Below are positions 1 to 64,000 of a stretch of DNA of 64,000 bases, in pieces. The notes under the pieces were generated by a model that was not told where the DNA came from, ran no database searches, and saw nothing but the letters and a program-made list of their open reading frames with translations. The stretch covers positions 9,796,063 to 9,860,062 of the forward strand of contig JABBOT010000016.1 of assembly GCA_016165875.1 (NCBI GenBank), in the 5' to 3' direction. The position numbers and the translations under genes are program-made. Numbering within the stretch: position 1 is the stretch's first letter; every line of letters starts with the position of its first letter. This DNA comes from Acanthopleura granulata. Taxonomy: Eukaryota > Mollusca > Polyplacophora > Chitonida > Chitonidae.

Positions 1-1204
1 GATTTAGGTCTAATGTCTGTTTCTGTCTCCTTCTGATTATATCTGTTTTACCTGTTAGAAATATAAAGCAGGATGTTCGAAAACTGAGTTCGCTATTACC
101 CTGCATAATTTCTCGCTTGCTTTAACCTCTGTTTCACAAAACAAGCTTGCCTGACCCAGTTTGATATTAAATTACCCTACAACGAGGACAGTATATCCGG
201 GCGGGTTGTGTGCTTATAAACACGCTGGCGTCAGTTTTCTGAATGGTATTCTGCTATAGCGATCGAAGTAGTTGTTCGGGCGAACTCACACCATTCGGCA
301 GTTTCACCTACATAGGCTACTCGCCACTACACCGTACACGTGCACAATAGCGAAGACTCGACCTGCATACCAGTCAACAACGAAGGTAAGGTTAGCGTTG
401 GTTTTCTCATTGTGTTGTATATTAATGTACATATTGGGTCAAGAATACGTGTTCGCATCGTTCAAATAGTGTGTATTTCTGACTGAAGCTGTTATATATA
501 ATGTTAACCCACAATACACACATCAATGCGTCAAAAGTCATTCGACCATGACAGTGACGCAGAGGTATTTATCATTTCGCCGCATGTAATGTCGGCCTAG
601 TAGTTAACTGTGGTTGAGTAGCCGCGGACAGAGAATTTGAGCATTCCCAGCTCTCACTGTTAAATCTTTGGGCCATAGTGACAACAAGCTGCTGTCAAAA
701 CTCCTGTGGAAGATTGCATGAGTTGAATGTTGAAGAGTGTGCATATAGTGTGGGTAAGGTCGTCTGGAACTTGCCAAAGGTCAGGGGTTTACCGCCCGGC
801 ACTCTGGTTTCCTCTACCCACAAAACTGACCACCACCGGGTAAGTGAAATCGTCACGAGTGTGGCGTATGATAAACAAGTCATGAAACATCGATAAATAG
901 AATAAGATACGTTACAACAAGTCTGTGATTGGCCACTGCTTGGTCTGATATGCGCATATGCAAGAAAACATCATGCCAAGGAAAGAAAGGATGTCAAACA
1001 CGCGTGGAGGGAAAAGTACAACTGTTTGTTGAAAGGCAGTACTGATTCCGGAAATTGTTGAAGCACAATGTACACCTTTCGTTAAATGCAAAGGAAGCTA
1101 TATATAGGTAATTTTCTTGTTTTTGTGCTGATGTGACGATGCGTTAATTGAAGACAAAAATCCCGAGGCATACTACAAATCAAAACAGTTTTAATGCAAC
1201 GAGG
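1..1204. other. Upstream flank, no gene seen
   Basis: Small open frames here show no conserved motifs. A fragment of the second SINE family lies at 771-880. The rest is unrecognised single-copy-looking DNA. Confidence 0.5.
771..880 (+). repeat. SINE family 2, 3' fragment
   Basis: The stretch reading AAGGTCAGGGGTTTACC, CGGCACTCTGGTTTCC and ACTGACCACC matches the 3' body seen again near 3715, 33520, 42762, 50123 and 54612. The AAACACCAATC-type tail is decayed. Confidence 0.6.
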
Positions 1205-1545
1205 GGAATGGTTAAGATGCTTGTGTTTTTATTCGCTGGAATACACTAGGTGTTGGGTTCAAGCCCGGCACTGGACGTGAAATTTGTAGATCCCCTCATT
1301 CTGTGCTTGTGAGGCCTTAGCGGTCAACGAAACTCGTGTAGCCATTTGCAGAGTTTAACGTTCATTGAGGGCCACTCCCCCCTCCCCACCAGTATGTAAT
1401 CCACATCTGTACGTGTGAAAGTACGTCGGTTGCTTGACAATGCTCGACGGTTTACTCCAGACACTCGGGTTTCCTGTATGCCCATGAGAGTGATCACCAT
1501 CGCATTATAAGTGAAAAATTCTCAAGTTAAGCATCAATTTTAATA
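1205..1545 (+). repeat. SINE family 2, near full length
   Basis: It has a tRNA-like 5' part with a B-box-like GGTTCAAGCCC at about 1256. A middle section, AGCGGTCAACGA to GTTCATTGAGGGCC, recurs near 59300. The 3' part (GACGGTTTACTCC, ATAAGTGAAAAATTCTC) is shared with the other fragments. This copy defines the family's length at about 330 bp. Confidence 0.55.
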
Positions 1546-1766
1546 AGCAAATACCGTAAGTAATTGTCTGAATATCCATATGCTATACTAATTTATACAT
1601 TTGATGAAGATGAAGATATACAAGTCTAAACTTGACGACTACGAAGATCAGTCCCCGTTGGGCTTTGGTAACGTGTTTTGCTGAGTCATTTCGATCTATT
1701 CCCGTCGACATACATGTACATACATATCCCTGACCACATCCGCGTGTGTAACCACTAAAATGCCTC

Positions 1767-1780
1767 GGGGGGGGGGGGGG
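1767..1780. repeat. Run of 14 G
   Basis: An uninterrupted G14 tract lies about 180 bases upstream of the first gene's ATG. It could form a G-quadruplex or only mark a length-variable homopolymer. Confidence 0.8.
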
Positions 1781-1927
1781 ATGAATTATCTGCTACTGAA
1801 GCTCCTCATATGTGCACCTAACGCCATGTCTCGGGCAATTGTTGCATCCGAGTTTGTGTATTGGAGAAAGACATAATCACGTGTAAATATGTCCTACTTT
1901 TTACTTCGTTGTCAGTACACGTGGCTG

Positions 1928-1935
1928 TGACGTCA
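1928..1935. promoter_or_regulatory. Perfect CRE-type palindrome TGACGTCA
   Basis: The eight-base TGACGTCA palindrome ends 21 bases before the chosen ATG of the first cystine-knot gene. CREB/ATF factors are known to bind this sequence. It may sit in the promoter or the 5' UTR; the transcription start is not visible. If translation began at 1861 it would be coding. Confidence 0.4.
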
Positions 1936-1956
1936 TCGCAGTGCGAAGAAACCAAC

Positions 1957-4900
1957 ATGGCGGAGGATAACAAATACGAGTTCACCTTGGCTGACGACAA
2001 GAGACCACCAAGGACGTCCAGGCTGATGTGCTGCTTGGTGAGTGCTCTCGGTGGAAAGTTCTACAAGGAAACATGCAAAGCTTGCTTGTGCTGACCCTTG
2101 TATCGCTTCCAAACCTCCATTAGCGGACCTCCGTGGCCGAGGGGGAAAAGCGTTAGTGCAGCCTAATGACCCAGGTGCCTCTCACCAATGCGATGGCTGT
2201 GAGTTCAAACCCAGCCGTCATATACGTGAAACTTTATTCCTGAGTACACGGCGTAAAGGGCCATTCAAATACGTTAAAAAATCCGTCTTGAACTCATCTC
2301 TTTTCGGTTTTAGCCTGTCTTCAAGATTTGCTTCAATATTGTGCATAGATTTCACAATAGCTTCCTTTTTTCATTCTACCTGTCTTCTTCAGTCTGAAAG
2401 AAGACTGGAAACCGCTTTTGAAAGAAAATGTCAATTATCAAACAAAAAAAATATGAAATAAAATTTAGACCACTTGCAATAACGTTCCATCTCTGAAAAA
2501 AAATGACCAGAGATGCAAAATGCATTTTTCATTTGAGAAGTGGTGAATTCTTATTTTGATAACTAGGCAGCAATATGATCCCAAATCAGACCAGTTCTTC
2601 TTTCGAAAGTGGAATCTATTTCAAAACTGATCCATGTTTATTTTTAAAGAGGTTTTCCTGTCATTTGTTTTAAAAATGGCTTCTACAGACTACCACAACA
2701 TCGACTACAACAGCAACACCAAGACTCACAGAATGAGAGGTGCGGGTGGTAGCGGAGAGATAAGGGCTCCTTACAGACATTATTTATGCAGGAAATCCCA
2801 TAGCAACCCACGCCGCAATAAGATAATATTCTCATGAAGGAAAAAAGAACAGAGGTATAATTTAATATAACCGAGAGTGAAAACAACTATTTTCAGCTTT
2901 CGTAATTATTTTCGCAGAAAACATAGAAGAAAAGAGAAAAAATTAGACAGTTGGCGGATTTGAAGACACTGTCAAAATGTGATGATAATAATAACAGAAG
3001 TGTGGGTAGGGTGTCATGTCTGGTGTCCGCAGCGTGATGTTCCGGCGACGTTACCACTTTCACTCACGTTGCCGTGTTACCTTTGTTTGAATGACTTTTT
3101 GAATGTGACAGTGTATAGGTTTTTTTTCTCTTCCCTCTTTCCAGAGTGGCTCCGTGTTGTTGTTGTCGGCAGCTGTGCTCGCCGCGGTGATTGCCATGAT
3201 TTATCAATACTTTGCGTAAGTGTTTCGTCATGACCTTTTTATAGTGCCTTACTTCGAAGTCTTGCAGCAGTTACTTTCTCATGAGTTGTGAAAGGAAAGG
3301 CAGTGAATTTGTAGAATTCCCTGGGGCCGGTTTCAGAAAGCGATTTTGGGCTTTAGCCTAAAACTGTGATCCAAATTAAACTGTGAAATACATGCATCAC
3401 ATCGGTCAAATTTTGACCCCTGATTCTATGCTGTGATGTGGCGATTTCAGGAAAGTTTTCAGACATTCAGCATCAAATATATTGTTTTCTTACAAAGATT
3501 AAAGTTTTCGGTTTCTGCCCAAAATCGTTTTGTGAAACTGGCCCCTATTCTCACTGTTTAGTGGAGCCTTAATCCCCAATAAGCGGTCGATGATTGCCGT
3601 GTGTCCGTTTATGAGGGAAGACGGCTTGTCTTCACCAATAGGGTGAGCATATCCGAACTTCGTACGTATGTTTTTCTACGTAAATGTACACTGTACGTTA
3701 AACGTAGGAATGTGGGAGAGTAATTTGCCAGACCTCGGAGGTTTATGCCAGGCACTCCGGTTCCCTCCCCACCTATGAAACTGAGCGCCATCATACTGGT
3801 GAAAAATTCTTGAGTATGGCGTTAAGCCATAATGATATAAGTGAATGAAATACATCTGTATGGTTTAACTATCGGGGCACAATTCCAAAATGTTAGTCTT
3901 TAACGAAATCAAACTTCAAAATTCCATTATAGCCATTATGCACATTTTAGGGCTCCAGAAATTCTTATTGCGACAAATTTGTGGCCATGCCGGTGATTTT
4001 GGCAAAACTCAACCAGCGCATATCCAGTCGATTGTTTGGTATTATTTTATAGAAAAGCCCAAATAATTGGCTTCCACAAAATATCAGCCCCGTCTGTGCA
4101 ACATGTTAAGGATAAATATCGGTAATAACATTCATACAATCTGTGATGGGGTTTCCTTATAACATTTTCCAAACTTTGAATCATATGAACTCCATCAAGA
4201 TTACAAAGGCCGTTTCGACAGAGCCATTTTTGACAACTCAAAATTTCAAATATGATTTTAGAGCTTCTTTCCTGGCTCTAGTAATTAAAGTTTTGATCAC
4301 TTCATCAATATTATGATCACACGAATGTTTCAAAATTTCAACTTTCACCGTCAAAAAGTAAGCAGTGGCGATGTTTTCAGTTTTGACTTAAGTGAAATCG
4401 GCCCCAGGTACGAGTCTGAGAGATAGTAATTTGAGCTTATGTTTAGGTGAACAGAATTCAATTTGATTTGATCAGAGAATATGGACTTTTTGCTTAAAAT
4501 CTCCGGTTAAGCCTCTTTGGAAACACGATCGCGCCATGATTCTCCTGCACACTTAAGGGCTATAAAATCGTCACTTTTCAGTCTCTACGCGCAGATCAAG
4601 GACCTGTCCGTGACCTGCAAACCGCCTAGTATTGTCGAACAGTATCCTGGCTACTTCCGGACTCCGCTGGAACAGATTGAGGTGGAGCGACGCTACAATA
4701 AAATTCCACAGTATCCGCCGACCACCCGACCTCTGCCAAACTGCACACTAGATTGCAATCCGAGACAGAAAAGGGACACTACGCATGCGTTCTCGCCGCG
4801 GAATGAATTGGAGGCTGTGGCTGTTAGTGCAAGCGTAATACGAAAGCTGTCGCGGACCAAACGACAGGAATTCCCTAACGGTGGACACAATCCAATTTTC

Positions 4901-7448
4901 CATGCCTGCTGCGAATCGTAAGTCAGTCAGCCCATCAGTCTGTACAAGGCCCTTGCGGTTTTGGTCCGTCTGTAAGCCTTTTCTGTTTTCTTAATGCTGA
5001 GATGTTTTGTCATATATAATTGTTTTATAATGTGAAATCCCAAAGTTAGCGGAGGTAGGAAAAGTATTTACAGCTTTTTGTTAACACTTTCTAAAGTGTT
5101 AAATATTGAACACCCTACAAAATGCCAAGTGTTGTATGCAGCAATGCAAATGTCGAAAATCCCATATTCTATATTGGTTTTATTTATTTCAATGGTATTT
5201 TACGACGTTCTTAAGAATATTGCACTTATACGGCGGCGGCTGGAATTATGAAAGCCACCACCCTCCGCGTATTCTATATAACATTATGTTATCGCTTGCA
5301 AACAATAATTAGGCGGCACATAGCATTTTACAGCGTTGGCTTTCAGATTATATACAATATGTAACATAATGCATCGATTTAACACTGAGAAGGTATTGAA
5401 AATTTAACAAAAGTTTTAAACGAGTTGCTTAAATAATATCAATGACCTTTGCACACTTCTCTCAGCTTAGCCGATCTATCATATGAGTCAGTAACTGCAT
5501 ATGTCCATCCTCGGATACCAACAGATGTTGTTAAAGTCAATCTGCAGGCCTTAAAGACACTGGAATTTTGATGATATCAAAGTAAATACCTATAAAAGTC
5601 TACGGAAATTGTAGCTTCGTGTCGAAATGAAATAACTATAGTCCAGTTGTGTGAACGCATTGATCATGCATAGTTCGTAAATCTGTGTACAACGGGGTGC
5701 CAAGTGAAGACGTTGTTTAAATTATTTGCGATCCGCCAGCAAGCTGCCCGGTTTCCTCCCACCATAATGCTGACCGCCGTCGTGTAAGTGAAATATTCGC
5801 GAGTACTACGTAAGAGGCCAATCCAATAAATAAATAAAAAGATATGTATTTGCGTGTAATTACAGAGAGAAGTCGTGGATTGCGCCTACAAGTGGAATAA
5901 ACCAGAAGGGAGAAGAAGTAACCGTCGTCCAGTTGGATGAACACAAACAATATTTTTTGCAAGAATCTTGCAAGTAAGTATCTTCTTATGAAAATTCCTA
6001 TAAATGGTCTCTGTAATGTTACGTGGGTTGGTCGAGTGGCCAGTTACCAAGCATTACCCTTGTGTGCCTTTGTAATATTACCTAGTAATTTTTATGTTGA
6101 GTATCGGTAAATTGCAAGTAGAGTGGTTAGTGTTTTTCGCGTTCTCCATAAATTGTGATTAATATGTAATATCATCCAATTTGAGTCGATTTAGTAACTG
6201 GAAATTGTAGCTACGAGTCGTATGCATGGGTCGTTATTTCTTTCTTTTCGAAAATATTGCTTTTGCCATTTTTATTCAATTACATTGCATATTTGACGAC
6301 ATCTGGTATAGATATACCCACAGATTTTCTTGACCTCTGAGAATGTTCTTCGCCTTTAACCTTAAGCATTTATTAATATGTAGTAAAACTTCATTTGAGA
6401 TGGCTTCAGATATAGCACTGCGCATTGGATCATACAAATGTCACAATTTCTTTTCTTTTTTTTTCGAAAATCGTCGTTTTGTGTGATTTCATCGTTACAT
6501 CGCAAAATTTGAGACATTTCATAAATCAACAGATTTAAACTTGAAAAATACTGGTATAGCCTCGATGCCTTCAGTCTGTACCTCTTACTGATATCCAAAC
6601 ATTTAGTCTACTGCGCATGCCCCACGATATCTTGAAAACGTGTGATATCTCACTCGTTAAAAATGCAGGACATGCTGATTTCCTCTCTGGTGCGACGTGG
6701 GAAGGTACGCCAGCAAGCTGCAGATGCATGGTTGTGGGCTTTCCCCGGGCTTTGCCTGGTTTCCTCCCAACATAGTGCTGTCCGCCATCGATTAAGTGAA
6801 ATATTCTTCAGTACGGAGTAAAATACCAATCAAATAAATAAATAGGTAAGTTGCATCATTATAGGGAATTGTCGCCCTACTGTACATAAACCGTTAAATA
6901 TAATGGCTAGAACATTAAATTATGCAAATGATTTCAATCAAGTCGCGAACAAATTTTGCTAGCGGTTAACCCTAACATGCATGAAAGGTATACTTTTCAA
7001 TGGCGGACAACACAAAAGGATCCAATTCGCATATAACTCATCATTTTCTGCAGTGACGCTTCAGTGCTTATGTACTACCTAAGTGCTTTCTGAGCACACA
7101 TTGCACCTGCACGTGTGACGTAGTCCAAGAAAGAAGAAGGGAACACAGGGCTTTGGACCCTTTGTTAAAGTTTTACGAGTTTCCCATTGAAAACATGTTT
7201 TCGTTTTCTTTGTGGCCACGATATTGCTGCAGTGTGGCCATACAAGCGTTATAAGGCTTCACCTTTCGTTCCTCTTGTTCCTTGTTAACAGGCATTCTCC
7301 CGGATGTGATTTCTGCAGATGTGGTCAGCCCGAGCCGTTTTTGGACACAGCCATCGTTTACAAAGATGGGGAGCAAAACGAGGTTCAGACTGATATTCTA
7401 CAGCTCCCTGGCTGCTGTAAATGCCTCAACATAGCTCTAGGCCAATAA
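1957..7448 (+). CDS. Membrane-anchored neurotrophin/Spaetzle-like cystine-knot precursor, copy 1 (5 exons)
   Basis: Exons 1957-2037, 3145-3215, 4582-4917, 5866-5973 and 7292-7448 join in frame (753 nt, 250 aa). All have GT/AG borders; intron phases are 0,2,2,2. Residues 1-27 are polar and basic. Residues 30-48 form one hydrophobic helix, so a type II signal anchor is likely. The prodomain has Cys63 nine residues before YPGYFR (72-77), and Cys105-x3-Cys109. Dibasic sites RQKR (112-115) and RTKR (142-145) suit furin. The released part (146-250, 105 aa) has nine cysteines: 160, 161, 198, 204, 207, 209, 240, 241, 243. Neurotrophins share the C-x5-W (Cys161, Trp167) and KQYF-x4-C (190-198) spacings; the CCKC end recalls Spaetzle. 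I infer a secreted or shed ligand. The start ATG at 1957 (ACCAACATGG) matches the short N-terminus of the paralogue; an in-frame ATG at 1861 is possible. Family placement is by eye and not certain; exon structure is firm because the paralogue repeats it. Confidence 0.8.
2038..3144 (+). other. Intron 1 of first cystine-knot gene
   Basis: Donor GTGAGT at 2038 and acceptor CCAG ending at 3144 with a strong T-rich tract. A SINE family 1 piece sits at 2124-2226; a 139-codon open frame over it is accidental. Nothing else recognised. Confidence 0.7.
2124..2226 (+). repeat. SINE family 1, 5' tRNA-like fragment
   Basis: CCTCCGTGGCCGAGGGGG, then AATGACCCAGGTGCCTCTC and GTGAGTTCAAACCC, correspond to the A-box to B-box region of the family. 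The 3' body is absent. Confidence 0.7.
3323..3545. mobile_element. MITE-like element with ~28-bp terminal inverted repeats
   Basis: The left end GGGGCCGGTTTCAGAAAGCG continues to TTTTGGG at 3350. The right end, read on the other strand, is GGGGCCAGTTTCACAAAACG and then TTTTGGG. The two arms match over about 28 bases with few mismatches and flank 170 bp without coding capacity. No clear target-site duplication was seen, so the superfamily is open. Confidence 0.65.
3715..3842 (+). repeat. SINE family 2, 3' fragment
   Basis: Contains GGAGGTTTATGCC, GGCACTCCGGTTCCC, GAAACTGAGCGCC and GTGAAAAATTCTTGAGTATG, in the order of the family's 3' half. Confidence 0.65.
5180..5265 (-). repeat. SINE family 1, 3' tail fragment
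   Basis: Reads TATTTATTTCAATGG, TTTTACGACG, TCTTAAGAATATTGC, ACTTATACGGCGGCGG: the reverse complement of the family's 3' end. Confidence 0.65.
5734..5840 (+). repeat. SINE family 1, 3' fragment abutting exon 4
   Basis: CGCCAGCAAGCTGCC, GGTTTCCTCCCACCATAATG, GCCGTCGTGTAAGTG and the AATAAATAAATAAA tail are visible. Only 25 bases separate the tail from the coding exon at 5866. Confidence 0.75.
5974..7291 (+). other. Intron 4 of first cystine-knot gene
   Basis: Donor GTAAGT at 5974 and acceptor TTAACAG ending at 7291. One SINE family 1 copy at 6672-6846; otherwise AT-rich and unremarkable. Confidence 0.7.
6672..6846 (+). repeat. SINE family 1, lacks tRNA-like head
   Basis: Begins at the GCTGATTTCCTCTCTGG stretch and runs through GACGTGGGAAGGT, GGTTTCCTCCCAACATAG and TCAAATAAATAAATAGG. 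The A-box/B-box head is missing. Confidence 0.75.
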
Positions 7449-8377
7449 CCCGCTCTTGGGAACACACGTCAACTCCTCCCCGCACCCCTACGTTGGGACT
7501 GAAAACGTACTGAACGATGAAACAGTTTATGTTACTCTTTTAAGAAAGTAGATTATCCCTCAAGCACGAACATGGGGTTTGGATTCGAGGAACACGGCTG
7601 TCAAGGATATAATTAAGTCACACTTTAAAATATGCCATAGGCACACACACTGTTACAAAATTGAGCATCTACACTTGTGTATACTAGAAATATACACAGT
7701 CATGTGTACCATCAATACACATGTTGTTTTCTCAAGTGTACAATTTGTATACCTGTAATGCACAAAGGTTGTAGGTGTTCAACACAGTCGTTTTTAGAGT
7801 GATCCGTGAAAGTCACAGAACACCATGTTTTCTAAGTGATGTTCTGTTATCTTTTCCTTCTGTCATTCCAACAGAATATTTTTGTGATTGTAAAGGGATA
7901 TTCTGTGATTCATAATATTATATTATGTTCTTGTAGCATAACCCCTTCTAGCGTCGCTCAGGAAACGTAATTTTATGCAAAAAGTAACAGATCAGCTCTT
8001 AGAGAATACCGCTCTATGTGTGGAAGGTAACTGCATTGCAACTCCCCATGGTGAGCTACAAATTTTGGTTAGAGAGTTTATACGATATCCTGAGATCCAT
8101 GCCTGTGTTATATAGAGAGAGTCGGTTTGAAACGTACTTCCAGAGTTTGGCATAACATGGATTGTAACGATTTTAAAATTAGCAGAATGGAGCAGAATTG
8201 ACGAATAGTGATTGTATGTTCGTTATAATTCTACACAGTAAATACATTTGAATGAGTAGTGCACAAATGGCAGGAATGAAGTGGAGAAAAGGGAACTGTT
8301 CTGTCTCAAAGCTATAAAATGCTGAAAAATAGGATATAGGTCTCATCTTACTAACGGTCATGGAAATTAGCATATTA
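7449..8377. other. 3' flank of first cystine-knot gene
   Basis: No clear AATAAA signal close to the stop. A weak inverted repeat at 7815-7912 (TCACAGAACACC against GGATATTCTGTGA) could be a tiny MITE. No gene seen. Confidence 0.4.
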
Positions 8378-8660
8378 TAATGAACGTAAACACAAATACA
8401 ACTCAGTATGAGGTTAACAGATTTTAGTGAACGTAAACACAAATGCAACTCAGTATGAGATTAACAAACTATAGTGAATGTAAACACAAGTACAGTTGAA
8501 TGTGAGTCTTAGATTACCAGACTAAAATGAAAGTAAATATAAGTACAACTCATTGTGAGTTACAGATTAACAGATTAAAATGAAGGTAAATATAAATACG
8601 AGTCCACGTGAGGCTTAGATTAATAGATTATAATGAACGCCAACATAAAAAAAACTCAGT
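8378..8660. repeat. Minisatellite, ~50-bp unit, about 5.5 copies
   Basis: Units begin near 8379, 8428, 8474, 8525, 8579 and 8629 with AATGAACGTAAACACAA or variants, followed by TACAACTCAGTATGAG and TTAACAGATT. The first two copies are closest; later ones have diverged and lengthened. Confidence 0.75.
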
Positions 8661-10630
8661 ATATGCATCCAAAACCAAAGGCAATCCAATATATGAAACC
8701 TGTACGTGGAAAAATTAACCCAGTCATGGGAAAGGAAATCGAAGCGTACTGAAGGGTTACAGGGACATAGAATTGCACTTAAATTTGGACTTGAAGATTC
8801 TACTTCTTGTCATTTGATATTTAAAACATCGGTTTGGTGATTGCGTGTATTTAATTAGAAGTTGGACTAAGTTGTATTGAACCAATAATTTTATGTTCTT
8901 CTGTTATAATCTGGTGGATATAGAAAGCCAAGTATTTAAGTTGATCCCGAAAGGCTTGCGTATCTAGAAACACCCCACCATGCTCCAGGATGTTCTAGCT
9001 CACTTTAATTTTTATAGCTGCCGTCAAGAAGATTTTCTTTACTCAAGTTATCTTCATGTCAAGATGGTGCCACAATGGAGAAAACCACAAAGCAAGGGGA
9101 ACGTGTTTACAGTAAGAATACATTCTTTCTAAATTTATGGAAACTTCGTCGATCACGTATCCTTCCAACTTCATACAAATTGTTCATTGCTCAAGTTAAG
9201 AAGAACTTAGTTATTTCGCTCTATTTTACAAACCAAAAAAAATCTCAGTCTAATTACGGAGAGATATAAGATGATGAAATCCACCAGTTGGTTTCCGATG
9301 AACATTGGATAATAGGTGTGTTTCGAGTTCGAACTCTTTTGTCAGTAAAGGTAAAAAGAGCCTTACTGTATCATGTGACGTGTCAAAACTGTTAGACAAG
9401 GTTTGTTGACTTCATTTTACTGATAACACATCTCACTGTGTTCAGGAGGTACAAATGTCATTGCTTTCCTGCAAGAACTTCTTATGTTCTCAATCCCCCT
9501 AGCTCTTCAATTTTCACCATTGTTTGCTAGTCTAAATAACTTTTTGTGACACTTTGCACACATTCATGTTACAGTAAATGTTATTAGATATAGTTGCCTA
9601 GCATTTTGTCAAGTCATGTGGTACAGTAGGACATTTTTACCTTTAGCGTTAAGAATTTGAACTGGAAACGTACCTATACCTCCTCTTCGGTCTTGTATGG
9701 TGTCTATTACGTATAAAGGAGTAATTTAGGTTTTAGTTCTCATTTTTGGAGTATTTTTTTTGTTGGTGCCTTCCATTTGATGCATTTTTATTATTTCACA
9801 ATGTCAGTAATGCAGATGGCAAAATTTTGCATTAAATGAAAGTTTCGAGGCCAGAATTGGATGTAATTTTGTTAAAAACTTATGCTCATACATTGATCTG
9901 AAGCTCCATGTTCTGTGTTCATATCAGTATTGTTACGTTCATTTTCGTATATCTTACCAGTGACTTCTTTTGATATGTTTCATTTTATTTCTGTTCATTT
10001 GTCTATCTTAATTTGTTTTAATCTAAATTTTTTCATTCCATTATTTCATAATTACAATATACTAGTTTTCTAATGTTTTATATTGCATATATAGTAGCTC
10101 TAAAATGGTTATATTTTAGACAGAAGGGAAATTTTGAAGCCAATATTGGGGACATGGCATGTGGAGAAAATGTGTGAAATTCCAGGAAAGAAGTGTTTGC
10201 TTGCAATTATAGGCACTTATGTATTTATTCTGTGAAGGCTACTTCACGTTTGGACACATGTTCTCACCAGCCATTCAAAATCAGTTCTATCTGGTCCTGT
10301 TGTGTGGCCTGTATACAGCTAACGAACATTCTAGGCCACATCTTTACTAGGATCCCATTTACACTCCCCTTAGTTTTCCTGTCCAAAATAAATTTTATAA
10401 CCAAGTACTAGTATACTCACCTGTCTCCATTACTCCACACCTGCAAAACTGCTGCTTTCAACATTTTTGTTTTCATTTTACTTGTTTAGTAATTAAATGA
10501 TCATTTCATGAAATCAACAAGTAGTGGTGTGGTCAGTTACTCCATAGTCTTTGGTTTACAAAAGCGATTGATTAGACAAAACAGATAATACCACACGATC
10601 TCTCTCTAGAAGCAACGGTTATTCCTAGAG
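8661..10630. other. AT-rich intergenic DNA, nothing recognised
   Basis: Many T-rich runs and no open frame with family-like motifs, on either strand. Confidence 0.5.
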
Positions 10631-10669
10631 ACCATTGTGACATTCCAAAACTCCTTTCAACAACATAGT

Positions 10670-11200
10670 AACCAATCCCAGAGGAATGCAGACATTATGA
10701 TATCGATAATCGTTCCTGGGGGATCCAGACATTATGATACGGGGGAATGCGGACATCATGAAATTGCTAATCGTTCCTGGTGGAATGTAGACATTATAAT
10801 ACCCTTCGCGATGATATGGCTGAGGTATTGTCAATGTGGAGTTACGCCATAATCATTCGTTGATAATAGCCCTATTCGTTTTTTGTTAAATGCTGATACT
10901 ATGATATCGCTAATATTTTCTGGGGAATGCAGACATGACGATATCGCTAATCCTTCCTGGGGAATGCAGACATGACGATATCGCTAATCTTTCCTAGAGA
11001 AATTTTGACGTTTTGGGCAGAATTTTTTTGAAATGAGATTCTACGCCGTTCTTTCAATGCATGGCTGAAAGAGTAAAACTCCAGGCTGCATTAATTACTG
11101 GTGCTGTGACCAAACAGGAACTTTACATTAAATCTCTTACTTCAGTTTCCTTGGGGGAAGGCAGACATTATGACATCGCTAATCGTTCCTGGCTGCATGC
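10670..11200. repeat. Scattered ~38-bp repeat array
   Basis: The theme GGGAATGCAGACATTATGA, then TATCGCTAATCGTTCCTGG, occurs about seven times between 10675 and 10990 and again near 11155-11190. Spacings vary and there are substitutions and unrelated inserts. Confidence 0.7.
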
Positions 11201-11369
11201 TGAGGTTATGACATTCCTATATATTCAAGGACGGTTCTTGGAGTCATGCCTGCATTAAATTGATTAATTTTTACATTTTCTTATCCCACCCCACCCCCAT
11301 GAACATGGAGGCATATAGCGATCGCTTTTCCCATCCGTCCGTCTGTCCGTTCTTGCCCTCGTTGAACGT

Positions 11370-11713
11370 TGTACGGATGTGTATGTCAGCAACTATTACA
11401 CATAGGATTCTCAGACTCACACAAAGTGTGCAAAATGACCTGAGGTTATGTTCTGTCAGGTTATTTTTTTCGCGTTTCGATATATTTAGGAGTTATCTGC
11501 CCTTGACAATATTTTTCAACTTTGTACAGAGCATATCTCAGCAACTATTAGGCATAGGAGTCTCAAATTCACACAAAGTGTGTAAAATGACCTGAAATTG
11601 TGCACGGTCAGGTTATTTTTCTCTGTTGCGATCTCTTTTAGGAGTTGTCTGCCCTTGTGCGTACCTCTCAATTAAGTATGTGCGGAGCATATCTCGACAA
11701 CTATTACGTATGT
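11370..11713. repeat. Tandem repeat, ~153-bp unit, 2.2 copies
   Basis: Copies start near 11370, 11525 and 11679. Each has CAGCAACTATTA, CACACAAAGTGTG, AAAATGACCTGA, GGTCAGGTTATTTTT and AGGAGTTNTCTGCCCTTG in order. The third is cut off after its first 35 bases. Confidence 0.75.
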
Positions 11714-14700
11714 ATGCTGAATAATAAATAAGTGAAATAAAATATATTATGCGGGGACAAGCAGCACGGCGTTACACTACAGTGAAATGATGCAGTTATT
11801 GGCAGTGTGATTAACCAAGGTTTTATACGGTAAATTCCCTAAAATTTCTCCCATGGGTTAAGTTGCTAATTTAGCCCAGATCTGGGAGTTATATAGGTCT
11901 TGTAGGAAGGGTTTTCGACATTCGAATGGGAGGCAGGTAGATATTCTCTTCGAAAAAATATAATTTTCGGCACCTAAAGTCTCTCTTACAACATTTAGTT
12001 GCCTCTAAAGAATGGACTATTAGTACGAAATGTTACTTACGTCATAGGATGTACGGAGAATGTTTGTAACGGATAAAAGGAAAAAGGTTGTATCAGCCCC
12101 ACATATACGTTGAAACTGGGCCTTAAGTTAATCAGCAGATTTTTCCATTTCCTGAGGAAGCCTGATCGGTTGACAAGATAAAGTACTGGACGCAGCTCTG
12201 GAAGGGAAATATGCCTACAATTTCACGGAAAATATGTCTACAGTGTCCAGAAAAACATGCCCAAAATTTCATGAAAATATAAAAATCAGAATATTGAAAT
12301 ACCCACCAAATATACTGAGCACAAACAAGAAAGTAATACATAGATAAATAAATTAAATAAACGACGAATCAAGAGAAGGGATATAACCTCTGTATATGCT
12401 ACGTTCAAAATAAAAGAATATTGTACAACGATGCGAGCATAAGCGTTAGTATCACGACAGGCATAACGCTCACGCAGAATCTTGTACTTTTCTGATAATG
12501 CAGCAAAAACCCTAACTATAGAACAATCATGAAGAGAATAGTTACACTAAAACTATACACAATCCGGCTTGCAGGGAACAGATAACTGAGAAAAAGAGAG
12601 CCCATTCGTATGACTTAATGTGCTTGATTTCAACGGCCATTTCCTGCCTTCTGCAAACCCAGGCCAGCAAAGAGAGTCAGCAATTTTCACACCTTGCAAC
12701 AGTAATAACAGTTTGAGGTTATGGACTAGATTGCAGTTAATAGAAAAGAATGAAAGGTAACTGAGCCTTGGAAAGCTGGATTGTTTGCCTGGTATTTAGC
12801 ATCACATTGGTCATATGACGACGGTAGAGTCCTCTTGTGGAATCTCACACCCAATTCCGGCATTTTTGTTTTCTTATTATATATATAATTTTATTTACAA
12901 TCATACATTACAGAAATACATTTTAAATTCTACATTGTACAGATATAAATGAAAGTATATATTTGACCTAATATGTATGTGTCTTCTTTGTGGTCAGTCC
13001 AGTCCAAATCCTAAATATGAAATATTAATCCTGTTTCCTGTTCAGGAAACATGCTTCCTGATTGAGAACAAATGATATGAATTTTATTCACGTCATATTT
13101 AACTAAATAAGAATCAAGTCTAAAGATTACTTTTCTTATTTTGGAAACTTGGGTCAGTATTTTTAAAATACAATTTGTAATTTTTTATCACCCGTTTTTA
13201 ATGCTATTTTATCAGTTGGAAAATTTAAAAGCTCGTCTCTCAGCTCCCACAATCCTGTACATGTAGGGATTTTTAGCAAAAAATGTTCAATCATTGCCCA
13301 GTTTAGTGGGCCTAGTGGCATTAGTGTTAGTCTGCGTTAGGCCAAGTTATGGGTGGCCAAAAGAAAGCAGTACCTGTCGGAAATGAATTGTTTCTGAGCA
13401 CGCAACGTTATCTGAGAATGCCTTGCGTTTCCTATTTTAGTAACAATTAATTGTTTCCTAATCAGGGTACATTGTATAAATTTTTCCAAAAGAGAAAACA
13501 TTCCAAAAAATGTCCAGAATAGGAAGGACATGCAAAAGATTCTTGAACAGGTAATAAACTGAAAAAGATATTAAATTCAAGTACTTTCTGATAAAGAAAC
13601 AAAGCTCGATTCGTAAAACAAGATGATATTCTTACAGGTCCTGTTTATGTAGGCCTACAATGTAGGAAAATGAGGTTATACACAATAAATACATGTCATT
13701 GCTTAAATCACTATAAAAACCACGTTGACCTGTAGTCTGTATAGAGGTTGCCTCGGAAATGTTACATCGCTAACTAGGGTCTTACAATGATACAAGGCTA
13801 CTGCAATTTATACGTATATATGCTGAACTGTTTCACTCCCGTGCGAGCTGTTCAGTACAGAAACTGTTACATAGTTCAAAAATGTCAAATACTTCATGAC
13901 CAGTACAACGTCTACTAATAGTTATTTATCGGAAGCCTAAAATACAAAGGAGAGGAGCTTTCAGTTTGATGGTTGTCAAAATTCCAAACCTAACCAGTAA
14001 ACAAAAAAATCCCTTTTGAAATGAGGGGAGCGGTTTAAAGCAAATATAAGCTATAGTTCTTTTACATATGTATTGAGTCTCAGTATTCGTATTCATGTTT
14101 TCTTTTTAAGGTATATATGTTGCAAAGCAAATTTGATTAAATGATTCAAGCTAATGTTACATTGCAATAACATTTTCTAAAAATACAAACATAAAAATCA
14201 ACTAAAAGGTAGGTTTGCTATTAGTGAATGTCTGAGTGAATTTGAAGAGGAAAAGGAAAAGGTTTCATAGATTCATTCAAAAGGCAAATTTCTTTGAAAA
14301 AGTCAATAGCATTCAGTGTTTTGAAGAATCAACAACACTATGTTTTCCTGTTTGAAATTATTTAAATTGTTCGAAATAGCATTGTGACAACTGAATACAC
14401 TAAGTGAGTGTTGTACGTTCTGACCATACGGATGGACATGCGTTTGAAACAAAGTAGGTCAGACACACATGACAAATTGCAAATTGACAATCATTGCTGT
14501 TTTTAATAACCGAGACAGGGTGATATTCTAACAATAATTTAGATGTGTGTGTTTAATATCAAAGTCAGAATTCTCAATAAAAGCAATTCATGGTGATGGA
14601 ACGATTACCAATAAGCATATACATTATGTTTGGATATGTACTTATGCAGGCTATGACGTACATGTATTTAAGGAGAAACACGATAAAATGAGATATTAAT

Positions 14701-14997
14701 TTTGTAAGTAAACAATTTATTTGTTTCAAAGCATGAATAAATAAGTTTCATTCTTAAAACTTCACATACCTAGTTAAAGTGTCTGTGCATATATTTACCG
14801 TTGATTATATTGAACCAAACACGAGTATAAAAATTAAACTTCTTACAAATACCACACATAAGCAAAGAAAACATGGGATGCAAAAAGTTGAAAGAAAACA
14901 GCTTTTTCTGACAATGTGGATTTAAAAGGTGAATCATACAAAGGCCACAGTAATATTTTATCAGAGTCATCTTTCGGATCTGAAGCAGCAAAATCTG
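11714..14997. other. Intergenic DNA, nothing recognised
   Basis: AT-rich with short accidental open frames. I see no gene, no SINE of the two families and no array. Confidence 0.5.
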
Positions 14998-15076
14998 TTG
15001 TTGTTGTTTTTGTTTACATCATACCATGCACGTAATCTGTTGTTGTTGTTTTTGTTTACATCATACCATGCACGTT
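14998..15076. repeat. Tandem duplication of ~41 bp
   Basis: TGTTGTTGTTTTTGTTTACA followed by TCATACCATGCACG appears twice in a row with no visible mismatch in the core. Confidence 0.85.
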
Positions 15077-16495
15077 TTCAGCATTCCCCAACTTAATGTT
15101 ATCTATTCAGGAAGAGATTTTTCTTTCCAGTTTTCTGTCACGAATGTGACAAATTATTTATTACTGCCTTTTCAACTTACAGTGTTTATATTCAGTCAGT
15201 GACATTGTCGTTGCTTCAGTCAGTAAGGCGCAGTTGTTGTCACTCGAAGGCCTTATACGCATAATCAGTCTTTCAACAAGTGTCATCCCATTTCGTCTGT
15301 AATAAACTTTCATCGAGTATACATTTTTACCTTTATAGTTATTTTCTGTGACTTTCAAGAGCGGCTGCTCACCATTATTGCCATTGTGTTGTGTAAAACT
15401 GATAATATGCACTCGGCAATTTCACACCTTGCCTTCGCTGGGACAGGCTCCAGCTGCTTGCATCCAGTGGGAGCACGCACACGCATGAATAGTCTTCTGA
15501 GAAATTTAAAGTCTAATTTTTGAAGGCAGTGTTTGTAGATGTAATTAACATGCTTTTGAATAACGCAGGAAATTCCTTCTACTTGTGAACTCTTGTCATT
15601 TGTCTTCAGCAGACTTGTCCTGTGTGCCCTATGTTGTGATTCGTAATGTATGTGACCTCTCATCACATGAATATTCATGAACATGAAAAAGCCAACGAAA
15701 CCTCCTGATGATTAGGCTGGGCTTAAGCCACATAAAAAGTGAAATTATTGTGTAGTGTGGTAATAATATTATACAACTCGAGTCGGTGATTCGGAAAATG
15801 AATACCCATGTGTTATACATCGTTACACACGGGCTCTCGTTGTATAACCTCTAGATATGCTGATGTAAAGGCCCGTGTTAGAAACTGGGGGAAGTTATCT
15901 TGTCTCTTCATAGAATGAGCCAGATTAAATTCAGGTTAACGTTTGTCACAGATATTTATTGTTATTACATATAAATGACATACACGAGTTGTGATCATAA
16001 ACACTGTTGATTTTATATTTAACGAGTTTCAAATTTTCATACTGTTGTTCTTTGCAGACAAAACACGGATATTTTCACAAAGTCTGCAGAAAATTTAGAG
16101 AAGTCATTGAATGAATTTAGTACACATATTGTGTACGTTGGGGCTTGAAGTTAGATGTTCGCTGACTAAAGTAGTTCCATGTGGATCTATTAAAGTGAAA
16201 GACAGCTCACTGGCACTTTTCATTAAAAAGATTACAAATTTCTCTCCTGAATACAAAAACTTATTTGAATTTGTATGAATTTGTTGCAGAATTATCTTCG
16301 GTTGAAGTCTGAGTATTGTGCTGCCGAGTGGTAATCTGAGTGCCCCTATCTTTTAAGCTTGTAAGATACTGACCAATCAGAGAGCTAGGAGGCATCAGGT
16401 GTTTATAAGTTTTGGCGTAGATGTTCTGCGTTGACTATCAATGTATAGCATAGAGAAAGAGGACATCGTTTTAATGTTATATATATTAATCATAA
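15077..16495. other. Intergenic DNA, nothing recognised
   Basis: Open frames on the minus strand (up to 109 codons at 15355-15684) lack recognisable motifs or splice context. Confidence 0.45.
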
Positions 16496-16499
16496 CAAG

Positions 16500-16622
16500 T
16501 ACACGAGCGAACAACAGTGCAAAGTATTTCCAGACCATTGTGTTGTGACAGGAGTAGGTTACATGAGTGAACAACAGTGCAAAGTATTTCCAGACCATTG
16601 TGTTGTGACAGGAGTAGGTTTC
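16500..16622. repeat. Tandem duplication of 60 bp
   Basis: GAACAACAGTGCAAAGTATT through GACAGGAGTAGGTT is repeated immediately. The two units differ by only about three bases at their left end, so this is a recent event. Confidence 0.9.
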
Positions 16623-17395
16623 TTGATTATTTCCTGTCACAAATCTACATATATACATAAGTTTGGACGACAACCATGACAGCTTATTACAGTATAAGGT
16701 GACAAGAGTGGTGCGTTTCATGCCAGCCGACGGAGATCGATCAAGGACCAGTTTCCACTGCTGTAGTTACTGTTAGAAACGAACACTTAACCGAAATGAA
16801 CATAACATTGTCTGGCCTGTTTGGCAAAGTTAATTATGAACATGCACCGTCTTTTATTTTAAGTAGGCCCATGAAAGAGGCCCTTTTGGGTGCACAGAGG
16901 CCATGGCTTCGATATAAATGGTACTTTTTATCCCTTTCAAATCACCTTAAAGTTTCTAATAGAAAAAGCCAAATGGGCATTTTACGTAGAAAGATATTAC
17001 ATGTCTATCTGTGACATAATGCCTGTCTTTTGTGAATAGACATGCCTCTGGTAAATGCATATTGCCTTCTACATAACCGTGCATGGCTCCTTGTGCAGAC
17101 TAACCAAGGAGGCCTATTAACCAAAGCAACAATCATAATCACCTCACCGGGGTGCAACTGGGGGAGGAGGAGGAGGGGGGGTTACATACCTGCTAACAGA
17201 TTTTGTTCAGAGCTGTATAGATAAAACAAAAATTTTCCGCCATCGAGGAGCGTAAGTTTGAAATTTAACATAATTAGGTTGATATATTCATATTTCATCT
17301 GGAGTTAGGACAGTTCTTGATTAAAATTAATTGATGATGAATTTTGACACACATAATGCTTCTCCAGACGTTTTGGTCTTTTTCTCCCTTTTTAT
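16623..17395. other. Intergenic DNA, nothing recognised
   Basis: Includes a purine-rich GGGGGAGGAGGAGGAGGGGG tract at about 17160-17180. No gene seen. Confidence 0.45.
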
Positions 17396-17399
17396 TTTT

Positions 17400-17975
17400 G
17401 GGACGGTTGTGTGATGAAATACTTTAATTTGTAGCTCATTTTTCAGCATGGTGCTATGAAATATAGCACACGTGTAGCTAAATACTTAAGCTCAAAAAGG
17501 ATCCCACAATTTTTTGATATCTTTTATAGTTTTAAAGATATTACCACAAATATTATCAAACTTTCAAAAACGTTTTAAGTTTCTGAAAGTTTAAAATTTA
17601 AATGATCTTTCAGAGCAATTTGAGATGAATATTAAAAATCTGTGGGACCGTTTTATAATTTCAATGTTAAACTATCCACTTGGGCAAGAAAAACTGGACA
17701 ATGTTCCTCCATTCATTTTCTCCTTTCCAGTCTTACGAACGGTTGTGTGGCGGAATGTTTTTATTTCACATTTATTTTTCATCCTATTGGCATACACGTC
17801 GCTAAATACTGAAGTTAAAGATATCTCTACAAAAGTTTGATATCTTTTCTACTTTTAAAGATAATCATAAACGAATATCATGAAAGATTCAAGAAGTTTT
17901 TAAAGTTTAATCTTTAAATCATCATTAAGAATAAGCTCTAAGGAGAATATTGAAAATTTGGTGGACCGTTTTTTA
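17400..17975. repeat. Diverged tandem duplication, ~337-bp period
   Basis: Two copies each read ACGGTTGTGTG, a CTAAATACT step, TTTGATATCTTTT, TTTTAAAGAT, TTTAAA..AAATGATC-like and GAATATTNAAAATNTGTGGGACCGTTTT-like blocks in order. They start near 17402 and 17739. Substitutions and indels are many, so it is old. Confidence 0.6.
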
Positions 17976-19334
17976 GTATCTACATGGACAATAAAAATTG
18001 TTAAAATTTTGAAAAATGGCGAAAAATTGCATTCAGTAAAAAAAAAACGGCTTTGATTCTTTTCAGATTTTCCCGTTATATTCATTAATATTAAATTTAG
18101 GTAAAGTTTAAAATTTAGTTTTAAAAATCAGCAGTGGTTTAGCTTCCAGAGTATATGTGCGTCTGGTCATATTTGATCAATGTTTTGGGCTACGCCAGGC
18201 AAAATGCGGGATTTTGTCTAGGAGGAATTCTACTAGTATCCTTGAAATAACTTTATGGCCAAATAGTTTCACACAGGATAGAAGCAAATTATTTTCTGGA
18301 CATGCCAGAACCATACCAGAGGTTATCCGAGAGAAAACTATTATAAAGCATATCTATACAAAAGCAGATGCCAGGTACAGTACATCCTAGCTTGAATATT
18401 TCCTGATTGTCAAGGTGGACTAGTGGTTTCCTCTGGACAGAATTTAAGCTTTGGATCTTTATGTTCATGCTTCCTCATAGCTCTAAAGCATTTTCTTCAT
18501 TGTGTCTGCACAGTGATAATGTAGCCTCAGGTACATTCTCTTTAAATGGACACTGTGGAAAAATAAAACAGCATTGTTTAAAACTAAAATGATTTTTTCA
18601 CACCTGGCAGTAAATACGTGGTTTTGGCTTTGGCATTTGGTCATACCATTTCAAGATATCAGACAGGGACAGCTGTAAAATACTGGGTTGAACACTTGTG
18701 ACATAGAGTTGGTCAAGCTTCATGTGTACAGGCATTTGCATGTAGCAAAAACATCTGACCATTGTCCAGGAACAGAGCTGAAAATGGATAGGTAATTAAG
18801 GAATATAATAAACACCAGTATAGGCCTTTACATTGCCTTTACAATAACCTGCATGGTATGGGGATATAGGACGTAAGATACACATCGGCTGGGCTCACAG
18901 CTGGACCCGAGGTGTTCACCGTGACATATCTACCCACTATAATACATGCCCCCTTATTCAACAGCTAATGGGTCCCATGGGATGGGGTTGTAGCCCACCC
19001 TTATGCATGGTTGGGGTGACTGTACACTGATGGGACACTCTTTGGTGAATGTCTGTGCTCTAGGGCTTAAGCTGGTTCCCCAGGTTATGCTAGCTACATG
19101 TGGTGGAACTTGCACACACGCAGGAGCTAGGGGAATAACATATAGCGGTTTTCAAATGGTAAATTCTCCATGCGATCTAAATAAACCATTAGCAAGTATG
19201 CCCTTCAGCCCACAAAAATCCTCACAAGACTTCACTATGTCAAGCCTAAGTGGAAAATGTACACTCGTTTTCGACTGAAAACATGATGGTTTCGCATAAC
19301 TCAAATATAGGTCAACACTTAAGAGCAGAGTCAG
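17976..19334. other. Intergenic DNA, nothing recognised
   Basis: No gene or repeat family recognised on either strand. Confidence 0.45.
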
Positions 19335-19558
19335 TGCGCTTGCGCATCATAGTGACCCAGAAGCCTCCCATCAATGCGGTCGCTGTGAGTTCAAGTCCGG
19401 CTCATGCTGGTTTCCTCTCTGGCCGTACGTGGGAAGGTCTGCAGGCAACCTGTGGATGGTCGTTGGTTTCCCACCATAATGTGACCGCCGTGGTATAAGT
19501 GAAATATTCATGAGTACGGCGTAAAACACTAATCAAATAAATAAATCAAACAAATAAG
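19335..19558 (+). repeat. SINE family 1, near full length
   Basis: From a degraded head (GCGCTTGCGCATCATAGTG) through TGTGAGTTCAAGTCCGG, GTACGTGGGAAGGTCTG and GAGTACGGCGTAAAACAC to the AATAAATAAATC tail. The GGGCTCTGCCCGG stretch is deleted. Confidence 0.85.
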
Positions 19559-20215
19559 AGCAGAGAGGGGCCGGTCAGGGAGGCCCTGTAAATGTTAGTT
19601 TATCCAATCTATTTCGATGTCTATCTTCAATCAAGTCTATAGCAAGGCCATTCTATTGTTTATGAGGTTCAGCAATAGCACTCTTATTGTGTTTTTAGGA
19701 GTTTTTAATGAGTTAGAAGTAAGCGAGGAAATAAAAAGATTCACGAAAACAGCATCAGTATACCTGAGCTCTAAGTGAAAAATTCGATTCTATAACTAAT
19801 CCCTAAGTATATATATGTACTTTGTAAATAGAAACACAGCAAATGTAGGTCCATTAGAGCGTAGTATTTCTTCAAGGACGGATTTTCAGATATCAGCAAT
19901 CGCACTCAGTTTTCATTGTAACTTTGTTTTCTGATACATTTGAAACACTTTTCAGAAACAAACACATCAATACAAATTTCAAGAAATATATTTTTTTTTC
20001 TCACAGCCATAGTCTCCAAATATCATAAACAGAAGATACGCGGAATATCTGAATTTAGAAAATTGGTCGGAGCATGTTGTGCATGTCGGTGCTTTATTAA
20101 ATTCTGTCGTGAATTTCCATGGCAACATTTGACCATAATGAGCGTTTGGGTGGGCAGCAATATAGTTTTCAATTTTGATTAGCTGAACTCTTGATCTGTC
20201 AGCTAGTCTTAATTA
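19559..20215. other. Intergenic DNA, nothing recognised
   Basis: No gene or repeat seen beyond a T-rich run near 19990. Confidence 0.45.
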
Positions 20216-20219
20216 AGGC

Positions 20220-20960
20220 TAACGCACTCATGGGATCTTAAGGCGCCACGTAACTCAACTGGTCGTTTACGGAGTTGGTGTCAGTTTCTATGATCCACAT
20301 GACTTAAAACTGAACTTCATCCACTTAACAACTGGAGTAGAACCCTAGTTAAGTGACTTCCTTGTTTGGCATACATATTCATGAATACATAAGGGCTTAC
20401 GGCTGGACGTACACGAGAGTTTATGACCCAACTCAATTCAACTCAACTCAACGCGACCTCTGCATCGTGTCCTAAGCACCTGTGTATGCACAGTAAGTAC
20501 ATGTATAAGAATGCACTCAATTGAGTTTCGACTCAGTTTGTTACGTTTATGCCAGTCAGTCTTAAAGTGAGTCATAAGCGATTGATACCAACTGTGTACG
20601 ACCAGTTGTGCCGAGTTATATCTTAAGCTCTGGTGTATGCCAAGCTTATGATACAACTCACCTGAACTCCACTGGTCGTACTGAGTCCTTCCCAAACGCT
20701 GAAGTCATGCGACTTTAACACTGACCGGCATATACTTAACACCTGGGATTTCAATCCAGTTGTGTGGCATTGCTATCCCACATACGCGAGTGCTTGCGAA
20801 CTGACGCAGTCTTAAGCTCTTGTGTATGCCAAACTTTAGAGCCCGATGCAACAGTCGAGTAGAGCTGAGTAGCAACGTTTGGCATAGACCGTACATGGCA
20901 GCTTAAGATCCAGCTGAGCTGTCACAAGCACTTCAGCATGCGGGATCTGAAAGTAACTTA
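20220..20960. repeat. Degenerate repeat region with recurring ~187-bp motif
   Basis: TCTTAAGCTCTGGTGTATGCC at about 20621 recurs as TCTTAAGCTCTTGTGTATGCC at about 20809. Weaker echoes are CCTAAGCACCTGTGTATGC near 20472 and multiple CAACTCAACTC and CAGTTGTG steps. The block looks like an old array worn down by mutation. Minus-strand frames across it share the repeat and are not credible genes. Confidence 0.45.
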
Positions 20961-21794
20961 CCACGCATATGCATGCCGTTCAATCTTAGAACAACTCTAC
21001 GAGATAATGTTCTCAAATTTTCGATTTAAATTATTTACACTGAGCTTTCTGTATTTTTCCAAATAAAGTCTTACACATCTTATAACCCCTCTGTGTTTCC
21101 CCAAGATTTGATAAGTTTCCAATATCATACAACCACAGAAATGCGAAAATCCAAAAAAAAAAATAGTAACAGATTGAACAACAGTAAAAGTTGTAAATAT
21201 TCAAAATTAAAGACAAAACAATGAAACAGACAAATGTACAGTTTCGCCTCTGAAATTATATGTAAAAGGTAATCGAGAGCCTCCTGGATTTAATTAGCCC
21301 CTGGATGGACCTTCATCTGTAATGATTCGTGCCCCTCCCTTCCCCACATAGCAGATATGGCGGGAGTCTGCTTACAGATACTTATATACAAAGACCAACA
21401 ACCCCTAAGCTTTAATTCTCATGTACTAAGCTAAATGTTCACACAGCAATAATTAGTTTTAAAAAATAGAATGACATGATCTCAAGCTTGCTATGGAAAG
21501 TCACAATTTTATTGCAGGAAAAACAGCTAAAAACAGCGCGAGTGTCCACAATTTGAGGGCTACTCGGGCCTATTCGGTTACTGGAGGCTACTCGGGCCAG
21601 AGCCCTCTTTTTTAGGCTGGGATAATCTGACTCCCTTTTTAAAATTTCGTTGTGTTTGCCAATCGCCAAGGCTGTGGACCGATATACTATTATCCGTCAA
21701 CATTCTGTATATGCTCAAGCGTCACTCAGCGGACCTTCCTTGAACACGGAATCTGCTTGTCCGATTTGGAATACATATAAGCCTAACAGTCACA
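20961..21794. other. Intergenic DNA, nothing recognised
   Basis: No gene or known repeat seen. Confidence 0.45.
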
Positions 21795-21942
21795 GTATCT
21801 CCGGGGACTATTTCACAGTATCACCTGGGATTATTTCACAGTATCACCTGGGACTATTTCTCAGTATCACCTGGAATTATTTCACATCATCGCCTGGGAC
21901 TATTTCACAGTATCACCCGGGACTGTTATATAATAGTCCCAG
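21795..21942. repeat. Minisatellite, ~25-bp unit, about six copies, ending in a palindrome
   Basis: The unit is GGGACTATTTCACAGTATCA plus CCTG. The array closes with the near-perfect palindrome GGGACTGTTATATAATAGTC plus CC at 21918-21939, which brings an inverted half-unit against the last direct unit. Confidence 0.85.
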
Positions 21943-23404
21943 GTATCACTGACTAAAATTTGTTTTGAACCAATGATATCTTCACCAAAATCGTAGGCTG
22001 GACAGGTTTTATTTACACATGTTAGCAGATAGATTCCAAAATTTAAAAAAAAAAAAAATTAGCTCTCTATTTGCGCCAACCTGCGGGATACTGATATGAT
22101 CCTCTGGTATGTCTGGTATAATCTCCTTAACCAGAGGAACTGTTGCACCTCAAGTTAAGGTCAACCGCATGAAAAAAATACAGAGTTAGTTCCTAACTCT
22201 TCAATCACTTATATGTCACAGTTCACATTTACACCTATATCTTGCCTCATGACATTCATTTGTTAAGGCTCACTGAACCTTTATAAACCTCAGAACTTTC
22301 ATAGCAAAAGAACAACACAATAAGCCCATTTTTTGTATCTTTTAAGATATCATATATTTGTGGAAGTGTTTTGTTTTGTTTTTGTTGTTTGTTTTTTGGG
22401 GTTTTTTTGGTCAAGAAACGTGAAAGACAAACATTTACATTTTCATTGTTTTTTTGATCTTTTTTGGGGGGGAATTAACTCTAACCTGCGTGATCTTAAA
22501 TGTAGGTGGAATGCGTGGTGGTCAGTGGTATACAGGGATTTTTCAGTGGTTAAGTGAAAACATATGGGGCAGACTAACCTTCACGCTCATTAACTGCAGG
22601 TACTATATACAAACCAGAATCCAGCAGTCAAAAGCTCGTAGCTGGTAGAATCATTTTCGGGGATTTAAATACATTTACACACTTGACCAAGACTATCCTT
22701 AAAAAAGTTTCTTATTGTGCATTAATACGCAAGGTAATCTGGAAATACAGGGAATGTCGCTACTGCTATTTTTCATATCTGTCTAATGAAAACGTTAGAG
22801 ATTTTAAAAAAAATGAACACTGAGTGGACACAGTTTAAAGAACAAAATCTTTGACTGTATCCTTAAGATTTTCCTGGTGTGAGGGTCATGATATCCCTTA
22901 TATGATGTCAGGCATTTATGCTGGGATCACGTCAAGAGGGTTTGAAATTTAAGGACAGCGGCATTTGTGGATTAGGAATTACTCCTAATTTGCAAATGGG
23001 GAAGGGGAGGGGATCTGACGTAAATGGGAAAACTAAAGTGACTGGATTAGTGACATTCACTGCTGTCAACTTTGATTTTAAACTGAGAAAAGAAATGGGT
23101 AAACAAAATTTCACTTGTGTCAAAGGGAGAAAATTTTAGCACTACTCTGAGCAACTCACATTAGGTCACTTAACTTTTGAAGTCCAACATATGTATCTTT
23201 AAAAGTCGACATGTTATATCTTTCCACGTGGGGCACTGACTTCAGTTTGGGGGCTAAGTGCAAGATGACAAGATGACATGAAACTCAAGGTCAACTGAAT
23301 GTTACAGCTAGTTATTGCAGCTAAAAATATGTGTACAAAATACCGCAAATCTGTGACCAGGGACACCAACACAGAATGTACATCCCCAGACCATTTATTT
23401 ATCG
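21943..23404. other. Intergenic DNA, nothing recognised
   Basis: A T/G-rich stretch lies at 22365-22475. A frame-open area at 22918-23139 is open on both strands and has no motif. Confidence 0.45.
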
Positions 23405-23406
23405 CA

Positions 23407-23461
23407 ACATATATATATATATATATATATATGTGTATATATGTACATATGTATATATATA
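23407..23461. repeat. AT microsatellite
   Basis: (AT)n grading into ATGT and GTAT variants over about 55 bases. Confidence 0.9.
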
Positions 23462-24214
23462 GTTTGCCCACACAACATCATCTCTAAGGCAGAAACACAC
23501 AAAAGAGTACACAATTTAGGGCTGACGTACTTATGGCTCCCTATTCTTCAATGGGCACACGAGTGAAGCTAACTCCAGCTGATCCTCAGACAGCTAATGA
23601 CGCGCGTTCAAATGCCGCTGTCGCTGGTTTCACAGTGTTTGTTTCAGTCAGGTTGATTCTCATTTACCGTGTAAACATGCGGTGGTTATTCACTCTAAAC
23701 TCAGCGCGGTGACCACGTGAAAGAGAACGTCTGAGAAAGGGTGATTGTTTGCAGTGATTGATTACTACTTTCAAGAAACGTCGAATATGTGACACAAGTG
23801 GATGACACCCTATCTGTGCCACTCACCTGTTGGTGATAGCTGTACTAAAAAAAAACTTCTTGCACCATGAATGGAAACGCTTATATATATTTCCTTATAT
23901 GACACATTTCCGAAAATGTTTTACGCTTCTTTGAACGTGTAAGAGGGAGCGCTGTATTTGTTCAGATCTTTTCTTTGTGGATCTTGCCATACAGGTGTGA
24001 TATGAATCATACGGAATTCAAATCCTTTGTATACACTGAGACATTACCAAAAATGTAGTGGGAATTTCTGGCTGCAACCCGGAACCGTACTTGTGTGAGT
24101 CATATAGTTAGACTCCCACGGCATTAATACATAGGAACAAATTTAAGCACCTTTACCTGTTTCGAGTTTCCTTCATATTGATACAATGTAAAAAAATCAG
24201 ACGTAATAACTGAG
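23462..24214. other. Intergenic DNA, nothing recognised
   Basis: No gene or family repeat recognised. Confidence 0.45.
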
Positions 24215-24494
24215 GGGGGAAAGTGGCTCAGCCGGTTAGCGCGCTATCGCAGCACAATGACCCGAAGCCTCCCACCAGTACTGTCGCTGTGAGTTCAAGT
24301 ACAGCTCTTGCTGGCTTCCTCTCCAGCCGTACGTGGGAAGGTCTGCCAGCAACCTGCGGATGGTCGTAGGTTTCCTCCGGGCTGTGCCCGGTTTCCTTCC
24401 ATCATAATGCCTGCCGCTGTGGTATAAGTGAAATATTCTTGAGTACGGCGTAAAACACCAATGAAGTAAATATGTAAATAAATAAATAAATAAG
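24215..24494 (+). repeat. SINE family 1, full length reference copy
   Basis: A-box TGGCTCAGCCGG at 24224-24235 and B-box-like GAGTTCAAGTAC at 24291-24302 have pol III promoter spacing. The body includes CGTACGTGGGAAGGTCTGCC, GGATGGTCGTAGG, GGCTGTGCCCGGTTTCC and GAGTACGGCGTAAAACACC. The 3' end is (AAAT)n. This is the most complete + strand copy. Confidence 0.9.
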
Positions 24495-25146
24495 TAACTG
24501 GAAAATCTAAAATTGATCATGTCATCAAACCTGAGCACTATTACTTCTTACATCGGTCTTGTGTCACATTGATGCTATGTACAAAAAATGAAACGTAGTA
24601 TTAAACTGAAAATCCAAGTGTCACAAAAACAGGTGTGTTTGTATCATAATGCTATCATTATATTGATTTCTACAGTGATACAAATTTAACACTTTACAAT
24701 ATGCTAAGAGAATGATGTCATCTAACACTGCCCTACTATCAAATAAACAAAGATTTTCATGATGTGCTTATAAATCTTTGCAAAGTATTGTTACTTAATA
24801 TCATGCAACAACTTGCTTACAATCGTTATGTGAAGTAGTCACCCTTGCAACATTTAACATGTCGTAACGCAGTTCTCCAAAATATGTTTCAGACGAAAAA
24901 TTTTAAAAGTCTTGTAATTTAACTTTATGTTAAAAATTTGCAAACAATCTATACGAAGCGAATCATTTAACACAGAGGACATCAGGCTTTAAAGCATTTA
25001 AGATCTAGACAATACTTTGCGCATGCGTGTTAAGAGAGCGCGCGCTAAATGCAGACAACAAAAAAGAAAAAAAAACTTGCATGAAGACCCGGTGAGTTAG
25101 TAGCACCAATTTAATTCCATACTCACCAGCCTATTAAAGAAGAAAC

Positions 25147-25258
25147 GTTTCCTCTTACCACAATGACGTCGCCATGTATTGTGACATATTCTTTAATACG
25201 GCGTAAAAAACAAATAAATAAATAAATACATACATAAATAAACACACAAATAAATATA
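25147..25258 (+). repeat. SINE family 1, worn 3' fragment
   Basis: CCACAATGACGTCGCCATG, GTGACATATTCTTTAATACG and GCGTAAAAAACAAATAAATA recall the family's 3' end with many changes. Confidence 0.5.
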
Positions 25259-25308
25259 AAGGTAAAAGTTTTCCATTTCTTCCACTGTGTACACATAATA
25301 TGCGTACT

Positions 25309-25392
25309 GGGGCCTCGGTAGCTCAGTTGGTTAGCGTGCTAGCGCAGCGTATTGACCCAGAAGCCTCTCACCATAAATAAATAAAATAAATA
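25309..25392 (+). repeat. SINE family 1, head fused to tail
   Basis: The tRNA-like head (GGGGCCTCGGTAGCTCAGTT, GCTAGCGCAGCGTATTGACC, AGCCTCTCACC) passes directly into ATAAATAAATAAAATAAATA. The whole body between is deleted, as may happen by template jumping during insertion. Confidence 0.8.
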
Positions 25393-25825
25393 CATTTCAT
25401 GGCAAATATTTAGCTGTTTTACGGTGTAATTGATTAAAGGAGGGGAAAACCTTGGCCTATATTGTACCTGGTGGGCTTTCGTGAATCATTCACAGCACCA
25501 CGAAAACATACACGTGAGTGTGAATCCCGGATTTTAAATACAAAGCGAATAGAAAATAGTCCCGCCAAACAGTCTATTGACTATGCTCCACGGTACACGG
25601 GTCCATTCAACCAGCGCAAAAAAACAAGAAAAAAAACCCCAGACCCACAGCCTATTTTTAGAACATGGGCTCACTTGATTTACAAACCCTAGAGGTACAT
25701 GTATGGTAGTTTATTGCCATCTGTGAATTTAGTACATTCTCACTAAGGCTGTGGAGAACTCTTTTTACCATACCAAACAGACTGAGATATATTTTGATTA
25801 GCCCAGAGTCAATATTCGCGTCCAA
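25393..25825. promoter_or_regulatory. Presumed promoter region of second cystine-knot gene
   Basis: No TATA box, CRE palindrome or G-run comparable to the first gene is obvious in the 430 bases before the ATG. The assignment is by position only. Confidence 0.3.
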
Positions 25826-28800
25826 ATGGCGTCGTCAACTCGACTGGTGTATTGCTTGGTAAGTATTTATTGACTATATAGTAACTTTCTGTAGCCTTGC
25901 ATAGAAAACAAATAGGTATGCTTCAGTTCAGCATTCTAGGGGGCCTATATACACGTATGGATTATAAAACTGACTAAAGCTCTGTAACTACAAGATTCAA
26001 GGTGCTATATGTCTACACGGGGAGAGAACTACAGTAAGTAGCTATCACGCTTTGTTTATCTGTAGAACGAACTTAAGCGAAACTGTTTAAGGGCTTAATG
26101 TTTTCTGTAAACAACAAGTCGGGAAGGACTATTTGCTTTCACGTTATGTCGGAAACATCACATTATTTGGCCATTGGATAAAGCTTTTTGTATTATATTT
26201 TGACAGTTAGCCAAGGGCCTGTCTCACAGAAAAGCTGACGACTAATTCAGTCGATTATCAATTTTGTGTATACATGTTTCTGAAGGAAAATGTTTGGCTA
26301 TCGGCTAAAGCTCTTTGTCTTAGATTTTCAAACCTTAATCCGAAATCCTAAGTCATGTCCCACACCGTCTAGGAGGAAGGAAAGCGCGCTTTAAAAGTGT
26401 AATATCTTCAATATTGGAAGGTGTATTTACTGATTAGAAAATAATAGCAATATATCAGCTTCTCTCAGCACAATCTTCAGAATATCGTTTTAAAGCTCAC
26501 AAACCACCAAAACACGTAGGTTGTTGTTGTTTCTCTTCGATTGTCTGCTGTGGGGGTTATGGTTCTTTGTTTACACGCCGTGTTCAAAATGATAATGAAG
26601 AAAACATTATCATCTGTTTCTGATATTTATAAATAGTAATTTAGTTAATCAACCCGGTAAAACCCTTGGTGCTTAACAAGTTTCAAGAGAGAGCTAAATT
26701 AAGTAACTATCACATTTCGCTTATCACTAAAACGCACTTCAACGAAAAAATAAGGGCCAGTTTCTTCTAAACAACAACGTAAGGAAGGACTTAATGATTT
26801 TGGTTTTCACTCTATATGTTGGAAATATCACATTCCACACGGCGTGGATTTCTTGCAAACGGGAAGGACATAACCCGATCCTAGAGCCGCATGTTCGTCG
26901 TCTTGAGTAAGATCGCCAAGTTGGATATATGAACAGTTGCATTCAAAGTGCAACTGAGATAAATGTATATTTGATTATCGAAGGCAAAAAATGGATATAC
27001 TTTATTGTATTTGAAATAAAAAACTAGACTGTAACCGAATTAAGAAAAAAACCTTGGAAGTTTTCATTAAATTGCCTAAGACATAGGCCTATGCCGAAAA
27101 TAATGGACGTGTCCATTGTTTCAGTGCGTTCCAGCTCACATCACCCTAAGTACAGTTTAAGAATTAAATTCTTGGTCACATTGCATTTGTAATACGCCCT
27201 TTAAAAAGTGTCAAAAGGAAGGTGGATCTTCTGAAGTCAAATCGTGCATATCGAAATAAATAGACCTGAGTATGGGCTTTTAAAACATGTTGAAATCAGG
27301 TGGGCAAGTGAAAATCATAGCAAAGGTTTGTGTTGACAATCTGTCACTCGTCAGTATAGGTTTTGTCCCTTATTTCTTACTCCAGGTTGGCATCATTCTA
27401 ATTCTAGTCCTCATCGCAGCCGCAGCTGTAGGGATCCTCGTGTGGAGATTTGCCACGTAAGTTACATAGCAAAACGTCTAAGGATCCTATATATGATTTA
27501 ATTATTTATTTCATTGGTGTTTTAAGCCGAACTCAAGAATATTTCACGTGTATGACGACCACCAGTGTTATGATGGGAGGAGATCGTTCCGAACCCGGGG
27601 GAACCCCACGACCATTCACAGTTTGCTGGCTGACCTTCTCACCCCGAAGTCATGAAAAGATTTACTTACTTTCTTTAGGCCTTTAGACATTTAATCAAGG
27701 ATAATGGGTGTATAAGTTATTTTATTTGTTCTTCTTATTCTGTTATGTTTAATGTAGGCCCATATGGGCAAAGAAATTTGCATCCATTACTAAAGTGTTC
27801 AAGCAGATGGAATGTAAGTCTAGATTTGACGATTGATTAAACGTGGAATTTATACTACGGAGAGTGGAAAGTAGTTTATTCCCCTCTTGATGGAAAATTG
27901 TTCTGAACGGGAAATACTGTAAGTCTAGATTTGACGATTGATTAAACGTGGAATTTATACTACGGAGAGTGGAAAGTAGTTTATTCCCCTCTTGATGGAA
28001 AATTGTTCTGAACGGGAAATACTGCACTGTAACAAAGTCGTGATTTGTTACAAATCATAAACATGTGTTGAGTTTTTCTGTCTGTTCCTCGACAGTGTGG
28101 CCGAAGCTTTAGAGGACTTTGACAGTTGTAGAGAGGAAAATCTATCCGATTTGTTCCCAGGCTATTTCCGTAATGCCGAGCAGCAGTTATTATTCGTGGC
28201 ACAGTTTACTAACGTAACTAGCCCTGTGAAAACATACTCCCCAAAACAATGTGGATTTTATTGCCCTCGTAAAAATACGTCCAACCCTAATGAGATGACT
28301 ACCATCACGTCGAACAACAACAGTACTACAACTACACTGTCCAATGTGGCGAGAAAACGAAGGCGTCGAGATGTCAGCAATGTGTTAACGAAGAGCAAGG
28401 TGGCGTCGTTGAAGGAGTCCCCTTTCCGGAAGAAGCGTGAGGTGCCCTCTGGCGCTACAATTCTGTTTGGACCTGTGTACCACGCTTGTTGTCAGTCGTA
28501 AGTTTTCTTTGAACATGTGTTAAGCTGAAAAAACATGTCCTAATTCAGATTACAAAAATGCAATAATTATGGGCAGGTCATCCTTGGTCATTGACGGAAG
28601 AAGAATTTGAGAATTTTAAGAAAAAAAGAAGGTTGGGATGTATGTAACAATTATTTATATTTCTTTTTAAAAACGAACATCGTTTCCCGCTCAAAACTTG
28701 TTCCATATTAACATTTTTATCTGTTGAACAATTATCTGGAGATATAACATATCTATTTATTTATTTGTTTGTTTATTTGGTGCTTTAAGCCGTACTAAAG

Positions 28801-31170
28801 AATATTTCACTTATACGACGGCTGCCAGCATTGTGGGAGGAAACTGGGGGAAACCGACGACCATCCTCAGGTTGCTAGATTTGATGGTGTCAAAGGCTAA
28901 CATATATATTTTATGAAGACGTATTTTCAAATATTTGCAGTGAACTGACCATCGCCGTTGCCATGAATGGCTGTACAAAGTACAGATCCCTATCTTAACC
29001 TGAAAGGGGCTTCCATGGCCGAGGGGGCTTCAATAACCCTGCCTCTCACCAACGCGATCGCTGTGAGCTCAAGTCCAGCTCATCGTGGCTTCCTCTCCGG
29101 CCATGCATGGGAAGATTCACCAGTAGCCTGCGGGTGGTCGTGGGTTTCCCCCTGGCTCAGCCCGGTTTCCTCATATCATAATGCTGGCTTCCGTAGGTAT
29201 AAGTGAAATATTCTCGAGTATGGCGTAAAACACCAATCAAATAAATAATAAATCTTAACTGTAATCATACTGGTGCCGTTCTGCCATTGAAGTTGTCTCC
29301 CTTCCTGTTTGGCTTTGTCCAGGTGGCGTATCATAACAACTCCGACGTCTGCAGAAACCGTGGAAGGAACTGTCGTGGAATTGGTTCAGAACGTGGCTGG
29401 GTTTTCACAGTACTTCATCTCTGAATATTTCGAGTAAGTTCCCAAAAGCTGCTCAACCCCCGAATGGTCGCGTGTTTCTCATCGGCTCTGCCAGTGCCAG
29501 ATTTCCCCTGACCGCCACATTGCGGCAGCCGCCGCACAAGTAAAATATTCTTGAGTACGGTAAAGTCCTGGTTAATGGGAATGCAGGTTGCCATGGTTGG
29601 CACAATTCACTTTGCCTATGATTGAACTGGACACTTCTGTATAAGTGATTTATTTATTTAATTAGTTAATTATTTATTTGATTGGTTTTTTACGTCGTAC
29701 GCAAGAATATTTCACTTATACAACGCCGGAATGCATTATGGTGGGAGGAAACCAGGCAGAGTCCTGGAGAAACCCACGACCATCCGCAGGTTACTGGCAA
29801 ACCTTCCCACATACGGCCGAACAGGACGCCAGCATGAGCTGAACTTGAACTCACAGCGACCTCTTTGCTGGTGGCTTCTGGGTCATTACGCTGTGCTAGC
29901 GCGCCAACCAACTCAGTCACGGAGGCCCCCTGCATAAATGATGGTCTTTTGTTTACCACCTCAAAGTCATATGTTCCGAAATTATTCATTTACTTAGGAT
30001 CACGAAGCTGCCTGAGACTTAAGTGATATTAAACCCGGGCTTACATTTGAATTTAAATGTTAATTTTTTAAATCATAAAGGTTCGTACTAAAACAATTCT
30101 TAACATTGAATTAAAAAATCTTTAAGGTGCATGAGTGATGAGTGATTCTAACCCATGCAGTAAACTTTTTTGAAGTCAAGACTAACTTTGACTTAAGTCT
30201 AAGGCATATGTGTTATCGTGCGACCTGTGTGTCTGTGTACAGAACAGAGTTTGTCCAGGATATGACAAAGTATATTATGTGTAAGTGATAAGAATGTCTC
30301 GTCAGCTACATTCTGGATACCCCGAGATTCTCCGAGATCAAGCTCTGGATTATGTACACACGATTCCCCCAAAATCGGATGGGGTGTTAAGGCCGCATAT
30401 ATTTTACTAGTAGGTCGCTCCGGAGCTTTACACAGCGACCTAGGATATGGATTTTTTTCTCAATAAAGAGATAAAAAAATAACTGTTGTTCAGCAAGTCA
30501 CAGAACGCGTTGAAAAGCTGAGAAAAATCGAGCTGTAATGCAGTATTATTTACAGTCGAAGTTTGTATAACGCATGTTTACTGAAGATTGAAAATAGTTC
30601 CTTCCGTGAATATTGCTTCCCCTATATATAGTTCCCCTTAATCTTCATATTTTTAAAATGGCTAGTTGCTGCATAGCAAGCTAGCCAGCTAGTGACATTG
30701 AGTTAAGAATGTCAACAACTATTCTCTGCTTTAATAATTATATCTAATTATTAAATCTCTATATTGTGTGTATATTATATAGACATGTTTGCTTCAATAA
30801 TTTTTCAATACTTCAAAACACGATGCAGATTAGTCAGTGAAAACCGTAAGCAAACTCCTAAAAACTCATCCAAAAAGTATTCATTGTCCAATAGTATGTA
30901 TAACAGATGTTTCCGTTAAGGTTTTGATACTTGCAAAAAGCCCGTTTGAAAGGCATTGACCAATGATTTTTTCGCTTATTGAAACAACACTCCTGTTCTG
31001 TTTTGTTTTCCAGAGAGGAATCCACGTGCGAGAACTGTCAGTGCGGCCAGCCAGATCCATTTGTATACAATGCCGTATATTACAAAGACAGACGTGCCAT
31101 TAAGTTCAGGAAGAGATTCGATATTACCTCGATCAAGTTGCCAGGATGCTGCAAATGTTTAAATATTTGA
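25826..31170 (+). CDS. Membrane-anchored neurotrophin/Spaetzle-like cystine-knot precursor, copy 2 (5 exons)
   Basis: Exons 25826-25858, 27386-27456, 28096-28497, 29323-29433 and 31014-31170 give 774 nt (257 aa) with the same phases as the gene at 1957-7448 and identical lengths for exons 2 and 5. The cytoplasmic tail is only 11 residues, and an in-frame TAG lies just upstream of the ATG. A hydrophobic helix follows at 12-31. The prodomain repeats the signature: Cys46, FPGYFR (55-60), Cys87-x3-Cys91. A Ser/Thr/Asn-rich stretch (95-118) has NTS and NNST sequons and may be glycosylated. Two basic sites follow, RKRRRR (121-126) and RKKR (146-149). The mature domain (150-257, 108 aa) has eight cysteines: 166, 167, 211, 214, 216, 251, 252, 254. 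QYF (198-200), CENCQCGQPDPF (211-222) and LPGCCKCLNI (248-257) align with copy 1, but the Cys after QYF in copy 1 is missing. Likely a shed ligand; receptor unknown. Product call is inference from fold-like spacing. Confidence 0.8.
25859..27385 (+). other. Intron 1 of second cystine-knot gene
   Basis: Donor GTAAGT at 25859, acceptor TACTCCAG ending at 27385. No repeat family recognised in its 1.5 kb. Confidence 0.75.
27501..27640 (-). repeat. SINE family 1, 3' two-thirds
   Basis: ATTATTTATTTCATTGGTGT, AACTCAAGAATATTTCACG, GAACCCGGGGGAACCCC and GCTGGCTGACCTTC are the reverse complement of the family body. Confidence 0.8.
27814..28023. repeat. Tandem duplication of exactly 105 bp
   Basis: The units 27814-27918 and 27919-28023 appear identical base for base. 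Both start with GTAAGTCTAGATTTG, so a splice-donor-like GTAAGT is doubled inside the intron. Confidence 0.95.
28751..28879 (-). repeat. SINE family 1, 3' half
   Basis: TATTTATTTGTTTGTTTATT, CCGTACTAAAGAATATTTCA and GACGGCTGCCAGCATTGTGG are visible in reverse orientation; the head is missing. Confidence 0.75.
29005..29254 (+). repeat. SINE family 1, near full length
   Basis: GGGGCTTCCATGGCCGAGGG to CACCAATCAAATAAATAATA. There is a small deletion between A- and B-box regions; B-box-like GAGCTCAAGTCC. Confidence 0.85.
29434..31013 (+). other. Intron 4 of second cystine-knot gene
   Basis: Donor GTAAGT at 29434, acceptor TTTTCCAG ending at 31013. It carries a worn SINE-like piece at about 29447-29570 and a full antisense SINE at 29648-29931. 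A short inverted repeat, AGGTCGCT and AGCGACCT, lies at about 30411-30441. Confidence 0.75.
29648..29931 (-). repeat. SINE family 1, full length
   Basis: Reads tail (TTTATTTATTTAATTAG) to head (AACCAACTCAGTCACGGAGG) with every family block in order on the opposite strand. Confidence 0.9.
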
Positions 31171-31275
31171 AAGATGTTATATGTTTTGTATGAACGTGCC
31201 GAATGCTGTGTCACGCTACGAAAATAGTATTATCATCATGCTCATGGACATGCCATTTGCTATAAAGAAATACGG

Positions 31276-31281
31276 AATAAA
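31276..31281 (+). terminator. Polyadenylation signal AATAAA of second cystine-knot gene
   Basis: AATAAA lies 106 bases after the TGA at 31168-31170, within the usual range for a short 3' UTR. Confidence 0.5.
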
Positions 31282-32690
31282 TTTATCGACTGTATGCATG
31301 CTATATTTCCGACATGTACAGAGTGAGGGTGCACACCACTGTTATAGCGGGTAGTCATAAGTATTGGATGGGCAATAATTTTACACGAATTTATCACCTA
31401 TGTTAAAACTATGGACAGATCACATTCTATATTTACCCAACGCGGACAAATGCTTCTCTTTCCAGCATATAATGAACCGAATGAAAAAAAAAACAACACC
31501 CCTTTGCAATGACAGATGACGGACAGCTCTGTTCCAAAACAGAATATAAAAATGCCGGACGTTTCTGCTGAAATTGAATGACTATAGCTTTGCGCCACAT
31601 CGGCAATAATTCAGCCATATCGTGGAAACTTATTTGAAGAAGTGGCGTAATTGTGATATTCATGAACACACGAAGCAAACGCTCCTTTTTTTTCCCTTAT
31701 GAAATCATGAACTTAAGAGTTGTACATGATAGCAATTTTACGTGGACAACGAATGTATAGTGGATTTCTGACTGTAACACTACTTGACTCCTATACCTGC
31801 AGCCCACCTGGTCATGCTTGGGAAGAGACGTTACTACCGACCTAGGTAAACTCGCTTACATTTCAAGCTTAAAAAGTATGCCTTTTGTATTTGACGGAAG
31901 ATACAGTACAACAAATCATCGTTTCAGAAATAAGCAATTATTTATGGTCAGAGATGTTACCGCAGTGTGGGAAATAAAGTGTCAGATTTTGCACTTACTT
32001 CGCGCAAAGAGTATGGTATATAAAAACACACAGACTGAATTATATGTACAGGTGTGCATATTCTGTTTACACGATGAGCGCTATGTTTTACAAGGTAGCC
32101 ATTATGTTTATAATGTAGGCATTATGTTTACAAGGTACGCATTATGTCACTCCATATAAGCCATAGTCTCTATGAACCTTAAAAGCTTCCCTTAAATGAA
32201 AAAAGTCTGAAACGAAGTCCTATGAAGCTCAATCTAGCTGAATAAGTTCCTCGGTGTTTGTTTTCAAAAGAGATTAAATAATCAAAGAATACGCCTTGCA
32301 TATTTGCTGAAAGCGAAACCCACAAGTCACGACGTTGGACTTCAGTTCGTGGAGGTAATATTGTACTTCCAGTCTGTATATATTCAACCAGCTCTATGTA
32401 TCTACTGCCTCTTGTCTCTGCACAACCAACCCGGGGAAGTACATAGGGTGTGCGGAGTTCTGCCTTCTTGGCTTACAAAGAGATGACCAGCATATACAGT
32501 TTAACATCATGGCAAGTTCCTGAGACGTTCAACATTTCTTTGTCTTTCCATAAAATTGAAGCTTTGCAGATGTTAAGGCAAACCCAAACAAAAATAAAAC
32601 TTATTGCGATCACTGGTATTGGATTTTCGTTAGCAATCCAAGTGTACACAATTACATCGACGTAAATACTTTACGTACCATTATATATAC
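31282..32690. other. Intergenic DNA, nothing recognised
   Basis: Several unsupported open frames; a triple ATTATGTTTA-type echo near 32095-32145 is the only pattern seen. Confidence 0.45.
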
Positions 32691-32929
32691 CGCACTCAGT
32701 CGGTTAGCGCGCTATTGTAGCACAATGACCCGAAGACTCCCACCAAAGTCCAGCTCATGCTGGCTTCTTCTCCGGCCGTAAGCGGGAAAGTTTGCAAACA
32801 ACCTGCGGATGATCGTGGCTGCGCCCGGTTTCCCTCTCACCATAAATGCTTGCCGCCGAGGTTTAAGTGAAATATTCTTGAGCACGGCTTAAAGCAGCAC
32901 CAATCAAAATATAATTAAATAAATAAATT
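32691..32929 (+). repeat. SINE family 1, near full length
   Basis: Starts at CGCACTCAGTCGGTTAGCGC; lacks the GCGGTCGCTGTGAGTT stretch that includes most of the B-box. Tail ATTAAATAAATAAAT. Confidence 0.85.
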
Positions 32930-33519
32930 ACACTATAAAACTAATCGGTGGTCCAGAGAACGTTTGTGCCTCTTCATTGGTTCTGATATGATTAATTACA
33001 TGTTCACTCTGTATCAGGATATGGGTGTATGTGGCGTCGGTAAGCCTCAGTCTCTGGTAACGTTCAACAGAATTTACTACGGCATCCCCAACAAATAACG
33101 CAAGGCGCTACAGGATTCAATATTTCGGTTTTGTTTAAACCATTTTCAACAAAGGATATCATTTTTAAATGGTGTAAATAAAGCGAAATTTTCAAGAATA
33201 TCATTCAGTATTCCGAAATAATGAGTCATACATCGCCTTGCCTCATTTGTGTGAATGACCACAGTAATCTACTCCTTGAAACCTATCAGTGGAAAATGCA
33301 TGGAACTACTAGCAATGTTATAACTCTTATAATGGGAGACGCCTCAGCCATTCATGAATTCTCTCGCTCTTTCTGTTTGTAGAGCCTGCGTGTCAGTAAG
33401 CAATCGACAAAGCTCTTGTGAAAGTTTCCGCTTTCTTGCGTTTGTTGAAGAGCACTTGCCTTCCTCCACTATGGTGTGCAGATCAGTACACCACATGTAG
33501 GAAATTTCGTCAATAATTT
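32930..33519. other. Intergenic DNA, nothing recognised
   Basis: No gene or family repeat recognised. Confidence 0.45.
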
Positions 33520-33640
33520 GTCAAAGGTCGGTGGTTAACCCCGGCACACCGGTTTTAACTACAGATAGCACTGACCGCCATTGTATAAATGAGAAATTCT
33601 TGACTTTGTCGTTAACCATCAGTCAAGTTAAAAATATAAA
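33520..33640 (+). repeat. SINE family 2, 3' fragment
   Basis: AAAGGTCGGTGGTTAACCCC, GGCACACCGGTTTTAAC, CTGACCGCCATTGTATAAAT and GAGAAATTCTTGAC follow the family order. Confidence 0.65.
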
Positions 33641-34370
33641 CTACGGAATCCGTAACACTGAGAACGAACCAACTTCGGCACCCAAGAAATTTTCACACTG
33701 TGAGCTCCTTGAGAGATTTCGCTGGCAAAACAAGTGGAGTTATGACAAGCCCCCTTCAATTAATGCGTCAGCTGAACTAACCATTCCATTTAAATCACAC
33801 CATGAATGCCGGAGAAAAGCCATTTGTTCTTGTTACTCATTTAAAGCCGCAAATTTCAGATCACTCAGCAGATTCACTATTTTTCTCGTAGGCAATTATG
33901 TATACATTATTCTGAACCTTTGTCTTCGTCCACCAAGTACGTGATATTTTGAGGGGGAAACACACATAGACAGTGGTAGATGGAGGAATGCTTGAAACAT
34001 ATGATTGGTTCACTGGTAAGACGTTAATGGGCAATAATCAGTACTTCCTTGAAATGCCCGATGGTGGAGCTGCCTAACTCACAGGATTTCGCTTGTGAAA
34101 TCTCTAGCACATGTTACTTGCGCCGGTTGTGTGTGAATGGGTTAAGGGAAGACAACCAAATAATCCTTCACGTACTGCTAAAACAGAAAACGTCCTTGAC
34201 TTCATAAAGAGGCTTTTGCAAGCTGGCAGGATAAGATCACAGACGTTTGTATATGCGTATACATGCAGCTACTTCTGATTTATTAGTTCTCATCCCGTTG
34301 TAGTACATTCCAAGATCGTTGTCCTATAAGCAGGTGAAGATACAAACAAAATCTTCAACATATATACATA
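33641..34370. other. Intergenic DNA, nothing recognised
   Basis: A 137-codon frame (33531-33944) begins inside the SINE piece and has no recognisable motif; I do not call it a gene. Confidence 0.45.
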
Positions 34371-34653
34371 CTTACTTATTTAATTCATTGGTGTTTCACG
34401 CAGTACTCATTTCATTGCATTTCATTCAGTGAAAAATGAAAGTAAATAAATACCTAAAATAAATAAATAGGTGGCACCATAATTATGGTGGGGTAAAACC
34501 CGGCACAGCCCGGTAGAAACCCAGGACCATTCGCAGGTTGCTAGTAGACAGGTGAGAAAGCCAGCATGAGTGCACTCACAGCGACCGTATTGGTGAGAGG
34601 CACCTGGGAAATTACGCTGAAGAATCGCGTTAACCATCTCGACCAAGGGCACC
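34371..34653 (-). repeat. SINE family 1 interrupted by a second repeat
   Basis: The SINE tail (34371-34409) and body (from about 34472, GGTGGCACCATAATTATGG onward) are separated by about 62 bases. That insert, with TTTCATTCAGTGAAAAATG and AAGTAAATAAATACC, is almost the same as 37540-37605. Confidence 0.75.
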
Positions 34654-34764
34654 TTATGTATATGCATACAGTTGCTATTGTAAATAGAGAGAGACTATAT
34701 ATTTCTAATCACAATCGGAGTGCTAACATGATAGCAGTGCACAATATTCTAACAAAACTTATGA

Positions 34765-35026
34765 GGGGCCTCCGTGGATCAGTCGGTTAGCGTGCTAGCA
34801 CAATAGCCCAGAAGCCTCCCATCAAAGCGGTCGCTATGAGTTTAAGTCCAGCTCATGCCGGCTTCCTCTCTGGTCATACGAAGGAAGGTCTGCCAGCAGT
34901 CTGCAGATGGCGGTAAGTTTCCCGCGGGCTCTGCCCTTTTTCCTCGCACCATAATGCTGGCCGAGGTGGTATAAGTGAAATATTCTTGAGTGCGGCGTAA
35001 AACACAAATCAAATAATAAATCAAAA
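34765..35026 (+). repeat. SINE family 1, full length
   Basis: GGGGCCTCCGTGGATCAGTC to CAAATCAAATAATAAATC with all blocks present and moderate divergence. Confidence 0.9.
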
Positions 35027-35369
35027 CGCAAGATCACCCATTCGTAAGAGGGAAGTCAAATAAGACATTAAGAAATAATAATTCTAAAACGCCCACAATC
35101 CTCTTGGCCTTTAACCACCGAAGCTGTGAAAATTGTAAAATATTTAAGCGCCACAAATCAATAATAAATTCTTTGTATTCCAAAACTAATCGTAAGGGTA
35201 CCAGGAATTCAGGACAGAATGAGATTACATACACCGGATGGAGGAACGAACATGGATTGGTTTCCCTTTGCATGTTAACTGAATCACACGCAACTATTTT
35301 CTTTTACACTCTACGTACTTAAACACTGGTCCGTAATGCTGAGAATATTGGTAAACATTGCTTTGGTTT

Positions 35370-35632
35370 TTATTTATTTACTTATTGAAGTTTCACGCCG
35401 TCCGCAAGAATATTTCACTTATACGACGGCGGCTAGTGTTATAGTGGGAGAAAACCGGGCAGAGCCCGGGGGAAACCCAGGACCACCCGCAGGATGCTGG
35501 GAGACCTTCCCACATATGTGACCGGAAATGAACCCAGCGTGAGTTGAACTTGAATTCACAGCGAGCGCATTGGTGAGGGGCTCCTGGGTAGCGGCCCTGA
35601 GTCAGCACGCTAACCCTTGGTCACGAAAGAGC
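35370..35632 (-). repeat. SINE family 1, full length, split by the duplication edge
   Basis: Runs from TTATTTATTTACTTATTG to the decayed head CACGCTAACCCTTGGTCACG and AAAGAGCC. The left border of the 7.36-kb duplication (after 35622) cuts through its last ten bases. Confidence 0.85.
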
Positions 35633-35874
35633 CATAACGTACATAAGGTGCACGACAGGCTTTTCTCGGTCGGACAGAGCACGTGACTAAGGAATTCACG
35701 TTCAAGGCCTATGTTGGAACATTACTAATCTAGGATACGGGAAGACCGATCCCGTACCTAACTCGAAAGACCAGCTTCGTTTCAAAGCTTTATTTCATAT
35801 TTCCAAAGCCCTGGCGTTTTCACTCAGCTCAAACCTCGCTCCCATTGCTATTCGTCTGACGTTCACCAACGAGA

Positions 35875-35990
35875 TCCTGTGTTCAAATCCAGCTTTGGTC
35901 ACATAGACTGCAGCCTGAAGTCAGGCACCAGGCGAAGGGCGGTGGTTTACTCCAGGCTTTTACCAGTATATTTGGTGAAGTATTCATAAA
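35875..35990 (+). repeat. SINE family 2-like fragment
   Basis: TGTTCAAATCCAGCTTTGG is B-box-like, and GGTGGTTTACTCCAGGC is the start of the family's 3' part. The same piece is at about 43236-43351 in the second unit. Confidence 0.45.
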
Positions 35991-36336
35991 ATCACAATAA
36001 TAGAGCACCAGTTGTTTGAAAGGACATACTCCAAGACGGCAATATTCAATGGTGCATGGTTCATGGGATATATTACTGCCACTGATTTCCATTTTGCTTT
36101 GGGCACTGTGGCATGAAGACCAGGCTTGTTCACACAGTGTTCGTTAGTTAGTAACAATTCTCATGATAAATTCAAGTGTAAACCATTTATCTTTTCATGA
36201 TCAGTGTAATGCTGTGTAATATTATATCTAAAAATCGTTAAAGCCAAGAACACACCATCACTGAAAAGGGCCAAAGTCGTCGTGTATCCAGAGCCTGTCC
36301 TTTTGAGAAGTTTATCTTGTCCGAGGTGAAGTGGTA

Positions 36337-36342
36337 TTTATT
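36337..36342 (-). terminator. Polyadenylation signal of MAPEG-like gene, copy 1
   Basis: TTTATT on the + strand is AATAAA on the minus strand, about 180 bases after the stop codon at 36523. A second one follows within ten bases. Confidence 0.4.
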
Positions 36343-36522
36343 CCTTTATTTATTTTAGCGTTTCACAGCGAGCTCCTTCGCGCTGTATTTGATTCTGTTC
36401 ATGTAAGCAACACGCGCTTATTACGCTAATGGTTGGTGAAAGCACCACAATCTTGCAAATTCTTACTCGACGTTGCACTAGTTCAATAGCCATAGAAGCT
36501 CGTCCCCGTTCGCTATCCAAGT

Positions 36523-37089
36523 CTAATCCCCGGTCAAGCGAAAACTCGGCCCTGCCGTGAAGAAAAAGAAAATGTCCACTACATAAGTGATGAACGTAGG
36601 AGAAAACGTCATGACGAAGCCGTATGACCTGTTGATGGGGTATCCCAGCCAGAAGGCTATCCTGCCGACGACAAAGAAAGCCACCAGCACCGGGATGATC
36701 CGCAAAGACTCTGACTCCAAGAAACTGCTGAGAATCAGCTGGGCTGGGATACTGAGGACAACCTGTTCTAGGGTGTTCTGCAGACAGCGGTTGTAAACAC
36801 CGATGTATTCTTCTGCCCGGGGGTCGAGTGGGTTCACTGCGGGGGTGAAGAGTCGGGTCAGGGCCACGAACGACACGCCCATCAGTAAGGTGAATAAAGA
36901 GAAGAGTTGCCAGCGGAGAGTGTACATCAGTTTGCTATGCCACGAATCTAGCCTGGGTCGCGGAGCAGGAAGGCTGTGGTAGGCCAGGTAAGCCACAATC
37001 CCCACCCCAGCGGTTGTTAACAGGATTCGTGAGATTAACCTCCCCCGGGAGAGAGCTGCTGGCTCCCCAGGAGACTGGTGGCCCTTCAT
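36523..37089 (-). CDS. MAPEG/TMEM79-like four- to five-helix membrane protein, copy 1
   Basis: 188 aa in one coding exon. The frame is open seven codons further upstream, but only from a GTG. That stretch ends in TTTGTTGCAG, a likely splice acceptor, so I start at the ATG at 37089 and infer a 5' UTR intron. Hydrophobic helices: about 22-40, 60-81, 110-124, 130-150 and 156-180. The signature is R101-x2-QNTLEQ (104-109). NTLE is the strongly conserved helix motif of MAPEG proteins (microsomal glutathione transferases and relatives), where neighbouring residues bind glutathione. SLRIIPVLVAFF, GRIAFWLGYP and GFVMTFSPT (128-165) resemble the C-terminal half of TMEM79. Membrane location is clear; enzymatic activity is not. 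Neighbours are a near-identical copy 7.37 kb away and a third paralogue at 57268-57804. Confidence 0.85.
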   Translation of the reverse strand: MKGHQSPGEPAALSRGRLISRILLTTAGVGIVAYLAYHSLPAPRPRLDSWHSKLMYTLRWQLFSLFTLLMGVSFVALTRLFTPAVNPLDPRAEEYIGVYNRCLQNTLEQVVLSIPAQLILSSFLESESLRIIPVLVAFFVVGRIAFWLGYPINRSYGFVMTFSPTFITYVVDIFFFFTAGPSFRLTGD

Positions 37090-37535
37090 CGTCCCCTGCA
37101 ACAAAGTCACGTCATCTATTTACGTATATTCTTATAGGGCCGTTTATTTATTTGGTCTTCTTGAAGGAAGAGAACTGTAAAAATGAAAAAAAGTTAGAAA
37201 CACCATTAAAGCCTGTATCTGAAAACATCTTCACTTATTTTGTTTTTACATTTGTTTTCATTAGATCGATTGTTGTTAAATATATTGTACTTCATGTCTC
37301 ATACAGGTAACGATAATGTATGTTTCGATGACGCCACACAAATATTTCTAGGTATTTCTACATGTACAGATCGGGATACAGTTGTTGTGAACTGTGCTCA
37401 TTATGTAATAGGTGGCTGTGCATGAAAACAGGAATTTGACAATAAGCACTTGTTTTAAGGCCAGTAAAAAGAGTATGGCGTTGCTGGTGAGATACACCAT
37501 CAATATATTCTAAAAAGTATACTTTACAATCGAAA
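37090..37535. other. Upstream region of MAPEG-like copy 1
   Basis: Likely intron or promoter for the minus-strand gene. No first exon can be fixed from sequence alone. Confidence 0.35.
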
Positions 37536-37537
37536 CA

Positions 37538-37605
37538 TTTCACTGTATTTCATTCAGTGAAAAATGTAAGTAAATAAATACCTAAAATAAATAAATAAAT
37601 AGATA
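37538..37605. repeat. Short inverted-repeat element with A/T tail
   Basis: CATTTCACTG and CAGTGAAAAATG face each other around TATTTCATT, followed by AAGTAAATAAATACC and AATAAATAAATAAAT. The same element splits the SINE at 34371-34653 and occurs in the second unit near 44903-44970. Confidence 0.55.
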
Positions 37606-37668
37606 AGTAGGTTTTGATGCACACAAAATATAACTCTGTTAAAATCAACAGAATGAACCACCGTAAGT

Positions 37669-37881
37669 GACCACGTCCAAGAAAACCCACACCACAACAT
37701 CAAATGGAACACAATCAGAACACTAAACTCTAATCAACCCAACTGGAAAAAGCGTAAACTACAAGAAGCCATCCAGATTAAGAGATTAAAGCCTAGTCTC
37801 AACAGAGATCAAGGGATTTACCTTCCCTCAGCCTATGACCTATTAATCCTCCAAACTGACCTGGAACCCCATCGAGCCTAA
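37669..37881 (+). pseudogene. Penelope-like retroelement, 3' end of coding region (unit 1)
   Basis: A 70-codon stretch ends in TAA. It reads N-x2-W-N-T-I (IKWNTI), W-KKRKLQEAIQIK, PSLNRDQGIYLP and SAYDLL. The pattern WN...W-x-RK..EAI.I....LNRD.G..LP..YD is typical of the tail that follows the GIY-YIG endonuclease in Penelope-like elements. Reverse transcriptase and most of the endonuclease are gone (5' truncation). The second unit has the same piece, so insertion came before duplication. Confidence 0.65.
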
Positions 37882-37963
37882 TCCCCCTGAATATTGTTCT
37901 ACATGTTGACACTTGTATCTCTACTTGTTATATTTAAGAGTGTTGATGTCTCGATTTCACTCA

Positions 37964-38010
37964 CTTGATAACGATGTTAGTATCTACATCGAAACGTCGT
38001 GATAAATAAA
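37964..38010 (+). ncRNA. Degenerate hammerhead-like motif at Penelope 3' end (unit 1)
   Basis: CTTGATAACGATGT, TAGTATCT, ACATCGAAACGTCG can fold with a 5-6 bp stem (CGATGT with ACATCG) between a CTGATGA-like and a GAAAC core. Penelope-like elements are known to carry minimal hammerhead ribozymes here. Two core bases deviate, so it is probably inactive. ATAAATAAA follows. Confidence 0.4.
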
Positions 38011-38180
38011 CCAAGAAGTTGTATATCCATAAGAAAGACATGTTCTAGTACACAGGGTACTCTGTTCGTTGCGAACTGGGAGAATATTGTGTTATTGCGC
38101 AAATAACATAGTGAACTCTGTTGACCGATACCGTTCCTTTTTCTGACCGCAGCCAACCTTCAAGAATAGCACCTTTAAAA

Positions 38181-38344
38181 TATTTATTTATTCATTTGAT
38201 TGATGTTTTACGCCGTACTCAAGAATATTTCACTTATACGACGGCGGCCAGCATTATGGCGCGAGGAAACCTGGCAGAGCCCGGGGGAAACCCACGACCA
38301 TCCGGAGGTTACTGCGCGCTATCCCGCTCGGCCACGGAGGCCTC
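38181..38344 (-). repeat. SINE family 1 with internal deletion (unit 1)
   Basis: Tail, body and head are present, but the part between GGAGGTTACT and GCGCGCTATCCC is missing. The identical deletion is in the second unit (45548-45711). Confidence 0.9.
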
Positions 38345-39599
38345 TCCTTTGAAACAGTGTCAGCTCGCACCGAAATATCCTCTGACAAGAAATTGACCAA
38401 TCGCTGCACTGAGATGCAGTTACAACAAAGTAATTCTGATACCGTACTCAGCCTCGTCTATCAAAACACGGGAACGGACGAATTAACTGATTCAGTTTGC
38501 TGAATGAACAGATTGATGTTTTTCAACAAATTATTCCCACGAAATAAGTCAACAGAAAGGAATCTGATGAAATTAAACAGAGTTTTATTTTAAGGGCGCT
38601 TTTTCTATAGATGCATGCACGGTGCCTTTCCCTGTTAAGGTAAAAGACGCCAAGCGGCATGTCAGTTTATAGGACGCAATGACATGAATAATCAACACTA
38701 CAGGGCTTTATTTTCAACTAATTTGGGCACAGTCAGTGTTGAGCGCCGATAGTCAAAATCCCCCTAAGTAGTAGGGGTACGGGAAAATTTGACGACAGCC
38801 CAAAAGAGAGACACGCTTTTTTTCAAGTTAACCACCAAAACATTTAATGTATTTATAATTAACATAAATGATAGAAAAAAGACAGAAATTGTTCATGTTT
38901 ATTTTTGCTGTTGTAGTTGTATTGTTCTTGCACAGGATAGTTCTTTTCGTTCAGCTTTGCCAACTCAGGGGGAAAAAAAATAAGAATATGTACAAGGGGA
39001 CATTTGGCCACTAGACTTAAACCGTCGGGAGCCAAATCAAAATTCTGAGGGCCATTTTGTGTTTTCTTTGAATAATAAATTGCATTTCTTGACATTTCAA
39101 ATAAATAAAAAAATATTATTAATTATATTTTTTCAAGTGTACCCAAAAGGACTGTATATGTACATTCAAAGCTAGAGCGTTTTTAGCACTTTTAATTGTC
39201 TATTTTCTACCCACTGTCAGTGTTTACTGGGTGATTCTAGAGAAAAGGCCCCAAACCATGCCCCGCAACTTACCTAATATACACAAATCGTTTACAGACC
39301 CAAAAAGTTTTGGGCGTATTGCAAACTTGTAACAATAATCTCATCAATATCAAACCCAATCAATATTTCTGCTGGTTTTAAGTTCCGTTTATGACCTCAA
39401 CACTCAATAATACGTGTCCCAAGTGATCAAGTTTGTACTTCAGCTAGAAATACAAGTGCTTTGTTTGGGCCCCATCTGGTCAGTATCATGGTTATAATGT
39501 TAAAACAAATTTAGAAAGTAACTGATGTATACCATTTTCCAGCTTCTCTTTTCTTAATTTTTGCATTTTGCCCTTGTCGCACAAACATTGTCTTTACCG
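38345..39599. other. Unit 1 DNA without recognised features
   Basis: AT-rich. Frames here (for example 38789-38983) change length between the two units and are not conserved as genes. Confidence 0.45.
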
Positions 39600-39619
39600 T
39601 AGTTTTTGAAATTTGCTGA

Positions 39620-40784
39620 AAAGTGATGCAACCGAGGGTGAGAGCCACGCGGCTGGACAGCAGACGACACAGTTCCCAGACTACGTTGGCGGTAGTTGAT
39701 GTTTATTTAGCTAGTGAATTCGGTTCACCTCAAGGAAAAGTATGTCGAACACACAGCACATTTATTATGTGTCCTTACCGTTCACGCCTGGGAAATGTTA
39801 ATAATGCTTATTCAAACCATTGCTTTGTCATGGTGGCAGGCTGTACATTTAAACCCTTAGTGAAGGTAAAATATATTTCTTAAATACAGAGATTCCTGTA
39901 TTATTTAGATGTCCCAGTCAATCCACGGAAGGATGCAGAAATAAAGAGAAAACATGTAAATTATAGTCATTTCGACCCGGCCGACATCAAGCAGATCATG
40001 AGCAGACAACTTGATATATATTTTAATCTCTCCGAGAGGACACTCCTGATTTTTTGACATCCGTTTGTTTCATTACCGTTACATCAAAGTCTTTACCGCT
40101 ACGTTCATCTTCACCGTTATACGCACAAATTTCGCAAAATATGAACTATTTTATGTTCTTTTTACTGTATGCTCTTCATAGTCCATTTTCCTGATATAAA
40201 AAACTATCAGGAAAATGTCTTAAATTTGATAGCAATAACAAGTTGTATTGTTAATATGTATAAATGTAAAACATTATGTAACGGTTCGGTTGTGGGCATC
40301 TGATGATATATTGAAAGTCGTCACTTAGGGCAAATTTTCACGACAAAAGATGCGCAGGGTTATTATTCGTGTAAAGTTTGTGTGTTTATTTCCGTTATTA
40401 CAGTGTAAAAAATGGTTTCTCTTTTTATTTTACGTTTTAACACAATATATGTATTCGTAACGGTAAGGGTAGGTCTTACTGTTCACCTGGGAAGCAAAGT
40501 GTAAAAAAGTCACTACATATGCCAAAAGAAAATTGATTGAGCTGCCAACATTAAACACAGAGGTATCTGGGATGAATTAGGACGAAAAGTTTACTGATGA
40601 AACAAAGCTGAACAGAAAGCTAACTTCTTCCTTAAAATGGCATGTTTCGGTGGAACGAGTACCGGGTACTGAAGTCTACACAGAAATTACACCGCCGCAC
40701 ATTATGAAGAACGTTCGCACTCAGGACAAGGTCCAGCAAAAGCATTCTGATAAAAGTAGAAATTTGTCAGGTATGCAGAAATGA
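39620..40784 (+). pseudogene. Decayed protein-coding remnant, possibly transposase-like (unit 1)
   Basis: Three open blocks lie in order. At 39623-39880 a frame ends near CFVMVAGCTF and a GTAAAA donor-like site. At about 39908-40058 a block follows a TATTTAG acceptor-like site and reads VPVNPRKDAEIKRKHVN and SHFDPADI. At 40506-40784 the frame is open except for one TAG at 40578-40580. The first two faintly recall a THAP zinc finger (FP..P, HF.P.DI), but key cysteines are not all there. The second unit has the same TAG and extra amino-acid changes. I do not know the original function. Confidence 0.25.
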
Positions 40785-40815
40785 AACTTTTGTGAAGACA
40801 TTATCGACCATGAGT

Positions 40816-40903
40816 CTTGGCAACATGTTATATGTGTCTTGGCAACATGTCATATGTATCTCGGCAACATATCACATGTGTCTTAGCAACATGTCAGATG
40901 TGT
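40816..40903. repeat. 22-bp tandem repeat, four copies (unit 1)
   Basis: CTTGGCAACATGTTATATGT plus GT and three variants follow without gaps. The same array is at 48179-48266 and 52627-52714. Confidence 0.9.
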
Positions 40904-40984
40904 CCCGGCAGTTGATCGGCAGCCTGCTAAGTTCTCTGTTCAGTGAAGACAATGTCCAACTTTGAATGAAAAGTAAATGCATTC

Positions 40985-42495
40985 ACTACAAGCAATTCTA
41001 CTCAGCTACTTTTGTTCCAAGTTAACAAATAAAGCGGGGAATCAGTCTTCGGTTCCGTCAAAAGGCACGGGTAAAAACGAAACTACCACTGACACTCTTC
41101 TATCACAGAGGTTCATATAATGTAATATTCCATTACAACAGGTTTTTCTGTGCTAACAAAATGTGTCTTTGCTGCACTGAGTTCAATTGCGCATGTCACA
41201 TCAGCATTTCTTGTATTACGAAGTATAACAGGAATGTGATAGAGACTATTAGCCAACCCTCGATCAGAGCACAGACAGGAAATGGCCAGTTTGACGTCTC
41301 CAGTTCAATCTGTGTTTCGTTTTAAATGATGGTTTCTCCTAAATTATAGATATTTTTACTAGATCTTAATTCGGGCGGATTTATCTTACCGCCGTGATAT
41401 GTGGAGGAATATAAAGGCCTTTGCTATCGAGAGTCATCATAAAATGACACTTTACAAAGTGTTAACTCAACATCATAAAGCTGTCCTACGACCACAACTG
41501 CTGAAATGCTGAATCTGACATTATTAAGGTTATATACAAACTAAAAGGCTACAGTACGGAGAGTAAAACCAGAGCAGCGACGACAGTGTGATAGTTGGCA
41601 AATGGTTACAGGTTACCGGTGAAATCCGGCCTCTTGTTAATTTACCTCAGTTAGGATTTTATTCTAACTGTTCATGTAAGTGTTTAAGAAGTCACAACTT
41701 ACACGACCAACCGCACCACTGTTCAGTCAGAAATGGGTAGAAAAAATTGCAGTGATGCCAAATGCAATATACTAAATGTCATGCAATGGTTTAGAATGAC
41801 TTAAAATGCTATGTTCTCGTCACATTAAATACATGTGGCCTAACATTCCAGTTTTAACAGAGTACGAAATGGGGTCTTGCATTCCAGTCGATGGATTATT
41901 GGTTTTACAGCATACGTGTTTTACGTCTAGATGTTTGTGCCATCCAAGTCTGAGGACTTGATTCTACCAACATCTATACTTAAACATTAGACATCACATC
42001 TCGTCTATATGCTGGGAATCTCACTGACTAGTTTCACATAACAGATTAAAGTCACAACTACGAGAATTGATAAGCAGAGCATGTTTGTTTTGATGTTTCG
42101 GTTTATTGAAGCATCATTTTCGTCAGGAATGAAGGCACAGTCAATTGTTAAATTTCTAAACTCTTTTTACATTTTTTTTTTATAATTAAAAACCCCACAC
42201 AATGGTAAAAGGAGTTAAGGGGTGTATACGAGTGTTTTCACTGCAGCACATACATGCTGTGACTGGATGATAGTTTAAAAGTCTTCATTTTAAACGATCA
42301 TCGAATCACCAGTGTCACAAGTATCCGCTTCAATGTTAACGTTTCATCTTTAACACCACGGTTTTGTTCATAATTACCTACTGTAAGTACTGTACACGTA
42401 TAAATATATTTCACAAATGACTGTCCCTGTATTCCTGACAACAGCTGAATAAACTCAAATATTCAAACAAACATGCTTTATGTGTTGTTTCTCGC
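40985..42495. other. Unit 1 DNA without recognised features
   Basis: No convincing gene; shared with the other two units at high identity. Confidence 0.45.
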
Positions 42496-42499
42496 GCAG

Positions 42500-42745
42500 C
42501 GGCCGGGCAAGTCGGTTTGAGAACGGTGTTAACTGGGTTCGGCAGTGTCACCAGCGCGGGGTCTTCTATTCAAGAGGCTACTAAAACAGCAGGACAGTAA
42601 GAATACTATCAGCTGGACTGTTTTCACTGCTTGTGCGGCCATGTTTACAATGAGTGGCCGCCGACGCTCTTGTGGCCGTTTGCGCAGTCCGGCGTCCGTT
42701 GGAAAACCACTCGTCTCCCACCAACAAGAGTTGCTTGTGGGCAAG
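42500..42745. other. CpG-rich exon-like block (unit 1)
   Basis: After TGTTGTTTCTCGCGCAG, a good acceptor shape, the + strand is open for about 30 codons (GQVGLRTVLTGFGS and SSIQEATKTAG) to a donor-like ACA/GTAAGA at 42597. A second ATG-led open piece (MFTMSGRRRSCGRLRS) ends at GCAAGT (42741). On the minus strand an ATG in AACATGG context also opens. CpG density is clearly above the surroundings. It could be a promoter with first exon on either strand; I cannot decide. Confidence 0.3.
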
Positions 42746-42761
42746 TTTTCAGTATTCTGCT

Positions 42762-42882
42762 AAAGGTCAGTGGTTCTTTCCGGTCACTCCGGTTTCCTCC
42801 ACCCACGAAACTGATTGCCATTCGTGAGGTGAAAATTCGTAAGTACAGCATTAAACAACGATTAAATCCAATCAAATGGTTT
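42762..42882 (+). repeat. SINE family 2, 3' fragment (unit 1)
   Basis: AAAGGTCAGTGGTTCTTTCC, GGTCACTCCGGTTTCCTCC, CATTAAACAACGATTAAATC. Copies at 50123-50242 and 54612-54730 show it was present before duplication. Confidence 0.7.
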
Positions 42883-43697
42883 TGTCCATCTCGACGCAAT
42901 GACCACGCTCTATAATGGGACAGCAATCTTGTAGAATAATATCTAAAAGTGACATGTGACAGTTGCCTCCCCTGTATTGTGTCACGAAAGAGCCATAACG
43001 TACATAAGGTGCACGACAGGCTTTTCTCGGTCGGACAGAGCACGTGACTAAGGAATTCACGTTCAAGGCCTATGTTGGAACATTACTAATCTAGGATACG
43101 GGAAGACCGATCCCGTACCTAACTCGAAAGACCAGCTTCGTTTCAAAGCTTTATTTCATATTTCCAAAGCCCTGGCGTTTTCACTCAGCTCAAACCTCGC
43201 TCCCATTGCTATTCGTCTGACGTTCACCAACGAGATCCTGTGTTCAAATCCAGCTTTGGTCACATAGACTGCAGCCTGAAGTCAGGCACCAGGCGAAGGG
43301 CGGTGGTTTACTCCAGGCTTTTACCAGTATATTTGGTGAAGTATTCATAAAATCACAATAATAGAGCACCAGTTGTTTGAAAGGACATACTCCAAGACGG
43401 CAATATTCAATGGTGCATGGTTCATGGGATATATTACTGCCACTGATTTCCATTTTGCTTTGGGCACTGTGGCATGAAGACCAGGCTTGTTCACACAGTG
43501 TTCGTTAGTTAGTAACAATTCTCATGATAAATTCAAGTGTAAACCATTTATCTTTTCATGATCAGTGTAATGCTGTGTAATATTATATCTAAAAATCGTT
43601 AAAGCCAAGAACACACCATCACTGAAAAGGGCCAAAGTCGTCGTGTATCCAGAGCCTGTCCTTTTGAGAAGTTTATCTTGTCCGAGGTGAAGTGGTA

Positions 43698-43703
43698 TTT
43701 ATT
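43698..43703 (-). terminator. Polyadenylation signal of MAPEG-like gene, copy 2
   Basis: AATAAA on the minus strand at the position equivalent to copy 1. Confidence 0.4.
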
Positions 43704-43889
43704 CCTTTATTTATTTTAGCGTTTCACAGCGAGCTCCTTCGCGCTGTATTTGATTCTGTTCATGTAAGCAACACGCGCTTATTACGCTAATGGTTGGTGA
43801 AAGCACCACACCAGTAATCTTGCAAATTCTTACTCGACGTTGCACTAGTTCAATAGCCATAGAAGCTCGTCGCCGTTCACTATCCAAGT

Positions 43890-44456
43890 CTAATCCCCGG
43901 TCAAGCGAAAACTCGGCCCTGCCGTGAAGAAAAAGAAAATGTCCACTACATAAGTGATGAACGTAGGAGAAAACGTCATGACGAAGCCGTATGACCTGTT
44001 GATGGGGTATCCCAGCCAGAAGGCTATCCTGCCGACGACAAAGAAAGCCACCAGCACCGGGATGATCCGCAAAGACTCTGACTCCAAGAAACTGCTGAGA
44101 ATCAGCTGGGCTGGGATACTGAGGACAACCTGTTCTAGGGTGTTCTGCAGACAGCGGTTGTAAACACCGATGTATTCTTCTGCCCGGGGGTCGAGTGGGT
44201 TCACTGCGGGGGTGAAGAGTCGGGTCAGGGCCACGAACGACACGCCCATCAGTAAGGTGAATAAAGAGAAGAGTTGCCAGCGGAGAGTGTACATCAGTTT
44301 GCTATGCCACGAATCTAGCCTGGGTCGCGGAGCAGGAAGGCTGTGGTAGGCCAGGTAAGCCACAATCCCCACCCCAGCGGTTGTTAACAGGATTCGTGAG
44401 ATTAACCTCCCCCGGGAGAGAGCTGCTGTCTCCCCAGGAGACTGGTGGCCCTTCAT
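43890..44456 (-). CDS. MAPEG/TMEM79-like membrane protein, copy 2
   Basis: 188 aa with the same helices and QNTLEQ motif as the copy at 36523-37089. The only coding difference I see is residue 10, Pro to Thr. No silent difference is evident, although flanks differ by about 1%. The presumed acceptor TTTGTTGCAG before the ATG and the 3' signals are also kept, so both copies look functional. The 3' UTR has a 6-base insertion (CCAGTA) near 43811 relative to copy 1. Confidence 0.85.
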   Translation of the reverse strand: MKGHQSPGETAALSRGRLISRILLTTAGVGIVAYLAYHSLPAPRPRLDSWHSKLMYTLRWQLFSLFTLLMGVSFVALTRLFTPAVNPLDPRAEEYIGVYNRCLQNTLEQVVLSIPAQLILSSFLESESLRIIPVLVAFFVVGRIAFWLGYPINRSYGFVMTFSPTFITYVVDIFFFFTAGPSFRLTGD

Positions 44457-45035
44457 CGTCCCCTGCAACAAAGTCACGTCATCTATTTACGTATATTCTT
44501 ATAGGGCCGTTTATTTATTTGGTCTTCTTGAAGGAAGAGAACTGTAAAAATGAAAAAAAGTTAGAAACACCATTAAAGCCTGTATCTGAAAACATCTTCA
44601 CTTATTTTGTTTTTACATTTGTTTTCATTAGATCGATTGTTGTTAAATATATTGTACTTCATGTCTCATACAGGTAACGATAATGTATGTTTCGATGACG
44701 CCACACAAATATTTCTAGGTATTTCTACATGTACAGATCGGGATACAGTTGTTGTGAACTGTGCTCATTATGTAATAGGTGGCTGTGCATGAAAACAGGA
44801 ATTTGACACTAAGCACTTGTTTTAAGGCCAGTAAAAAGAGTATGGCGTTGCTGGTGAGATACACCATCAATTTATTCTAAAAAGTATACTTTACAATCGA
44901 AACATTTCACTGTATTTCATTCAGTGAAAAATGTAAGTAAATAAATACCTAAAATAAATAAATAAATAGATAAGTAGGTTTTGATGCACAGAAAATATAA
45001 CTCTGTTAAAATCAACAGAATGAACCACCGTAAGT

Positions 45036-45248
45036 GACCACGTCCAAGAAAACCCACACCACAACATCAAATGGAACACAATCAGAACATTAAACTCTAA
45101 TCAACCCAACTGGAAAAAGCGTAAACTACAAGAAGCCATCCAGATTAAGAGATTAAAGCCTAGTCTCAACAGAGATCAAGGGATTTACCTTCCCTCAGCC
45201 TATGACCTATTAATCCTCCAAACTGACCTGGAACCCCATCGAGCCTAA
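45036..45248 (+). pseudogene. Penelope-like retroelement 3' coding end (unit 2)
   Basis: Same 70 codons as at 37669-37881 with one silent C to T change seen. The degenerate hammerhead-like fold follows at about 45331-45377. Confidence 0.65.
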
Positions 45249-45330
45249 TCCCCTTGAATATTGTTCTACATGTTGACACTTGTATCTCTACTTGTTATAT
45301 TTAAGAGCGTTGATGTCTTGATTTCACTCA

Positions 45331-45377
45331 CTTGATAACGATGTTAGTATCTACATCGAAACGTCGTGATAAATAAA
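45331..45377 (+). ncRNA. Degenerate hammerhead-like motif at Penelope 3' end (unit 2)
   Basis: The stem CGATGT/ACATCG and the GAAACGTCG core are kept from unit 1. The same core bases deviate from the consensus. Confidence 0.35.
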
Positions 45378-45547
45378 CCAAGAAGTTGTATATCCATAAG
45401 AAAGACATGTTCTAGTACACAGGGTACTCTGTTCGTTGTGAACTGGGAGAATATTGTGTTATTGCGCAAATAACATAGTGAACTCTGTTGACCGATACCG
45501 TTCCTTTTTCTGACCGCAGCCAACCTTCAAGAATAGCACCTTTAAAA

Positions 45548-45711
45548 TATTTATTTATTCATTTGATTGATGTTTTACGCCGTACTCAAGAATATTTCAC
45601 TTATACGACGGCGGCCAGCATTATGGCGCGAGGAAACCTGGCAGAGCCCGGGGGAAACCCACGACCATCCGGAGGTTACTGCGCGCTATCCCTCTCGGCC
45701 ACGGAGGCCTC
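45548..45711 (-). repeat. SINE family 1 with internal deletion (unit 2)
   Basis: Same deletion as in unit 1; one base differs in the head (ATCCCTCTCGG against ATCCCGCTCGG). Confidence 0.9.
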
Positions 45712-46979
45712 TCCCTTGAAACAGTGTCAGCTCGCACCGAAATATCCTCTGACAAGAAATTGACCAATCGCTGCACTGAGATGCAGCTACAACAAAGTAA
45801 TTCTGATACCGTACTCAGCCTCGTCTATCAAAACACGGGAACGAACGAATTAACTGATTCAGTTTGCTGAATGAACAGATTGATGTTTTTCAACAAATTA
45901 TTCCCACGAAATAAGTCAACAGAAAGGAATCTGATGAAATTAAACAGAGTTTTATTTTAAGGGCGCTTTTTCTATAGATGCATGCACGGTGCCTTTCCCT
46001 GTTAAGGTAAAAGACGCCAAGCGGCATGTCAGTTTATAGGACGCAATGACATGAATAATCAACACTACAGGGCTTTATTTTCAACTAATTTGGGCACAGT
46101 CAGTGTTGAGCGCCGATAGTCAAAATCCCCCAAAATAGTAGGGGTACGGGAAAATTTGACGACAGCCCAAAAGAGAGACAAGCTTTTTTTCAAGTTAACC
46201 ACCAAAACATTTAATGTATTTATAATTAACATAAATGATAGAAAAAAGACAGAAATTGTTCATGTTTATTTTTGCTGTTATAGTTGTATTGTTCTTGCAC
46301 AGGATAGTTCTTTTCGTTCAGCTTTGCCAACTCAGGGGGAAAAAAATAAGAATATGTACAAGAGGACATTTGGCCACTAGACCGTCGGGAGCCAAATCAA
46401 AATTCTGAGGGCCATAATTTTGTGTTTTCTTTGAATAATAAATTGCATTTCTTGACATTTCAAATAAATAAAAAATATTATTAATTATATTTTTTCAAGT
46501 GTACCCAAAAGGGCTGTATATGTACATTCAAAGCTAGAGCGTTTTTAGCACTTTTAATTGTCTATTTTCTACCCACTGTCAGTGTTTACTGGGTGATTCT
46601 AGAGAAAAGGCCCCAAACCATGCCCCGCAACTTACCTAATATACACAAATCATTTACAGACCCAAAAAGTTTTGGGCGTATTGCAAACTTGTAACAATAA
46701 TTTCATCAATATCAAACCCAATCAATATTTCTGCTGGTTTTAAGTTCCGTTTATGACCTCAACACTCAATAATACGTGTCCCAAGTGATCAAGTTTGTAC
46801 ATCAGCTAGAAATACAAGTGCTTTGTTTGGGCCCCATCTGGTCAGTATGATGGTTATAATGTTAAAACAAATTTAGAAAGTAACTGATGTATACCATTTT
46901 CCAGCTTCTCTTTTCTTAATTTTTGCATTTTGCCCTTGTCGCACAAACATTGTCTTTACCGTAGTTTTTGAAATTTGCT

Positions 46980-48146
46980 GAAAAGTGATGCAACCGAAGG
47001 TGAGAGCCACGCGGCTGGACAGCAGACGACACAGTTCCCAGACTACGTTGGCGGTAGTTGATGTTTATTTAGCTAGTGAATTCGGTTCACCTCAAGGAAA
47101 AGTATGTCGAACACACAGAACATTTATTATATGTCCTTACCGTTCACGCCTGGGAAATGTTAATAATGCTTATTCAAACCATTGCTTTGTCATGGTGGCA
47201 GGCTGTACATTTAAACCCTTAGTGAAGGTAAAATATATTTCTTAAATACAGAGATTCCTGTATTATTTAGATGTCCCAGTCAATCCACGGAAGGATGCAG
47301 AAATAAAGAGAAAACATGTAAATTATAGTCATCACGACCCGGCCGGCATCAAGCAGATCATGAGCAGACAACTTGATATATATTTTAATCTCTCCGAGAG
47401 GACACTCCTGATTTTTTGACATCCGTTTGTTTCATTACCGTTACATCAAAGTCTTTACCGCTACGTTCATCTTCATCGTTATACGCACAAATTTCGCAAA
47501 ATATGAACTATATTATGTTCTTTTTACTGTATGCTCTTCATAGTCCATTTCCCTGATATAAAAAACTATCAGGAAAATGTCTTAAATTTGATAGCAATAA
47601 CAAGTTGTATTGTTAATATGTATAAATGTAAAACATTATGTAACGGTTCGGTTGTGGGCATCTGAAGATATATTGAAAGTCGTCACTTAGGGCACATTTT
47701 CACGACAAAAGATGCACAGGGTTATTATTCGTGTACAGTTTGTGTGTTTATTTCCGTTATTACAGTGTAAAAAAATGGTTTCCCTTTTTATTTTACGTTT
47801 TAACACAATATATGTATTGGTAACGGTAAGGGTAGGTCTTACTGTTCACCTGGGAAGCAAAGTGTAAAAAAGTCACTACATATGCCAAAAGAAAATTGAT
47901 TGAGCTGCCAACATTAAACACAGAGGTATCTGGGATGAATTAGGACGAAAAGTTTACTGATGAAACAAAGCTGAACAGAAAGCTAACTTCTCCCTTAAAA
48001 TGGCATGTTTCGGTGGAACGAGTACCGGGTACTGAAGTCTACACAGAAATTACACCGCCGCACATTATGAAGAACGTTGGCACTCAGGACAAGGTCCAGC
48101 AAAAGCATTCTGATAAAAGTAGAAATTTGTCAGGTATGCAGAAATG
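46980..48146 (+). pseudogene. Decayed protein-coding remnant (unit 2)
   Basis: Equivalent of 39620-40784. It keeps the in-frame TAG and adds changes such as SHHDPAGI for SHFDPADI. Such amino-acid change argues against constraint. Confidence 0.25.
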
Positions 48147-48178
48147 AAACTTTTGTGAAGACATTCTCGACCATGAGT

Positions 48179-48266
48179 CTTGGCAACATGTTATATGTGT
48201 CTTGGCAACATGTCATATGTATCTCGGCAACATATCACATGTGTCTTAGCAACATGTCAGATGTGT
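48179..48266. repeat. 22-bp tandem repeat, four copies (unit 2)
   Basis: Same array as unit 1. Confidence 0.9.
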
Positions 48267-49861
48267 CCCGGCAGTTGATCGGCAGCCTGCTAAGTTCTCT
48301 GCTCAGTGAAGTCAATGTCCAACTTTGAATGAGAAGTACATGCATTCACTACAAGCAATTCTACTCAGCTACTTTTGTTCCAAGTTAACAAATAAAGCGG
48401 GGAATCAGTCTTCGGTTCCGTCAAAAGGCACGGGTAAAAACGAAACTACCACTGACACTCTTCTATCACAGAGGTTCATATAATGTAATATTCCATTACA
48501 AAAGGTACTTCTGTGCTAACAAAATGTGTCTTTGCTGCACTGAGTTCAATTGCGCATGTCACATCAGCATTTCTTGTACTACGAAGTATAACAGGAATGT
48601 GATAGAGACTATTAGCCAACCCTCAATCAGAGCACAGACAGGAAAAGGCCAGTTTGACGTCTCCAGTTCAATCTGTGTTTCGTTTTAAATGATGGTTTCT
48701 CCTAAATTATAGATATTTTTACTAGATCTTAATTTGGGCGGATTTATCTTACCGCCGTGATATGTGGAGGAATATAAAGGCCTTTGCTATCGAGAGTCAT
48801 CATAAAATGACACTTTACAAAGTGTTTACTCAACATCATAAAGCTGTCCTACGACCACAACTGCTGAAATGCTGAATCTGACATTATTAAGGTTATATAC
48901 AAACGAAAAGGCTACAGTACGGAGAGTAAAACCAGAGCAGCGACGACAGTGTGATAGTTGGCAAATGGTTACAGGTTACCGGTGAAATCCGGCCTCTTGT
49001 TAATTTACCTCAGTTAGGATTTTATTCTAACTGTTCATGTAAGTGTTTAAGAAGTCACAACTTACACGACCAACAGCACCACTGTTCAGTCAGAAATAGG
49101 TCAAAAAAATGGCAGTGATGCCAAATGCAATATACTAAATGTCATGCAATGATCTAGAATGACTTAAAATGCTATGTTCTCGTCACATTAAATACATGTG
49201 GCCTAACATTCGAGTTTTAACAGAGTACGAAATGGGGTCTTGCATTCCAGTCGATGAATTATTGGTTTTACAGCATACGTGTTTTACGTCTAGATGTTTG
49301 TGCCATCCAAGTCTGAGGACTTGATTCTACCAACATCTATACATAAACATTAGACATCATCTCGTCTATATGCTGGGAATCTCACTGACTAGTTTCACAT
49401 AACAGATTAAAGTCACAACTACGACAATGGATAAGCAGAGCATGTTTGTTTTGATGTTTCGGTTTATTGAAGCATCATTTTCGTCAGGAATGAAGGCACA
49501 GTCAATTGTTAAATTTCTAAACTCTTTTTACAATTTTCTTTTTATAATTAAAAACCCCACACAATGGTAAAAGGAGTTAAGGGGTGTATACGAGTGTTTT
49601 CACTGCAGCACATACATGCTGTGACTGGATGATAGTTTAAAAGTCTTCATTTTAAACGATCATCGAATCACCAGTGTCACAAGTATCCGCTTCAATGTTA
49701 ACGTTTCATCTTTAACACCACGGTTTTGTTCATAATTACCTACTGTAAGTACTGTACACGTATAAATATATTTCACAAATGACTGTCCCTGTATTCCTGA
49801 CAACAGCTGAATAAACTCAAATATTCAAACAAACATGCTTTATGTGTTGTTTCTCGCGCAG

Positions 49862-50107
49862 CGGCCGGGCAAGTCGGTTTGAGAACGGTGTTAACTGGGT
49901 TCGGCAGTGTCACCAGCGCGGGGTCTTCTATTCAAGAGGCGACTAAAACAGCAGGACAGTCAGAATACTATCAGTTGGACTGTTTTCACTGCTTGTGCGG
50001 CCATGTTTACAATGAGTGGCCGCCGACGCTCTTGTGGCCGTTTGCGCAGTCCGGCGTCCGTTGGAAAACCACTCGTCTCCCACCAACAAGAGTTGCTTGT
50101 GGGCAAG
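49862..50107. other. CpG-rich exon-like block (unit 2)
   Basis: As 42500-42745, but the first donor-like site reads GTCAGA rather than GTAAGA, so the frame runs on from GQVGL to the SINE. The second site is GCAAGT as in unit 1. Confidence 0.3.
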
Positions 50108-50122
50108 TTTTCAGTATTCTGC

Positions 50123-50242
50123 TAAAGGTCAGTGGTTTTTTCCGGTCACTCCGGTTTCCTCCACCCACGAAACTGATTGCCATTCGTGAGGTGAAAATTC
50201 GTAAGTACAGCATTAAACAACGATTAAATCCAATCAAATGGT
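50123..50242 (+). repeat. SINE family 2, 3' fragment (unit 2)
   Basis: Equivalent of 42762-42882. Confidence 0.7.
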
Positions 50243-50345
50243 TTTGTCCATCTCGACGCAATGACCACGCTCTATAATGGGACAGCAATCTTGTAGAATA
50301 ATATCTAAAAGTGACATGTGACAGTTGCCTCCCCTGTATTGTGTC

Positions 50346-52114
50346 CCGCTTCCATTGGGTACAGATCAGTCACTCCATGCAGTGTTTATGGTAGATAACA
50401 AAATCCGTCATGGGCTCTATAGAGGCCACAAATACAACTAAATACTTCTAGACTTACGTGTGTGATTTCATGCAAATGGCAGTATTATGGTCACAACAGA
50501 GGTTTGAACACGCCAAAGGGTAGGTCTATACGCATTGATAGCTGTACTATAAAATTATTACACACTGCATGATTGTGTAATATTTTCGCTCACATTTTGT
50601 AATCATGCATATAATAACTGCAACCATTAATCTACTACTTCGCAGCTTAATGTATCATAATACTCTGGGATAAATTAATTGATCTTCCTACCAAGCAACA
50701 AGGTCTCTGCAGCTAGGTACAGCCGACATGAACCATTACGAGAAAACCACTTGCAAGCTCCTAGAGAAATCTTACTTACTCTTAGTTTAATCGCGTAGCC
50801 TTGATATACGATCTCACCCTGAACGCAGGCAGTCTCTCCTCACTCTCACTGTTGGAATCTGCACAAGGCCTGGCTTAATTAGCCCTGTTGGCGACGGCTG
50901 CGTGTAGTACAGAAGGCACTGCTGGTGACTCCAGGCTGTAGGTAGTTCACTAACGCAGGGATCAGGTTGCCGACACTGCTATACACCCAGCCAATGACCG
51001 ACAGGGTCAATTTGCCATACTATGTGCAGCCCGCAGAATTACACATCCTATACACATTGAGCTGAATATGTAGGCTAAGCTGTCACTTGACAACCCAAAC
51101 TGAATGTGGTCAGAACGATTTCATAAATAACTCCAGCTCCTAGCGAGAGAGGAGTGCTAAGCGTTTATAGGCAACATGCGCGGATCACAATTCTATGCCT
51201 GTTGTACAGGATGGGATCAGTTCAGTCTCCAAGAGCGGCGTACACCGAGAATACCCTCTGCAGTAGTTAAACGCCATTTATGGAAGGCAATATCGACGAC
51301 AATTACTGCCCTTGAGAATATACCTGTTATAACATGGCTTAAATTTACATCGGTAGCTCTCTAGTCACACGTTAAGATATTACATCATCAGATATAAAAA
51401 ATCTAAAATCATCATCCGATTTTATATCATCAGATATAAACGCTAAAATTTTGGCTCCCTGTAGTTAAAGTCTGCATATATTTTTTTTTCTTTAACACAT
51501 ATATAAAATTCAACCCACAATGACCACTGTTTTCAGAATACCACAGTATAACTGAATTAGGGTGTGTTATCATCATGTTATAAACTTTAACTAGTTATAA
51601 AATAACATCACAGAAATTGGTGGTGCAACACCAATACAAAAAGTCTGCACAATGTTATGCAGTCAGTGCCCAAAAATTCTTCATTTCGGAGACATTTTGG
51701 ACCCAGTTGCTTGATATGCGCAGGAACTGACCTGTTAAGATATGATCGATATAGCGAGGTAGGATAAAAGACAACCAGTGTGTAATTTCCCAAGTCGTTG
51801 GTCAGAAACGTGTGCTTTGTTACAATCTGTAAGCCTATTACCCACGTGAATTGGGTCTACGTGGCCAGTTTCAGAAAGACAACGAAAAGACAATTTACGC
51901 CGAAACGAAAACTAAACACAGCTTTTAACCACATGTTTCAGATTCTCTGAAAATAGTTTACTGTCTTGCTTTCAGTTCAACTCTGAAGCCAGTGTTTGCT
52001 CTCCCTAAAGATGACTTGGTTTTTAGCAAATAATTTAGAAAGGCGGCTTCAGCTCAATGAGTTAAACAATCGATCCTACACATCCATGCATATCTTTCAG
52101 TAGCCCTATTCATA
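50346..52114. other. Original right flank of the 7.36-kb unit, no gene called
   Basis: Contains a 62-codon frame at 51176-51364 with a fair ATG context and a 46-codon minus-strand stretch at 50879-51019, neither with a known motif. Repeated with few changes at 54836-56604. Confidence 0.4.
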
Positions 52115-52160
52115 TCAATCAATCAATCAATCAATCAATCGATCGATCGATCAATCAATA
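52115..52160. repeat. ATCA microsatellite
   Basis: (ATCA)n then (ATCG)n over about 45 bases. The counterpart near 56605-56648 is shorter and has different interruptions, as expected of a slipping tract. Confidence 0.9.
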
Positions 52161-52626
52161 AATTTAATTTAATCAAATCTATCAATTAAAATGAAGAACA
52201 ACAACGATTAAAAAGCTACTAGCAAATTGTTTATTAAAAAAAGGAGTTGGTCTTACAATGTGTAATGCATATGTATGTAGTGATTCAACAACGTTAAATG
52301 TGCTACCTCCATATTTTATATTTGTGACATTCATTAAAATTTTATAATGTTGAATGAGGAGGGAGATCATTTAGTATCTGGGATGAATTAGGACGAAAAG
52401 TTTACTGATGAAACAAAGCTGAACAGAAAGCTAACTTCTTCCTTAAAATGGCATGTTTCGGTGGAACGAGTACCGGGTACTGAAGTCTACACAGAAATTA
52501 CACCGCCGCACATTATGAAGAACGTTGGCACTCAGGACAAGGTCCAGCAAAAGCATTCTGATAAAAGTAGAAATTTGTCAGGTATGCAGAAATGAAACTT
52601 TTGTGAAGACATTCTCGACCATGAGT

Positions 52627-52714
52627 CTTGGCAACATGTTATATGTGTCTTGGCAACATGTCATATGTATCTCGACAACATATCACATGTGTCTTAGCAA
52701 CATGTCAGATGTGT
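52627..52714. repeat. 22-bp tandem repeat, four copies (unit 3)
   Basis: Same array as units 1 and 2, with one G to A change in the third copy. Confidence 0.9.
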
Positions 52715-54297
52715 CCCGGCAGTTGATCGGCAGCCTGCTAAGCTCTCTGTTCAGTGAAGACAATGTCCAACTTTGAATGAGAAGTACATGCATTCACTAC
52801 AAGCAATTCTACTCAGCTACTTTTGTTCCAAGTTAACAAATAAAGCGGGGAATCAGTCTTCGGTTCCGTCAAAAGGCACGGGTAAAAACGAAACTACCAC
52901 TGACACTCTTCTATCACAGAGGTTCATATAATGTAATATTCCATTACAAAAGGTACTTCTGTGCTAACAAAATGTGTCTTTGCTGCACTGAGTTCAATTG
53001 CGCATGTCACATCAGCATTTCTTGTACTACGAAGTATAACAGGAATGTGATAGAGACTATTAGCCAACCCTCAATCAGAGCCCAGACAGGAAATGGCCAG
53101 TTTGACGTCTCCAGTTCAATCTGTGTTTCGTTTTAAATGATGGTTTCTCCTAAATTATAGATATTTTTACTAGATCTTAATTTGGGCGGATTTATCTTAC
53201 CGCCGTGACATGTGGAGGAATATAAAGGCCTTTGCTATCGAGAGTCATCATAAAATGACACTTTACAAAGTGTTAACTCAACATCATAAAGCTGTCCTAC
53301 GACCACAACTGCTGAAATGCTGAATCTGACATTATTAAGGTTATATACAAACGAAAAGGCTACAGTACGGAGAGTAAAACCAGAGCAGCGACGACAGTGT
53401 GATAGTTGGCAAATGGTTACAGGTTACCGGTGAAATCCGGCCTCTTGTTAATTTACCTCAGTTAGGATTTTATTCTAACTGTTCATGTAAGTGTTTAAGA
53501 AGTCACAACTTACACGACCAACAGCACCACTGTTCAGTCAGAAATAGGTCAAAAAAATTGCAGTGATGCCAAATGCAATATACTAAATGTCATGCAATGG
53601 TTTAGAATGACTTAAAATGCTATGTTCTCGTCACATTAAATACATGTGGCCTAACATTCGAGTTTTAACAGAGTACGAAATGGGGTCTTGCATTCCAGTC
53701 GATGGATTATTGGTTTTACAGCATACGTGTTTTACGTCTAGATATTTGTGCCATCCAAGTCTGAGGACTTGATTCTACCAACATCTATACATAAACATTA
53801 GACATCACATCTCGTCTATATGCTGGGAATCTCACTGACTAGTTTCACATAACAGATTAAAGTCACAACTACGACAATGGATAAGCAGAGCATGTTTGTT
53901 TCGATGTTTCGGTTTATTGAAGCATCATTTTCGTCAGGAATGAAGGCACAGTCAATTGTTAAATTTCTAAACTCTTTTTACAATTTTTTTTTTATAATTA
54001 AAAACCCCACACAATGGTAAAAGGAGTTAAGGGGTGTATACGAGTGTTTTCACTGCAGCACATACATGCTGTGACTGGATGATAGTTTAAAAGTCTTCAT
54101 TTTAAACGATCATCGAATCACCAGTGTCACAAGTATCCGCTTCAATGTTAACGTTTCATCTTTAACACCATGGTTTTGTTCATAATTACCTACTGCATGT
54201 ACTGTACACGTATAAATATGTTTGACAAATGACTGTCCCTGTATTCCTGACAATAGCTGCATTAACTGAAATATTCAAACAAACATGCTTTATGTGT

Positions 54298-54336
54298 TGT
54301 TTCTCGGACTTGTTTCTCGGACTTGTTTCTCGGACT
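54298..54336. repeat. 13-bp repeat, three copies, unit 3 only
   Basis: TGTTTCTCGGACT is repeated three times just before TGTTTCTCGCGCAG. Units 1 and 2 have only the last element. Confidence 0.95.
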
Positions 54337-54353
54337 TGTTTCTCGCGCAGCGG

Positions 54354-54596
54354 CCGGGCAAGTCGGTTTGAGAACGGTGTTAACTGGGTTCGGCAGTGTC
54401 ACCAGCGCGGGGTCTTCTATTCAAGAGGCGACTAAAACAGCAGGACAGTCAGAATACTATCAGTTGGACTGTTTTCACTGCTTGTGCGGCCATGTTTACA
54501 ATGAGTGGCCGCCGACGCTCTTGTGGCCGTTTGCGCAGTCCGGCGTCCGTTGGAAAACCACTCGTCTCCCACCAACAAGCGTTGCTTGTGGGTAAG
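54354..54596. other. CpG-rich exon-like block (unit 3)
   Basis: As units 1 and 2, but preceded by the 13-bp expansion. Its second donor-like site is a full GTAAGT (54592) where the others have GCAAGT. Confidence 0.3.
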
Positions 54597-54611
54597 TTTT
54601 CAATATTCTGC

Positions 54612-54730
54612 TAAAGGTCAGTGGTTTTTTCCGGTCACTCCGGTTTCCTCCACCCACGAAACTGATTGCCATTCGTGAGGTGAAAATTCGTAAGTACAGC
54701 ATTAAACAACGATTAAATCCAATCAAATGG
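54612..54730 (+). repeat. SINE family 2, 3' fragment (unit 3)
   Basis: Equivalent of 42762-42882. Confidence 0.7.
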
Positions 54731-56859
54731 TTTTGTCCATCTCGACGCAATGACCACGCTCTATAATGGGATAGCAATCTTGTAGAATAATATCTAAAAG
54801 TGACATGTGACAGTTGCCTCCCCTGTATTGTGTCCCGCTTCCATTGGGTACAGATCAGTCACTCCATGCAGTGTTTATGGTAGATAACAAAATCCGTCAT
54901 GGGCTCTATAGAGGCCACAAATACAACTAAATACTTCTAGACTTACGTGTGTGATTTCATGCAAATGGCAGTATTATGGTCACAACAGAGGTTTGAACAC
55001 GCCAAAGGGTAGGTCTATACGCATTGATAGCTGTACTATAAAATTATTACACACTGCATGATTGTGTAATATTTTCGCTCACATTTTGTAATCATGCATA
55101 TAATAACTGCAACCATTAATCTACTACTTCGCAGCTTAATGTATTATAATACTCTGGGATAAATTAATTGATCTTCCTACCAAGCAACAAGGTCTCTGCA
55201 GCCAGGTACAGCCGACATTAACCATTACGAGAAAACCACGTGCAAGCTCCTAGAGAAATCTTATTTACTCTTAGTTTAATCGCGTAGCCTTGATATACGA
55301 TCTCACCCTGAATGCAGGCAGTCTCTCCTCACTCTCACTGTTGGAATCTGCACAAGGCCTGGCTTAATTAGCCCTGTTGGCGACGGCTGCGTGTAGTACA
55401 GAAGGCACTGCTGGTGACTCCAGGCTGTAGGTAGTTCACTAACGCAGGGATCAGGTTGCCGACACTGCTATACACCCAGCCAATGACCGACAGGGTCAAT
55501 TTGCCATACTATGTGCAGCCCGCAGAATTACACATCCTATACACATTGAGCTGAATATGTAGGCTAAGCTGTCACTTGACAACCCAAACTGAATGTGGTC
55601 AGAACGATTTCATAAATAACTCCAGCTCCTAGCGAGAGAGGAGTGCTAAGCGTTTATAGGCAACATGCGCGGATCACAATTCTATGCCTGTTGTACAGGA
55701 TGGGATCAGTTCAGTCTCCAAGAGCGGCGTACACCGAGAATACCCTCTGCAGTAGTTAAACGCCATTTATGGAAGGAAATATCGACGACAATTACTGCCC
55801 TTGAGAATATACCTGTTATAACATGGCTTAAATTTACATCGGTAGCTCTCTAGTCACGCGTTAAGATATTACATCATCAGATATAAAAAAATCTAAAATC
55901 ATCATCCGATTTTATATCATCAGATATAAACGCTAAAATTTTGGCTCCCTGTGGTTAAAGTCTGCATATATTTTTTTTTCTTTAACACATATATAAAATT
56001 CAACCCACAATGACCACTGTTTTCAGAATACCACAGTATAACTGAATTAGGGTGTGTTATCATCATGTTATAAACTTTAACTAGTTATAAAATAACATCA
56101 CAGAAATTGGTGGTGCAACACCAATACAAAAAGTCTGCACAATGTTATGCAGTCAGTGCCCAAAAATTCTTCATTTCGGAGACATTTTGGACCCAGTTGC
56201 TTGATATGCGCAGGAACTGACCTTTTAAGATATGATCGATATAGCGCGGTAGGATAAAAGACAACCAGTATGTAATTTCCCAAGTCGTTGGTCAGAAACG
56301 TGTGCTTTGTTACAATCTGTAAGACTATTACCCACGTGAATTGGGTCTACGTGGCCAGTTTCAGAAAGACAACGAAAAGACAATTTACGCCGAAACGAAA
56401 ACTGAACACAGCTTTTAACCACATGTTTCAGATTCTCTGAAAATAGTTTACTGTCTTGCTTTCAGTTCAACTCTGAAGCCAGTGTTTGCTCTCCCTAAAG
56501 ATGACTTGGTTTCTAGCAAATAATTTAGAAAGGCGGCTTCAGCTCAATGAGTTAAACAATCGATCCTACACATCCATGCATATGTTTCAGTAGCCCTATT
56601 CATATCAATCAATCAATAAATCAATCGATCGATCGAACAATCAATAAATTTAATTAATCAAATCTATCAATTAAAATGAAGAACAACAACGATTAAAAAG
56701 CTACTAGCAAATTGTTTATTAAAAAAAGGAGTTGGTCTTACAATGTGTAATGCATATGTATGTAGTGATTCAACAACGTTAAATGTGCTACCTCCATATT
56801 TTATATTTGTGACATTCAATAAAATTTTACAATGTTGAATGAGGAGGGAGATCATTTAG

Positions 56860-57267
56860 CTGGCTGAATTAATGTATATGGGTACATAGATCTGTCTATA
56901 CCTTTACTTCAAAACTGATTACGACGTATTTTACGTCGTAAAATGGTTTTAACCTATACAAGACAGCGAAATACTAGGTCTATTCCTTCACTTATAAACA
57001 ACCCCTTGTTTGCAGCAGAATTCAAATGATTAGCCATCGTCGTTATACCGTTGCATATCACACGTGATGGCAACCATAGGCCTACCTTGCCTTATACTTA
57101 ATATTGCGATAATATATAACGCCTTGTGCTGTGTCTTGGATGATCCAGTCACGAAAGACTTGTATCTGCAAAACGTTTGACGTTTGTTGTCTTACAGGAT
57201 AACAAATATAAAACGTTGTAAAAATCCTGTTTAACGAACTACATTGTTTGTTGTTGTTGTTGTCGTC
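56860..57267. other. Single-copy DNA between the duplication and the third MAPEG-like gene
   Basis: No repeat seen except a short ACGTATTTTACGTCGTAAAA palindrome-like stretch near 56922-56943. It should contain the 3' UTR of the minus-strand gene; no clear AATAAA found. Confidence 0.4.
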
Positions 57268-57804
57268 TCATAGGCGAAACAATGGACCGGCCGTCACTAG
57301 GAAGTACAAATTAGCAAGGTAAATTGCAATCGTGGGGAAGAAAGTCAGTAGGAAGCCAGCGACCCTTTTATGCGGATAACCAATATAAAAGAGGATGCGT
57401 CCTGTGACGAAGGTAAGGACCAAAACCGGGATTAGACGCAAACTCTGAGGTTCTAGGTAAGTGCTAAGCACTAGCTGACCAACGACGTTCAGAAGTAGCT
57501 GTTCTAGGGTGTTCTGCAAAGGGCGCGCGTACTGGGCGACCTTCGCCTCACTGTCACCGGCTAGCGGATCCACAGCTCCCGTCTGCCCTCTGGCGACGCC
57601 CACTCTGAAGATACTGAAGAGCAAGGTAATCCCGGACAGAGCCTGCCAGCGAAGAGCAAAGAGAAACTTGGAGAACTGAGTGACTTGCCCTTGAAACTTT
57701 ATGTCCCAGGTGAAGATGAAATATCCCAGAAAACCGCTGACGGCAAGGATGGGAAGAGCTGCGGCGGGGAAAAAGGCAGGCTTTGCAGACTCTTCTTTAG
57801 CCAT
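57268..57804 (-). CDS. MAPEG/TMEM79-like membrane protein, diverged paralogue
   Basis: 178 aa in one exon from an ATG at 57804. It shares with the two duplicated copies LRWQ (51-54), a DP turn, R94-x2-QNTLEQ (97-102), LSTYLE, SLRLIPVLVLTFVTGRILF, GYP, TFFPT and a TAGP-x-FRL end. It has the same helix layout. Outside these blocks identity is low, so this duplication is much older than the 7.36-kb one. The N-terminus (KEESAKPAFF) is unrelated to the MKGHQSPG start of the others. Same strand as the others, which makes a three-gene cluster over 21 kb. MAPEG enzymes handle glutathione or lipid substrates; TMEM79 has other roles. The function here is open. Confidence 0.85.
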   Translation of the reverse strand: MAKEESAKPAFFPAAALPILAVSGFLGYFIFTWDIKFQGQVTQFSKFLFALRWQALSGITLLFSIFRVGVARGQTGAVDPLAGDSEAKVAQYARPLQNTLEQLLLNVVGQLVLSTYLEPQSLRLIPVLVLTFVTGRILFYIGYPHKRVAGFLLTFFPTIAIYLANLYFLVTAGPLFRL

Positions 57805-59194
57805 GCTTTAGCTGTACGCTGGATTATTTCCTGTGACAATTTAACCGGTATACACGATCGACTAGGACACGCACGGCTGCAGGCCAGTCGCTGGGTCACT
57901 GGTTGTTAAGAGTAGATACGCCTGTTGTCCCGTGTAGATGTTGTGACAGGCACTATATAACGTGCGACAGGACTTTTATCCAAGAAACAAAACTCACCAT
58001 GGAAACTGAAGCTCAGGAACCAGCCACACACTGTCTTAATTTATGTCCTTTGCGTTAATAACCTCGTCCCGTGAAAGTTGCGACTGGCTAAGCAGACGTT
58101 CTAAAAGTTCTTATTTTTCAGAAGCGATCCCCGCATGACCTTGCTAGCTGAATTGCTGATAGCGTACGAGATGGCCGGCTTGTCAGGCTTGAGTGCTTGC
58201 CAAACCGTCACAGTCTTCATCTGACTGTTCCTTCAGATATTCGCTTGTATTTGTAGAGAATGGAGAGGTTCAAAATGCGGGACAGGTCATAACCGGGGCA
58301 CCTAGATATCACCCCAGATATCCTCGGCCCTCAATCGATTGCCATAGGGCGTGTGCTCTCCATAATGTAGTTTGTTAACGTTATCAGGTTTGCCAGGTCA
58401 TTAGAACGTGAATTAGAATTAGTGTGTGTTTTAGGTACGGTATGTCTTATTATTCATGCTTCGGGAGAAATATTATATATGTACATGCAACTTCACACCG
58501 AATTTGGTCACTCTTCATAGAGTAAATTTTAAACATGAACCACTACATAAAGAAATATTTTATACCAACCATATTAGCTGTGTTTGTAAAACAATTAAGG
58601 ACATTTGAGTGTAGAAATTTCAACTTACAATTACGCTAACTTGCGATAACTGATGCAGTAGGTCAATAAGTAGAGGCACACAGAGCATACCAGAGATGTG
58701 TGCTATTAGATATTTCTATACTGAACGCACATTGACCTCATGTCATCCCAGATGCACAGTTTAGTTTGTGTCACAAATGTGACAGACTACAATGACAACT
58801 GTTTTCATGTTTTTGCCCACATGTATGAAATGTGATAACAACACAGCATTCTGAGTAATTCTAAACCAGCCAGGACTAGTATATTGCATTTAACATCACT
58901 GCCATTTTTATTACCTAATTCTGCTTAAGCCAGGGGAGTTGTTACTTCATAAACAGTTGCATGATCAGTTGGAATAAAGCCCTAACCGAGGTCGTCGCTG
59001 CTCTGTAGTCTTTTATATTCTACGATACATTCTAAGAACCTCTCGTCGACAATTAACTGAAAATCTGTTGGGTACCTGGTACGACGACGTAACACCCTAA
59101 GCATGCATACATGGCATGCAAACACCTTCTTTTACGTTCAGATACGGTTTGCTGAAAGTTTGTGTGTCATATAGTTGTTTGGATCGGACAGTCT
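57805..59194. other. Upstream region of third MAPEG-like gene and intergenic DNA
   Basis: Presumed promoter at its left end; no motif stands out. No gene seen. Confidence 0.4.
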
Positions 59195-59400
59195 TGTGAT
59201 TAAAGGCTTACCTTCATTTGACAGCTCACAAGAGGTAAGGGTTCAAACCCAGCTTTGGGTAGGGATTTTGTGGATTCTTCCGCTCTCACTGCTTGCAGTG
59301 TCTTGGTGACAATTGCACAGTTTACCATTCGTTGAAGGCTATTTATCTTTCACCTATATACCTGTAAATCAGTGATCCTCACGTGAGCTATATCATTACT
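59195..59400 (+). repeat. SINE family 2, 5' part
   Basis: GGTTCAAACCCAGCTTTGGG (B-box-like), CTCACTGCTTGCAGTGTC and CACAGTTTACCATTCGTTGA parallel the 1205-1545 copy. Confidence 0.5.
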
Positions 59401-60784
59401 AACTCTACACCTGTTTGTTTACCTTAACAGTAAAGTTACTGGCAGATTGGTATTTTCAGATAGGGGAAATAAAGTAAGAGTTAATAATATTTTAGCTTAA
59501 ATGTTTTCATTGTCACACGGGAATATAATTATAATTTGCTTCAGTGAAAGCTATTTTCGTAACATAAAACAACACCAGAGCAATGTTTTGTTGATGGAAA
59601 CAATTAAACATTTTCAATGCATATATTTTATAACATTTATAGACACAGAATGGACCTAGCTTCTACCGAAACTGCTATTATTGTATTCACAACAAAAACG
59701 GATACAAATAGCTGCTCGACCGTACTACTTTATTAGGCCTATATAAATCGCAGTACTTCAGATAAGTCTAGATTAGAATAGAAGCGCAGTCCACCAGAGC
59801 TGTCAAGTATGACTGTACACATATGTGCGATCCATATAGCCTACTTTTCGGGCGAAACGTTCACAAACTGTGCTGCCTCACCCCAGATGGCTTTAACAGA
59901 TTAGATAACCACGCAGAGTTCTGCAACAAGTCGTCTTTATTGCCGAACCATGCGGAGGTAAATAACTGAAACACAATAAAACAGCGTCGGCAGAAACAAT
60001 CAACAACTGAATTTAACATACACATTCTATGTTGAGAAAGTTCAGGCATAACGATAATGTAATGGTACAAATACACAACGTTATGTAATGCGTATTTACT
60101 ATGTTTCAATGAGTGTCAATAAGCCCAGCGGAGTTGGCATGGAAATGCACACAATTCAGCACAAGCGTTGTTGTTGTCTCCCGAACCGTCCGTGCTCCTT
60201 AAACCCCTTATTTTCCAAATGAATTTAACACCGTATATGATCCCGTTTATATGTACATGCATATATCTAATTGTAAATGTTACATTTACACTGTGGTTGT
60301 CTGGTTGTTGTCAACTTTGAGCGGCATTTAGATAACAGGAACGAGAGATACGCCGCGACGATTTGCTGATATATAATGTCACCAAGGAGAGTTCTACATG
60401 TGCACAGTACAAGGTAGGCGTGACACAAACAATACATGCTTCGCGCATTCCTTCTATCGACACAATGTCCCCTAGTCCTTATGCGACATTTTTATTGCTC
60501 CTTGATGATTCTATCAGTAATGAATCTCGACAAATTCTCTCTTTGAATGCATCACTTTGAAATAAAATGTCAATTTTAAAATAAATGCCAATCTTTGCCA
60601 ATAAATGGCAATCAAACAAAAATTACTTAATTTTTACAATAAAAATGCCCTATTGTTTCTAATTGATTAAATTTTGCTCGAAAATGGAAGCCGTTTCAAA
60701 AATTGGTCAATTTTAATTTCATCAACGTACATTTCTTCTAAAATGGATATTCCCACTACAGTGCTAACCGCATTATATCATATA
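59401..60784. other. Intergenic DNA, nothing recognised
   Basis: A cluster of AAAATGCCAAT/AAAATGTCAAT echoes near 60560-60680 is the only pattern. Confidence 0.4.
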
Positions 60785-60872
60785 TAAATATTTATAGGAA
60801 TAATCTTGAGTACTGCGTAAAACACCATTCAAATAAATTAATAGATAAAAAAGTAAACAAATAAATAAACAA
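60785..60872 (+). repeat. SINE family 1, 3' tail fragment
   Basis: GGAATAATCTTGAGTACTGC, GTAAAACACCATTCAAATAA and an A/T-rich tail. Confidence 0.75.
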
Positions 60873-61059
60873 ATTGCAGCTTTTTATTATACCCAGAAGA
60901 TGTTGTGATGGTTTGTTGCTTTAATACACAGCTTCCACACAGACAGTATGCAGATAGAAAGGTCACTACCAGTATTTCAGAGACGAAACCAGATGTAAAC
61001 AGCAACAAATGATTTGTTCAGCATTGCCTCTAAAAATCCATTGTTTTTTTTTTAGCTTT

Positions 61060-61775
61060 TGTCATTGTTTAGCGAAAGAAATATACATGTGAAATATCAG
61101 TGGTAAGACTGAAAACATACATCGTAGTGTTTTCAGCCTTGGCGGATTAGTCAATAATGAAAAATTATTTGATAACTGTTTCTGGAAAACGATTGTTCTC
61201 TGGTTATTGCCTGTCCTTAAAACAGAAAAATAGCATGAAAACTACATTCCTTGGCAAAATACAATGAAGGATTATGGCTTTACCCCAGCTCGGCCATCCT
61301 GCAGCTGTTGCCAGAAAATGATTTCGTATGTCTGGAGACAGAATTGTACATATCAAAATGTCCAAGTCTAAGATATGAAACAAACATTGGTATAAAACAT
61401 CATAGAGTAAACAATAACCAGTAATTAGTTCGGTATTATTCCTGCGAGGCTTTTGTTTTGTGGCTTTTTTCTCTGTATGGAAACAGAAATATACACAGCG
61501 AAGTGTCAATGTCAAAGAGAAAGAAGCATAAATTGTAATGCTCTCGGCCTTGGTAGTATAGACAACAAGCAATAATTAGTTTAAGATTCTTTCTAGAAAA
61601 TCTTTGTTTTCTGGTTCTTGCCTTTCTTTAATCAGAGAAAAATACTTCCCAAAATGTCTACAACACATAAAACATACATGAATGAATCAATCAATGGATG
61701 ATTATGCCCTTACTTTCACTTCCGCAATCCAGCCGCTTTATTGTTAGCAGAAAACGAATTCGTATGCAACTCATG
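61060..61775. repeat. Diverged tandem duplication, ~413-bp period
   Basis: Blocks AGAAATATACA.G, GTTTTCAGCCTTGG / GCTCTCGGCCTTGG, TTCTGGAAAACGATTGTTCT / TTCTAGAAAATCTTTGTTTT, TTGCCTGTCCTTAAAACAG / TTGCCTTTCTTTAATCAG and AGAAAATGATTTCGTATG / AGAAAACGAATTCGTATG recur about 413 bases apart. A 122-codon minus-strand frame across copy 1 has no equivalent in copy 2. Confidence 0.65.
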
Positions 61776-61790
61776 GGAAAAAAAATACCG

Positions 61791-62047
61791 ATTTATTTGA
61801 TTGTAGTTTTACGTCGTACTCAAAAATATTTCACTTATACGACGGCGGCCAGCATTATGGTGGGAGGAAAGCGAGCACAGCCGGGGGTTGGGGGGGAAAC
61901 CCACGACCTTCCGGAAATTACTGGCAGACCTTTCCACGTATTGCCGGAGAAGAAGCCAGTACGAGCATGAGCGACCGCATTGGTGGGAGGCTTCTGGGTC
62001 ATTACGCCGTGCTAGCGCCCTAACCTCCTCAGTCAAGGAGGCCCCCA
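61791..62047 (-). repeat. SINE family 1, full length
   Basis: ATTTATTTGATTGTAGTTTT to CCTCAGTCAAGGAGGCCCCC in reverse orientation, with a GGGGGTTGGGGGGG expansion in the body and a partly deleted B-box area. Confidence 0.9.
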
Positions 62048-62920
62048 TAGAAAAAAGGAGACAGAAAAAAACATTAGCTTTTAAGGAAGCTCAGACAGCT
62101 GGAGAAATTTTTGACACCTCGGGTGAGAGTGAGGAAGAGACCAATACATTAACAGAAATTAAAGAGATACATAGTGATTTAGAAAATGTAATAAAATAGC
62201 TTCCAGGGGATCAGAGTAGGGCAAAATCGACCAGACATGATCAAGTTGAAAACCATCGAAATACTTTCTTAACTTAGAAAAACAAAACTTTGAGAACAAT
62301 GCTATAAATAGACTGGAAAAAGAAGGCGGTTCGATAATTGCGCAGTGCACATTTGTACTAAATGAACCACAATGTGTTACGACAAAAATATTCAAGGCAG
62401 AGCATGGCGGATACTGAAATTTTATTTTAAAATTACATGTCCCCAAACTTAAATAATCAACAAAGTGCTGGTTTTGAACTATCCAGGTTGTTTTATCAAA
62501 TTAAGTTATGGGTACATAAGAGAACACAAAACGGAGGAATAGGTATTTCACAGACGAATCCAGGAATTTTATTATGACGGAGCAGGGACACTCTATAGTC
62601 AAATATATCAAATGTATCTGAACAAGCATTAAATACTTACTGATCGGGATCTAAGAATATGTATGGAAGAGTGAAGAGAAAATAAGGTTGTTCTTATTAC
62701 CCTACTGAAAATAGAAATTCGCTATTAGTGTTCATGAGGGAAATAACTTCCGCTGAGTTCTGTGTTGAGTTTAGGTAAAAAGCTTTAAATAAAAAAATTG
62801 CTATTCATTCCCATGTATTTATTACTGTACATATCTAATTTATACGATTTATCTATTAAAATCGCCATGAATGCTAAAGACTGAACAATAACTAACATTT
62901 AGTGAGGTTTCATGATTAAG
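62048..62920. other. Intergenic DNA with a weak coding-like stretch
   Basis: A frame at about 62055-62199 is rich in Glu/Thr (AQTAGEIFDTSGESEEE) and stops at TAG. It begins inside the SINE and could be a remnant of a retroelement protein; too weak to call. Confidence 0.3.
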
Positions 62921-63115
62921 TGCACTGTTTTCCAATGCTATAATCTCTTTCAAGATTTTACCGCGCACCACTTTACGATTAGGTGCACTATTTTACCATG
63001 GTAAGGTAAAGTACCTTTGCACAAATAGGCAAACTATTTTACCCTATTTAGCTGCCTTTTACTGTTTTACAATGATTAGGATTGTTTGGCGGAAAAGGAG
63101 CACTATTTTACCATG
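62921..63115. repeat. Direct repeat of GCACTATTTTACCATGG
   Basis: The element occurs near 62984 and 63101, with a looser copy (GCACTGTTTTCCAATGC) near 62921. The surroundings are rich in TTTTACC/GGTAAA steps. Confidence 0.6.
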
Positions 63116-64000
63116 GTTATCCTCCGTTATCTACTCTTATGCGCAACTTAACGATCAGAGGTTTAGCATCATGCCTCGTGTCTTCGGCATGGCGTTGCAT
63201 TGAGGAAGCACTGTTAATATGTTGACATTACGAGCCTACAAGGAGACACCGACGTGATAAGACTGAAATTATGTTGAAAGCATTGCTAAATCCCAATCAA
63301 ACGAACAAACGACACCTTTCTTTTAACAAAATCCACAATGTATTGTCTGTTGTAAACATCTGCGTGTACCTGGAAAATGAGAGAGTTGACCAAGTGTACA
63401 GATTTGATCAGGTCACGGAAGACCCTCAACCAGATGTCCTGATCAAACTATACATGTTAAAGTAGCATTCATCAGTGGACGATGGCGTGCTACACGTCGC
63501 TATCAACACGCACCTGCGCAATCCAGATATGATACGCAATGGTGGCCAAGATAAGGCCTATGGCAGCTGTGCAGAATAGAGTGTTGTCTTTACATCTACG
63601 ATATTGCGATTTCCCCTAGTTACTGACTAGTATCGCTGTCTGCGAAGGATCACGTAAATTATTAAATAAATAGGGTTGTTAATTGTTTTCTGAGCAATCG
63701 GCCAAAAGCAGTATACATATATTTAAGGGCCTGCACGCGCTAAATCTTATCACCTTCACCAATTACTTCTGGAAGCAGACGAAATCTATGTTCACATGCA
63801 TATTACAAGTAAGCATCGCTTGGAACTTAGCAATATCAAAAGACTGAAATATTTGAGCTTGGTACTTGTTTCTGTCGCCTGTACTTTTACACCTTATTCC
63901 TTACTTGAAATTGACCCCCCCCCCAAAAAAAAACCCCGCCAAGGTACACCATTCTCCAAGACAGGAGAATGAATCACAAGAAAGGGAAAAACGAATGCCA
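63116..64000. other. Window end, no gene called
   Basis: A 64-codon frame at 63271-63465 has no known motif or splice context. A C-run followed by an A-run lies at about 63917-63936. Confidence 0.35.

Follow-up and report, generated by a model that had tools for sequence, protein, structure and literature searches.

A family of predicted Spaetzle-like cystine-knot precursors in the chiton Acanthopleura granulata

The Spaetzle family (PF16077; for example Drosophila Spz C-106 and Aedes Spz1C) and the neurotrophins (PF00243) are the described systems closest to the locus reported here. In the excerpted text of the sources, known family members carry a signal peptide (PMC3790821), insect Spz2 and Spz5 are released at furin-type sites (PMC9427763), a CCxC end is a Spaetzle trait (PMC2772990), and the Aedes protein has a second interchain cysteine (PMC9427763; our residue numbering is one off from that of the paper). 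Beyond arthropods and their kin, Spaetzle-like genes have scarcely been described. A Spaetzle of the clam Paphia undulata (Yu et al. 2015, cited in PMC7773633 and PMC6915886) is a mollusc Spaetzle by its title alone, and the excerpt of a 2020 paper states that no other Spaetzle has been described outside arthropods (PMC7773633). According to partial texts, no Spaetzle was recovered from three lophotrochozoan genomes, an absence from which it was judged too early to conclude (PMC2772990), and among ecdysozoan samples a stringent search detected Spaetzle only in tardigrades and onychophorans, Spaetzle-driven Toll activation being proposed to have arisen within panarthropods or hexapods (PMC7056985). 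No report of such chiton genes was present among the literature matches listed in our search, whose scope left out most subscription journals and umlaut spellings.

We analyzed a window of 64,000 nt from contig C16 of the Acanthopleura granulata genome, which holds two family genes on the plus strand. Gene 1 (1957-7448) consists of five predicted exons (81, 71, 336, 108 and 157 nt) encoding 250 aa. Exon 1 (1957..2037; donor gtgagt) contains the start codon and a charged N-terminal segment that runs to RLMCCL, and exon 2 (3145..3215; 71 nt) encodes the hydrophobic stretch SGSVLLLSAAVLAAVIAMIYQYFA, a putative anchor with a hydropathy of 2.39 over its best 19 residues. The prodomain is encoded by exon 3 (4582..4917), which carries YPGYFR, a C-x3-C pair, two furin-type sites and the first knot cysteines (HACC). 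The upstream site, RQKR (residues 112-115), was placed at 4763..4774 from the exon coordinates; the downstream site, RTKR (residues 142-145; 4853..4864), is likely the release site of the knot and is also present in the counterpart of gene 1 from another chiton, Liolophura sinensis. The knot continues in exon 4 (5866..5973; KQYFLQESC) and exon 5 (7292..7448; 157 nt; C..C.CGQP and LPGCCKCLNI, followed by the stop), and all six knot cysteines are present.

Gene 2 (25826-31170) likewise has five predicted exons (33, 71, 402, 111 and 157 nt), encoding 257 aa. Its exon 1 (25826..25858; MASSTRLVYCL), which was one of five candidate rows when exons that begin with ATG and end at a strict donor were scanned for, is supported by the N-terminus of a Liolophura protein (P0001), which starts MASTRLVYCLVGI as compared with MASSTRLVYCLVGI in gene 2; the RLxxCL ending of this exon is common to both window genes. 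Exon 2 (27386..27456; 71 nt) encodes the hydrophobic stretch VGIILILVLIAAAAVGILVW, again a putative anchor (hydropathy 3.21, best 19 residues), and exon 3 (28096..28497) encodes a prodomain with FPGYFR, C-x3-C, furin-type sites and HACC. The computed positions of these sites are 28352..28369 for RKRRRR (residues 121-126) and 28427..28438 for RKKR (residues 146-149), the latter being the likely release site of the knot. In exon 4 (29323..29433; SQYFISEYFE) a phenylalanine replaces the second knot cysteine, as it does in P0001, and exon 5 (31014..31170; 157 nt) supplies CENCQCGQP, LPGCCKCLNI and the stop. The orphaned partner cysteine might, at a guess, find a new partner in the additional HACC cysteine.

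All introns of the two genes are GT..AG, their splice sites and frames are intact, and the exon lengths give intron phases of 0, 2, 2, 2 in both. The order of parts is also common to both: a short N-terminus, a hydrophobic stretch, a prodomain, furin-type sites and a cysteine-rich end. The sequence-only reading of this DNA had reported the exact coordinates and exon lengths, with five exons, equal phases, and lengths of 71 nt for exon 2 and 157 nt for exon 5, and all of these were reproduced. Protein alignment of genes 1 and 2 gave 33% identity. Gene 1 scored 111 bits against gene 2 (106 and 90.9 bits against genes 3 and 4, described below) and the best of 9000 shuffled sequences reached 32 bits, which places the similarity of the two genes far above chance. 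The C-x5-W and KQYF-x4-C spacings that had been called neurotrophin-like apply to gene 1 but not to gene 2, which has SQYF and a phenylalanine at the cysteine position, and the plain CxC end that had been claimed is in fact CCKC.

The rest of the window contains a 7.4-kb direct tandem duplication at 35617-50345 (35617-42983 versus 42977-50345; 98.7% identical), with partial further copies at 52374-56859, and two MAPEG open frames (PF01124; cut-off 23.4 bits) on the minus strand at 57271-57807 (36.1 bits) and 43893-44486 (32.9 bits). An Rfam scan of the 64,000-nt window gave 0 matches at the gathering threshold.

When the mature regions of genes 1, 2 and 4 served as queries against the genome, genes 3 and 4 emerged, both on the minus strand (gene 3, C16:9702150-9697633, hydrophobic exon of 71 nt; gene 4, C16:5183818-5181841, hydrophobic exon of 68 nt). 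What had been described as a tandem pair is thus two similar genes within a family of four found in the Acanthopleura granulata genome, all on contig C16 and three of them within about 130 kb; only the best candidates were scored in the genome search, so four is a lower bound. Further weak genome matches in the family searches were at C2:16056059 (E 0.53) and C83:14277083 (E 8.5). From the hydrophobic exon onward, the phases of genes 3 and 4 equal those of the window genes; exon 1 of these two genes was looked for and not found. Invariant in all four genes are PGYF, the prodomain C-x3-C, H-x-C-C-x-S, QYF-x2-E, C-x2-C-x-C and a terminal C-K-C-L-N. Genes 1, 2 and 4 each have a furin-type site ahead of the knot and a CCxC end, in which an extra cysteine stands beside the fifth knot cysteine. 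Gene 3 has SCKC in place of CCKC and a proline-rich prodomain that lacks any [RK]-x-[KR]-R site.

A search of a protein database with the four-gene alignment, conducted among the 7999 candidates sharing most words, returned two Liolophura proteins. P0001 (LOC135464772, isoform X2) is 68% identical to gene 2 (174/255 aligned positions), begins with the same first exon, has ten residues missing after the anchor, and lacks the second knot cysteine as well, a common loss that makes an assembly error or fresh decay unlikely. P0002 (LOC135464732) is a 128-aa model that lacks the N-terminal half; it shows 73% identity to gene 1 (91/125) and keeps RTKR ahead of the knot. Linkage of the two counterparts may be old. 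In the same database, full-length gene 1 gave 519 candidates, none at E ≤ 1, and its knot region gave 3 candidates, none at E ≤ 10; the search requires shared 5-residue words and limits length, and is no measure of absence from other molluscs. The search for relatives in other molluscs proposed along with the sequence-only reading produced two proteins of one further chiton, from among candidates sharing 5-residue words, and the term "spiralian" goes past data in which members were found in two chitons only. As for the family being possibly undescribed, both Liolophura proteins are named uncharacterized at source, but one is already machine-tagged PF16077 and the Paphia undulata Spaetzle is, by its title, in print.

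In the Pfam comparison, Spaetzle (PF16077; cut-off 27 bits) was the top family for all six proteins (genes 1-4, P0001 and P0002). It exceeded the cut-off in gene 1 (35.9 bits), gene 3 (33.6) and P0002 (38.2) and stayed under it in gene 2 (15.5, where it was nearly tied with XRCC4_C), gene 4 (22.7) and P0001 (16.5). The NGF cut-off (PF00243) was reached by 0 of the 6, gene 1 scoring 15.2 bits. Searching the genome with PF16077 gave three weak places and no exon above the cut-off; one was exon 4 of gene 1 (L004), and the other two (L005, E 0.58; L006, E 0.93) were judged by their frames to be chance matches. When the four knots were combined into a profile, it matched 21 PDB sequences, every one a Spaetzle or a neurotrophin, and scored cobra NGF and Aedes Spz1C equally; the best single PDB match of gene 1 was cobra NGF (E 3.2e-4) versus E 0.0015 for Spz1C. 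A weak fold model of P0002 (pLDDT 54.6) had NGF, neurotrophin, coagulogen and Spz1C as its first matches, NGF ranking over Spz1C; the fold search with the P0001 model (pLDDT 32.9) was rejected as meaningless. These comparisons support a neurotrophin-superfamily cystine knot as the predicted fold of the region. The description of the genes as cystine-knot proproteins related to neurotrophins and Spaetzle was borne out by the Pfam scores and the four-knot profile. Of the two checks that had been suggested for it, the Pfam search places gene 1 over the Spaetzle cut-off, gene 2 under it and neither over that of NGF, and structure prediction gave a P0002 model that resembles neurotrophin-type folds at low confidence. 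"Distantly related" held for kinship with both families, but the genes lie nearer to Spaetzle than that wording implied: gene 1 passes PF16077, reaches only 15.2 bits with NGF, and has the CCxC end that is a Spaetzle feature.

NGF-family matches elsewhere in the same genome (L001-L003) are not members of the four-gene family. L001 (C2:18867101-18867406) is a clear neurotrophin that has an RTKR site and whose knot is unsplit, lying within one exon. L002 (C5:26999447-26999659, minus strand) is a 145-aa open frame whose first knot cysteine forms a CC doublet and whose end reads CVC; it is perhaps a link between the NGF and Spaetzle families. It passes both the NGF (37.0 bits) and the Spaetzle (30.4 bits) cut-offs, which indicates that the Pfam models overlap and that a Spaetzle match alone is not decisive. 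In a 13-row tree (109 columns), for which the tool flagged long branches, the chiton genes joined Spaetzle and stood apart from the neurotrophins (92/93), and a 12-row tree without L002 (104 columns) left them unplaced between the two; forcing the chiton genes into one group was not rejected (p-AU 0.13). Having few rows and few columns, and not separating Spaetzle from a third branch, the trees were set aside as evidence.

We consider it probable that genes 1 and 2 belong to a chiton family of Spaetzle-type ligands within the neurotrophin superfamily and encode furin-processed, dimeric ligands of Toll. With the Spaetzle family they have in common a C-terminal neurotrophin-type knot by profile, the CCxC end, an Aedes-like extra cysteine (CDFC versus CNFC) and a precursor spread over several exons. 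They differ from it in the hydrophobic segment that follows a cytoplasmic-like N-terminus, the PGYF/C-x3-C prodomain, the HxCC doublet, the very short loop that joins the third knot cysteine to the fourth and, in gene 2, the loss of one knot cysteine. The HxCC doublet, the four-residue spacing from knot cysteine three to knot cysteine four and the prodomain PGYF are signatures of all four genes. Together with the tie of cobra NGF and Spz1C in profile score, the p-AU of 0.13 and a tree that is open around the chiton genes, they would fit a third branch of the superfamily, molluscan or peculiar to chitons, that is distinct from both Spaetzle and the neurotrophins and has its own receptor. This seems unlikely to us, given that the Spaetzle model is best in 6/6 proteins and above its cut-off in 3, that 3/4 genes have CCxC, and that the 13-row tree, for all its long-branch warning, joins the chiton genes to Spaetzle. 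Divergent neurotrophins acting on Trk/p75 are harder still to credit. The genes resemble neurotrophins in fold (by profile and by the weak model, whose matches place NGF over Spz1C) and in the furin-type site before the knot, and gene 1 also in its C-x5-W and KQYF-x4-C spacings and its top PDB match. Against this, the NGF model is below its cut-off in 6/6, the end is CCxC and not CxC, the knot is spread over three exons (one in L001), and the genome already has a clear neurotrophin in L001. The NGF signature [GSRE]-C-[KRL]-G-[LIVT]-[DE]-x3-[YW]-x-S-x-C (from the excerpted text of PMC2772990) is moreover absent from 4/4 genes in both its strict and its relaxed form, of which L001 fits only the relaxed one. 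We give almost no credence to a gene-prediction artefact or decayed gene, for which gene 2 with its missing knot cysteine would be the foremost candidate, because all splice sites and frames are intact and 174/255 aligned positions are identical in Liolophura, where the same cysteine is lost.

The Toll-ligand reading leaves room for two views of the N-terminus. Hydropathy over the best 19 residues is 2.39-3.21 in genes 1-4 and P0001, and the stretch, preceded in genes 1 and 2 by a short N-terminus, is best interpreted as a signal anchor, making membrane-anchored (type II) precursors plausible. The competing view, which rivals the anchor only and is compatible with Toll ligands, is of ordinary secreted precursors in which the segment is a cleaved signal peptide, as the excerpt on known family members would have it. 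By eye, AEA in gene 2 and ALA in gene 3 follow the stretch. Usual signal-peptide cores are shorter than about 20 residues, which is roughly the length of this stretch; in gene 1 it is preceded by 27 residues, many of them charged, and no small-x-small site common to all genes was seen by eye. We hold a signal peptide to be a possibility of some weight, if not the expected outcome. The furin-type sites that genes 1, 2 and 4 have ahead of the knot point to release, as in insect Spz2 and Spz5. Cleavage there would let the knot go as a soluble dimer, linked through the additional CCxC cysteine (C240 in gene 1, by analogy with Spaetzle) and maybe by a second cysteine as in Aedes Spz1C. We infer that the freed dimer would most likely act on Toll/TLR receptors, with a role in immunity or in neural signalling. 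Lacking a furin-type site, gene 3 would act tethered or unprocessed.

On the receptor side, the matches listed for the genome include 76 to TIR, a count made on the TIR domain. The five best lie within about 75 kb (C83:9975911-10050266), a possible TLR or TIR gene cluster.

More tentatively, the family might form a distinct chiton, perhaps molluscan, branch of type II anchored proligands, with some members shed by furin as Toll ligands, gene 3 a cell-contact ligand, and the knot of gene 2 rebuilt without its second cysteine. An anchored precursor, if true, would be a new way to present a Spaetzle-type ligand. At stake is whether Toll receptors outside arthropods respond to endogenous protein ligands or to microbes directly. 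With a conserved chiton Spaetzle-like family, in a genome that also has many TIR matches and a true neurotrophin apart from it, an older origin can be put directly to the test.
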